From: Owenia fusiformis
Taxonomy: Eukaryota; Annelida; Polychaeta; Sabellida; Oweniidae
Direction of reading: 5' to 3'
NCBI GenBank assembly: GCA_903813345.2
Contig: CAIIXF020000007.1
Coordinates: forward strand, 17,342,714-17,406,713
DNA length: 64,000 nt
The number at the start of each line of letters is the position of its first letter. Position 1 is the first letter of the stretch. Positions 1 to 64,000 of the stretch are shown piece after piece. The notes below the pieces were generated by a model. The model saw nothing but the letters and a program-made list of their open reading frames with translations, was not told the origin of the DNA and made no database searches. The translations under genes were made by a program, and so were the position numbers.

Positions 1-695
1 AGTCTTTTATTTGATGTTTTATGCATTATAAACTAAAGGGCTAAAGTACATGAACCTATCTGAGCTGAATAAGGTTAGTGCTTAGGCTAGCATACACCCA
101 AACAAGTAAATTATTCCACATTTAATAGATAAGTTTCTTTTTATTATTTCTTATTGGAAAAACTAAGAGAAATGTAATTCAACTGGCAAACATTTGCATG
201 AAAAATACTCAATGTACAATTGCTAACTTGGTGCTAATAGAGGCTTTTCCATATTGCTTTGAAATCTTGTTAAAGTCTTGTTTTTAATGAGATTTTTGGA
301 GATATGCCACAACTAAAGACTAACATTTTCTTCTATTTGATGGCATATTTGAATTCTGTCTGTACATGTTCTGTCAGAACAACTTTGATTTGCACTGTTA
401 TTTAACTTTATTCAAATTCTACAGATTTTTAAGTTTTCTAAAAATGGTCGGGCTAAATCTCCATTGACACAATATTGAAAAACCTTTAAAAGTTCATTTA
501 CTCTTATAAGGATCACAATTTTAATGTGAAATCACAATCCACATGTCAATAATATCATATGGTTACAAAGGGAATTACTTGTTAAATCACGAAATTAAGT
601 GACTATTGCTATTAAGCTGCCATGTTATTTAGTCCTACCAATACCCATGATGCCATCTATTTTTCCACTTATATGGAAAAGGAAAAGGAAACTAC

Positions 696-1456
696 CTGTG
701 CAAGAGCAAGTGGCACCACTGCATGTATTCCCTTCACATGTGCAAGTAGCACTCTCTAAAATATAACATTGATTGATTCAGTGATTATTATGTTCCTGAA
801 CATCATGTATCTGAAAGATGTAGCATTTGATATTTATCTGAATTCTGTAAATTACTATTTGCTAGGACACTTTTGCCAAACGTGTTTTCCTAAGTAGCAC
901 ATAATGTACTTTACCCATGTTTCTTTTCAAGTACAATGTAATGTATAATACATGTAATTGTTTGTAATAATGCTATATATCGACACAAAAATCCTGTATA
1001 AGTATAATGTATCATTTGAATAATGTTGCTATCAAGCTTAATCACGCGGACACATCACATGGACTTGGAATTTGGAAAAGCATAAAATGCTACATATTTC
1101 ATAAGATTATCGCAATTACAGAGTTACAAACACTAATACAAGGGTTGATCCAAAGGTTCTACGAGTACATAGTCTGTATATGCAGTCATAAGTTCACATG
1201 TTTAAGATTTAGCATATCTCATGTATTCAAGCAAAGTTGTTCTCTTGTTCAAGCCATTCTTGTGATATTATACAATGTAAAAACTCAGTGATCAGTTTTT
1301 GAAATGATAGACTTATGAACAACTGTTGCATCTAAAAGCATGATTAAACATGTAGTGATGAATCCATCAAATCTTTTACATATATGACATACCTGCTATA
1401 GAGATGATAAGAGCTAGTGTTGCCAAAGCAATCAGAAACATCTTCCCATTCAACAT
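696..1456 (-). CDS. secreted cysteine-rich peptide, first two coding exons (3' end not found)
   Basis: Two exons read on the minus strand. Exon 1 is 1456 down to 1393 and encodes MLNGKMFLIALATLALIISI-A, a typical signal peptide with a Lys before a hydrophobic core. It ends in phase 1 at a GT donor (1392-1391). Exon 2 is 755 down to 696, exactly 60 nt, between a TTTTAG acceptor and a GTAGT donor. It reads ESATCTCEGNTCSGATCSCT, with six cysteines including two C-x-C pairs, and ends in phase 1 again. The spacing recalls metallothionein-like or small disulphide-rich secreted peptides, but I do not recognise the family. The start is supported by a TATA box about 70 nt upstream and no earlier ATG in the leader. 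The remaining exons are probably left of the window. The gene is likely nested antisense within WDR12, because WDR12 lacks its N-terminal exons here. Confidence 0.6.
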
Positions 1457-1524
1457 CCTTGTAGATTGTCAATGTAGACTGTAGATGTAGATTGTAGCAG
1501 TTGGCAGAGAGAATATATCACACC

Positions 1525-1532
1525 TATTTATA
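1525..1532 (-). promoter_or_regulatory. TATA box of the cysteine-rich peptide gene
   Basis: The minus strand reads TATAAATA here, a consensus TATA box, about 70 nt before the ATG at 1456. A start site 25-30 nt downstream would give a leader of roughly 40 nt made of short GTAGATTGT-like repeats. Confidence 0.6.
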
Positions 1533-1551
1533 CTATATGAGACAAAAGGAG

Positions 1552-1729
1552 TGTCTATTCTAGTCATCATGATTTTACAAAAAGTTTGAAAGTTTTATTT
1601 TCCTTGATTTATGCGGGGGAAGGAATGTTTATTCCAATCATCATGATTTTTCATGATATTCCAATCATCATGATCATGATTGGTTTTAATTTTGTATGTT
1701 TGTCTATTCCAGTCATCATGATTTTATAG
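1552..1729 (-). promoter_or_regulatory. four copies of a ~20-25 bp motif just upstream of the TATA box
   Basis: On the plus strand the motif is TATTCYARTCATCATGATTT. Copies lie near 1552-1576, 1627-1651, 1655-1674 and 1701-1729. All are within 200 bp upstream of the minus-strand TATA box and nowhere in the transcript. Each contains ATCATGAT, a perfect palindrome. The position suggests repeated activator sites for the cysteine-rich peptide gene; a chance minisatellite is the alternative. Confidence 0.45.
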
Positions 1730-2401
1730 TTAAATATTTCTGAAGATACATTTTTATTTCACCAAAGGCACTATATTGTCACACCAAATGTACTGAATTG
1801 TGATAACAGAGGTGATATATTGCCACACTAATCTTACCATGTTGCCACACCAAATGGACTGTATTGTCCACCAGAGGTACTGTAATGTAAAGCCATTGGA
1901 TCTCTTTATGTGACTGCTTGATCTGATGAATTGGATGGATCAGAAATTTGAATGATCGCATCAGATTATGCCAAAGGTCTTTTTGTACTGATATATCACA
2001 TTGTTGCAATATTATTCCATCCCTAAAAAGTGAGCCAATCAGTGCAGTATTTCAAACACTGTGTTCTTGAATAAACTGACTTAGTAATCTAGTTATTGTA
2101 TAAATTAGTGTTTGTTCATTTCCTTTTTATTGTTATAGGTAGTTTGGTAAATCATCATATGAAATCATGACTTGTCATTTACGTAGATAGCTATGTGTTC
2201 AAAATTATTAAGTCATGCTTTATTCGCTTTTTATTTTATTGTTGATGGTTCTATATATGCTCTTTGTGCTCAACTACAGGTTCTAAGAGATGAAGTTGGG
2301 AAATGGCCATCCACTTAGCCGAAGGGGCGACTCTTCAATAAGGTGTTTTAATTTGAACATAGATCTGCACATCTTTAATAACTTAAAAAATTTCATTTCA
2401 G

Positions 2402-5400
2402 GTTCCTCTAATGACATTATCAGGCCACAATGAGGGTATATCTGCAGCACAGTGGTTGAGTGAACAGGAGGTGTGTACTGCATCATGGGACCACTGCATC
2501 AAGATTTGGGATGTGGAGCAGGGAATGGAAAAATCAAATCTGGTATGAATCATGTTATGAAATTTTCTACAAGCTACTGAAATGTGGCACATTCATAGTA
2601 GAAGAACAAAGTTACAATATACAAAGGTAACTTCTTTAGTGGGGGAGTTGATGATGATTTCATCAATAAAGAATGGTGATATTTGTGATGAAAGCCAAAT
2701 CAATATTTTCAAATTCTGTTATATTGGGTGAAGGAGAAAGTTAACCCATAATGAAATTAAATTCATTCTTTCATTTTTAAACAGCCATTGGCAATTGGGC
2801 ACCATCCTTTACTAACTGTATCAGTGTAAAGAACAAAAGTATTAACTTGCTAAATATATTTTGTTGTTGCAGAATGGCACCAAGGTGTTCTTAGACATTG
2901 ATTACTCTCCCCACAACAAATGTGTTCTAGCCGCCTCATCAGACAGACATATACGTTTGTATGACCCAAGAAGTACAGGTAAGTGAAGTTCAAGCTGCTA
3001 GATTCATCCAATTCAGCATTCAGTCCTTTTTATCGCACTCTGAAAAAGTGCTATATTGTCGTCGTCTTGTGCTGTTGGGCGGGCGTTTGGGTGTGCGGGC
3101 GTGCGGGCGGGCGGGACATAAACCAAATCTTGTCATCAAATTTCCAGGATAACTGCTTACCTGTTCAACTTGAAATTTTTACAGATGCAAGAGCAGTCTA
3201 GTACCAAGATCTGATTAGGTTAAGGGCATGCTGGGTAAACTATGTGGCAGCCATTTTGAATTTTTCAACAAATCTTGTCATCAAAATTCCAGGAAAACCA
3301 CTTATCCTTTCAACTTGAAATTTTTACAGATGCAAGAGCAGACTATTGCCAAGATCTGATTAGGTTTTGGGTATGCTGGCTGAATTACATGGTGGCCATT
3401 TTGATTTTTTGAATTTGGCGGCCATTTTGAATTTTTCAACTTGCTCTAAATTGACCAAATTTTTTTTTAAAAACATCTACAAGTTCTCAGAAGTTCAAAT
3501 CTGACCTTAGATTTCAGATTTGACCTTTCATTCACCTTCAGTGACCTTGAAAAGGTCAAAAAAGTTGATTTTCTAAATTGATATTTTGGATTTAAATTTA
3601 GGTCAGCTTAATTACAAAACACCTACTGAGGTCTGAAAAAGTGAAATTTTCAAGGTCGAAAGTCAAGGTCATTAAACTAGGTCACAAATGATGTTATCCA
3701 AGTTTCTCAAAGTTTGAGACTACAAATCAATTCTTGTCATCAAAATTCCAAGAAAACCGCTAACCTGTTCAACTTGAAATTTTTACACATGCAATAGCAG
3801 ACTAGTGCCAAGATCTGATTAGGTTAAGGGCATGTTGGGTAAACTACGTGGTGGCCATTTTGAATTTTTCAACAAATCTTGTCATCAAAATTCCAGGAAA
3901 ACCACTTATCCGTTCAACTTGAAATTTTTACAGATGCAAGAACAGACTATTGCCAAGATCTGATTAGGTTTTGGGTATGCTGGCTGAATTACATGGTGGC
4001 CATTTTGAATTTTTCAATTTGGTGGCCATTTTGAAGTTTTCAACTTGCTCCAAATTGACCAATTTTTTTTTAAAAACATCTTCATGTTCTCAGAAGTTCA
4101 AATCTGACCTTAGATTTCAGATTTGACCTTTCGTTGACCTTCAGTGGCCTTGAAAAGGTCAAAAATTTGATTTTCTAAATTGATATTTTGGATTTAAATT
4201 TAGGTCAGCTAATTACAAAAGACCTACTGAGGTCTGAAAAAGTGAAATTTTCAAGGTCGAAGGTCATCAAATTAGGTCACAAACAATGTTATCTAAATTT
4301 TCCCAAAGTTCAAGACTACAAATAAATTCTTCTCATCAAAATTGCAGGAAAACCGCTAACCTTGTCAACTTGAAATGTTTACAGATGCAAGAGCAGACTA
4401 GTGCCAAGGTCTGATTAGGTTTTGGCCATGCTGGGTAAATTGCATGGTGGCCGGTTTGCTCTTCAAAGTGCGATATTTATCACTGTGTGTCTTGTTATAA
4501 TTGTCATCCTCCTAAGCAGGTGTCCAGAATCCATACCTCCTTCTTCCCCCTGCTATAACCAATTTGGAAGCGCCCAATTTAACTGAATCACGTGATCTAA
4601 TTATACGCAATGACTTATACATGATTTCTGTCGCAGTGTTGCGACAGCCAATCAGATTGCGAGTTCTTAATCAGGGAAATGGTAACTGCTTATCGCTGGG
4701 GGTAAAAAGAAAGAATATATTCTGGATTTTGAAGCCCTGTGATCGGAGGATGGATAATTGTTGGTAATGGCATCTAGTGCAATTAAGTATTCTGAAAATA
4801 TCTCTCTCTAAACTAGAGAATTTTGATCACTCATGCCATCTTGAGATGCTATGATATTATTATCGCACTTTGAAAAAGTGCTATATTTGATCACTCATGC
4901 CATCTTGAGATGCTATGATATTATTATCGCACTTTGAAAAAGTGCTTTATTGTCGTCGTCTTGTGCTGTTGGGCGGGCGGGCGGGCGTGCGGGCGGGCAG
5001 CACATAAACGAAATCCGCGGGCGTGTGGGCGGGCGGCACATAAACCAAATCTTGTCATCAAATTTCCAGGATAACTGCTTACCTGTTCAACTTGAAATTT
5101 TTACAGATGCAAGAGCAGACTAGTACCAAGATCTGATTAGGTTAAGGGCATGCTGGGTAAACTACGTGGCGGCCATTTTGAATTTTTCAACAAATCTTGT
5201 CATCAAAATTCCAGGAAAACCACTTATCCGTTCAACTTGAAATTTTTATAGATGCAAAAGCAGACTATTGCCAAGATCTGATTAGGTTTTGGGTATGCTG
5301 GCTGAATTACACGGTGGCCATTTTGAATTTTTCAATTTGGCGGCCATTTTGAATTTTTCAACTTGCTCCAAATTGACCAAATTTTTTTTTTAAAACATCT

Positions 5401-8400
5401 ACAAGTTGTCAGAAGTTCAAATCTGACCTTAGATTTCAGATTTGACCTTTCATTCACCTTCAGTGACCTTGAAAAGGTAAAAAAAGTTGATTTTCTAAAT
5501 TGATATTTTGGATTTAAATTTAGGTCAGCTTAATTACAAAACACCTACTGAGGTCTGAAAAAGTGAAATTTTCAAGGTCGAAGGTCAAGGTCATTAAACT
5601 AGGTCACAAATTATGTTATCCAAGTTTCTCAAAGTTTGAGACTACAAATCAATTCTTGTCATCAAAATTCCAAGAAAACCGCTAACCTGTTCAACTTGAA
5701 ATTTTTACACATGCAATAGCAGACTAGTGCCAAGATCTGATTAGGTTTAGGGCATGCTGGGTAAACTACGTGGCAGCCATTTTGAATTTTTCAACAAATC
5801 TTGTCATCAAAATTCCAGGAAAACCACTTATCCGTTCAACTTGAAATGTTTACAGATGCAAGAGCAGACTAGTGCCAAGATCTGATTAGGTTATGGCCAT
5901 GCTGGGTAAATTGCATGGTGGCCAGTTTGCTCTTCAAAGTGCGATATTTATCACTGTGTGTCTTGTTTTTAAATTGGATTGAGTAATTTTGAGATTTTCC
6001 ATCATGTCTCATATGTCATCTAATTGAGGTCATAAAACCCTTAGGGATTGCATCATCTGTGTATATTTATTTCAGATGACAGTTACAATACAGTTTTATG
6101 TCCATTATGTGATTCATGGAAGTAAATCAATAAATCAATAGTACTAGTCATCATGCTATGTGACTTAAGAATCCAGCCTAATAGATCAGAGCATGCTCCT
6201 CATGCCAAACAGAAAGTGATGGGTATTAGAATACAAATTGAGCAGTACATGTAATCCTTCATGACGTTTTCTTACCTATTTTCTGTATTATAGATGGTGC
6301 ATTAGTGAAATGTACATTCACGTCCCACACAGGATGGGTGTCTAGCGTATCATGGTCTCCTAGCAACGAGCATCTCTTCATATCTGGCTCATACGACTCT
6401 CTCGTCAAAATGTGGGATACTAGAAGGTACTATATACAATTATTGATAAGTATCAAGGTTGACGACTCATTACACCTCAAAGAAAATAAAATATAGAATG
6501 ACTTATTCAAACAACATAATGGAACACTCATATTCACCTGCCATCTATTCCTTCCGAGTCATCAATGACATCAAGATGTGAAATATATTATATGTCATGG
6601 TCACCTACTCTACTCCCAGTATTTTTTCGTGTGCGATCTAGTTTCACTATATTCATGTTTGTGGTAGAGTTGAAAAAATAATCGTCACAAAATTCACCAA
6701 TTAAAATCCTGGAGATTGGTTAAATTTGTTATTACCTGGGACTCCAATGCATTTTGTTTTGTGTAAGACATTCCTCCAAGTGTTGTTGGGGGATGAATGG
6801 GATACTGTCAACAATGTCCCATACTGGCTTATGAGATCAAATAAACCAAAAGATGATGATGTAATATAGATTGAGGTGCAGCGTATCATTGACACAGATC
6901 TTGTAATTGTAAATCTTAATCAAATATGACATTGGGTAGGTGCAGTTACTGTACATACTTGTAAGGTAACTTAGTTTACAGGATTCAGAGAAAATGAAAT
7001 TTAAAGTGAAATTTATTAGCTGTGAAATTGTGATTTCTTAAAATTTGCAAAATTAAAACTCGCAAAATTAACTGGGAGTACAATATTGTTTTTCTTTTGA
7101 CTAGTCAGAATCAGTTCACAGTAAATGACTATCTGGAATAGATCGCAGTTATCGTAAGATCGTTTATAGTTTGTTCAACCATTAGAACTGATGCGATCTT
7201 ACACTATCTTCATAGATTGGCACATTTTTGGACAAATTACTTTTGTACTTGTGTTTATCCTTAACATTGCTTCTTGCTTTTAACCAGGAAATACCAGTTT
7301 GTACCATCTTTGCTTCAGCAAGTTGAAGCAAATTTAATGTGCATATTAATAATAATATGACTAATTATCCAATCGAACGAAGTTCGGAGGGATATAGGGA
7401 ACGCCTCCGTCCGTCCGTCCGTACGTCGGTCCGTCCGTACGTCCGTCCGTCCGTACGTCCGTCCGTCCGTACGTCCGTCCGTACGTCCGTCCGTCCGGGC
7501 AATAACTCAAATACCGTTGGCCCGATTTTGTTCATATTTTGTACACATATACCCTATGGGGGTAGAAGTTCTGCTCGAAAGCCGATTTTCAAAATGGCCA
7601 CTCATTTCAAAATGGCTGCCATTTTAGTGCCGATTTTACAGTAATTTAGGTGCAATATGTAAAACTGTAATAGCAATATGTTTTAAATGTAAAAAAATTA
7701 TAAAGGACATTAATAATGCTACAAATGTAGATATTAAAAAAGCACATGGCAGCCATCTTGAAAAATGGCGGCCTTTACTTGTCATTTTACGATTTTTGCT
7801 GTAACTCAAATAATAGTGGAGCGATTTTGTTCATATTTGGTATGTGAATACTATAAGCTTTGCACACTGTCTAAAGACACTTTTAGTAGAAGGCGGCCAT
7901 TTTGAAAAATGGCCGCCATTTTAACGTATTTTACTATAACTCGAAAAGTAGTGGAGCGATTTTGTTCATATTTGGTATGTGAATACTATAAGCATGGTAC
8001 ACTGTCCTATCACATTTTTGGTAGAAGGTGGCCATTTTGAAAAAAAATTTGAAAAATGGCCCCCATTTTAACGTATTTTACTAAACTCGAAAAGTAGTCG
8101 AGCGATTTTTTTTTTCATATTTGGTATGTGAATACTATAAGCATGGCACACTGTCATATGACACTTTTGGTAGAAGGCGGCCATTTTGAAAAAATTTTGA
8201 AAAATGGCCCCCATTTTAACGTATTTTACTATAACTCGAAAAGTAGTGTAGCGATTTTGTTCATTGGTATGTGAATACTATAAGCATGGCACACTGTCTA
8301 TTTCTAATGACACTTTTGGTAGAAGGTGGCCATTTTGAAAACTGGTCGCCATTTTAACGTATTTTACTATAACTTGAAAAGTAGTTGAGCGATTTTGTTC

Positions 8401-8932
8401 ATATTTGATATGTGAATACTTTAAGCATGGCACATTGTCTAATAAAACTTTGGGGAGTAGTCGGCCATTTTGAAAAATGGCCACCATTTTTATGTGTGTT
8501 ATTTTACAAGTACGTGTGGGATTTTTCAAAATTTTTAGAGGTGGCTACTGAAAAGCATATTATTTCTTCTGATGACAACTTGGCTAGTGAGCAACCATTT
8601 TGAAAATGGTGGCCTTTCTGGTGTGTTGTTTTATGATATTTGCTATTCGTTTGTAAAAATGCCAGCCATTTCTGTTCGATGGGATTCGGTACACTTTGGC
8701 GTTGCCATTGTTCTGGTGAATTCCTCTTACACACAGGATGCATGTTAGAATATAGTTTATTTTTTTCCTTTCCAGTCCCAAAGCACCATTGTATGACCTC
8801 AGTGGTCACGAAGATAAAGTGCTGGCAGTTGATTGGTCGATACCTGACCTGTTGCTAAGTGGCGGGGCTGATAATTCCCTGAAGATATTCAGACATTCAG
8901 ATAAATCACAAATAGCTGTCAACGATTCATGA
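2402..8932 (+). CDS. WDR12: ribosome biogenesis protein WDR12, C-terminal WD repeats (5' exons missing)
   Basis: Four exons: 2402-2542, 2873-2978, 6294-6426 and 8776-8932, all with AG/GT borders and compatible phases. They give 178 residues ending ...IAVNDS then TGA. Recognisable WD-repeat segments in order are [96 protein letters not shown] and [14 protein letters not shown]. The residue order follows vertebrate WDR12 (yeast Ytm1) to its C-terminus. In known systems WDR12 joins PES1 and BOP1 in the nucleolar PeBoW complex for 27S/32S rRNA processing and 60S assembly. The N-terminal NLE domain and first WD repeats (over half of the usual ~420 residues) were not found, so they lie left of the window. 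Introns carry families A and B elements and a hAT MITE. Confidence 0.95.
3031..4497 (+). mobile_element. family A non-autonomous Helitron-like element, copy 1
   Basis: The 5' end is TATCGCACTCTGAAAAAGTGC, folding into a hairpin, followed by TTGTCGTCGTC and a (GGGC)n-type tract. The interior has two long units with TTCAACTTGAAATTTTTACA, GGTGGCCATTTTGAATTTTT and AAGGTCA-rich blocks. At 4461-4475 the 5' box reappears as its complement (TTCAAAGTGCGATA). The small hairpin GATATTTATC and 9 nt follow, then CTTG|T. It has no coding capacity and lies in WDR12 intron 2979-6293. Confidence 0.65.
4505..4753 (+). mobile_element. hAT-like MITE, copy 1
   Basis: The ends are CATCCTCCTAAG and its near complement GATCGGAGGATG(G). 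The flanking 8-bp direct repeat ATAATTGT lies at 4497-4504 and 4754-4761. TIRs starting with CA and an 8-bp target duplication fit the hAT superfamily. Inside are CACGTGA (E-box), a TGTCGCAGTGTTGCGACA hairpin and CCAATCAGA. A second copy lies at 28341-28559. This copy sits immediately after family A copy 1. Confidence 0.75.
4822..5967 (+). mobile_element. family A Helitron-like element, copy 2, with duplicated 5' end
   Basis: The full element runs from the 5' hairpin at 4925 to CTTG|T near 5965, with the complement box at 5932-5945. Before it, about 40 nt of flank plus the first ~25 nt of the element are tandemly duplicated: 4822-4886 repeats as 4888-4950, so two copies of TATCGCACTTTGAAAAAGTG are 64 nt apart. 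The interior matches copy 1 but is shorter, with one long unit instead of two. Confidence 0.65.
7368..8716 (+). mobile_element. family B Helitron-like element, copy 1
   Basis: It starts after an A with TCCAATCGAACGAAGTTCGG, where CGAAC-GAA-GTTCG forms a hairpin with a GAA triloop. An imperfect (GTCC)n tract follows at 7405-7500. Then come about seven monomers containing ATAACTCRAAAAGTAGTGGAGC, GGTATGTGAATACTATAAGC and GGCGGCCATTTTGAAAAATGG. The end has TGTTCGATGGGATT, the complement of the 5' box, and finally CTGG followed by T. It ends 60 bp before the last WDR12 exon. Confidence 0.65.
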
Positions 8933-9100
8933 CCTCAGAGATCATTAAAAACAATTTAGAATTAACATACACAGTATTTGGATATTGAAAGACTTGAAAT
9001 GTTATTGTACAGTATACTCATGAAAGATGTTGTGCTAGAACTTATCATGGCATTTTCTGTATTACATTATAAAATGTATGTTTTAGTAAGTATAAATTGC

Positions 9101-9106
9101 AATAAA
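9101..9106 (+). terminator. poly(A) signal of WDR12
   Basis: AATAAA lies 169 nt after the WDR12 stop codon in an AT-rich stretch, a normal distance for a short 3' UTR. Confidence 0.6.
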
Positions 9107-9109
9107 TGA

Positions 9110-10350
9110 TTTCAAAATATAATGCAAGCTATTATGTTCATTTGTGTTTTTGTCAAGATACATACTGTACAATGGTTAACATGATTCCTGACCATAACCT
9201 GTTTTGACTGGAGTATTTTATGCTACACTGTGTAGGTACTGTTTGTTTGATTGTTTCAAAAACCAACTAACCCACCTACGTGTGCAACTTCAGTAGCAAC
9301 AGAAATGTTACTCCCACAAAGGTGAAGATTGATCAAGAATATTTCAAAATATAGGCATTTCATTTTTCCCTAAGAACTCCATTTATTGTCCTAGGAGCTC
9401 ACTGTATGTCATGGTCATGCATAAGTCAAATGTCAACATGTGGGATGATTTTGGTGAAGTAGTGTCTGTAAAATTATGGAATATGTTGCTTTCTTTGGGA
9501 TGATGAAATATATTTAAATAATGTGAGATTTTATTTGTATTTATTCTCAGAAAAAAATAACCTGACCATTCCTGAAGTTTGCCCATATATGGCCATTAAT
9601 CAGCCATCCCTGGATATAAACCTTGTTTGTATATTTTTATCCCAATATTAACTCATTTTACACAAAAATAAATGGGGTCAACTTTCAGCAATTTTCACAA
9701 AAGTTTTGTCCATTGTAATTTAGTGAGGGAGCTCTTACCTTAAATTGCAGTCCATTATATAACCAATAAGAAAATTAAGGTCACTAGTTAGACAGTTGTC
9801 ATGGTGATGACTCGACTGGACTCTCCAGACTGAAATTGATAATTTGCCTGTTTGCCAGCTTGAGTCTTGCAAAAATTGAAAATATGTTCATTTCGTGATT
9901 TAGTATTTTTTAGATGATTTTGGAGAAAATATTTTGCAATAGACCTATGTGTTCAGAAATCAGTATTTCAGCCCAAGACTCCTTGCATTGTGTGATGACC
10001 ATTCCTTGAAGGTGTTGCTTTCCAAAATTAGCTCTAGGAGCATCGAGTGCTAATTTTAGGAAACAACGCCATTCCACATTGCACTGAGTCAAGGGCTTAA
10101 ATCCTTAAACAATAGCATTGCCGTTTTTGGCCTTACCCGGGTATTTCTTGAAAGCATTTTACGCTATTATTAACATATATTTCTTCTTGTATGAAGAATC
10201 GATTGCAATATGATAGAACGCTTACTATACCCAAGTTAGAGTTGTTTTTTTATATAAATGTTAAATAATTAAAGGAATCCACTAATAGTTTGGGGGTTTC
10301 TCCAAAACTATCTTGTTAGGGAAATGATGTCACATTACATTGGATTTCCA
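9110..10350. other. intergenic, nothing recognised
   Basis: Only short random reading frames on both strands; no splice-flanked exon, tandem repeat or terminal inverted repeat stood out. Confidence 0.5.
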
Positions 10351-10375
10351 CATGGGCTTCTCTTAAAAGCCCATG
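10351..10375. repeat. hairpin CATGGGCTT...AAAGCCCATG
   Basis: A short inverted repeat around TCTCTTA. A near-identical hairpin lies at about 12095-12120 (CATGGGTTCTCTCTTGAAAGCCCATG in outline). The two may be ends of one degraded element covering 10351-12120, which would have hosted the insertions at 10647 and 11264. Confidence 0.3.
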
Positions 10376-10646
10376 ATTTCCACAAGAGCAGGCTACGAGT
10401 ATTACGTCATCAATATGTGTCACTGTTAAACTATATATCTGCTTTAAATGGTCTTATTAGCCTTTTGCGGATTATTGATGTAGATGTATGAAGAGGAGGG
10501 AAAACCCCAGAGCTTTAGCGATGACAACATATTTCGTCTCTTGCGTACCACCTTCGTTTGCGCAAATTCTCACCAGTTAGTTTTTGAATATAACACGTCG
10601 TTGTGATGTTTTAATCGATGTAAGCAATAGCGTAGCGTCATATACG

Positions 10647-10951
10647 CAAGGAGGATTGGCTCCCAGGATCGAAACTCGATAGTTTCCAACAATGAAATCG
10701 TCGAAATGTCGTTATTTTCTGAAATTATAACCAACTATAAATTCAAAATAAACAGTCCAAAAGATTCGAACCAATATCTCGATCATTTCTCCTGAGTTTT
10801 GGAATTTTTCGTTCGGAAACAAGACCAAAATTCACGATTCAAATGCTGAAGTGAACAAAATGGTGGCTGTTTGAATTCAAATTTTGTATCACGACATGCC
10901 CATATATGGGACAGAATATCGATGTTGCACTCTGGGAGCCAATCCTCCTTG
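10647..10951. mobile_element. 305-bp MITE with perfect 20-bp TIRs and 10-bp target duplication
   Basis: The left end CAAGGAGGATTGGCTCCCAG (10647-10666) is exactly complementary to 10932-10951. Flanks GTCATATACG at 10637-10646 and 10952-10961 are identical. There is no coding capacity. A 9-11 bp duplication is typical of MULE-type transposons, so a MuDR-like origin is likely but unproven. Perfect ends and target repeat imply a recent insertion. Confidence 0.85.
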
Positions 10952-11263
10952 GTCATATACGCAAAAAACACCATGGCATACTCTCAAAATTTAGAGAAAA
11001 GTTGATTCTTTATATTGAAGCCCCCACACTTTAAAAATATTGGATATTCTGATAAAATGGACAATAATTTACATTTTGTAGGTCCATATTAGTCGGAATT
11101 TCGTATCTTTAATGCTGCAGAACGCTTCAAATATAATCTAATTTTTAAATTATCTTAGGGGAGAACGCCCCATCTCCAAACCCCCCTCAAAGGCTCAAAG
11201 CTCGTTCTCTTCTCTACACTCACAAAATATGCCACTGAATCAGGACTGTGGGTCATCTCGATA

Positions 11264-11432
11264 CAGATTTACATTACAGACATACATCTTTGAACGCTGG
11301 TGTCTCCCCCTCTTGATGGTATGGAGACTCTCATATATATATCTACTGTAGATAGATATATGAGAGTCTCCATACCATCAAGAGGGGGAGACACCCCAGA
11401 GATCAAAGATGTATGTCTGTAATGTAAATCTG
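11264..11432. repeat. 169-bp near-perfect palindrome
   Basis: Arms beginning CAGATTTACATTACAGACAT meet at ATCTACTGTAGAT near 11348 with almost no loop. The arms contain GTGTCTCCCCCTCTTGATGG and GAGACTCTCATATATAT with only a few mismatches near the outer third. It has no coding content and could be a foldback MITE or a fossil hairpin capture. Confidence 0.8.
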
Positions 11433-11794
11433 AGGTACTGTTGATATTCACCCACGTGGTTTTGTTTACATTTTCATATTTCCCGGAATTTTCAGAACGA
11501 GGCTCAAATTAAAGAGCTACACTTCCGTTTGTTGTTGTTTTGAAATCGTGCCAACAAGTCCTTCAATCGGCGTGTTTATAAAGAAATTTACATTCATTGA
11601 ATACCGGAATTATTTGGTAAGTTAACAATTTATTTAATGTCAATGTAAGATCAAGTAAAATGAGCAGTAACTAGCCTAACTACTTGGACTTATTTTTTCT
11701 TTTTTCTGTTTTTTTCCCCTGGAGTCCAACTCCAAGTCAAAAATATTGATAGGGAATTTGATTTGTTTATATTTATAGATCACACCACCAAAAG

Positions 11795-12085
11795 CACCGG
11801 AACAGATAGAATAATTGACCGAAATGAGAATCCACCCCACTCCTCCACTCCCTGTCCCGGTCTCCCTGTCAAGGAAAAAGGTTTTTCCTTCTTGGTACAC
11901 AGAGAGAGAGGGGGGTCGGATTATCATCACTTCGTTCTGTATTTTAGTTCTACCATCTGTTCCAAAGAGACCTATTTACACTACTCTCTCTCACAGGCAA
12001 AGAACAGATAGACTAATAATAGAATTGACAAAAATGGGTGGGGGCATAGATTATTATTTTGGTCAATTCTACTATTGTTCTGGTA
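11795..12085. repeat. possible degraded inverted-repeat element
   Basis: ACCGGAACAGATAGAATAAT at the left resembles the complement of GGTCAATTCTACTATTGTTC at 12060-12085. A second GAACAGATAGACTAATAATAG lies internally at about 12002. The match is imperfect and boundaries are uncertain. Confidence 0.3.
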
Positions 12086-12518
12086 CCTGGGGATCATGGG
12101 TTCTCTCTTGAAAGCCCATGCTGTGATTTAAGCAAAATATAGAATGTTGCAAGAAAATCTTACAACATTTATTTTACATGTGAAAGTTAACAAATTAAAC
12201 GGTAATGGTACAGTATGACTAATTGAATTAAAAACAATTAAAGCTGGACTACGCTCCGAAACGCAATCTTGGGTTGTTTCGGGGGTGAACTTTATCATTT
12301 TGAGCTTAATGAAAGATTATAGAATGATGAACAAATGGGGCAAATCTTGTGTAGAAATACTTACGATAAATGTGTCATTTCAAAGATTTTTCATTGAATT
12401 TGCTTTGATCGGTGCCGGCGATATGATTTTGGAAAGGTTTCTAAATGAAGAACGTGACGTCACTTCCGAATCATAGCATTCAAAATAAGTAGCGTTTAAT
12501 TACTTCCTCCTTTCATAA

Positions 12519-12587
12519 TAATACGGTGGTGTAGCGGGTAGAATCCTCGCTGAGCACGCGGGAGGCCCGGTTTCGAATCCCGCATTA
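12519..12587 (+). tRNA. tRNA-Gly-like sequence, probably a pseudogene or SINE head
   Basis: The segment GGTAGAATCCTCGC and GCACGCGGGAGGCCCGG closely follow metazoan tRNA-Gly(GCC), with the same CTCGC/GCGGG anticodon stem. However, the loop reads TGAGCAC, with G at the invariant U33 position. The T-arm (GGTTTCGAATCCCGC) pairs poorly, and the acceptor pairs only as TAATACGG/CCGCATTA with one mismatch. A T-rich pol III-type terminator follows at 12591. Confidence 0.4.
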
Positions 12588-12599
12588 GTCTTTTTATTT

Positions 12600-13690
12600 T
12601 TTTAACTAAATGATTGTTCTTTGATATTACGCAGAAAAAAACAATTTTTATTTACATAAACTTTATATTAGAGCTTGAAAATGTAAAAACAATATATGTC
12701 AACATATTGCATTTTTGAGCGATGTGCAGGTTTAAAAACTAGATGTAAAAATGTTGTGCATAGAGGGGAATTGTGTGGGATACTGTTGCTACCTCTATTG
12801 TTACATAACCAATGATGAAATGTTACCAGAGTGAGTCACATTTGAAGTTAAATCCAACAGTTATTGATCCAGTCAAACTGAGTGACCTTTGCCATGAAGT
12901 CATGTGACTGTTGTCTGACATTGAAAATTCTTCTGTTCAACCAATAAACTGTTGTTAAATGGGGCACACCCACACATCTGAATATGTTTTCAATTACCCA
13001 AATGCGAGTAGGTAGTTACCAGTTTCACCACCAGGTGGCTGATTCGGGTCAATTAACATGGCAGGTATATAAGAAAGTTCCCTTAAACTTGAATATTATC
13101 AATTTAAGTGGCTCAATTTTCATATAACCCTTATGTGTCTGGTACTTATACTAATGAAAATATGTCCAGTAAAGCAAAATATTACCTGTCCACTAAAAGA
13201 AAAGATATTTCATTTTTTGTGATTTTATAGCATGGGGTCTATGGGGAATCTCCCCGAGCTAGAAGTCACATTTTCAAAGAAAATTAATTTTTCAAAGTTG
13301 ATAAACACTTTTTAAAACCACATTTCTAGATGTAATTTTACATGTAGATTTCAAATACGATATTACTTTGACTGAATTTTGAATTTTTAATGACGTAAAT
13401 CAAGATTATTTCTACTCGCATCTGGGTTATTGGAATCATGATTTGGTTTATCCTTTTGTAGATGTGCACCGGATAGGATAATAGTTCAATACTAGTACCA
13501 TGTACCTAAATAATACCATCTTGCAGTGCAACGGTGATAACCATTTTGTTATGTTCATGTAGCAAATATTGGTCACTTAATCATAGAGTTTGTACGGCTA
13601 ATCAGGGGAGACAATCCATGGAGGTCTGGACTGGGGGGGGGGGCATTCTCCCCTGGATTTTTTGTAGATACATGTTAAATAGACAGTCAT
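12600..13690. other. intergenic, nothing recognised
   Basis: AT-rich sequence with no exon-like frames. It has a G11 run at 13631-13641 and CAGGGGAGACAATCC at 13603, which could be a hAT-type end, but no partner was found. Confidence 0.4.
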
Positions 13691-13695
13691 AATAT

Positions 13696-13793
13696 CATGG
13701 GCGTAGCCAGGGGGTGCAATGGGGGCTCGCTCCGCTCGCAGTGATGCAAACCCAAACAATTGCACCCCCTTGACATTGCTGGGTACACCCCTG
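13696..13793. mobile_element. 98-bp hAT-like MITE fragment
   Basis: The left end CATGGGCGTAGCCAGG and the right end GCTGGGTACACCCCTG are imperfect inverted repeats of the CAGGGGCGTAGCCAG type common at hAT termini. No clean 8-bp target duplication is visible. A related single end (CAGGGGCATAGCCAGC) lies at 46983. Confidence 0.4.
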
Positions 13794-13799
13794 CATATC

Positions 13800-14630
13800 T
13801 TGTTAATTTTAACCTGGAATCATGCCAATTTTATCAAACAGAATTGAATACTTTTTCATCCATATTGTATTGTTTGATTCATAAGTTGCTTGTGCATTAT
13901 GCTATATGTGTATTACAACATTATAATGCGGGTGTTGCTCCCATTTTGAGGGATCATATGCCTTTATCAGTTACCTTCTGGAAGATCTGGAAGATATTTC
14001 TAAAGTATGTTGCTTATTAAAAAAACAGAAAGATGTGAAAGATATCAGAATATTATTGTTCCCTTGCTGAAAAATTATTGTTGCATCTTAGTCTTTATAT
14101 TTCAGGAGCTGTCTTGTTTATACCCTTAAACTCACTGTTTTAGCCCTTGGCCATATATCAAAGCCCTTCAGTTCAGCTTCTGATTGTGTGAAAATCATTT
14201 TTCTAAATCATTAACTATCCTGAAAATCTTCATTTTGACTACAACATGTATGAATCACACAAGTCATTCTTTAAAAACCATCTGCCAAGTTCTGTGTCAT
14301 TGTACACAATTTATCATAGAGTGGATATGCTCCAAAGATCCTAAAAAGCTAGTTTAGTATACTAATTTCATCACAGTCATTCGTCACATAAAGAGGTCTT
14401 GATCCCGGATTTGATGGGTTATTTATTATCTACAAGTAAGAATATAACAAAGACATAATGGGCAATCATTGTGATAGAAAATCATTATACTGTCACTGTA
14501 AAAGTATGTACAACAATATGAGTGTCAGCTTGTTTTTTATTGGTAAAGTTGGGATAAATGATGAATCAGGGTGGATCTGGAAATCAATGAGAGGGGTAGC
14601 TAAAAAATATTTCGAAAAATTTACCAACTT
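13800..14630. other. intergenic, nothing recognised
   Basis: AT-rich sequence with no supported exon or repeat. Confidence 0.4.
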
Positions 14631-14631
14631 G

Positions 14632-15599
14632 TACAGGGTGACCCAAAAAAAATGCAACCCTCCATTTCTCGAATATTTTTCTTAAATGGAGGTTAATTGC
14701 TCTGAAATTTGGCACACAAGGACTTCATTCAATGTGGGATCCTCTGGCAAAGTTTCAATAATCATTGTCTTATATTGATAGAGTTATGGTTGTTCCAAAA
14801 TATGCTCCAAATGTCGTCCATTTCCAATGTTAGGTTTTCGGATGAGTCACATTCCCTTCTTTCTGAACATGTAGACTCAAAGAATAATGTGTTCTGGGAT
14901 CACAAATTCCAGATAAAGTGCTTCACAGGCCCCTACATGCTGTTAAATGCACTGCTTGGGCTGCCAATTTCCAAACATGAAATCATCAGCCCCTTTTGGT
15001 TTGAGGTTGATAATGGCAACACTGTTACTGTTAACACACAGCGCAATATTGGCGTTCCCAGGCAGTTTTGGAGTGACACAGAGGCTTCAATAGACAAGAA
15101 CAGTGGTTCTAGAAGGATGGAGCTACTCCTCACACTTCTAATGATAGCATAGCCTGGCTAACTAGTCATTTCTATGAGAAGATTATCTCTCCTAGGATGG
15201 AGGACCCATGGTCATCCCAGTCTTGATCTCAATGCCTCTGACTTCTATATACGGGGTTATTTAAAGGTTAATGTGTATGAAAATAACCCTACCGCAATTG
15301 CAGAACTCCAATAAGCAATGACTGCAAAAATTTGAGCCATACCAATGGGGAAGAATGCATACATGTTATGAACAGTTTTCCTTGAACATTGCAAGTTTGT
15401 TTTCAGCGAAATTGACGACATCTGGAGCATATTTTGAAACAACCATAACTCTATCAATATAAGACTATGATTATTAAAACTTTGCCAAAGGATCCCACAT
15501 AGAATGAAGTCCTCGTGTGCCAAATCTCAGAGCAATTTACCTCCATTTAAGAAAAATATTGACGAAATGGAGGGTTGCATTTTTTTGGGTCACCCTGTA
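14632..15599 (+). mobile_element. mariner-like DNA transposon, degenerate, with ~190-bp TIRs
   Basis: TA-CAGGGTGACCCAAAAAAA at the left is mirrored by TTTTTTTGGGTCACCCTG-TA at the right, with TA at both edges. The inverted ends extend to about 14823 and 15413, with about 90% identity by eye. Between them, on the plus strand, is a decayed transposase: RFSDESHSLLSEHVD (second catalytic Asp region of the mariner D,D34D core), SPFWFEVDNGNTVTVN, then in another frame SHFYEKIISPRMEDPW and SLDLNASDFYIRGYLKVNVY, the counterpart of DLTPLDFFLWGYLK (third Asp). The N-terminal DNA-binding half is absent. The right TIR still encodes the extreme C-terminus of the enzyme, so the left TIR is an inverted copy of the 3' end. 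Confidence 0.8.
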
Positions 15600-15934
15600 T
15601 GTAATCATTGCAGACAAGAAGTTTAAATTACTGCTGGGGGAAGGTGGCCCACTTTTAGGTTTAGTGATTCATTGATTCATTTCTTGAAAATGAGACCTAC
15701 TGTATGAGCCGTGATTGGCACCTGGGTGCTTAAAGTAAGTCAAAACAGTTCAAAAAGTTGTCCTTATTAGCCCCCATTTGAGTCCCAACTGAGGAAAAAT
15801 GCCGGGGTTTCACATTCAGTTAAGAAAAAAAATTGGAAAAAATTAAGTATGACTGTTGAAATCGTGGAATTCTTACAATATAAAGTATGATTTTTATAAT
15901 TGACTAAATAGCAGGGTTCATCGTAATTAAGATT
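15600..15934. other. intergenic, nothing recognised
   Basis: No exon or repeat supported between the mariner copy and the short tandem repeat that follows. Confidence 0.4.
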
Positions 15935-16105
15935 ATAAAATACATGAATATTGACATGTTGATGACAGTATATTCTTTTAAATGACATGAATACTAACAT
16001 GTAGATCAGCATATTCTTTTAAATGACATGAATGCTAATAAGTAAATCAGTATTCTTTTAAATGACATGAATATTAACATATAGATCAGTATATTGTTGC
16101 ATCAT
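15935..16105. repeat. ~45-50 bp tandem repeat, about 3 copies
   Basis: Units contain TATTCTTTTAAATGACATGA followed by ATATTAACATGTAGATCAG. Confidence 0.65.
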
Positions 16106-16349
16106 GCCAGTGGTATATAAGGCAAGGGAATAATTTAAAGAAAGTATTCATACTGAATCACCAGAGAGAGAGAGATAAAACTGTAATTTAATGGGTTAGC
16201 ATAACAAAGTTGCACCACCAGGGAAATATAATTAATCATTTTTGTGTGTAAGAGTTAAACATTAACGGTTTTGCACTTACCAATGGAGATACAGTATAAG
16301 GCAGCTCTATCCTATATATTTGAACTCAATAATATCATCTCATATGTGC

Positions 16350-17880
16350 ACTAAGGTCTACCACAAACCTGTAGTAACTAGAACACAGTGATCATTGTGT
16401 CTGTGCACCATTCTGAGGTCTACCACAGGCCTGTACTTACTAGAACGCAGTGATCATATCTGTGCACCATTCTCTCAGATCTATCATAGGCCCGAACTTA
16501 CTAAACCACAGTGATCATTATATCTGTGCGCCATTCTCATTAAGGTCTACCACAGGCCTGTACTTACTGAAAGCAGTGATCATTATATCTGTGCGCCATT
16601 CTTTCAGATCTATCCCAGGCCTGTACTTACTACAATATAGTGATCATATCTGTGCGCCATTCTCATTAAGGTCTACCACAGGCCTGTACTTACTGAAGGC
16701 AGTGATCATTATATCTGTGCGCCATTCTCACTAATGTCTACCACAGGCCTGTACTTACTGAAGGCAGTGATCATTATATCTGTGCGCCATTCTCACTAAT
16801 GTCTACCACAGGCCTGTACTTACTGAAGGCAGTGATCATTATATCTGTGCACCATTCTTTCAGATCTATCCCAGGCCTGTACTTACTAGAACACAGTGAT
16901 CATTATACTTGTGCGCCATTCTCTCTAAGGTCTACCACAGGCCTGTACTTACTAGAATGCAGTGATCATATCTGTGCACCATTTCCTCAGATCTACCATA
17001 GGCCTGTACTTACTAGAACACAGTGATCATTATATGTGAGCGGCATTCTCTCTAAGGTCTACCACAGGCCTGTACTTACTGAAGACAGTGATCATTATAT
17101 CTATGTGCCATTCTTTCAGATCTATCACAGGCCTGTACTTACTAGAATATAGTGATCATTATATCTGTGCACCATTTTCTCTAAGGTCTACCATAGGCCT
17201 GTACTTACTAGAACACAGTGATCGTTATATCTGTGTACCATTCTCTGTAAGGTCTGCCTCAGGCCTGTACTAGAGCTTACTGAATTTTGTGTCTGTGCAC
17301 CATTCTTTCTAAGGTCTGTTCTGTCTGTTCTCTGTATATTAGAAGTTTAGAACTAATTGATTATTGTGTCTGTGCACCATTCTCTCTAAGGTCTGCCTCA
17401 GGCCTGCTCATTCTGCAACTTACTGATTATTTTGTCTGTGCACCATTCTTTCTGTCCGCCTCATGCCTGTACATAGTAGAACTTACTGATTATTGTGTCT
17501 GTGCACCATTTTTTCTAAGGTCCGCCTCATGCCTGCACATACTAGAACTTACTGATTATTGTGTCTGTGCACCATTGTTCCTAAGGTACGCCTCATGCCT
17601 GTACATACTAGAACTTACTGATTATTATTATGTCTGTGCACCATTCTTTCTAAGGTCCGCCTCATGCTTGTACATACTAGAACTTACTGATTATTGTGTC
17701 TGCACCATTCTTTCTAAGGTTCGTCTCATGCCTGTACATACTAGAACTTACTGATTATTGTGTCTGTGCACCATTCTTTCCAAGGTCAGCCTCATGCCTG
17801 TACATACTAGAACTTACTGATTATTGTGTCTGTGCACCATTCTTTCCAAGGTCAGCTACATGGCTGTATAAACTAGATCA
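16350..17880. repeat. two-zone ~60-66 bp minisatellite
   Basis: There are roughly two dozen units. Zone 1 (16350-17280) carries GGTCTACCACAGGCCTGTAC, TTACTAGAACACAGTGATCA and TTATATCTGTGCRCCATTCT. Zone 2 (17290-17880) carries GGTCCGCCTCATGCCTGTAC, ATACTAGAACTTACTGATTA and TTGTGTCTGTGCACCATTCT. Many units are 66 nt, a multiple of three, so several long plus-strand frames run through the array (for example 17287-17754, 155 codons). These are a by-product of the repeat, since they lack codon-bias or domain evidence. Confidence 0.9.
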
Positions 17881-17884
17881 TACT

Positions 17885-18585
17885 GCTGTAATTTCTGAAG
17901 CTATGATATATACTGTATAAGGCAGCAATGCAGCTAGTGTCAGTATGGACCAGAGTTTCATATCGTATCTGATTTCATATCAGTAATATGGAGAGCATAA
18001 AATAATAACTTTAACCAGCATAAAATATACCTGGTACATGTAAATGTGAGTACAAAACATTTTTTGAATAAATCTTAAGTCACTCATCAAAGTTCAAGTT
18101 CAATTTAGTCACAGTTAGTCTTATTAATCTTAAATTTTTTAATAATTTACTTGTGTTCAATCATGGGTCAACTTAACATAAAAGGACAACCATATTGGAG
18201 CACTTCCTCATATTTTAATTTAGATTATGTGATGAACTTTATAGTTTACACAGTGTTGTATATTTACCTAGAACCTTAATAAAAAAGGGATTGGGATCCT
18301 GATTGAAAGAATATAAAAAGCTTTGTGTTAGTTCTAGAGTGAACATAAAAGCCTCAGTCAAATGCCAATACAAATGTTTACATATGTTTTTTTTTATCAA
18401 AAACCAAAGGATCATAATATTTGAGTATTATTTCATTTTTCAACAGAACATCAAAGTTACCACATGGTGATTCAAGTGAATGCCAATACTCTTTTAATAT
18501 AGCTTTTAAAATAGCAGTATAAATTGTAATGCTATTTATTTAGTGGTTGTGCCCCATTGATTTTACTCAAATAAAAAATGCCCTG
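17885..18585. other. intergenic, nothing recognised
   Basis: AT-rich spacer with no supported gene or repeat. Confidence 0.4.
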
Positions 18586-18591
18586 GTAGAT

Positions 18592-18618
18592 GGGGGGGTG
18601 GGGGGGTGGGGGGGGGGG
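18592..18618 (+). other. strong G-quadruplex motif
   Basis: Runs of 7, 7 and 11 guanines are separated by single T residues, then CTACCC. The long last run can supply two G-tracts, allowing a four-tract quadruplex with one-nucleotide loops. Confidence 0.7.
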
Positions 18619-18654
18619 CTACCCAAAGACCAAGACATACATAAACATTTCTAG

Positions 18655-18870
18655 AAGATACCATTTTATTTTACAACCATTTTAGAGCAGGACCATTTTA
18701 TTATACAACCTTTTTTGTATGAATTTATTATTGTATAATCATTTCATTTTGTGGTTATTATGTTGTACAACCATTTTATTCCAAGATCATCTTATTGTCC
18801 AACCATTTTATTATACAATCATCATATGTCCATTTGATTATACAACTATTCCTCCATTTCATATTGCAAA
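18655..18870. repeat. degenerate AT-rich tandem repeat
   Basis: CCATTTTATTATACAAC-like words recur about every 30-40 bp with heavy divergence. Confidence 0.5.
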
Positions 18871-20215
18871 AGGTCTCATTCAGATTTAGGGAGTTTAACT
18901 TTTATATTTTTAAGCTTGATTCAGTTGAAACGTTTAGCTCATAATGTGATCCCTCTTGGATAAATAGCATCCTGCATCCTGGCCTGGGATGACTATAAAT
19001 AGATAGAAAATATAAGATTCTCATAATTGGAGGATTTCAAATCAGATAAAGGATATACTAACATTAAAAGGATTAAGATGTATCAAAGAATCAGAATTAA
19101 GTTGTAAAAATAGATATTTATTGCAATTGTACATTCTCTTCAGAATCTCAAGGCTGGGTTTTGATTAGTATTCCTTTAAAGGCAGAATCAGAACTACAGG
19201 TCTCTCAAAAGTATTTCCCTTATGATCCGCAATATGTTATGAATTGGTAAAGATATCAAGGATTCAAAGTGCAAAAATGGGAAAAATGGTTTAATTCTGC
19301 CAAATTATAAAAGTTGTAACCATATTAATAGAAAAATAATATATCATATTGTAAAAATCTTAAGTTTTCCTGAAATAAAGTATTTTTAGAGAATAACATG
19401 ACAAGGAATGATATGAGCCAAAAATATTCTAAAATTGAAACAATTTTTTTGTTTAGCTTACTCGCTAGATCTACTGTAATTCTCCTTTTTAATTAACTTT
19501 ATTATCTATATGGAAGAAAAATATTCTTGAGAAATATTCTAATCAAAGCAAATATTGATAGAAATTAAATCATAGATAGATGAGATTAGATTAGATATAA
19601 GAGTTAACTTCAACATTTTCTTGCATTTGTTGAGAAGTTATAAGATTTGCCCTATTTCATATAAAAACAGGCAATATCTAGGGAATAAATGAAGTCAGAA
19701 AGTACAATGCAATGATCTACCTGTCATTCTGATAACTCATTGCATCTCCTTTGTGCAATGACTATGTGCAATACTTTCATGACATTGCTTATCCCGTAAT
19801 ACTTTTATGTACAGTTAGATGAAACAAGTTGCATTCATCAGAGACATGTAAAACACTCTGCATCCATCAAGAAGCAAATGAATAGTTGTGGATATAATTA
19901 CATGCATATAAGGGCAATGTCAGTGCGACCCATGTCAGAGTTATCATTGAGAAAGAACATATTGCTTTGTTCTGAAACAGGATGTTAAAAGGTATATGTG
20001 ATTGTGTAGGTAGGTAGCACTTAGCTTAATGATATCATCCACTTAAAAAGTAGTTCAGATTTCTTCAGGTTTTTGAAGAAACTAGGTCAGAGTTCCAAGG
20101 AACTAGGTTATAAATTTAGAATGGTTGCTTTAAAGTAACTTTTCTAGATATATCCAATTTATTTATGTATAACGTCTTCATAATGTATAATATTTTTCAA
20201 GACTTAAAAAAACAT
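18870..20215. other. intergenic, nothing recognised
   Basis: AT-rich spacer with no supported gene or repeat. Confidence 0.4.
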
Positions 20216-20220
20216 TAGGG

Positions 20221-20362
20221 TTATTTAATGGGAGGTTTTGGATACAGGGTATGTCCCGAAGGAAATACAATATATCTACCCGAGGACCGTAGGGATGGAG
20301 GGTAGATGTATTGTATTTCTACCTGAGGGTATACCTTGTCAAAAACCTCCCATTAACTGATT
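20221..20362. repeat. foldback palindrome with GTA centre
   Basis: TTAATGGGAGGTTTT at the left pairs with AAAACCTCCCATTAA at the right. Inner segments GGGTA..., ATACAATA and CTACCC also pair. The centre is GAGGACC-GTA-GGGATGG. It belongs with the foldbacks at 32194, 34758 and 53649. Confidence 0.7.
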
Positions 20363-20507
20363 TATCCTACACTACACTTAGTAGATTATGAAGATTAATT
20401 ATACTTTAAATGTTATGGAACCCTAATATAATAATTACAATCAAAACATTTATATTTTATCTCAATTTAAAATTCTGGAAAATGATCTTGAAGTAGAAGG
20501 CTGGTAT

Positions 20508-22029
20508 CACAGGCGGGTATCGAAAAATTTGTCCGCTGTGACGGAGCGAGCTATTTTGCATAGAAACACTAAGAAACCCACGTAATTTATTTTTTACTGC
20601 TATGTTTCGCTATACCATAGAAAATAACTTACTCCATGCAATGGATATATCATTTTCGGGTAATTTTTACATCTGTTTGAAGTCCAACAACGCTAAGAGA
20701 AAAAGCTATTGAAAACGGCGCCGGAGTATCATACTCCAAAATGTACCATTTCTTTTATTTCTTTTTAATGGTACAATATAGTGACACGATAATATTTACA
20801 TATGTTTTCAGCATAACTCTGAAGGTATTAATGAGATCTTGATGTATTGGGTATTTTTAATATTTTGTATAAAAATAATGTTTAATTGTTTTGTCTGCTG
20901 TGACGGAGCGGCTTTAACTATGAACTACATTAAGAATTTAAAATTCAAATAATATCTTTTAAAAGTACCCTTAGAGGAGAAAACGTCTCAAATCACTTTC
21001 TTAAATTATGACAAGTCGTCTGGGAAATCTTTGGTAATGTAAATCTGAGATATAAAAATGACCACTCTTTTCACATTTTTCAGAGGATTGTACTGAAATC
21101 AACATAAATCAACATGGTGTAAACTCAACATAATGTTTCTAATACGTTTTCGCCAAGACGTTGTGGAATGTCACATGTAGTGTAAATAGGGCTAATATGA
21201 ATTTATTCGAGATAGCGCACAGACATCCTGCATTCCGACAGTTGTATAACCTTTTACCACATAATATTACTGTATATAAGATGACCCCAATACAGATTTA
21301 ATTTGTAATTATTTGAAATTCATGCCTCATTGTTTTGCATAGTCTAAAAATATAAAAAAAGTCTTGGTAAACGTGCTGCACGGTAAAACCTGTATCAATT
21401 ATCATCTTTCTCTAGTGAACACCTCTTCTTATCTCATATTCCTCTGACTTCTGTATGAAATTGCCTCTATAGAGGGAAGTTGGATTGCAGTACGAACTGA
21501 GAGAAAAGCTTAAAAAGTGGTCGTACATACATCTCAAAATTTGAATTGTGTACTTTTATTACGTTTCATTTATCAGAATACTTTACGAAAGAGATTTGAC
21601 ACGTTCTTTCCTCCACAGTGTAGTTGTAAAAGATATATTATAAATCTTGAATTCTTAATTTTTTATAAAACAAATTAAAACTACCCAATACACGTACATC
21701 AATATCTCATTGATACCTTCAGAGTTGTGCTGAAAACATATGTACGATTATCATGTCACCATATTGTACCATTTAAAAGAAATAAAAGAAATGGTACATT
21801 TTGGAGTATGAAACTCCGGCGCCGATTTCAATAGCACACTAACCGTTGTTGGACTTCAAACAGAAGTTAGGGTTACCCTGCAAATGATATATCCATTGCA
21901 TGGAGTAGGTAATTTTCTTTGATATAGCGAAACATATGAGTAAAAAATAAATTGCATGGATTTCCTTGTGTTTCTATGCAAAATAACACGCTCCGTCACA
22001 GCGGACAAATTTTTCGATACCAGCCTGTG
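20508..22029. mobile_element. 1.5-kb element with ~380-bp terminal inverted repeats
   Basis: The left end CACAGGCGGGTATCGAAAAA and the complement of the right end CACAGGCTGGTATCGAAAAA match. They continue through TTTGTCCGCTGTGACGGAGC, CAACAACG..., GGCGCCGGAGTATCATACTC, GGTACATTTTGGAGTATG-type and CATATGTTTTCAGC words to about 20880 (left) and 21650 (right). The ~770-bp middle (20890-21640) has no transposase-like frame and repeats TGCTGTGACGGAGCG once. Non-autonomous foldback-type DNA transposon; superfamily not assigned. Confidence 0.75.
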
Positions 22030-22149
22030 GGTATTGTCCTCGTTTGTGTTGCCATCTCCTGCTCACCTCAGATATGGATTATATTCCTGCATATCATTTC
22101 CCTATAACACTACTCAGTATAGTATAAAAGGTGTTATTTACATGTATAT

Positions 22150-23137
22150 ATAGATTATCCTATATTGGACCAACGTCCCTCAGGCAGTTACTATATATTG
22201 GCCTCGGGATAATCTCAATATAACATACATGTACACTCTTCGGGATCTTACACCTTACTTTTTCAAGGGGGTCTTGTGCCTTATCTCTATGTTCCCCCTT
22301 AAGAGGTATATGCACACACTGCACATGCAAGGAAACTGATGACACAGTCGTGTATTTTATGAGTCATAGCCTTAATTCAGTATCCAACTAACCGCAATAA
22401 CCTAGGCAAGGTCTCATTTCTGAGAAACTTCAAATCATTATCTTGAGACATTTGTAGGAAATGTCAGACTGTTCTTAATAATAATAGGCCATAAATTATA
22501 TAATATGCACCACTGCCATTGTCTCTTATGTCATCTTCACCTCATAAGTAAAAAAAACTTAAGATCAGAGTTATTTATTTTAGAAGTTTCATCATCAGGT
22601 GACTAATTCAGGTCAAATAACATAGCAGATATCAGAGAAAGTTTTATTAGATCAATTTTCAAAAATTAAATCTTTTGAGTTTGATAATTAACCATTGGAA
22701 ATGTGTCAAGTAAAAAATATAATCTGTCCATGAAGTAAAAGATATTTCATATCCAGGATTTTTTAACATGGGATCTACCTGACATAAAAGTTAATTTCCA
22801 AAGAAAACTATAAAAAATTCTCTCTTTAAAACACAAATATAACATTACTTCGACTTAACTTTTAATGTTGAATGATGAAAACCATTTCGACTTGCATCTA
22901 GCTTGTCTATTAGTGCTATGACCCTGTTGATATTTTACCTCTGAAATGGAAATATTTTTTGTTTTACATCTTTGATGAATATTTATTTAGGTACATAATA
23001 TGAACCAATAGGTGATGAAATGGATTTGTTACGAATAAATCTGCTATAACTAATCAATATCTAATTGCAAATATTTTCTATTGAGACATCATCAGACTAT
23101 AAAATAAACCATATTGTCTTTTCTTGATATCAGAGGA
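22150..23137. other. intergenic, mostly unrecognised
   Basis: It starts with a degraded foldback-like segment (GATTATCCTATATTGG ... GGCCTCGGGATAATCTC, about 22152-22215) resembling the element at 34758. Nothing else was recognised. Confidence 0.4.
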
Positions 23138-23656
23138 TACTGTAGATTGGGTTAATTTGGCGCTACTTAATTTGGCGATTTTGCCATTTTTGGCATATTG
23201 GCGGCTATTTAATTTGGCGGATATGAAAAAAAATGTTAATACAATGTTATACTTGCGTGCTATTAGCGAACTACCATGTAAATGGGCATGTTTGGCTATG
23301 TTCATTCTTTAAAAGTCCTCAAAAGTTGAGGACCACTGGCGATATTCACCATGTTTGTACATTTTTGTGAGATCATCCTTTACATTTTGCACCTCGATCG
23401 ATGCTGCTACTATACCTCACCTTTTCCCTGAGTATTAATGAGTGACTGACCAGTTCTAAGCCAATTTATGAGAGACATTTTTTCATATTTTTGTAAAAAA
23501 TTTAACCGGAAGTGACCTAAATACACTGGACGAAATACCCTAGATAATTCCCGGGGATTCATTCTAAATTTTGGCGAAGATTTATATTGGCGAATTTTTC
23601 AATTTCGCCAAATTCGCCAAATTAAAGCGGGCGCCAAATTAACCCAATCTACAGTA
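23138..23656. mobile_element. TA-flanked 515-bp MITE with E2F-like motifs
   Basis: TA-CTGTAGATTGGGTTAATT...GGCGC at the left is exactly complementary to the right end at 23631-23656, giving 24-bp perfect TIRs inside TA. TTTGGCG/CGCCAAA occurs at least eight times, mostly within the outer 90 bp on each side. No coding capacity. The TA duplication fits Tc1/mariner-type mobilisation. Confidence 0.8.
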
Positions 23657-24080
23657 CTATCTTTGGCAAAAAGTGTCACATTTCATGCTGTTATATTGAT
23701 ATGTCTGCCAATGACATCATTTCTAGGAACACAGTACTGAGCATTTCTCTATCATGCCATTATCAGGGGTGGATCTGAAAAATAACAAGGTGTGGGGGCA
23801 CATTTCAGGTCTTAAAAAACATACCAAAAATTGTTTACGGCCGAAATTTTTTTATGGAAATGATCAACAGTGGATTATCTCAGAAAACTTCTCTTTAACT
23901 TCTAGTTATGTTTTTGCGATAGATGTTTTACTATAAGGTTTAAAATTTTACAAGCCTTGGTAATGTTTTGTAATGTTATTTGCCATCAGCTGAGGTCATA
24001 TTGTTGTTGAAGTTAGTTGGCAGGAATTTCACTGTCAAGGTCATCAACCTACATCATACTAGACTATACTACATCACCAT

Positions 24081-24694
24081 GCTGTTATAGCCTGATGGTT
24101 ACACCACCTCTGAAAAGAGGTTGGACTGCTACGTTCACTGATTTATCCAATAAAATGGTCACAAGCAAGCCACTTTAGTTTTTTTCCTTGCCCTTGCTCA
24201 AACAAGAGCGTCTCTTGCGAGTCCTGAAAACAAATATAAGCAATTAAATATTCCATTTCTTACCCATTATAGCAATAACATGAAAAGAGGATATCAGATA
24301 TAGCAACCTTGACTTGACAGGTATACATACACGTAACCATCCGCTAAATATCTTATGTACAACTAATACATACGTTACCATCCATAAAATTCATACGAAG
24401 TCGTCTAACGACATTGCATCTGAAACCTTATTATTTACAATATACACCACGTTTCACATTGGTAGGTTTACAGCTTATATTCTGCTTCTTGTAGATCAAC
24501 TGGTAGATTTGAACCAGTCTTTATAACCATCTATATAAATGTCACTGAATGAAATAGTTTAAAAGGAAATCTTATCTGTGAACTTGCCTACAGGCGAGAA
24601 AGAGGAGATGCTGTCTTTCCCATCCGGCTTTTTTGTAATGGTTACCAGAAAATTTTACAAATCGCCTTGACGTAACCATCATGCTATAACAGTG
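24081..24694. mobile_element. ~610-bp MITE with ~21-bp TIRs
   Basis: CTGTTATAGCCTGATGGTTAC at the left matches the complement of GTAACCATCATGCTATAACAG at the right with one mismatch. Internal GTAACCATC words echo the ends. No coding capacity and no clear target duplication. Confidence 0.6.
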
Positions 24695-24699
24695 TGATC

Positions 24700-27158
24700 A
24701 CTGCACTAGCAACATTGATATCCTTGTGATAAACACTGCTACAACTTGATCTCTGTAAGTACTTGATTGTTGAGCATTTTTTGCTCAGGATTTTATCATT
24801 TGGGATTCTTTTTGAGTTGGTTATTTTGGAAATCACTTGGTTTTATGGTTTGATATTGTTTGTAGCACGATGTTTTCTATGTTTTCTTGATAAACTAGGA
24901 GAACTGGGTTTTAGGAGGAATAATACCCAAGGGCCTTGGTCTGAGGCTATTAGTTCTCCTATGACCCAGTATGAAGGGTTTATCTAACTTAAACCCCACA
25001 TTGACTGTTATGAAAGATAAATGGCCCATGATCTAATTTTAGGAAAATTTGATTTCTTTTGTATTAAATATGAGGTAAGTATATTGAGAAGTGAGTGAGT
25101 GTAATTAGTTCAGCTTTAGTGCACTGCATGTAACAGGCCAGGTACAGTTTAAAATTTGATTTATCATCTTTTGTGCTACACTGGCTTTGGATAGCTCGCA
25201 AAGTGTCAATTCTTTAAAAACAATTGAAAATGTATATTCTTTAAAACAGTTTGTTCTATTGTGTAGCTACCTAAGTGGGGTCTAACAAGGAATAACATCC
25301 TTATATAGAAGAATAACATTATTTTGTAGAGGAATACTGTTTTTTTATTATTTGTATGTTATGACATACTTATTTAAAGGAGTAATATTCTCTTGTTTTG
25401 AGGGATAATTGTTTCACATTCAAGAGCACTTAGATTTCAAGCAAACATTTAGACATTTGTCATACTGTATTACTAATCAAATCACCTGTCCATAGTGTTT
25501 CTAGTTGTGACAGGTCCCTTAGGCTGCATTACTAACATTCCAGCAATGGACAATTGGCATTTAGCAATAATAATCCAACCCAAGTTTGATGGGGATATGG
25601 TGAAGCCACATCTTGCTCGTCTGTCTGTCTGTCATCTGTCTAAATAATAGTAATTTTCACGTTAGCATAAACAGGACATCCCTTCATCTGCTGGTCCATC
25701 TATACTTTGTAGCAAATTTTGGAAAATATAAGGGAATTGTTTGGTATGCATATAAATGTATTATATTTCCTTGAATAGACAACCCTTTATTACACCAGGC
25801 ATTTTTATATTGATTTGAACAGATCCACTAGAATGGATAGGAATCAGGTACCTGATAAGCATAGATTGAAGTTAGATGCCCAAAAGCTGATTTATTATAA
25901 TAATGTTTTGTTGATATTTTACAGGTATAAAATTTATATGGCATGGTTTTATTTTACATGGCATACTATTTTGTACTTAAAGGTACAGTTATTTACTGGC
26001 AATAGGTGACGCCATGTTATATCATAAGATCAATGATTTGACGAGTGTTCAGCTTTAGGGCATACATTTTGTGATATCAAACTTTGAAAAATAAGTTTTT
26101 ACTTGAAATTGATACATAATTTTAATAGATTTAATAATTATAAACAATAATGGCGTTTTTAGTGTATTTTTGTTGCACTTTGGTACATAATATATTAGCA
26201 ACATAGACAAAAACTGACAAAAAATTTTTTTATCAGAGCAAAAATAAAAAAAAACGTTGGTGACCCATTAAGATTAACTCAAATTATTAAACTTTTCAGT
26301 CTGCAAAAGTTAAAAAATCCTTTCATTCGGTTTTTATTCATTGATTCTATTTGTAATAAATAAAAGTTAAATGTTTCATGAGTTGCTGCCCTTGCATTGA
26401 CATTGTCTGGTTTTGCTCATAAATGATTCATGCTATGTTAAAGGGTTAACAGAGAGAATAAAAAAGTAAATGTAGACTTTAAAATTGACTTTACTAATTT
26501 ACTTTTTCACCAGACCTAGCATATCACTGTTTTTTCAGCACTTAGCATAAAATTGTGTCAGTATCCTCAGAAAACCATTGTCAAACATGCATACTTATTT
26601 CTGTGCAGAGGTGCTCTTCTCAGATAATATGATACACTTTAATCTTTGCAATCTCTCCACTCTTACCTTAGAATATCATAATAATAACTTGATACATAAA
26701 CTTTTAATTATGAAAATATTTCATCGTGTTTTTTCTAACCCAGTCGGCAAAACACAATAGCTAAACTGGAAGCATTAAACAGGAAGTTATGTTAAAAACT
26801 CATTTATTGCTCGATAATTGCTGATTTATACATAACTGATAATCATAAACAATATTTCATTTTGAGAAGCCAGATTGCTGCTATATATAAATAGAATTAA
26901 CTTTCAATTAAAATGATCAAAGTAGAGTATCTATGTAAATCCCATATTGAGTAAATCACTTATGATTGCATTTTGAAAATTTATTATTTTTAAAGGTCGG
27001 GTTGATACATAAATCTTTGATAATATCACACACGTGTAGATATTGTGGTGAATAACTCTGAATCCAATCAACCCAGATACCTGGAAATAATTGATTTTGA
27101 ATTTATAAGATGTGATGACATGCGGATATTAAAAGTGCAAGCTAAGTAAAGGTTATTA
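24700..27158. other. intergenic, nothing recognised
   Basis: AT-rich; short open frames only, none with splice borders or recognisable protein content. Confidence 0.4.
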
Positions 27159-27330
27159 TCTCATTGAATGAAGTTCATTGGGATATAGAGAATGTGTCCG
27201 TCTATACGTCCGTACATCCATCTGTCTGGGTAATAACTCAAATACAGCTGGCCCAATATTATTTATATTTTATATGCACATCTGCCCTATAAGTACAAGT
27301 TCTGCTAGAAAACCAGTTTTGAAAATAGCA
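27159..27330 (+). mobile_element. family B Helitron-like 5' fragment
   Basis: It starts A|TCTCATTGAATGAAGTTCATT, with a GAA triloop hairpin, then GTCCGTCTATACGTCCGTAC and AATAACTCAAATACAGCTGG. The 3' part is missing. Confidence 0.6.
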
Positions 27331-27592
27331 TGAAAATTGACATGATTGGTTCTTGTCCCATGCTAGTGCCTTGTGTCTACACATATCAATTGATAAACCA
27401 ACGTTCTGCTGGGATTTCTTCTAATATTTCATGATTTTAGAAATATTTTCACAAAATAATGATTGAGCAAAGCAATAGAATACATAACTCATGATTTAAT
27501 CGAGAAGAAGTGAGTAGCTCCCATAATTATGTTGTATTCTTTCATATTCATGAACATAATTTGTTTAAATCACGCCCATTAGTATATAATGT

Positions 27593-27662
27593 CCAATCAA
27601 ATTGCAGAATGTGGTCACGTGAACAATCATGAGCACATGCTCTCTCAGTGGCGCGCATGCGT
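27593..27662 (+). promoter_or_regulatory. promoter-like cluster upstream of the GRB gene
   Basis: CCAATC (27593-27598), CACGTG (27616-27621) and GCGCATGCGT (27653-27662, matching the NRF1 site) lie within 70 bp, in the only CpG-containing patch near the GRB gene. The first GRB exon seen has a splice acceptor before its ATG, so an upstream noncoding exon is expected. A transposon origin is possible because nearby hAT MITEs also carry CACGTGA plus CCAATC. Confidence 0.35.
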
Positions 27663-28340
27663 AAAGTAAAATTTGAAATTGTGGAAATGGCATTTATTTC
27701 AGTTCAACATCATCATTTCAAAACTATGGTAATACTATACTGAAGTTATTCGATCTAAACTTGTAGAGAATACTCATAAGACAACAGCTAACATTGTTAG
27801 ATCCATTTGAATGTCAAATGAGGCCTGTTTATAAAATTGTTTATCGAATGTGCCAATACCAATAGTCATCTTTGGGAAATCTCCCCCCCCTGCTGACACT
27901 CATAAGTGTTTCATGATATTTGCTATGCCTTGGCGTTGCTGTTACCTAGTTTCAATCTTTGCTTGCCTAGATGTTCTTGAAGATCTGGTTGATGAAGGTT
28001 ATTTTTATCAATTTATTAAAATCACAAATACATTTTTTATGTAATAATGATAAAGACACCACAGGGGGTATATGGTGAATTGTATAAACATACCCAGGGT
28101 GCTGCATAAACAATCCTGAGGGTGTTAAGGGTCAGGTAAGGGTGAAGCAGATGAAGTTTGTTTATTTTGTCCTAGGGTGCTGCGCAATGACAAATAACAA
28201 AGAAGGGCCTGGAGCAAGATAGATAAAAACATGTATGAATTATGTTGGCAGAATGTCCTGGAATTCCATGTAATGTATTTATACAAACATTCTATGTCTA
28301 TAAGAGATTCTTTATAAATTGCTTTCATGCCAAGTTACCA

Positions 28341-28559
28341 CATCCTCCTAAGCAGGTATCTAGAATCTGTACCTCCTTCTTCCCCCTGCTATAACCAATT
28401 TGGAAGCGCCCGATTAAACTGAATCACGTGATCTATTATGACTTATACATGATTTCTGTCGCAGTGTTGCGACAGCCAATCAGATTGCGAGTTCTTAATA
28501 GGGGAAATGCTAACTGCTTATCGCAGGGGGTAAAAAGAAAGCCCTGAGATCGGAGGATG
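28341..28559 (+). mobile_element. hAT-like MITE, copy 2
   Basis: Same family as 4505-4753: CATCCTCCTAAGCAGG to GATCGGAGGATG. The flanking direct repeat AGTTACCA/AGTTATCA is 8 bp with one mismatch. The internal CACGTGA, TGTCGCAGTGTTGCGACA hairpin and CCAATCAGA are conserved. Confidence 0.75.
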
Positions 28560-28934
28560 AGTTATCAAAGAAATAAATTTTCCAAGATATATGCCTATTC
28601 ATGTTTCACCCGCATAGTGTAAGCTACTAAGGATGATCTTTAATTGAAAAATAATTGACAGTCAACAATCGGAAGGAAATGTTTAACATGTGAGTAGCTA
28701 ACTTTTTAGTGTATCAATGTTTGAGCGTACATTATTAAATACTCTAGTGTGATGCAATGTTAAATTATTGCAATGTCATCGTGACTAGTGAATGTCAATA
28801 ATTAATGTCACTATAGTAATAAAGTTTATATATAGGATGTAACATGGTTAACTGTTCACAAAACCTCAATCCAGGTCTAGGACATCTTTATTCGAATAAA
28901 ACACTTATGTTTAAGAGAAAAAACAACTAAATAG

Positions 28935-30535
28935 AGACATTAAGGGAGAAAATATACATTAAGGAGATGATTCATTAGGGACATGAGAAAATAAATATTA
29001 GGGAGATGATCTATAAGGGACATGAGAAAATATACATAAGGGAGATGATTAATTAGGGATGTTAGAAATATACATTAGAGAAATGATTAATTAGGCATAT
29101 GAGAAAATATATATTAAGGAAATGATTCATTAGGGACATGAGAAAATAAACATTAGGGAGATGAGAAAATAAACATTAGGGAGATGATCTATTAGGAACA
29201 TGAGAAAATATACATAAGGGAGATGATTAATTAGGGATGTTAGAAATATACATTAGAGAAATGATTAATTAGCCATATGAGAAAATATATATTAAGGAAA
29301 TGATTCATTAGGGACATGAGAAAATATATATTAGAGAGATGATTAATTAGGTATATGAGAAAATATATATTAGAGAGATGATTAATTAGGTATATGAAAA
29401 AATATATTAAGGAGATGATTAATTAGGTATATGAGAAAATATACATTAGAGAGATGATTAATTAGGTATATGAGAAAATATACATTAGAGAGATGATTAA
29501 TTAGGTATATGAGAAAATATACATTAGGGTGATGATTAATTAGGTATATGAGAAAATATATATTAGAGAGATGATTAATTAGGTATATGAGAAAATATAT
29601 ATTAAGGAGATGATTAATTAGGTATATGAGAAAATATACATTAGAGAGATGATTAATTAGGTATATGGGAAAATATATATTAGCGAGATGATTAATTAGG
29701 TATATGAGAAAATATACCTTAGGCAGATGATCCATTAGGGACATGAGAAAATATACATTAGAGAGATGATTAATTAGGTATATGAGAAAATATACATTAG
29801 GGCGATGATTAATTAGGTATATGAGAAAATGCATATTAGGCGGATGATCCATTAGGGACATGAGAAAATATACATTAGAGAGATGATTAATTAGGTATAT
29901 GAGAAAATATATATTAGGGTGATGATTAATTAGGTATATGAGAAAATATATATTATGGAGATGATTAATTAGGTATATGAGAAAATATACATTAGAGAGA
30001 TGATTAATTAGGTATATGGGAAAATATGTATGAGCGAGATGATTAATTAGGTATATGAGAAAATATACCTTAGACAGATGATCCATTAGGGACATGAGAA
30101 AATATACATTAGAGAGATGATTAATTAGGTATATGAGAAAATATACATTAGGGCAATGATTAATTAGGTATATGAGAAAATGCATATTAGGCGGATGATC
30201 CATTAGGGACATGAGAAAATATACATTAGAGAGATGATTAATTAGGTATATGAGAAAATATATATTAGAGAGATGATTAATTAGGTATATGAGAAAATAT
30301 ATATTAAGGAGATGATCCATTAGGGACATGAGAAAATATACATTTGGGAGATGATTCACTAGATGCATGAGAAAATATGCATTATGCAGATGATTAATTA
30401 GGGACATGAGAAAATATACATTAGGTAGATGATTCATTAGGAACATGAGAAAATACACATTAGGGAGATGATTCAATAGATACATGAGAAAATATACATT
30501 AGGAAGATGATTCATTTGGAAGATGGGCTAATAAT
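28935..30535 (-). repeat. 39-bp minisatellite, about 40 units, with a 377-codon open frame
   Basis: Plus-strand unit words are AGATGATTAATTAGGTATAT and GAGAAAATATACATTAGAG. The left part (to about 29380) is less regular. Since 39 is a multiple of three, the minus strand stays open from 30515 to 29382, encoding repeats of INHLSNVYFLIYL. There is no domain, no splice support and no non-repeat protein at either end, so I treat it as a repeat. A transcribed hydrophobic repeat protein cannot be excluded from sequence alone. Confidence 0.9.
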
Positions 30536-30774
30536 ATTATATACACATCAGAGACATGAAAAAATAGATGAGGAGGAAATTGATCTGTATTAGAGAAAAT
30601 GCACGTAAGGAAATACACACTAGGGAGAAAATTTCATATAAGGGAGAAAATTACATATGATGATAAAGCCAAGCAAAAACAAGGTCCACTAATTGATAGG
30701 AATTAGTGGAACGAATTGAAATTCAAACTTGTTTTTCATGTTTCTTTTTTCATGTTATGTTTTCAGAAGTTGAG

Positions 30775-33700
30775 ATGAGTGAAGTAGGACCCAATATGGA
30801 CCATAGTCGTGGTTTATTTGAGAGGCTAAGACAGAAGCTGTCATATAACAGCACTGGTAAAGGTCCACCAAGGTATACAGACTCACCCACAGCACCCAGG
30901 ATAGAACATCACCATGGTAAGTACCCCTTCACAAATGTTTCTTTTTGTCTTTTCTTACTTTAAACCATTACTATGAAGATAATCCCCAGTTTTATTCATG
31001 TTTGAAGTAATAGTACAACAACATCATTATCCCACCGAACGAAGTTCGAGGGGGATATAGAAAAGCCGTCCGTCCATCCGTCCGTCCGTTCGTCCGTCTG
31101 TTCATCCGTCCGTTTGTCCGTCCGTTCGTCCGTCCGTTCGTGTGTCTTGGCAATAACTCAAATACCGGTTGACGGATTTCATTCAAATTTTATAGGACCT
31201 CTGCTCGAGAAGGAATTTTCAATATGGCCGCTTAATTCAAAATGGCGGCCATTTTTCGGAAAAAATATAATCTTTAATAACTCAAATACTAGTGGATGGA
31301 TTTGGTTCAAATTTTATATGCTGTAGCCTGGGTACAAAGGAGCCTTGCTCAAGAAGACATTTTCAAGATGGCCACCAAATTTCAAAATGGCGGCCATTTT
31401 TCTTAAAAAACATTATCTTTAATAACTCAAATACCATTGAATGGATTTGGTTCAAATTTTAGATGCTGATGCTTAGGGACATAGAAGCTCTGCTCGAGAA
31501 AGGATTTTCAAGATGGCAGCTAAATTTCAAAATGGCAGCCATTTTTCGTAAAAAAACGTTATCTTTGATAACTCAAATACCATTGAATGGATTTGGTTCA
31601 AATTTTACATGATGATGCCTAGGGACACAGGAGCTCTGCTTGAGAAGGGATTTTCAAGGTGGTGGCTAAATTTCCAAATGGCTGCCATTTTTCATAAAAG
31701 AACGTAACCTTTGATAACTCAAATACCAGTTGACGGATTTGGTTCAAATTCTATATGCTGATGCCTAGAGACAAAGAAGTTCTGCTCAAAAATAAATTTT
31801 CAAGATGGCCTCTGAATTTCATAAAAAAACGTAATTAATGATAACTCAAATACCAGTGGATGGATTTGGTTCCAATTTTATATGCTGATGTTTAGGGAAA
31901 AAGGAGATCTGCTTCAGAAGAAATTTCAAAGGCATTAGCTGAATTTCAAAATGGCTGCCATTTTTCATTAAAAAAGTAATCTTTGATAACCCAAATACCA
32001 TTGGACGGACATTCTCTGCTAAAGAAGAAATCTAAAGATGACAGCTGAATTTCAAAATGGCAACCATGTTTCATAAAAACATTATCTTTGATAATTCAAA
32101 TACCAGCGGATGAATTTGGCTCAAATTTTTTATCAAAACATGTTTTGTTCGGTGGGATTTGCTACTCCGTGGAGTTGCTGTTTTTCTAGTTACAATAGTG
32201 AAATATTGGACCAAAGGCCGAAGGCCCAAGCTCCAATATTTCACTATTTTGCCCACGGAAATGATTAGTATTATTAATATCACTGGTTATGCCCAGGGCT
32301 GAAATAACAAGAACTGAGTATCACTGAACGAATTATATTCGCATTGAACGATATCTCATTTCCCGGGGAACATTGCCAGGCATTAATCCATTATTAGGCC
32401 CGCCACTATGGCCCGCCACTATGACGTCACATATAGAAAATAGTCAATAGAGTAAAATAAATTCTAAACTAGTACTATTACCACTAGAACAGGTCCAGCA
32501 AGGTGGTAATAACACTAGATAGTATTGCAGTGGTAGACGTGGAAGAGGGGTCTCCCTTCCCCAATACGGACCCATCAAAAATTGGCTCCCAAGAAAAAAT
32601 TTGGGGACCGAAATTTGTCCCTCTCCCTTCACATAAACTAGGCACCAAAAGAAATATATATAACAGCTGAAAACACTGGGAATTATTATTATATAACTAT
32701 ATTATATTATTTTTATTTTGAGCCTTATATTCTAAAACAAAATTAGGCCCATTTTTTAAAAGAGCCAAATTTTTTTCCTATTCAATTTTTGGGACCTCCC
32801 CCCTTTGATTTCAAGGACTGCCCTTGTAAAGTACTATATTAGTATGTTATTATTTGTATGTGAGCCATTTGGTCCTGGGAGCCTAGTTGTTGCCATTATT
32901 TCAAGTCGCACTTGGGTGGAATGATAACACCTGGGCCCTGGACACAGTATTTAATTCTGTGATTTCAATAACTTAGGGATCAGTAACAAAATCATGACTT
33001 AAGTGTGAATTCTAATTTATGTTTTACATTGTTTCAACTCATATAATAAATTACATGATTCTCATTTATGGGGACTGCAAAAAGTGAGACGTTGACTCTA
33101 ATAGGCCTGTAATTTACAAGGTTTATCATCATACATGTATATTTAAGAGTCTCTGTCTAAACCCTTGAACTGTATAGTTATATATAAAGTCACATTAAAA
33201 GTACAATATATTAACTTGTAAGTGATTTTAGAATGATTAAAGCAGCATAAAACATAAATAAAATAGACATGAACAACCATCAAAATGTTACAAGTGTACC
33301 AGGTGTACTAAGAAGTGGGTCAAAAATCTTTGCTAGTTCAAGAGGCCTAAAGATGCTATTTTCCCACATCTCTGCTCAATTAAGTGCGTTTCTCTGCAGT
33401 ATACCATCTCGGGACATTTTGTACTTTAAGGGAGGGAGGGGAACAGCAGTTCCTTAAGTGTCAAAATATACAGTTTTGATGCTGTTATTGATCTAAATAA
33501 TGATACTGAAATGCAGTCATGACATGAATAAGATATTCATTATGATATGAATACACAAGACACTACTTAATGGAAGTATAAATTCGGAGAATGCTATTTC
33601 AATTGGATAGCTCGATTTTTATCAACCATATTCTCTGTACATGAATCTTTCTCAGTTTTATTGGCAAGTGTAAATCTTTATCTAAGCAGACCTCCAGAAA

Positions 33701-36700
33701 GCAAACCGAGGCTTGGAGATATATGTCTTCACAATCATAAAGGTGGTGCATATTATTGCAACAAACGTGTTCTGTTAAGAGAGGTTGTCAACATTATAAA
33801 CAATCTTAATGATGTAAATTGTGCAATAATTTCTCATACAGCTCATAAGCTGAGAATTTTTGTCATTGAGCGAAATGATAATCATCTCAAAGTACCTAAA
33901 TGTGAGTTATGACTCTTGGATAATGTTTCAGCGGAAATTACATACTTTCTACAGGATAAATGAAAAAAATGTAACATGATCATTATTGTTTCCTCAAAGG
34001 TTTTTCACAGTATTTCTGTTGAATAGTAGTCACATGATAGTTTTTGTTTTACAAAAATATGAGATCATGTGAATTTTATTTTCAATTGAAAAGGTCCTTG
34101 GCATTGTACATATGAATTTTCCCTGACGTTTCAACATTCACTAGCAACATCCAATAGCAATGTTATATGTTTTATTTAAGTTGTCATCATTTTATGTATC
34201 TATTGCTGTCATATTATACTAATGAAGACATACATGTAAGTGAATGAATTTATCTTGACTGTTACAGTAGATGACTTAGACCTGGAGGCCCTGATAACAG
34301 AGATGCATACAAGCTTTCCTGATGAAGATGAACGACTTGTCAACTTTGACCAGGAGAGCATCAGTGGGGTCAGTGCTAAGGGAATCAATGACTTAGTGAC
34401 CGAACTCAATGTAGAGAATGAGAACATTGAGTCACATGACTTGCGTCAGGATGGCGCTAAACCTGTGGGAATAGAAGGTAAGGAGGAAATGTATTTCTTT
34501 GTACATCAGCCTTTTATTTTGCTCATAGTTTGAAATAGACAGTTTAACAGGAAACAGGGTACCTTTATCCTGCTCAAATTGCCAATCTGTTCCAGTTGCC
34601 CCTATCTTGCTCTTCAAGCCCATCAAACAAAGTTTGGAGGGATATAGGAAATGCCTCCGTCTGTCCGTCCGTTCATCCGTTTGATAACTCAAATACTGCT
34701 TCCCCGATTTTGTTCATATTTTGTACACATATATATATATATACAGTGTATATATAGAGATTATCCTATATGAGGTTCAGGATATTGGGATTATCCCGAG
34801 GCCAATGTAATATATCTGCCCGAGGGCCGTAGGTCCCGAGGTTAGATATAGGATACTATATTGGCCAAGGGATAATCCCAGTATCCTGAACCGACTATAG
34901 GATGATCTGTTTATCCCATACTTACCACATTGTTCAATTGGCCAAAGTTCGGAAACGTTGCAACCATCCGTGGAATTATCTTAAAATATTCATGTTCAGT
35001 TTTGTATTCTTGTCCGTAGGCGGGTTTTCCTGTTCAAATCTTTGATAATTAACGGGGCATATAGCTCCTTCCCTTCGTTAATGCATCCAACAGATCGCGA
35101 TTGTCTGCGTTTTTCTCCATTGTCGTTTACAGTATGCAAACGTTACAAAAAAGAACCAATACGGGAACAGCGATTATGTCGTAGCGGGCAGATATACTAT
35201 ATCTGCCCGCTCGGAGCGGGACGTAAAGCTATATCTGCCCGCTGATGAAAATATAAGTTTTTACAAACCGGCTTTATGTACCCGTTACACGTCCAAGTAT
35301 GGGATAAATATATATATATAGAAGTTCTGCTTGAAGGCCGATTTTCAAAATGCTGCTCATTTAAAAAATGTTGCCATTTTAGTGCTGATTTTACAGGTAT
35401 TTAGATACAATATACAAAACTGTAATAGTAATATGCTTTAAATATAAAAAAGTTATATAGGACATTAATTAAGCTCGAAATGTAGATATTTAAGAAACAC
35501 ATGGCAGCCATTTTGAAAAATGGCGGCCTTTACAAGCTATTTTACAATTTTTGCTGTAACTCGAAAAGTATTGGGGCGATTTAGTTCATATTTGAATACT
35601 ATAATCATGGCACACTGGCTTTGGGTCTCTGTGCCTCCTTAGAAGCATATTATACATTTTCTGATGACAATTTGGCAAGTGTGAAAATTTTGAATATAGT
35701 GGCAAGTTTTATGTTTGTTATTTTAGGATTTTTTTGATAACTGAAAAAGTAGTAGAGGCTGTTAGATTGGATTTTCTACGCTTTGGCATTGGTGTTATCT
35801 AGTTAAAGTGGATCATACCCTGCTCAATTTGTTCTCTGAATATGGTGAAACTTACACAGTTATAATTTTTGTATTCTGCTTTCATATATGCTACTATTAA
35901 TTGTTTGACAGTCTGTTGTTCAGGGCTTCATTACTAGCCTTGGTTATTTCTGCCCTAGCCACTAAAATTGCAGCATAGCATGGATTACTTATAAATCAAT
36001 ATAGGCACCAGGTAGCTATCTAATTATGACAAAAACATGTATGTTTAGCCAACAATAGGGTTCAGCAGAGGACATTTGTAAGTCTCTGTTGACAGTACCC
36101 AAAATCAGCTTTGATTAATGACAACAATTGTCATCCATACAAATAAAATTGTTGCACGATCAGAAATAATATTTCTCAGCATAAAACTTATCAGGTGCTT
36201 AGAATTAACTGATTAATTGACCTTTTGCGATCAGAGCGCCCCCTGTTTTTTCAAAATCGGGGGACGCTTAACCGCTGTCTAAATCATGTCAATAAGATCT
36301 TAGACTTGGCATGTGCTTAAAATGAATGTTGATCAAGTCAAATCGAACACCATCGTGAAAAATAAATCAATAAAGTATGAAATACAGAAGATAATCTCTC
36401 AAAATCAAACAGCTATAGCAGTGTGGCCTATTTGTGACGTCACTTCAAGATAGAATCCATCTGATGATCATCAATTGTGAAATTGCTATTTAAGTGATAA
36501 CATACATTTTGAAATATGAGTATATTCTGTTTAAAATTGAGGCTATATCTTATATTCATCTTTTAAGGTTGTTTAAGGTTGTGTCCTTGTATATTTTGTT
36601 AATGTTATGAAATTTTATTGGACACCTTCGTTACGTGATCCAAGGTAATCCCACTGTCAATGTTAAACAAATGATTTTGCTCATCTCATCTCTCATCTTA

Positions 36701-39700
36701 AAATGACCTTAAAATGTTATTTATCTCTGAAAATTGCTATGTATTGAATAACGTATAACCAAATATTATTCAGGTTGGTGTTTCAATACAAAAAAAAAAC
36801 AGTTTTCTTCCATTCACAATATATATATATATATATATTTATATTTGAGTATGTTTGGAACCCTTCTGGATCCTTTATAAACTCTGAACAAACTGAATTA
36901 AAGCGCTGCATCATTTTAGCGCTTTAGGTTCAAATTTTGGGCCCAAATTTTGAAAGTTTAAGGCCCATTTTCTTGATAATTTGGTCTAAGGCCTATAAAC
37001 GCCTTGTAATGCCCATAAAAACTTTAAAATTTAAAAACAATAAAATCTTTTGGACCTAAATTTTTTTCTGGGCTCATCCTAGTATCTGCTTTGGCCCACA
37101 AACCTAAATATTGAATATGTGGTTAAGTTATTCATTGCATCATTATATTGCAATTTTTAGGTATAAAAGATTATTAGGGTCAAATCATTGATATTACATT
37201 ATGTTAATAGTCTTACATCATGATTCCTAATTGTCTGTAGGAAATTGCATTCTAAAAATCATTTTGAAAAGAACATTACTTCATAATTTTTTATCCAATG
37301 ATAGATTTATGTTTTAATTCTTCCTTACAGTTGTATATGTAGTATGTACTATATACTATATACTATCAAAACGTTTGACATGCATCCAATGAGTTTCTTT
37401 CATCCATTTTATACCTCTTTTAAAAATCAATTTTGTGGATTTGATATGTTTATTCATAAGACTTGTGCAAACATACTTGTAAATATAGTTTATATCTATT
37501 TTCACTTAGCTGCAAGGGTGTTAATGTGACCTTGAGGCTTGAAGACCAAGTTAATATCACTAAGAGCAATCTCAAGAATAATGCTCAAGTAAATATCATT
37601 TGCAGGTGTTTAGTATTAGGTTACTTGAGAAAATAATCACCAATGTTTTATAACACACAACCATTACATTTGCATAATAACATGTATAAGGAGAATTCCA
37701 TTGAGATTGTAGAAAGCTTTTAATTTATTAAAAACTTTACAGGGGTCATATCAATAAATTAACATTCTCAAGAAATAGGATGAGTTTGTTTTGACATCAC
37801 CCATACCCACCCACTCAAATTGAAACCTATAAGTGGATGTGGCTCACTGAATATAAACCTCAGAAATCCAAGAAACAAATTAAGGCCATCTTAAAGTGAA
37901 ATTACCCTTTTCATCCCTAATACTATCATACTGTACTAGTATACCTCATTACATCATTAGAAAGTGTGACGTCAATGTTTTTACTCAACTCTTTATTCAA
38001 TCTTGTACCACAAGCTTCTTATTATGATTTTTTGGCTCTTCTTTGCCAATTTCCATTTCCACCCTTTTGAATTAGGTGACCTTATTACTTTAACCTTGGC
38101 AGTATAACTCAAAACATTTAAATGATTTTATTCAAAAGTTTTATTCTCAAAATCCTGTTAGGGTGCATCATTTGGCAACTGATCGTAAGCGATAACAAGC
38201 TGGCGATCAATATGAGTACATCTTAATATGTTCATGTCAGTTTTTGCCGGATCTAAACAAGATGTATTTCTATCGATCAAGTATTTAACTAATCGATTTT
38301 CTGAAACTATTTTTGATGAAACATTGAGTTCAGTTTCAGCTTGTAAATTGTATCTAAGGTAGAAGATATAGAATTGGCATGGGGGGGTCAACAGAAGCTT
38401 ATCAGGATTCAGTATGTTCATTATTTGATATGTGAATACTCATAAGCATGGCACACTATCTTATGACACGGTGGTTAGAAGACAGCCATTTTTCAAAATT
38501 TTTATGAGTATTTTATGTTTTTTACTAATCATGAAAAAGTAGTGAAGCAATTTTATGGGCTTTTATGACTTTTACTATAACTGAAAATCGAGTGTAGCGA
38601 TTTTGTTGCAATTTAATACTTGAATGTTAAGAATAATAATACGCTATCTTATGACAACTTGGCTAACTTACACCGGCAACCATGGTCGTTCTATGGAATT
38701 TGCTACACTTGGTCATCGTTGTTTTCTAGTTATACATTGTTAGAAGATGATTAAGTATCTGATACAACAAGGCATTTTTATTTGTTATATTATCTAACCC
38801 AGACATGTATTCATTATAAACTCAAAGCCAAGCAATTACATAATTTCACACTTTTTAACAATTTTTACACTCAAATGCAGGCTAGACTCTCAGAACATTA
38901 TAACTCTCACAAATCAGCTGTTTTCTTGAGATGATCACATGACTGTAAATAAGTGCTCGTTGAAATGCTCTGGGGATCATTGAGTCAGCTATAATAGACT
39001 TGTGGATTTGAAAAATATTTATGGGTTTGAAAGTGGTGAATTATTCTCATTATTTCTGATCTCATTGAATCTAGTAACTTTCCATTACAAGAACTTTTCC
39101 TTCATCAATGTTGGAATCAGTTCATTTTTAAATAGAATTATGTGTTAAGGTGGATGGGGGAGGGGTGTTATCAACATGAGATTTAAAGCACAGAAGCCTC
39201 CAAAATATAAGCTCCAAGAAGGTCACCCTCACATAGACCCCAACTTAAGTATCCTCTTTCCAAAGCACACCTTTACTAGTTATTATGATTTCTACAGTAT
39301 TATAAATATATTCAGTATATCGGAGGTAGGGGTAATTTCGTGAAAAGAAGTTTTAGTTTTTGTTAAAAAGAAGTTTTCACACAATATCTGATGTTATCTT
39401 TTAAAAGAAGCCTTCTTGAATTTAAAGTAGAGTTTGTGGGTTTTTGGTCATTCAGAAGTTTTTTTCATAGACAATTATGATTGATTACATTTAGTAATAA
39501 CTTTTTTGAGATAGTACATTACCCTTGGGTTTTGTATAAGCCTGTGGTCATGACCCTCTCTAAGCATACAAAGACATTTCAATGGTATATTCATACAGTG
39601 TTGGGGGAGTTCATACAACATATATAAATAAACTTTTTATGATGTTATCTGAGGTGAAAACTATATGTCAAAGAAAAATTTGAGGCTACCATATCCATTA

Positions 39701-42700
39701 GCCTCTTATATATACCTAGCCAGGGTTCATGAAGAAAAAGCAATCTCAAATATGATACAGGTTATCTTATGAAAGGTATTTGTATTGCTGTGTCATCAAT
39801 CACTTATCTTCTAACCATTCTGCATATGTCCGGTCTTGGAGTATGCTGACCGTGACCTTATATCACCACTCACAAATTTCCTGTTTTTTAGAGATATTCT
39901 TGCTTAGAACCGACTTCATTTTTAGAGCTAACTTCATTTTTTTTCTTGATTAAGATCATCTAAATATAGTGCTTGATTAAGTAGATATATCCATCTTGGT
40001 TTGCTTGTTATATCTATCATACGTTGGCATATGAGATGAGCAGTTTGCAATATTACAGCATTACCATGGATATTATCGCTGGAAAGCTTTGGATAAAATG
40101 GACAGGTATTTAATCATTTGGAATTGATGATACATGTCATGAAGTCTAACAAAAGTTTGTGTTGAAGCATCATTGCTTTCAAGGTTGGAGATTATCATCA
40201 CGAGAAATCATGGTCTTCTATTAGCTTTTCTATAGATTGAAGGCAGAAAGATGTGATAGGTATCAGAATGGGAGATTATAAATTTCTGAATAGTTCATAT
40301 CATTTTTTTCTCAAGCTGAGATGTCATCTTGACTTGTCTTGTTTCGAAGAAAGGCTAAAATGGTATGCTTACATGTGAATGTGGGAGGACAAAGGGTGTG
40401 GGTGGAATGGGAAATTACCATGGCGACAAGTAGCAGGGTGTGGGTATCAGGTGTCAGCCACTATGAATTCATTTATGAGGAATAAAAATACTGAAACTTT
40501 AAATTATCATATCTAATCATTTCATCATTTTCATAGACTTTCACTCGCATGAAAATATGTTTGCACCCGCTTGTAAATGAGAAATCATGTGAAAAATAGA
40601 CATGTTGCCCAACTCTGGTTTGAATATTGACAATGATAATTTTGCACCTACTATCTTTTATGTTGTATAAATTAACTGGATTGTAATTATTAAATGGTTT
40701 TTGCTCCGATTGATTTTCAGGAATAAAAGAAACAATAAACAATAAAATAAACAATTTCTACTATGGATCAATGCATGAACAACAACAATGAGTGCTATTT
40801 TAAAAGAGTTTATGACACAAGAGTTCAGATGATGAGCATAAAATGCTTGGTTAAATCATGGATAATTCAAGATTTTTAATGAATAAACATATACATGTAG
40901 GACCAAAGAATTAATTAAGAATTGATTTGAAGTATATCAGCATCACTTACATCATTATCACTTAATATACAGGGTGGGCCAAAAAAAGTTTAAGGATGAA
41001 TATCATATGATATAATGTTAAACCATGCCATATACAGGGTGTCCCGAAAGTATGGGGCCCCCTAGGCAGACATATACCAGTGTCCTCATAGTATGTGTCA
41101 TATATCATTTTAAAGCTTATTCAAAGTTACATTGATTTGCCAAGTATCATAGTTTAACTCCCAAATGGGAAAAAGTTACAGTCATTTTAAAAGTTAGTGT
41201 TTTGTCAAAATAAAGTTCAATTTTACACCACATATAAAGTCAATGTGTCCCCCCTTGGCCATATTAACAGCAGCTATTATCTTCAGATATGACCTTAAAA
41301 GCCCTTCAAATAGGGATGTGGGATTTTATAACCCTCTTAAAACCTGTTAAGGGACTTTAGAAGAGTTTCCTTAGAGTTTCTACCCTCTTTTTCCAACTCA
41401 ATATCCCTCTGACCCGAAAAGAATTGCTGCTGTTAAGATGGCCCGGGAGGACACATTGACTAGTGATTTGGTGTAAAATTGAACTTAATTTTGACCAAAC
41501 ACTAAATTTTCAAATGCCTGTATTTTTTTCACATTTGAGAGTTGAACTATGATACTTGGCGAATCAATGTAACTTTGGATAAGCTTTCAAATGATATATA
41601 ACACATACTATGACGACACTGGTCTATGTCTGCCTAGGGGGGGGGGCCCCATACTTTCGGGACACCCTGTATTATATATCCTTTAAAGATAAATCATTTC
41701 CTAACAATATGACACCATCTGATTGAGTTATCTCTTAAATTTGAAATACATGGAAATGAATGCACAAACTTTGAAAAAATAAATCCATCCTTTCTTCCAG
41801 CAGTGTATTGCTATATGAAAAATTCTGGTAAAATTCTACCTGATTAGGCTTATTGCAATTTGAGCCAATATAATCTAGTTATAATGCTTGAGATTTGCTT
41901 ATATGTCAATCTCCTACAATCTAATTACTTCACTCAACACATAAAAAACTAGGTGAGCTATGAAATTAAAGTTGAATAAAATACAAGATAGTATCACAGG
42001 GCATTCAGTATAAGCTGGAGGCCTGGATGTAGCAGTTAGAGAGAGTCAGTATGCCATCCCTGGATGTTTATTCTAGCAATCAATGAATTGTTTTAACTTT
42101 ACATGGCTTAACTCAGGTATAATTGGATACTTCACATCCTTTAGCATGCTACATATCAGGATGTTAAATGAAAATATTCTTTCATCAGGAAAAAATGTTT
42201 CTTTACTTAACATACAAGCAGCTATTATATTTAAGCTGTATGTATGTTTGAATGTATTTAAGGTTTTTAGATACACCTTTAGACAGATGGGTGAGATAAT
42301 TTTATTAGGTATTTGACATCACATATCTTTGTTCTAGCTGTCCATATGGCAACCTTGCTTAATGGAGATCTGCACAATGAGAATTTTTTCATTATGTAAT
42401 TGTCATAATTATAAATACCAATATCTCATGAAATAGGCATGTACTTTGGTTTGGTTTGGATATTATGGTTAAAGTATTGTTCAAAATATTGGATAAAATG
42501 TTAATCTTTTTCATTCTTTTATAATATTTTTATTTTATTTTTTAAGTTGAAATTTCTACATATTATTGTATGAAAAACTAATTAACTAGTATATAGTTAA
42601 ATACATACAACTGGAAAAGACATGGATTCTGATGACAAAAATACCTTGTAACTACAATTTTACCTAATAGAGATTTTAGCCAGTTTTAGACATTTTAAGT

Positions 42701-45700
42701 CAGATAAGGTAGATATTGGGTCAAATTTGAGAAAATATTATGAGAAAATCACCTTACATCAGTGCCTTTATATTCCAGTCCGTGAGCTATGCAGAGTTGG
42801 GGACATAAGCAGGGAGAGCATGTCCCTCCCTCTGGACACATGCATTCCTGCAATGAGTGGTACAAACCTACTACAAAACCCTCTCATCAGTGCAATATCA
42901 AATGGGACAAAATCCTCTCCATCTAGCCCCATGTTACGTCGTACTCCGAGACAGGATTCAGATGAGACGCACATTGCAGTAGATTTTACGAGTGGCCACA
43001 TGTCATGCATCCCTACAGTGAGTATTTTTTATGAAGTAATGTACAAATAGTGACTGCCATTGAGGGAAATAGTGCAAAATATTTTCCTCAAGGGAATATC
43101 CTGTCCACTGACATGTTCCCGAGGCTGCAGGCCGAGGGAACAAGTCAGTGGACAGGATATTCCCGAGAGGAAAATTTTTACACTATTTCCCGAAAATGTG
43201 GCAGTCACTATTTGTTTTATTTTATACCTGATAAGTACTCTGTAAACAAAAACAAAATGAGAAGTCTTTTCATTTCAATATCAAATGTTCACAGGTTCTT
43301 ATTGGCATTTAAAGGCATTTTACCTTTCAACTCCTATAATCTCAGATTTGGGGGAAGATAAAATGTACTATTGACAGCTGGTCACATGACCTAACTGGTG
43401 ATTAGTACAATTCATCTTCCCTGAAAGCAGGGATTTAGGACTTTCCAGGGAATTAGTTCATCTTTTCCATGTCATGTGACCATGAATAAGCCAATGAGCA
43501 TCTAGAATACATTTGAGGTATATAATAATGTAAACTAACTGATGAGGAATCTGGTATATCTTTTTGTTTACATATTGCAATATAATTATCAACAGTGGCA
43601 GCATGTCATCTAAATTAAACTGCAATGTGACCTTGACCCTTTGATAAGTATAATAAAAAACCCATAAATGTAAATAATGACATTTCTTGAATAAGTGGAC
43701 TGGTTATGTTGAATCTTTCAGGAACTTTCCATAGAACTTTCCTTGATTGTGCATAATTTCATTGATACTACATGTCTATTATTAGAGATATTGCCAAAGG
43801 TCTCCTTTTTTCTGGTTACCTTGCATGATAAATACCCTTTAATACTGACATTTTAGAAATTAATTGAAATATATTTTGCCAATGATCATGCCACATCCTG
43901 TTCAAGGTTTTTATTATTTATATAGTCATTTTCAGTTCAATTTCCGCCCCCAAATACGAATAGAATAATCCTAGTAAATTGATTGCTGCAATTTATACAA
44001 TTAGACTCCTTAATTCCAATAACTGTAAAAATGTTTGAAGCATCTGTCCTTTCATGTTTTAGATTTACTCACAACTCAACACATGCATATGCATGTGCAT
44101 ATATATTGAAACATTGTACATTATGTATTTACTTTTTATGGTCGAACATATTTATTATCCCAATGAACGAAGTTCAGTAGGGATATAGTGAAGCCCTTCA
44201 TCCACCCATCAGTCCGTCCGTCCATCCGTCCGTCAATCCGAAAAATAACTCGAATACTAGTGGATGAATTTGCTTTAAAATTGGTGGAAAGATATTGGGA
44301 AATTGTTTTATGCAAATTTTCTTTCTCAATATTTGGTGAAAATCTTAGGTTTTTCTTTTTAAACGAAAGAAATGAATATTATTGTTTGAAACTTTGGTAG
44401 TATATCAACTTCTATATATATCACAGTTTTTCATCTTGACCCTGCAGGCAAAATAGTGAAATATTGGACCTTGGGCCTTTGGCCAATATCTATATATTTA
44501 TTATATTGCCCTTTGAAATGATGTTATTGTACTATGGTCTTTATGATTTGTGCCTTTGAAACTCCTCAGTGGTCACCCAAATGCTTAAATTGGAATTTCT
44601 GATATACCTTTAATGTATGATTTTTAATATCTGCCAGTTTAATCAATGGTAAATATTACATTGTGACATACATTTATTTAGATTCATGAATATAGCGTTC
44701 GTTGGGATTTGCTACTCCGTGGGGTTGCTGGCTTCTAGTTCAAATTATATTTCTACCATTCTTGGACCTTGGTCCCATCTCCTCCTTTTGCTTTATTTTG
44801 GAGAAGTGAGGTTTTCACCATGTGAGCCCACAAAATGGTGCCATTTTTATGTCACCACCATAAGCGGTGACATATTGTTAATAGTCTCCAACTTTTTTGT
44901 GGATGGTGTTCGGCATCTGTAAAAAATGGCAGGTAGTGATTTTGCATGTTAATGCCTGGTTAGAATTTTGCATTCCAAGTTAATAGAACGTCTGGGTCAG
45001 ATGTGGTTTTTGAGTCTAGACAATACATCTCGACAATGAATTGAATTCAGAATCCAAAGGAGTGTCTCATTTTAACCCCTCTTAGGTGTACCATAGATTA
45101 AATCGGAAATTGATTTCCACTCCCAGTAAATCTCAATAGACTCTCATGAAGCCCTTTGTATACCTTCAAGTTAGACATGCCATCAGCATCAGACATTATG
45201 CTGATTGCTAATGAGATAAAACATCACCTTTAAGTGCAATATATCACAATTACATTTTTATAAAAAAGGACATGCTATTCCTTTTGAAGATTTTAAAGAA
45301 ACATCTCCTTTTATATTAACAACTTCTTTGATATTTTTTTAGTATGGTAAGAGACATATAACATTTATTTATCGATCAGAACATCATTTCTTGTACTTGT
45401 ATATGACAAGCATTCAATTTCTGTAACAAATTGTTACTATTTTGTATATATTTGCAATAACTTGCGTGGTGGTGTTATATTGACATGTTTAGGCCTTGTG
45501 GATAACCTGCTGTTGTTATATCACCACCATAAGTGGTTGGTGGTTGGTGTTCGGAGTATGTAACAAATGGCAGTTGGTGACATTTTGCATGTTAATGCCT
45601 TGTTTTACAATGTTCAAATCTTGTATTTCAGGAGACAGTTAGTTTCTTTAGGGATGACAAGTCACCTACAGAGCTGTGCATCAACCAGCATCGTAAAGCC

Positions 45701-48700
45701 TTGGATCTCTGCCACCTTCTTACCCTGAAAACACATGTTAAGGAAGACAAGAACTGGGTGATAGTGGAGCACCTTGGAAAGCATAATATAGGTAGGGTTC
45801 TTTATACTGGGTGACAGTGGTTTCTTGAGGACATGCTTTTTAAGTCCTGCATTACCAATAGGTAGCTCTCACATCAAAGGGTTTAATTGCATTTTGCAGA
45901 ACTTAAACAATATTGGTGCTGAAATTGTTTCATTGTGCTACATCAAAGGTATAGATTAGTACAAAAACTTGATCCTATGGATAACCATTTTAGTTTATAT
46001 TTGATTTAAAATCTAGGAACACTATTTAAACAAGAATTACTGAAGCTAAATCTGTAAAAGATTTTTCAAATACACCCTGCCACATTTTGCTTTCGTTTTG
46101 CTACACTGAAGATGCTATGATTTATTGCTGAGATTTATAATGTAATTGGTTGTAGGTTGCAATCTTTCCAAGCAAATATATGATTAACTTATTTGTAATT
46201 TTGAAAAAGTACAACCAATAACATCATCAATATATCCAATACATCATAGCTTCTTTGATGTACTGAAAGATGACAGGGTTTATTAGAAAGGTTTGTTGTT
46301 TAATATTTTGTTGTTTGAAAGCGAGATCCATCCATTCAATAGTTTTAAAGCTTCTCATTGGCCAGATCTTAAACCTAGTATCCTGTTGTGTCATTTAGTT
46401 GCAGTTGAAATTAGTGGTTGGAGTTAATACTGCATTATTGAGAACTGTACGAGTTTGACCTTATACCGGTATCAAAATCTGCTATCGGCAATGGACGGCA
46501 TTTACCTGAATCAGATTCCCAGGCAGACCCAGCCAAATTCCTTCATCAGTACACTATTTATTGTAGTTATCGATATTGGTCCATGTTAATACCAGTAGCA
46601 CTTTTCACTAATTGGAACTATTATTTCTTGGTCTTCGGTGCTCACTTAATGAGATGTTGAAGTTTTGATTTTTTGTGTTAAAAAGAACTAGAGAGGTTTG
46701 AAAAAGAGTTGATGAAGAGTATGTCTCAAAAAATTGTCAAAGTTTTACAATGTTATTTGCTCTCATTCCATGTCATGTATATTTTCTAAAAAGATCAATC
46801 GTTCTAATTTTATTTTAGTATAATCCTTCCTTTTAAGGTTATTTAGTGAAAAATTGAAAGGGGGATGTCTGCTTTGTCAATTATATTGAACTTTTACAAC
46901 ATTGTACTCTGCATGTATGTCTAACCCAGTTCCTTCAAGAATGAGTTCATTTTTAGATGTTTCCTTGATTTACCTACTAAATCAGGGGCATAGCCAGCTT
47001 TCAGTCAGCGGGGGTAGGTGCGATTGCCAAAAAAATTATGTTTTCAGTCAGGGGGAATGCGATTGTGGTTTAAGGTTTAAGATTTGTTACAAATATTGGT
47101 ACAACTTCCTTCAAATTTGAGCTAGAAGCCGTAAATAAAGCTCTTTTATTCTTCTATCTCGTTGTTGTATATACATGACACACACAGGTTTTATTGTGCA
47201 TTATACTTGCATTGTTGTTTAAAATGATGTATTATCAATTTGTTTCCAGAAAGAAACCTTGAAGACCATGAGAATGTTTTAAAGGTCTACAGCTCTTGGA
47301 AAGACTATTCACATAATAAATTCTACTTCAGAAAAGATCTAAGAAAATATGAAGTCTTTCAGAACCCAGAGGTAAGTAAAAGAATTTTAATGAAGTCTTC
47401 AGATAAAATGTAGACTTTCCTATATTACATAATGCATGTACATGTATATAATCCAAGATCCTCGTTGTCCAAAAGTATCATTTTGTTTGAAACGATGAAG
47501 AAATCGCAAATCTTTATATGATGAAACAACTCTATATTGCAATAAATTTTATCCATCCGAAATGTGCAAAATCACCCTCTTATTGTCAAAACCAAAAGGA
47601 GTTGTTCATTTTCAATTCTTCCTCAGCAGCAGAGGCAAAATTATTGACTCTTCTGGGCAATCAAAATCAAATCTATTATTGTAACTCAGGTGCTAGTATT
47701 GTTGACTATTGCATAATTTTACCACTTTCCAGGAAATCTTCCCCAGCCACAAAGACTATTGATTGCTCTTTCTTTGACCAATCAAAATTGAGTGTTCCAA
47801 CTGAGGTTCTACCAATAATTGATCATTTTTCCACTTTGCAGCAATTCTTCCCAAGCAGTATGCTGAAGTGTGACAGCTTGGAGGAGGTCGGTGACAGCCA
47901 GAACTTGGACATTCAGGTTCAGAGGGCCAAACACATACTTCTTCAGGTATTTTTCATGAAATAGATATTTGGCAGATTTCAACTTTCTGTCAAAACAATA
48001 GTGAAATAATTTACTCTTTACATCTTTAGATTGGTGGGTGTGAAATGCGTGTAATTAAACCCACCGTGTGAAGACGTATACAGTATCAGATATATGTTAC
48101 ACATAAACAATCTGTCCGGATTACCTCAATCCAAACTGATTGTTTAGGGGTAACACATATCTGATAAATGTTTCCTATTTGTAAAATCATATAGAAAGTT
48201 TATAACTTCCAAAATACAAAAATAACTTGTATTGATAGGTCATCTTGATCACCACTGCTCAATGAAGGGTATAAATAGTGTACAAAAGTGGCATTTTCAA
48301 ATTCTTTCCTTTGTAGAGAGGATTAATGTTTAGTGTGTCGCTATAGAATGTATCATATTCACAAATATTAATATAATTGAGTACCCAACATGCCTGTCAC
48401 AAATTCTAATTAAAAACTGACTCCAAAGTGTGCGCACGTAAATCTGCACTGATTGTTTTTGTATAGCACTGTCTGCATAATAGCACACTAGAGTGTGTCT
48501 CCCATCTTATCTGTCAATTTGAAAAATACTTATCTATAACTGTATTTTCAGAACCTGTTCAGCACAATGGATAACCTTCCAGATATACAAGGTTGTTTGC
48601 TACTACGAGAAAAAAGCAAACGTTCTTGGAAAAAAACATTCTTCATACTCAACAATTCAGGACTCTTTTACTCTTCTAAGGGATCTTCAAAAGACCCCAA

Positions 48701-51700
48701 ACATTTGTTGCAATTTGCTGATCTCTCCGAGTGTGAAGTTTACACTTGTTGTCACCCTAAGAAAAACTTGCACTCCCCCACTGATTACTGCTTAGCCTTG
48801 AAGGTGAGTGATGCATTTCATTTTATTCATTACATAATGATTTTGGAATGTTCTTGGTGTTATTGTCCAACTGTTTCATCTCTTAATATGTGATTCAGTT
48901 TCTATTCAAGAATCATAGAGCTATGCTGTTAGTGCATTTAACAAATCCCAGTACTAGTCACAGTACATGGTGCTTTATTTAGTCATATTTTTATAACTTT
49001 TCTGTGATTTATTATATGAAACTTTAGGCCTTTATGTTTTGAAATGGGGAAAAGTTTAATGAGTTTTATAAAAGTCTGACAGGGCTGAATAGAACTACTC
49101 TGAAAAGTATATGTTTGACTTGTTATGATAAATTCACAGCTAATATACAGGGCGAAATTTACTTATTGGGCTTGATTTCACATCATTAGATTCATTACTA
49201 TTTTTAGGGGTAAAATAATAAAAATCATAAACAAGTCAAATTCTTTACTTCAGAGAATATTTTTAATTTATTGAGACTTTCGACTAATATCCCTTAGTCT
49301 TTTTCAAAATATAACAGCATGTATACATTTATGTGACGTCATAAACAGACAATGGAAAATTTAATTATGTAACAAATGACCTAGTAACCTAAAAAATCAC
49401 AACAACAAAAAACATAGATACGAAAAAACGAATGACCTAATAATAACCTTAAGATAAATATATCATCGTTATGGTAACAATTAAACTCAAATATTACTAT
49501 TGCATACTTTGCTATACCATTCTTAATTTACAATATTTTATGATACAAATTGTCCAACTGATACCCATTATCTCTGTTCATTTTAGGTTGCATTGTTTTA
49601 ATATGAATTGCTTCCTTAACCCTACGTTTAAGATCATGACTCTCATTATCAATGATTTTTACATTGTTCCAGTTTATATTATGATCATATTCCATGGAAT
49701 GTTCAATAACCGCAGAAGCAAGACCTCCAGTCGACAGTAATGTGGGTCTACGATGTTCTCTGATTCTAGTAACTAGTTCCCGCTTTGTTTCACCTACATA
49801 AGTTACTAGAATCAGAGAACATCGTAGACCCACATTACTGTCGACTGGAGGTCTTGCTTCTGCGGTTATTGAACATTCCATGGAATATGATCATAATATA
49901 AACTGGAACAATGTAAAAATCATTGATAATGAGAGTCATGATCTTAAACGTAGGGTTAAGGAAGCAATTCATATTAAAACAATGCAACCTAAAATGAACA
50001 GAGATAATGGGTATCAGTTGGACAATTTGTATCATAAAATATTGTAAATTAAGAATGGTATAGCAAAGTATGCAATAGTAATATTTGAGTTTAATTGTTA
50101 CCATAACGATGATATATTTATCTTAAGGTTATTATTAGGTCATTCGTTTTTTCGTATCTATGTTTTTTGTTGTTGTGATTTTTTAGGTTACTAGGTCATT
50201 TGTTACATAATTAAATTTTCCATTGTCTGTTTATGACGTCACATAAATGTATACATGCTGTTATATTTTGAAAAAGACTAAGGGATATTAGTCGAAAGTC
50301 TCAATAAATTAAAAATATTCTCTGAAGTAAAGAATTTGACTTGTTTCTGATATATTAACCAGAGAGATGAACTTACATAGAACTAATAAAAATCATGTTT
50401 AAAATCTCCCAGTTATGAACAGTTTGAGACAGACTTAACAATGGTTTGAAGCATTAAACATATACCCTAGCCAAAGAGGAAAATGTAATTTAAAGGGAAA
50501 AACACCAGTGAGCTTGTGGGACAATGATTTAAATCTTTTCAAAATTTCCACCTGTTAGGTTTTCATAATATAAACACAATTCATTTTGAAAAGTTAAACA
50601 AAATTTTTGTTAACAAAGCAGAGGGTGTGTTTGAGACACAAAAAATTAGGCCTTATTATTACGAGATATTAATATTTGGTCAAGTGAAAATGTGGTCATG
50701 TAAAATGTTGCAAATATGAAAAACTTTACATGAAGAAATATGTTTGTTTGGCTTTGGAATTTTCTGGAAACCTCTGGAAATGTTTTTGGTATTTTAAATT
50801 TCATATGCCCACCTTATCACCAAATAATGTCTATCTGTAAAGGTCTTGTCCAATACAAGATCAATGGCATTATGATCTTTAATAAACTAACTGTTCACAA
50901 ATAGTTCCAACATTTGGTGCTCCAGGCCTTTTCAATATCACTTTGTGGTATATGGTGGCTGGTAATCAATTTTTGATATTCACATGCGGAAAATTTCATT
51001 TTATATCGATTGAATCCTTTCACTGAACGTAGTTTATATTTCAATGCCTTCATACAGAGTCCTATATAGACATCTTCAAGGTGAAAGTATGGTGTATTAG
51101 GTGATATTTTCACTATGTCTTTAACAACTTGCATTGTTGTGACGTAGCCTGTGCCAGAACAAAATTCAGGGAAGTATTTAAACGGGTATTGCTGCATAGA
51201 AACATACCATTTTGAAGTCTTTTTTCTCACTGGCATAGCCTTTGAAAAGCAGGAGCCAATGATTTCATTTTTAATTTTAAACGAATCAAGAAAGTGTAAA
51301 AGTCTTGGAGTGTTCACCCACATATCAGCATCAGTTTTCATAACATACTCTGCATTTGAGCAGAATTCGACAGCCCACTGGAGACCAGACATTGTTTTTA
51401 GAGTGAGATTTCTGTACACATCCATGAAGTCTTTGATGAGGATATCTCCATGTGTTTTTGCTTCTTTAAGAGCCTCTATGTTCCAGTTATTTTTTCTAGT
51501 ATGCTTCCCTAATAAGAAAACATACCTCAGCTCTCCTGTGTTATTGTTAGAAATACTTAACCATGTTTTGCGTAGCGTATTCCTCGTCTTAACGTCATTG
51601 TGGATAGTAAATATGATCACAAGTAGCTTAATATGTTTGGAGTCATATGTTGAGCACAAGTTTTTGTTTTTATAGATGTACGTGAATTTTGGGAAACATG

Positions 51701-54700
51701 AATTGCACTTATCTGGTCGCACTTTTGAAGTGTTAGCTGATTGGTTTACAAAATGATTACCATTTATTGAAAGATTTGTATGATCCACGACTATAAACCT
51801 ACTATTTCTTGTGTCATTTCCAAATGGATGAAAATCAGTTGCATTCATATGCCATTTTTGTATAAATCCATTTCTATTAATGAACTGTCCTCTTCTATTA
51901 TATCCCACTGATAGAACGTCTCCTTCATTCTCTTCTGGTTCCTTTTGTTCTCTCATCGTTTCAGGTAATAGTCCTAACATTAAAAACATCATTGAAGCCA
52001 TGCACACAACAAACATGAACTTCTGGTAAATCCTTAACATAATTAACCTGATATATTGTTCACAGATATAAAAAATGGCCTTCAACTCAGTCTTTTTTGT
52101 TGGTAGTTTTTATTCTTATAGGATGTTACCTCCAAGTCAAAATATGAATAGATAAAAAAGATGTTCAACTTGTGTGAAAAATTCCAATTAGTTTGTTTAA
52201 AATACAAAATTGAGCAGGAAATGTGGAGTAATAATAAAATGTATTTAATAAACATATAATGGCAGTTAATAATCCTACTTGTACAGGAGTTCTTGAAATT
52301 TGGTTATTTCACTTAGATATTTGAGAGAATGACAATTTTTAGATTGACCAAATAACATTTTATGTATAGGAGTCTAAATCACTATGGTTATTCAGTTCGC
52401 TGAGCCCTTTTAGCAGAATGTTATATAGAGACTATGATTTATGAGTGATATAATGATGGATATTGTATGTATCATATCCATTTGTAGATAAAATATCATG
52501 AGTAAGATGTTCTTAATCTTTATATTCTATAGTTTAAAAAAGTTTTTAACATCAAATACGATTTTTGTATATAAATATCCAAGTACACACAACATCCTTT
52601 TATAGATGGGTTTTGAACCCCCAAGTCATTTCATCTGAACCTATTTTCAACCCAGGACCTCTCAAACCAAAGTCAGAGCATTTGTTAGGTGGTTGGGATC
52701 AGTTGCCTGTGTCTTGTAACATTTAACACTTTTGTAACCATTTACCATAATGTAACAGGGAATGACAATTTGTTTACCATATTTCTTGACCTTAAGACTT
52801 TTTCATTTATTTTAAAAGCTCCACAATGTTATTTCTTAAATTAAAGGCCAAGGGTATCACTTTTATTTTCAGTGTTTGTGTATTTTATTGTTGGATTTGA
52901 ATCACCAGTTTTCTTTGTATCTCGGAGGGCGTAAACTTATTTCATGTGATATTAAAGGTTTTAATGACCTTATCCCTATATATGCAAGCAAAATATTTTA
53001 GGTTATGTATGATACTAAAGAGGCCTAAAAATTAACTTACGATGAAGTGTACTCAATTATTAAAATGTTCATTATTATTATTTTTGTTATTATGTTTCAT
53101 AGTAAAGCAAAAAGGGGGAATTTTATTTTATCTCCAAAAATGAATATCAGAATAGTTTCATTTTCCCTTAATACTATTTGATAATTATTCCACAGAATGC
53201 AGATTTAGAGAGATATTGTTATAGTGGATTCGATCCCCACTGGGGTGGACTGACTTTTTCACATCAGCCCTTAGCACAGGATTTCATTCTGTGTTTTCAT
53301 TAACTTCATTAACTCATTAACTATATTGCAATTTTTAAATAATAATAATGGAATACAAAATGTAGATTGATTGACTTCATATGTTTCTAGTCTAACTGTG
53401 ACAGTAAAGATCTGAGGGTGCTATGTGCTAATGATGAGAGAACGAGGCAGTGCTGGATAGCAGGACTGAGATTACGGAAGGTATGATGTCATCAATACAT
53501 CATCAGGCATTCTTTACTCTATTGGTTTATTTGAAAAATTTGAAAAATTTATCATCTTTGCAGATGCAAATGTTATATTTAGTCCTTATTTAATCCTAAG
53601 AATGACATAAATTGACTAATTAAAATTTATTACTTCATAATACTATAAGTTATTGAATGATTTGAAGTGCAATACAGGATATATTCTGTTCGAGAAATTT
53701 TGTATTGGAACGAGACGAAGTTGAGTGCCAATACAGAATATCGAGACAGAATATATCCTATATTGCACTTCAAATCATTCAATAACGTTTTTATCGTGTG
53801 ATCCTCTATATTGCTACTGAGATTGTCCCCTCCGTACCAATATTTTCTGTATTGCGACGGAGATGATCAACGGGGAAAACCTCAGTAGCAATACAGATTG
53901 GTACAGCACAAGAACTGACCAATCAGAAGGCTTAATTTTACAGATCATACAATAATTACATGTAGCGCTTATTAGGTAGCTGTTCACTTAACATGCTGTA
54001 ACTTGATTGCCTAGTAATATGGAACTGTGCTATGGTATAACTTCTGTGATAATGTGTATTCAATTGTAGTATGGTACAGTGCTAAGGGATAACTACCATG
54101 CAGCCCAAAGAAGGCAGGAAAAGTTAAAAAATGCAACCAAAGGGACCAGTGCAATTAAGTCAGCATCTGTAAGTAACACGTTCACCTCATGGTGCATAGA
54201 AAATTGATGAAAAACTACATCAAAACCTCTCTAGTGAACACCTGTCGCTAGTGGACACCCTTCTTCTTTACAGACTCTACTGTACAGACCTCTGTATAAC
54301 TACCCTTTCTGTAGTGAACACCTGTCAACACTGAGTGCTTTTTCTCAGCAAAAACATGTTCAATATACACAGGTTTTACTGAACCATATAAAACCTCTCT
54401 GTAGACTCGTGAGCATCGACCTCCTATAAAATCTATATACTATATACAATTGTTGACCTCTCCAGAAGTCAACCGGCAAAATTGTATACTGAGACTGTAA
54501 ACCGAGAAACTACTGTTGACAGAGACCGAATTTTACGTTTCTATTTTTATTTTTTCTATACTTAGTCTAATTGTCGTCTAGTAAAGTCAAAATATCACTT
54601 TCATCAACGTTTACAAAATGTCCGTCTACCATGTTTTTTCTGTAAACATTATGATGTCATGAAACTTATTTTTCAAAAGTAGCGGTCAACAGTACATATT

Positions 54701-56602
54701 GTTGACCGCTAATCAATCAATCAGAATCGAGTATTTCAGTTGAGGTACTAACAATAAAAAATATAAGATATAACATAAAAGATATTCTCTTTATACAGGT
54801 TTTACTCATTGTTTTTGTTGTTCAGAAGTATGTCTATTTTTGATAAAGTTCAAGGTCATGTTGTTCACAATTCGCTTTGTCTTGCTTCTTTCAGCCATCT
54901 CTTATGAAATCTCGTGTAGCAATGGACTTCACAGGGCATGAGGGTCGTATTGTGAATGACCCAAATGAAGCCCTGGGTGTAGCTGTACAGGAGGGGCAGA
55001 AATGGAGGGTAGGTCAATACCAAGCAGAAGAGTCTAGATTCATTTGAATTAATTTTTCAAAATTATTGCCACCTAGAAATCTTTTTGGGTATTAAAACTC
55101 ATAAGTTATTGTAAAATCTTTTGTATGTATGTAAAAGCATATGTATAGTACTATGTATTGTAGAACCTCATGCATATGTATTGTAAAATTTCATGTTCCT
55201 GTATTGTAAAATACCATACAAGAGCTATTTGTATGTAATTTTAAATCTGATGTGTATAAATTGTAAAAGTCCATGAATATATTTTGTAGAAGCGCAACTG
55301 GCAAGTTGTTGCCCCCACCAAGAACTCTCCCCCGAAGACAGGACTGGGTGCAGGCATACACATGACACAGCCGTGGTTCCACAGTGGGATCAATCGTCAG
55401 GAAGCCAGCGATCTCATTGTAAAGCAGGGACTTGTTGATGGGTAAGTGATGTACAAATACTAGAGCTCAATAAATGCTAAGATGCATCATTGACCTGTCA
55501 AACTTGTTATTAAGAACACACAGATCAAACATAAATAATAAACTGTCATGAACCCAAGAGGATGTAGGAGCTAATTTCATGTAACTGGCATCTTAAATAA
55601 AAATTTGGAAAGTTTTTCTGGCCGTCTCTGTACATGCATGTGTGATGTAATCTTAAAGAGTGATTTGTTGATTTGTAAGATTGTAAAGCCTTGAATATTT
55701 TATTATGTGATTCCAGGGTGTTTCTGGTGAGGGAAAGTAGAAGGACTCCAGGGATGTTTGTAATCTCATTCTCTCATAACCACAAAATTAAACACACCAA
55801 GATTTTGCAGGTAAGATAAAGCACACCAAGGTTGTACAGGTGAGATACAACAAACAAAGGGTTTACAGGTAAGATAAAGCACACCAAGGTTGTACAGGTG
55901 AGATACAACAAACAAAGGGTTTACAGGTAAGATAAAGCACACCAAGGTTGTAAAGGTTAGATACAACAAACAAAGGGTTTACAGGTAAGATAAAACACAC
56001 TAACCAAGGTTGTATAGGTTAGATAAAACAACCAATTTTGTACAGGTGAGATAGAATAGCAAGGTTGTTCAGGTGTAAGCAACCTGAGAATATTATACTT
56101 GAACAGAATCACTACTAAATCATTGAAAATTCCACCTCAATATAAACATATACCATCCTAACAAAACTTGAAGTAGACACTTCTAGACATCCTTTTGTTT
56201 GATTTATCCTTTAGATATTGGGAAATGACAACTTAATGTTTTTTACTGAATCTCTCATAGCTTGCCATTTGTATGGACATGCACCTTCTGACCATTGAGA
56301 GTTTACTTTGAATGTAAAATAAACATATACAGTAATAAGCATGAAATGTTGTCATATGATATTCTGACAACATGTTTTGATTGGATATGATAGTCTTTTG
56401 TTCGAAAATTGTAGATGAAGTCTAGGTTTTCTGAATGGTATTTTTTCACAAAATCCTCTATTTTCAGGTTGAAGAGGAGGGTCAAATCTTGTACAGTGTC
56501 GACAATGGAGTAACTAAATTCTCAGACCTTATTCAACTAGTGGACTTCTACCATATCAATGCTATGGGGCTGCCTACTAAACTGTTACATTATGTAACAT
56601 AA
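30775..56602 (+). CDS. GRB7/10/14-family adaptor (RA-PH-BPS-SH2)
   Basis: Exons: 30775-30916 (start ATG, after an acceptor at 30766), 34268-34477, 42779-43017, 45632-45791, 47250-47371, 47842-47946, 48552-48803, 53391-53480, 54070-54168, 54895-55008, 55290-55441, 55717-55810 and 56468-56602. All have AG/GT borders and matching phases, and the sum is 1914 nt, or 637 codons plus TAA. The acidic and Ser/Pro-rich N-terminus is followed by RA ([15 protein letters not shown]...), PH ([20 protein letters not shown] ... [10 protein letters not shown]), BPS ([20 protein letters not shown]) and SH2 ([18 protein letters not shown] with the phosphotyrosine-binding Arg, [15 protein letters not shown]). 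Vertebrate relatives bind insulin and other receptor tyrosine kinases at the membrane and restrain or relay signalling. It is somewhat longer than human GRB10 (~594). A single invertebrate orthologue of all three vertebrate genes is likely, so no symbol is given. Confidence 0.95.
31030..32189 (+). mobile_element. family B Helitron-like element, best-preserved ends
   Basis: It starts A|TCCCACCGAACGAAGTTCG, then a (GTCC)n tract and about eight monomers with ATAACTCAAATACCAGTGGA, TTTGGTTCAAATTTTATATG and TTTCAAAATGGCGGCCATTT. At the end GTTCGGTGGGAT complements the start. It is followed by the hairpin ACTCCGTGGAGT, exactly 10 nt, then CTAG|T, the layout of a Helitron 3' end. It lies in the first GRB intron. 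Confidence 0.75.
32194..32250. repeat. foldback palindrome with GAA triloop
   Basis: AATAGTGAAATATTGGA pairs with TCCAATATTTCACTATT. The centre GGCC-GAA-GGCC is at 32216-32226. It begins five bases after the family B element. A fragment of the same palindrome lies inside the family B copy at 44443-44513. Confidence 0.75.
32885..32985 (+). repeat. possible tRNA-derived SINE fragment
   Basis: CAAGTCGCACTTGGGTGGAA resembles a tRNA T-arm/acceptor remnant. The segment GACACAGTATTTAATTCTGTG and TTTCAATAACTT are shared in outline with 53216-53330. Confidence 0.35.
33656..33901 (+). CDS. candidate cassette exon of the GRB gene
   Basis: A 246-nt open stretch starts after TTTCTCAG and ends before GTGAGT. 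It enters and leaves in phase 1, exactly compatible with the exons at 30775-30916 and 34268-34477, so it could be included (adding 82 residues) or skipped without frame change. It encodes [20 protein letters not shown] ... [20 protein letters not shown] ... [19 protein letters not shown] do not recognise this as part of any GRB7/10/14 protein or as a named domain. Its amino-acid composition looks like real protein rather than repeat. It could instead be an exon of a nested gene or a transposon-derived fragment. Confidence 0.5.
34623..35802 (+). mobile_element. family B Helitron-like element split by a later insertion
   Basis: It starts A|TCAAACAAAGTTTGGAGGG, then GTCTGTCCGTCCGTTC and TTCATATTTTGTACACATAT. 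The element resumes at about 35321 with AGAAGTTCTGCTTGAAGGCC, and ends GTTAGATTGGATTTTCTACG...TTATCTAG|T. Alignment by eye with the copy at 7368 (which reads through CACATATACCCTATGGGGGT) shows that the middle is an insert. Confidence 0.65.
34735..35320. mobile_element. foldback element inserted in family B
   Basis: It is bounded by ATATATAT on both sides. A long hairpin covers 34758-34906 (GATTATCCTATA ... TATAGGATGATC) with centre GGGCC-GTA-GGTCC. A second palindrome of TATATCTGCCCGCT words lies at 35182-35245. TTTATCCCATACTT (34910) is mirrored by AAGTATGGGATAAA (35296). Confidence 0.65.
35803..38405. other. intron sequence, nothing recognised
   Basis: Part of the GRB intron 34478-42778; AT-rich with an AT dinucleotide run at 36822-36838 and no exon-like frame. 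Confidence 0.4.
38406..38729 (+). mobile_element. family B Helitron-like 3' fragment
   Basis: It contains GATATGTGAATACTCATAAG, CATGGCACACTATCTTATGA and the end TTCTATGGAATTTGCTACAC...TTTTCTAG|T, matching the 3' half of the copy at 7368. Confidence 0.6.
38730..40965. other. intron sequence, nothing recognised
   Basis: Part of the same GRB intron; no repeat family or exon supported. Confidence 0.4.
40967..41032. mobile_element. single mariner-type terminus
   Basis: TACAGGGTGGGCCAAAAAAA has the form of the end at 14632, but no partner end was found. The foldback element at 41033 begins 65 bp inside it, suggesting nested insertion. Confidence 0.35.
41033..41671. mobile_element. foldback MITE with TACAGGGTGTCCCGAAAG ends, copy 1
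   Basis: TACAGGGTGTCCCGAAAGTA and its complement form the ends. The two halves stay complementary for roughly 270 bp each around a ~100-bp centre (GACTTTAGAAGAGTTTCC). TA at the edges and the CAGGGTG start suggest mobilisation by a mariner-type transposase. A second copy in inverted orientation lies at 61080-61727. Confidence 0.8.
41680..42778. other. intron sequence, nothing recognised
   Basis: AT-rich end of the large GRB intron; no repeat family or exon supported. Confidence 0.4.
43044..43214. repeat. 171-bp foldback palindrome just after a GRB splice donor
   Basis: AAATAGTGACTGCCA pairs with TGGCAGTCACTATTT; GGGAATATCCTGTCCACTGAC pairs with GTCAGTGGACAGGATATTCCC in 20-nt blocks. The centre is GAGGC-TGCA-GGCC. 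It begins 27 nt after the exon that ends at 43017. A flanking GTCACATGACC/AAGCCAATGAGC stretch to about 43500 may belong to it. Confidence 0.8.
44158..44738 (+). mobile_element. family B Helitron-like element, internally disrupted
   Basis: It starts A|TCCCAATGAACGAAGTTCAG with CCGTCCGTCCATCCGTCCG, and ends GTTCGTTGGGATTTGCTACT with hairpin ACTCCGTGGGGT and CTAG|T. A foldback fragment of the 32194 family interrupts it at 44443-44513. Confidence 0.6.
44850..44959 (+). mobile_element. family C Helitron-like element, minimal copy
   Basis: TATGTCACCACCATAAGCGG hairpin start, GTTCGGCATCTGTAA middle, and the end TAGTGATTTTGCATGTTAAT-GCCTGG|T. Only about 110 bp, lacking the minisatellite of the large copy at 61929. 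Confidence 0.6.
45467..45602 (+). mobile_element. family C Helitron-like 3' end plus another minimal copy
   Basis: A lone 3' end (GGTGGTGTTATATTGACATG ... GCCTTG|T) at 45467-45498 is followed by a short element at 45519-45602 (TATCACCACCATAAGTGGTT ... GGTGACATTTTGCATGTTAA-TGCCTTG|T). It lies 30 bp before the RA exon at 45632. Confidence 0.55.
46983..47060. mobile_element. single hAT-like terminus
   Basis: CAGGGGCATAGCCAGCTTTC followed by two GTCAGCGGGGG / GTCAGGGGGAATGCGATTG words. No partner end identified. Confidence 0.3.
48085..48166. repeat. short imperfect foldback
   Basis: ATCAGATATATGTTACAC pairs with GTAACACATATCTGAT. Inner TAAACAATCTGTCCGGATTA pairs loosely with AACTGATTGTTTA. It lies within the GRB intron 47947-48551. 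Confidence 0.6.
49229..50383. mobile_element. Penelope-like element fragment inserted as an inverted duplex
   Basis: Arms 49229-49774 and 49801-50346 are complementary over 546 bp each, with equal length and no difference that I could see, around a 26-nt spacer. A 13-bp direct repeat TAATAAAAATCAT flanks the unit at 49216-49228 and 50384-50396. Each arm carries the 3' end of a Penelope-like ORF with a GIY-YIG endonuclease. On the minus strand it reads [20 protein letters not shown], then [20 protein letters not shown] and the conserved [20 protein letters not shown], with stop at 49528; the plus-strand arm ends at 50047. Both arms end with AGTCGAAAGTCTCAATAAAT. The reverse transcriptase part is absent. 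It lies in GRB intron 48804-53390. Confidence 0.85.
50895..52085 (-). CDS. GT31 beta-1,3-galactosyltransferase-like, intronless and nested
   Basis: A single 396-codon frame. A short cytoplasmic start is followed by a membrane anchor ([18 protein letters not shown], about residues 22-40), the type II Golgi topology of this family. The stem carries several N-x-S/T sites, then the catalytic region with [46 protein letters not shown] (the DxD metal and UDP-sugar motif, DAD here where DDD is usual), CSGTGYV and [12 protein letters not shown]. These are hallmarks of beta-1,3-GalT/GlcNAcT enzymes; the acceptor cannot be told. The start could also be Met16 (MLRIYQKF...). It lies antisense inside the GRB intron between the two PH exons. 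ATTAAA on the minus strand 12 nt after the stop (50883-50878) is a possible poly(A) signal. Lack of introns is common in this family. Confidence 0.92.
   Translation of the reverse strand: MKAIFYICEQYIRLIMLRIYQKFMFVVCMASMMFLMLGLLPETMREQKEPEENEGDVLSVGYNRRGQFINRNGFIQKWHMNATDFHPFGNDTRNSRFIVVDHTNLSINGNHFVNQSANTSKVRPDKCNSCFPKFTYIYKNKNLCSTYDSKHIKLLVIIFTIHNDVKTRNTLRKTWLSISNNNTGELRYVFLLGKHTRKNNWNIEALKEAKTHGDILIKDFMDVYRNLTLKTMSGLQWAVEFCSNAEYVMKTDADMWVNTPRLLHFLDSFKIKNEIIGSCFSKAMPVRKKTSKWYVSMQQYPFKYFPEFCSGTGYVTTMQVVKDIVKISPNTPYFHLEDVYIGLCMKALKYKLRSVKGFNRYKMKFSACEYQKLITSHHIPQSDIEKAWSTKCWNYL
52100..53210. other. intron sequence upstream of the nested GT31 gene, nothing recognised
   Basis: It probably contains the GT31 promoter (minus strand), but I see no convincing TATA box or motif cluster. 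Confidence 0.4.
53216..53330 (+). repeat. possible tRNA-derived SINE fragment
   Basis: GGATTCGATCCCCACTGGGG resembles a box B and T-arm followed by the 3' acceptor. CACAGGATTTCATTCTGTG and TTTCATTAACTT follow. Similar to 32885-32985. The tRNA 5' half is missing. Confidence 0.4.
53649..53786. repeat. foldback palindrome with GAC-GAA-GTT centre
   Basis: GTTATTGAATGATTTGAAGTGC pairs with its complement ending at 53786 (20-nt core TTGAATGATTTGAAGTGCAA). ACAGGATATATTCTGT pairs internally. The right flank to about 53950 contains ACCAATCAGAAGG and TTTACAGATCATAC, which may be part of the same element. Confidence 0.75.
54205..54430 (+). repeat. dispersed repeat with AACACCTGTC/GTGGACACCC words
   Basis: AAACCTCTCTAGTGAACACC, GCTAGTGGACACCCTTCTTC and TGTAGTGAACACCTGTC recur. 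Related sequence lies at about 21405-21480 (plus) and 59920-60020 (minus strand). A degraded transposon end of unknown class. Confidence 0.45.
54452..54711. repeat. possible foldback element with TGTTGACC ends
   Basis: TTGTTGACCTCTCC at the left recalls ATTGTTGACCGCTAA at the right. The hairpin AGCGGTCAACA/TGTTGACCGCT is at 54681-54710. The relation of the ends is imperfect. Confidence 0.4.
55090..55289 (+). repeat. degenerate ~28-30 bp tandem repeat running into a GRB splice acceptor
   Basis: GTATTGTAAAAT / TGTATTGTAGAACCTCATGCATA words repeat about seven times with divergence. The last unit (CATGAATATATTTTGTAG) is the acceptor of the exon at 55290. Confidence 0.45.
55791..56078 (+). repeat. 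tandem array of 5' splice-site sequences after a GRB SH2 exon
   Basis: The SH2 exon ends ...CACCAAGATTTTGCAG|GTAAGAT at 55810. Downstream, two alternating ~29-bp half-units repeat: GCACACCAAGGTTGTACAG|GTGAGAT and AACAAAGGGTTTACAG|GTAAGAT. Donor-like GT dinucleotides in CAGGTRAGAT context lie at 55840, 55869, 55898, 55927, 55985 and 56046. Weaker forms (AGGTTAGAT) lie at 55956 and 56018. The first half-unit resembles the exon end, so the array appears to have grown from the exon-intron junction. Confidence 0.8.
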
Positions 56603-58190
56603 ACCTATGGTGTATGAGTGATGGGGGCAAATGTGTCAATCATGGAACAAGTCTATGTTTAACCTAGACCATACCAGTGTTAATCTTGGGTTAAACCAGT
56701 GTTCACCTTGGATGTCACTCATGGATCCAACCAAGATTTGATCAAGCATCTTCTGCCTATGGTCTTACACCAAAGGTCTGTCTGCATTAAGGAGAGTCAG
56801 AACCAACTATTGCATCAAACAAGGACATATTTAGAGGCTTTTTGTAAGTGAGATGAAGATTTTATATAAATGCCGCAGATTCAGCTATCAGTAACTTTTA
56901 ATTCAACAAATTCAGCTGATTACTCAGACACTTGTGTTTGTGGACAGTATTTGTGTGGTGCTTTTACACTGGTAATAGCCAGACATCAATATATCTTGAG
57001 CATTTGAGGATCCAGGCTGACCTGAACATATACATATAGCCTTGTATCTTAGCTATAATACTTCCTGGTGAACTAAGATATCATGAGGCCTGGTTAGTAC
57101 CATTGTTTTTTACCTCATAGGGGATCAGTTGGTACAGTCTAGTTGCATAGTGATCATGTTTTAAGAACTGTAAAAAGAAAATATAGATCTTAACAAGGAA
57201 TATGGGGAACATAGAGAAGACACTCCATTTGTATGGATAGGTTAGCAAGTCAAATACTTCATTTAAATATCACAGAGATATGAAGTAAAATGTTTTAGAC
57301 ATAGAGTAGTGAGAAATATAAGCCAGAGTAAGATAAAAACAATTATAGCTTGAGGAATTTTAAGAGACTGAGAGTAAACTGTGGAGTAATCCGCATGGTC
57401 TCCCCAGTTTCTGACTAACATTGAAAACACTATTGACAAAATTTACCATATTGGCATTCAATGCATTGCCCAGCAATCAACCAGTTTTTCTAAGTCCATT
57501 GCCAAGAGTGAAATATTATATGCAATGAGGCAATTGCCATTGAAAAAGATTATGCATAGTTAACCACACAGCTGTACAGAATTGATATATAAAATCATTT
57601 TAGTTGTTGGAGGGTAGTTAGCCATTGGGAGGCTATTTTGGGATAACATTGGAACATGTTGTGCATTACATCAATATACAAGCCTATGTCTAGGCTAGCA
57701 ATACGACCCTTGCCACCCTTTGCAATATTACAAATGATTTTCAGTTTTGATGCTAAGATCAAGATCTAAAATGTTGCTTTTATGGGCTTTCGTGCAAGTT
57801 CAAATGTTAAATGAATATATTGTGTATAGACAGAAAATGAGGTTGAGGGATGTTTTTTCTGAAAGGACATTGTAGATGAGATAATCATCTGCAGTTGAAA
57901 GTGTACATAAAATCAAGCTCTGATAAAGGGTGCTACCTGGGTTACGTTATATGCTATGCTATGTTGCTTAGTTGAAACATGTACCATTGATACATGATGT
58001 GATTGATATGATCAAAGTTGAAATATGATGTCATTTCTGAAATATGATGTTTTATTGATGAATAATATGATGTCATAATTGAAATATGATGTCATATGGA
58101 ATATGGGGTATTATTGATGCATGATAAAAAATAATTCTAATATGATATGCGACGTCACAATAACTAGAAATTGATTTATTGGTCTATATT
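56603..58190 (+). other. probable GRB 3' UTR and flank
   Basis: After the TAA at 56600 there is no further exon. The sequence is AT-rich. The first canonical AATAAA that I noticed is at 58366, inside a MITE, so the transcript end is uncertain. ATATGATGTCAT words repeat at 58020-58110. Confidence 0.4.
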
Positions 58191-58393
58191 GGGGCATATG
58201 TGACCACTTGTTTAAAAAGTTGTATTTCTGGTTCGTTTATCACCTTAGAATTGAAACAAAGACCTCGATTTTATGATTAATATCAAATATATGACCTCAT
58301 AATTTTTTCTGCCATTTACAAAGACCTCAATCACTACGCGATTTCGGTCTTTTAACAATGAACAGAATAAAACTTTTGGTCACATATTGCGCC
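58191..58393. mobile_element. ~203-bp MITE
   Basis: GGGGCATATGTGACCA at the left and TGGTCACATATTGCGCC at the right are imperfect inverted repeats. AAAGACCTC and CGGTCTTT words lie inside. No coding capacity. Confidence 0.5.
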
Positions 58394-60515
58394 ATAAATC
58401 ATAGAATCTCGGTCTTTATTTCCTAAATAATTGCATGTTCTGCCACAGAATACAAAAATAATTTGTGTTATTGTTACAAATTATTTTTACTGCAGCTATG
58501 TCTTAAGATGAAATCATATTTACCTGTATATTTTCAGGATCTTATATTTTGTAGATTCATTTTCTAAGTTGATATTATGTGCCTAGAGTTGCCTTGTGTT
58601 TCTACAGTAGTAGTTGCCTCGTGCTCTCTAGAGAAAGTTGCCTAGTGTTCTTTGAGCATAAGGCTATATGACCTTGTGCAATGTATATCTCACATATCTT
58701 AAATCTCATTTTATATAGATGTTTTCTTTTGTAAATACAGTACATGTATATAGTACAACAAATGGAGCAGTTGAACAGTAAAGAATCTGTCTGTCATAAA
58801 CTTTAGAAATTTGAGGATTTTGAAGACTGATTTTTATAGTTACGAAGCTCTATTGTAAACATCACATAACACCTTGGACAGTTTTTCAGTGAACAGGTTT
58901 TATGAACCTTTGTCTTTTACAAATTATAACATCATGTTTAATTACAAGTGACTAACAACTTATATTCCATAAACTTGGTGCTCCCAAGGATTGTTGGTGC
59001 AATTAGGTGCAAAATCCAAATCTAATGACCATGGTTAGAATTTTGAGATCGATTGAGAAAAAAAGATTGAAACTAAACATTGAAATGTACATAACAGAAT
59101 TTTTATATTTGAGCTAATGCATTGCATATGTATTTAAGTAAAATCCTTTTTGTCAACTGGATTAGAAAATAGAAAATGAAAACTTCATTTTCAATATTCA
59201 CGCATAATTAAGGTACATTTATACATGCAATACAATTTGTCCAGTGTACTGAGTGTCCACTGAGTGAGTTAATTCCTATGAGTTAACTATCATACGGGTA
59301 TTTTTAAAGCATCATAGAATGCAAATTATGTATATATGAAATATATAACACTTGTAAATAGGATTTAGACTAAAGTGCTACAGGGTGTTGCATATATATA
59401 AGGATACATATTTAGTGCTCCAATTGTCACACATATATTTAGTACTACAGGGTGTTGCACAAATAAGGATAAATATCTAGTGCTACAAGGTGTAGTATAC
59501 TGGAACTTACCTATTGAAACTATTTTAAATACATAATACATTTTGGACACCCTGTTTATTTACATATACATGTATATAAATTGGTTTAAGTATGCTTGTC
59601 AACTGTTAATTAAGAGCTGGTAATCATTAAGATTATTTTTTGGAGCTCAAGGTACATCTTCAAGATCATTGTTTGAAAACATTGCTGATCCTGGCCATGT
59701 TATTTTGTAGTTCAAATTAAAGTATGAACCTTACTTTTTTCAGGAATGTATCATTGCATTGTCTTCTTTTAGCAAATCTCTCCAGGAGAAACTGTACAGT
59801 TATTTCAAAGAAAATCTACACATTCATTGTAGAGTTTCAGTTTCCAAGTTTCCCAGCAACATTGGATTACTTGTAGTTACCCGTGTATATTGAACATTTT
59901 TTACCGAAAAAATTGTTTAGCGTTTGTAGGTGTTCACCACAGAGAGTGCAATTTATACAGAATTCAATAGAGCATGTGTGGAGGAGGGGTGTCCACAAGA
60001 GATAGGTGTTCAATAAGATTGATTTTACTGTAATCTAATTGCTTGGGTGCAACAAGAATGATTTCCAACCTCAACATGGCAAGGTACAGCATTTCATCAA
60101 ACACGATCCTTTAGGTGAACCCATATTCTCGAAAGAACTGTTTAAAAATACAGTCTTTATAAAAGAACATAAAGCTGAAGTAACAGCACATATAATATAT
60201 ACAGAAAAACAGAAGCTTATGTAGAGGTTTTCTTGATATGGTTCTTTATGTCATTGCATTCTTTAGGTTTCCCTATATGTATAGTTTGTACAGATCTAGT
60301 TCTCATTGGGATTTTGTGAAACATCCAACAAGAAGTAATGTTGTGATGAAGATGATATTGTGATGCAGATGATATTGTGATGAAGTTGATAAGTTTAATG
60401 CAGATGATTTAATGAGGTGCAAGGTATCAACTATATATATTTTTCTCATGTGATATATTAAGCAATATCACTGCTGAAATAGATGACAGAACAGACACTT
60501 ATTTGCAAACCTGAA
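58394..60515. other. intergenic, mostly unrecognised
   Basis: Contains two CTACAGGGTGTTGCA words (59380, 59447) and ACACCCTGT (59548), possibly a decayed mariner-type MITE, and a minus-strand piece of the AACACC repeat at 59920-60020. No gene seen. Confidence 0.4.
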
Positions 60516-60519
60516 TATC

Positions 60520-60860
60520 ATGTCACATCCTAGGTCTGTAGCATGTCACACCACGGGTCTGTGGCATGTGGTATTCTAGGTCTATGGCATGTCATATCAT
60601 AAATTTGTGTCATGTCACAATGTCACATCCTAGATTTGTGGCATGTCACATGTCTAGATCTGTGTTGTGTCACTATAGGTTTGGGCATGTCACCATGGGT
60701 CTTTGGCATGTGGTATCCTTTATCTGTGGTGTGCCACATCCTGTCTGTGGCATGTCACATTGTAGATCTATGGCATGTCACACTCAATGTTTGTGGCATG
60801 TGGGATCTTAGATCTATATGGCCTTGTCACATCCTAAGTGCATAGCTCGTGGCATTCACA
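60520..60860. repeat. ~30-bp degenerate tandem repeat
   Basis: GGCATGTCACATCCTAGGTC-type units repeat about ten times. They give overlapping short plus-strand frames that are not genes. Confidence 0.75.
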
Positions 60861-61079
60861 ATCTGTGGTGCACTTTGATGACATATGCTTTAAGCCAGCA
60901 TGTGACCAAAGTTTGTAGAGTACTAAGCTGAAGTACTTTAATGTATAATTTAGATTGCTCTCCATGATAATGCATGTAATTTTGTAAATTTCATTGAATA
61001 TCACATTAAAATATTCATGATCTATAACATAAGATGTTTCATGTTCTTTTTATATCATCATAACCAGCATATTCTATTC

Positions 61080-61727
61080 TACAGGGTGTCCCGAAAGTAT
61101 GGGGCCCCCCCCTAGGCAGACATATACCAGTGTCGTCATAGTATGTGTTATATATCATTTGAAAGCTTATCCAAAGTTACATTGATTCGCCAAGTATCAT
61201 GGTTCAACTCTCAAATGTGAAAAAATTACAGGCATTTCAAAATTTAGTGTTTGGTCAAAATTAAGTTCAATTTTACACCAAATCACTTGTCAATGTGTCC
61301 TCCTGGGTCATCTTAACAGCAGCAATTCTTTTCGGGTCGGAGGGATATTGAGTTGGAAAAAGAGAATGGTGAAGGTAGAAACTCTAAGGAAACTCTTCTA
61401 AAGTCCCTTAACAGGTTTTAAGAGGGTTATAAAATCCCACAACCCTATTTGAAGGGCTTTTAAGGTCATATCTGAAAATAATTGCTGCTGTTAACATGGC
61501 CAAGGGGGGACACATTGACTAGTAATGTGGCGTAAAATTGAATTTTATTTTGACAAAACACTAACTTTTAAAATGACTGTAACTTTTTCCCATTTTGGAG
61601 TTAAACCATGATACTTGACAAATCAATGTAACTTTGGTTAAGCTTTAAAATGATATATGACACATACTATGAGGACACTGGAATATGTCTGCCTAGGGGG
61701 GGCCCCATACTTTCGGGACACCCTGTA
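61080..61727. mobile_element. foldback MITE with TACAGGGTGTCCCGAAAG ends, copy 2
   Basis: Same family as 41033-41671, but its right half matches the left half of copy 1, so the two copies are in inverted orientation 20 kb apart. TA at both ends; the halves are complementary over about 270 bp. Confidence 0.8.
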
Positions 61728-61881
61728 TATCTGGAATGACGTACATTTAGAATGTTGATTTAGATGGCATTCGCTGGTCACACAGAGTATGACATTAGGA
61801 AAAGAAATAATGTGTTGGTTGTAATAATACAATGTTCAACTTCAGCCAATCATGTCTATGATCAAATCAGTTTAATTTTAT

Positions 61882-63680
61882 TATGTCACCACCAAAAGTG
61901 GTGAGATATTGTTATGGTCTCCGTTTTTTATGTCACCACCAAAAGTGGTGACATATTGTTATGGTCTCCATTTTTTTGCGACGGCGGTTGGCGTCCGGCG
62001 TCCGGCGTCCGGCGTCTGGCGTCCGGCGTCTGTAACAATTTCTTACAACTTCCTATAACTTAACAAATACTGTTTAGACTGACTGTAACAATTTCTTACA
62101 ACTTCCTATAACTTAACAAATACTGTTTAGACTGACTTCAATTTTTTCTAAATCATCTACATGTTCTCAGAAGTTCAAATCTGACTTTAGATTTGACATT
62201 TGACCTTCAATGACCTTCTCAAGGTCAAAAAGGTCTTTTTTCAACTTGCTTCACATTGACTAAATTTTTTTTCAAAATCATCTACATGTTCTCAGAAATT
62301 CAAATCTGACTTTAGATTTGACTTTAGATTTGACATTTGACCTTCAAATCTGACTTTAGATTTGACATTTGACCTTCAATGACCTTCTCAAGGTCAAAAA
62401 AGGTCAAAAAGGTCTGTTTTCAACTTGCTTCAAATTGACTACATTTTTTTTTCAAAATCATCTACGTGTTCTCAGAAATTCAAATCTGACTTAAGATTTG
62501 ACATTTGACCTTCAATGACCTTCTCAAGGTCAAAAAAGGTCAAAAAGGTCTGTTTTCAACTTGCTTCAAATTGACTAAAATTTTTTTTCAAAATCATCTA
62601 CGTGTTCTCAGAAATTCAAATCTGACTTTAGATTTGACTTAGGATTTGACATTTGACCTTCAATGACCTTCTCAAAGTCAAAAAAGGTCAAAAAGGTCTT
62701 TTTTCAACTTGCTTCAAATTGACTACATTTTTTTTTCAAAATCATCTACATGTTCTCAGAAATTCAAATCTGACTTTAGATTTGACATTTGACCTTCAAT
62801 GACCTTCTCAATGTCAAAAAAGGTCAAAAAGGTATTTTTTCATCTTGCTTCAAATTGACTAGATTTTTTTTTCAAAATCATCTACATGTTCTCAGAAATT
62901 CAAATATGACTTTAGATTTGACATTTGACCTTCAATGACCTTCTCAAGGTCAAAAAGGTCAAAAAGGTATTTTTTCAACTTGCTTCAAATTGACTAATTT
63001 TTTTTCAAAATCATCTACATGTTCTCAGGAATTCAAATCTGATTTTAGATTTGACATTTGACCTTTTATGACCTTCTCAACGTCAAAAAAGGTCAAAAAG
63101 GTCTGTTTTCAACTTGCTTCAAATTGACCCAATTTTTTTTTCAAAATCATCTACATCTTTTCAGAAGTTCAAATTTGACTTTACAAGTTCTTAGAAGTTC
63201 AAATCTGACTTTAGATTTGACCTTTGACCTTCAATGACCTTCTCAAGGTCAAAAAGGTCTTTTTTCAATTTGCTTCAAATTGACTAATTTTTTTTCAAAA
63301 TCATCTACATGTTCTCAGAAGTTCAAATCCGACTTTAGATTTGACATTTGACCTTCAATGACCTTTTCAAGGTCAAAAAGGTCTTTTTCAACTTGCTTCA
63401 AATTTACTTAATTTTTTTTTCAAAATCATCTACATGTTCTCAGAAGTTCAAATCTGACTTTACATTTGACATTTGACCTTCAATGACCTTCTCAATGTCA
63501 AAAAAAGTCAAAGAGGTATTTTTTCAACTTGCTTCAAATTGACGAATTTTTTTTTAAAAATCATCTACATGTTCTAAGAAGTTCAAATCAAACCTTCTTA
63601 AGGTCAAAAGGTATTTTCCAACTTTCTTTAAATTGACCAAATTGTTTTAGGTGGTGACATTTTGTCATGTTAATGCCTTG
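61882..63680 (+). mobile_element. family C Helitron-like element with 11-unit minisatellite
   Basis: A duplicated 5' end (TATGTCACCACCAAAAGTGG at 61882 and again at 61929) is followed by (GGCGTCC)n at 61985-62030 and a 57-bp duplication at 62029-62140. Then come about eleven units of 125-150 bp to 63650, with TCATCTACATGTTCTCAGAA, TTCAAATCTGACTTTAGATT and TGACCTTCTCAAGGTCA. The end is GGTGGTGACATTTTGTCA (complement box plus hairpin TGACATTTTGTCA), 10 nt, and TTG|T. The interior monomer is the one found in family A. Confidence 0.75.
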
Positions 63681-63768
63681 TATTATCCATACAGAACATT
63701 TAATCTAAAGTAGAATAATAGATGGCACACACATATTTTTAAATAGAATTATCCAAAATATCAGTTTT

Positions 63769-64000
63769 TATGTCAACACCAAAAAATGGTGACATGCAAT
63801 TAATTGTTATGGTCTTTTTTTGTGTCGGTGCTGTTGTACAGTGATATCCCTTACAATAGCCATGTCATGCATGACCGTGGTCATTCTCAATATTCTCAAT
63901 GTCCCATCCTAGATCAGGGTGTGCGTCAGCCTCAATAAAGCATGCCAGTCGTTCAAGGCTAAACGAATAATTGCCTGTAAATGAAATTTATAAAAAACTT
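63769..64000 (+). mobile_element. family C Helitron-like 5' end, continuing or truncated
   Basis: TATGTCAACACCAAAAAATG hairpin start with TTGTTATGGTCT, then GTGTCGGTGCTGTTG. No 3' end before the window stops. Confidence 0.5.

Follow-up and report, generated by a model that had tools for sequence, protein, structure and literature searches.

Three repeat families of Owenia fusiformis with the anatomy of non-autonomous Helentron-type rolling-circle elements

A 64,000-nucleotide stretch of the annelid Owenia fusiformis (contig CAIIXF020000007.1, positions 17,342,714 to 17,406,713; hereafter the window) contains three families of short repeats, A, B and C, which raise the question of what kind of element they are and how they move. 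The original prediction held that they share one Helitron-like architecture, and this observation stood in part: the architecture was recovered, while several coordinates and a B start with TC directly after A had to be given up. Families A, B and C are very probably non-autonomous rolling-circle transposons of the Helentron/Helitron2 branch (HINEs), and as such are new families of an already known kind of element; no report of Helentrons, HINEs or Helitrons in O. fusiformis was found in the open-licence PMC literature. The predicted Helitron2/Helentron/HINE affiliation is thus supported with corrections, best for family B by its empty sites, its subterminal inverted repeats (subTIRs) and the Helentron-type Reps of the genome. 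The copies in the window are as follows.

3030..4494, + strand: family A copy 1, TTATCGCAC...CTTG before TT; 5′ subTIR TATCGCACTCTG (one mismatch to the consensus), 3′ subTIR CAAAGTGCGATA; GGGC tract 3077-3115; two 145-bp tandem pairs
4924..5965, + strand: family A copy 2; a 64-bp tandem duplication (4822-4951) and an additional, partial 5′ end at 4860
7365..8716, + strand: family B-II copy, TTATCCAATCGAAC...CTGG before TG; TCCG tract 7406-7497; ~149-bp tandem repeats 7901-8477
27156..27949, + strand: diverged family B copy, TTATCTCATTG...CTAG before TT
31027..32189, + strand: family B-I copy, TTATCCCACC...CTAG before TT; weak paralogous empty site; 146-bp tandem repeats 31194-31821
34622..35802, + strand: 5′-truncated family B copy, 3′ end CTAG before TT
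44155..44738, + strand: family B copy, TTATCCCAATGAAC...CTAG before TT
44847..44959, + strand: short family C copy, end CTGG before TT; or a longer copy, if the decayed C-like end near 45499 is its 3′ terminus
45516..45602, + strand: short family C copy, TTATATCACC...CTTG before TT
61881..63680, + strand: family C copy, 5′ end present twice (at 61881 and 61928), 3′ end CTTG before TA; (GGCGTCC)n 61990-62030; 136-bp tandem array 62343-63589
63768..64000, + strand: sequence resembling a family C 5′ end; no 3′ end recognised up to the last letter of the window

Both predicted A starts, at 3031 and 4925, were confirmed, as were the B starts at 7368, 27159, 31030 and 44158 and the C starts at 44850, 45519 and 61929; the sequence at 63769 is only 5′-like, and the 5′ ends at 4860 and 61881 are additional to those predicted. 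Two B starts fell away, since the copy placed at 34623 is truncated and begins inside the hairpin (its A before TC is a coincidence, and its 3′ end lies at 35802) and 38406 is an internal repeat fragment. A blind scan of the whole window for the complete architecture gave 17 matches as against 1-7 in 20 dinucleotide shuffles; several of these matches belong to one element and others look like AT-rich chance. The scan missed A copy 1 and family B, the latter probably because 6-bp hairpin words were required.

The three families have in common a 5′ hairpin with a 10-12 nt subTIR and its counterpart near the 3′ end. Each also has a microsatellite rich in G+C, tandem repeats in the interior, and an end in CTAG, CTTG or CTGG followed by T. 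The claim of a 5′ hairpin in each family holds against shuffled sequences, with z of -4.75 (A), -4.01 (B) and -5.95 (C) and none of 200 shuffles as stable in any of them. The complement of the start is repeated near the 3′ end, as predicted, and the consensus subTIRs pair at 12/12 (A), 11/11 (B) and 10/10 (C) positions; these inverted repeats are asymmetric, the distance to the end being 1-3 nt on the 5′ side and 19-32 nt on the 3′ side. The small 3′ hairpin described for each family was borne out in B (z -3.08 in B-I and -2.09 in B-II) but not in A and C, whose full 3′ segments are close to shuffles (A, -0.69; C, -1.13 and -0.41), the minimal segments giving 0.02 for A and -2.37 for C. Likewise, a (GTCC)n or (GGCGTCC)n tract is not found in every family, because that of A is of the GGGC type. 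Nor are all three families without sequence relationship, as had been described: A and C share an internal monomer of ~140 bp, which aligns with a score of 156 where 60 block shuffles reached at most 38. The window copies lack coding capacity, the longest ATG open reading frame in ten of them being 69 aa.

Outside the window, the A 5′ end, the B 3′ end and the C 5′ end have 586, 503 and 3,521 matches in the genome, and their reversed controls none; C-type 5′ hairpins number 2,377 (control 0), and T directly follows 1,261 of 1,352 exact C 3′ ends. For the B target, 50 matches in 60 loci were reduced by removal of three duplicates to 47 distinct two-ended copies, in which the insertion site reads T (47/47), N, R (45/47, with A in 39 and G in 6; the other two have T) and then TT. 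To the right of these copies, T stands in all 47 and a second T in 44, and the last tetranucleotide of the element is CTAG in 46 and CTTG in one. Because the query for this set itself began with TTA, an unbiased count of the left TT comes only from another set of 19 copies, 18 of which have it. In A, TTT rather than TNR precedes most one-mismatch copies among the matches listed, and in C a target of the TNR^TT type is looser (5 of 8 starts).

The original prediction had proposed empty sites as a test, with target duplications of several bases as evidence against it. Paralogous empty sites of four B copies, two clean and two weaker, define a net insertion TTATCCC...CTAG at TNR^TT, the empty site being the left flank minus TT joined to the right flank with its TT, and at none of them was a target duplication longer than TT found. 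No relative encoding a DDE transposase, the other counter-evidence named in advance, came to light, the genome-wide protein searches having been for Helitron-type Rep and PIF1 domains. The clean cases are L020, with relatives in L027 and at 59879-60015 of the window (in a third relative the junction is gapped), and L003, with a relative in L089. The weaker ones are L002, whose relative carries 20 extra bases that begin 4 nt to the right of the junction, and L001, where no more than 16-17 bases of the left flank are matched, at 76%. Since TTA belongs to the insertion, the boundary between A and TC claimed for every B copy is wrong; and since TT flanks nearly every B copy, a TT duplication is indistinguishable from no duplication. 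The Helitron2/Helentron/HINE reading is supported in that it fits the B features that could be tested: the 5′ palindromic subTIR, the 3′ subTIR followed by a hairpin, the CTRR-like end, the T-rich target, the empty sites without a long duplication, the absence of coding capacity and the Helentron-type Rep genes of the genome. For A and C, no empty site was found in the sequences examined, nor a clear one in a genome search with the joined flanks of copies A2, C1, C2 and C3 (15 of 15 candidates scored; A1 and the B copies at 7365 and 44155 left out), which besides the native places returned only left-flank matches of C2 running 2-10 bases past the junction; we therefore infer the HINE reading of these two families, as the original prediction also did, from the same anatomy and their T-flanked ends. 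Copy A1 adjoins another repeat and is uninformative for empty sites.

Helentron-type Rep-helicase genes, which could move such elements, are present in the same genome. Profile searches gave 58 matches to Helitron_like_N, some of them pieces of one gene, and 62 to PIF1, many of the two lying in one open frame. All 30 Reps sampled from the 58 carry the signature EFQMRGSPH[VI]H, i.e. the Helentron form RGSPH, with FYR upstream in 28 and WWR in L031 and L060; an OTU domain (PF02338, E 4.7e-08) lies in the open frame upstream of the Rep in the one copy examined, and one lineage has a frame that stops about 500 aa beyond the PIF1 domain. Three Helentron protein pieces had no match in the window, and the movers of A, B and C are probably Helentron-like genes elsewhere in this genome. 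A Rep/helicase element with the ends of A, B or C, for which the original prediction proposed a search, was not found among the places compared, nor was an autonomous Helentron with at least 11 bp of their subTIRs. None of the 54 exact TNR-preceded A 5′ ends among the matches listed lies within 400 kb of 26 chromosomal Rep/PIF1 places, and the two Reps on genome sequence C1 have no exact B 3′ end closer than 200 kb. One exact C 3′ end (C1:4677457) stands 10.3 kb downstream of a Rep on the same strand and is an unproven lead to an autonomous element, the 70 kb on either side of the Rep containing no C-type 5′ hairpin. A C-like end in L091 was rejected as an autonomous 3′ end, as L091 is not shared with the sister copies, and 3.0 kb downstream of a Rep on C11 appears to lie outside the element; both rest on one search, in which 40 of 2,940 candidates were scored and no match was listed at the sister copies on C6 and C10. 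Neither 1.3 kb upstream of a Rep frame on C6 nor 1.7 kb around its stop codon contained an element end, since these stretches fall in the frame and in a 3′ tandem-repeat tract.

Canonical Helitrons (Helitron1), running from TC to CTRR between A and T as the rejected B boundary would imply, could account for CTAG before T in 46 of 47 B copies and for A to the left of the insertion in 39; nevertheless, this origin is most improbable, because the TTA before TC lies in the net insertion, because the excerpted text of PMC3627910 describes Helitron1 as without the 5′ hairpin and paired subTIRs, both present here, and because every sampled Rep has the Helentron signature. Cut-and-paste, MITE-like elements with a 2-bp TT duplication are very unlikely as well: nearly every B copy is indeed flanked by TT left and right, but the inverted repeats are asymmetric, the B empty sites have no duplication beyond TT, and the genome has Helentron-type genes. 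It is equally hard to believe that A and C are ordinary interspersed satellites whose likeness to B arose by chance or convergence. Their weak 3′ hairpins and the lack of any empty site found would speak for it; the perfect consensus subTIR pairing, the 5′ hairpins far below shuffles, the T after nearly all exact C ends and the dispersed copies with TT-flanked ends speak against it. Labelling A, B and C as MITEs or plain satellites would be wrong.

A different matter is the sub-type. A Helitron2/proto-Helentron type without endonuclease, having 5′ TT, 3′ CTAG and A-T insertion like the Phytophthora proto-Helentron plus subTIRs, is a real though minority possibility, and would be a form of the HINE explanation rather than its opposite. 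The net insertion of B is compatible with TT...CTAG placed in A^T, such ends are described in the excerpts of PMC4067079, and the frame of about 500 aa past PIF1 in one lineage leaves limited room for an endonuclease; the TT ambiguity, however, permits a T^T reading equally well. Rather unlikely, in our estimate, is the further idea that these are living Helitron/Helentron intermediates, combining Helentron-type subTIRs, hairpins and Reps with TT...CTAG ends at A^T and having a target that is unusually strict in B (T-N-R^T-T), looser in C and mostly TTT^TT in A; in family C the 5′-terminal hairpin often recurs, at intervals of ~46-57 nt, which would look like a renewed start of rolling-circle initiation or of strand joining at the T-run directly inside the 5′ end.

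Under the HINE reading, a Helentron Rep would nick a TT-type site on one strand, and rolling-circle synthesis would peel off the strand of the element. The point where copying stops may be marked by the two subTIRs pairing with each other and, at least in B, by the 3′ hairpin; the single strand would then be joined into the DNA at another TNR^TT site, with no target duplication. Mobility would be defined by the ends and not by the interior, so that families may carry different or shared tandem repeats between termini of the same kind. SubTIR pairing as the end signal is a proposed, so far unproven step, for which the paired changes between B-I and B-II are natural test material: in B-II (L069 and the window copy at 7365), C has become T in the 5′ subTIR and the corresponding G of the 3′ subTIR has become A, and in the 3′ stem one T-A pair of B-I is replaced by G-C with the fold unchanged.

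Known systems, as described in excerpts of the respective papers, agree in most respects. Helitron2 (Bao and Jurka, 2013; PMC3627910) likewise has asymmetrical terminal inverted repeats (ATIRs), a 5′ hairpin and compensatory changes between related elements, with the 3′ ATIR about 20-30 bp from the end (19-32 nt here); its Chlamydomonas examples also have a T-rich target, although Helitron-1N1_CRe inserts between TTTT and T/C and family B at TNR^TT. HINE-Mo/DINE-1 and Helentrons (Thomas et al., 2014; PMC4067079) are alike in palindromic subTIRs close to the 5′ end (at 2-4 nt), a 3′ palindrome (here in B), a T-rich target left unmodified and the RGSPH signature, whereas their 3′ subTIR lies about 38-60 bp from the end, and partners with shared ends were found in that work but not for A, B and C. 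According to the same source, proto-Helentron-Pi has 5′ TT, 3′ CTAG, the A^T insertion that is readable here and a Helentron-like Rep, but is Helitron-like in structure, unlike A, B and C with their subTIRs and 5′ hairpin. Cg_HINE of the Pacific oyster (PMC7492417), compared by its description, has an 11-12 bp subTIR with a complementary inverted repeat near it, a mostly 4-nt microsatellite (GTCC, GTCY or GTCK in several; the GTCC type occurs here also), and, as here, a satellite-like tandem array, a 3′ subTIR, a 3′ palindrome (here in B) and TT insertion without duplication; the extended TNR^TT preference of family B is not stated for it in the excerpts, where inner copies of tandemly repeated elements are said to be often 3′-truncated. 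Many short repeats of the Owenia genome thus fall into one known class, whose exact ends are usable for annotation, and the monomer common to A and C resembles the oyster case, in which satellite-like repeats are carried by different rolling-circle elements.

Families A, B and C, three non-coding repeat families read as HINEs (non-autonomous elements of the Helentron/Helitron2 branch), were examined in the window, a part of sequence C7; the genome measures 498 Mb and includes twelve large sequences. Their predicted positions mostly stand as stated, but no element starts at 38406 and the element at 34623 is truncated. Each family begins with TTAT and a hairpin, carries the complement of its start near the 3′-end (consensus pairing 12/12 in A, 11/11 in B and 10/10 in C), and terminates in CTAG, CTTG or CTGG followed by T. 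A G+C-rich short tandem tract is found in every family; the expected GTCC type holds for B (TCCG) and C (GGCGTCC) but not for A, where it is of GGGC type. Long copies have longer tandem repeats 3′ of this tract (145 bp in A, 146–149 bp in B and 136 bp in C). The families had been thought unrelated by sequence, which fails for A and C; these have a ~140-bp internal monomer in common despite their different ends (score 156, control maximum 38). Alignment of B with C gave no significant match (scores 22 and 32 versus control maxima 34 and 33), and the best A–B score, 33, was barely above the control maximum of 32. At 4822–4951 of the window, a 64-bp unit made up of host flank plus the initial ~28 nt of a family A 5′-end is duplicated in tandem.

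The insertion target was analyzed in family B, for which 60 loci yielded 50 two-ended matches and, after duplicate removal, 47 copies. The flank 5′ to ATCCC reads T-N-R-T-T (T in 47/47; any base; A 39, G 6, T 2; T in 47/47; T in 46/47), and the CTAG end is followed by T in 47/47 and then T in 44/47; beyond these positions, no base is fixed. One query started with TTATCC, so that an unbiased view of the left TT comes from just the 19 copies found by the 3′-end search, 18 of which have it; the outer left T and R and the right flank were part of no query. Among the retrieved loci and the window, the joined flanks of four B copies align to uninterrupted relatives:

L020 versus locus L027 and versus window 59879–60015, clean junction
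L003 versus locus L089, clean junction
L002 versus window 10968–10654, weaker; 20 additional bases in the relative begin 4 nt past the junction on its right side
L001 (window 31027) versus window 44535–44447, weaker; the left flank matches over only 16–17 bases at 76%
L020 versus a second window relative, 54381–54227, weaker; gapped at the junction

These alignments cross the junction once one TT is counted a single time; therefore, the net insertion is TTATCCC...CTAG, equivalent to TATCCC...CTAGT or ATCCC...CTAGTT. Since TNR precedes TT in four of the five relatives ungapped at the junction (the exception, window 59938, has C for T), TNR is a target preference of family B and not part of the element. 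The A|TC start of the original prediction was an appearance due to the conserved TTA, which the empty sites place inside the insertion. The ambiguity of TT masks the register, and insertion is compatible with either A^T or T^T.

Genome-wide, a 28-mer of the B 3′-end has 503 exact matches, and with up to three mismatches the 5′-ends of A and C have 586 and 3,521, respectively; reversed controls gave 0 in each case. Exact C 3′-ends are followed by T in 1,261 cases and by another base in 91 (93% T; T content of the window, 34%). Among the top 100 matches listed for the A 5′-end, in which exact ones rank first, 54 are exact with TNRTT, and TTTTT stands ahead of ATCGCAC in 44 of the 46 with one mismatch. 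The C 5′-hairpin is tandemly reiterated in steps of 46–57 nt, forming eight clusters that account for 19 of the 100 places listed on C1, the largest having four units; it is likewise reiterated at window 61881–61976, with a 47-bp unit.

Family B falls into subfamilies B-I and B-II. In B-I, CCCACCGAAC occurs together with GTTCGGTGGG and the 3′ stem ACTC/GAGT; in B-II, CCCATCGAAC occurs with GTTCGATGGG and ACGC/GCGT, so that one stem pair differs (T-A to G-C). B-II is represented by L069 and the 7365 copy of the window, by 5′-ends from L064 and L082 and by a 3′-end from L008; its window copy carries CCAATCGAAC in place of CCCATCGAAC. Pairing of the subterminal inverted repeats shows one G-T wobble in the 44155 copy and one mismatch in the 7365 copy, and is partly lost in the diverged 27156 copy. 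As they represent few independent events, the paired changes between subfamilies are suggestive.

Set against published descriptions, in the available portions of the reports on Helitron2 (PMC3627910), HINE/Helentron (PMC4067079) and oyster Cg_HINE (PMC7492417), A, B and C are best classed as new families within an already known kind, the HINE/Helentron type. Cg_HINE and HINE, as described there, match them closely in anatomy, target and microsatellite type, and when read as 5′ TT, CTAG and A^T they also fit the Phytophthora proto-Helentron. Two details are less expected: how strict the TNR^TT target is in B, and that C reiterates its 5′-end.

The genome has 58 matches to Helitron_like_N, the Rep domain (some being pieces of one gene), and 62 to the PIF1 helicase, many in shared open frames, the longest of 3,377 aa. 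All 30 sampled Reps have EFQMRGSPH[VI]H, in which S between G and P is a Helentron mark according to the available text of PMC4067079; a second mark, F/Y-x-R, is present in 28/30, with WWR in L031 and L060. In one frame, DUF6570 and Rep are preceded by an OTU domain, and in this lineage a stop codon ~4.3 kb past the Rep start is followed by a tandem-repeat tract. Satellite-like tandem repeats run in L093 from the stop codon of a Helentron frame as far as the retrieved sequence extends, and such arrays may thus accompany coding elements too. As the fetched stretches do not reach the ends of autonomous elements, A, B and C would be tied to the Helentrons of this genome by machinery class, not by common ends. 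The Rep frame at C1:4667175 is followed 10.3 kb downstream, on its own strand, by an exact C 3′-end at C1:4677457; no C-type 5′-hairpin was found within 70 kb of this Rep, and the pair is an unproven lead, a candidate link to an autonomous partner. Rep-bearing open frames that are 2,900 aa or longer number 24, of which 18 are on small contigs (e.g., C13, C515 and C505) and six on the twelve large sequences.

The window has other repeats as well. An inverted repeat of 551 nt at 49224–50351, 100% complementary with a 26-nt spacer, is either a foldback of very recent origin or an artefact of the assembly. A satellite-like array (29152–30516; ~35 copies of a 39-bp unit) lies within a strongly GC-skewed stretch, and 41058–41644 and 61105–61700 are two inverted repeat copies, 95–97% complementary, each with internal inverted arms.
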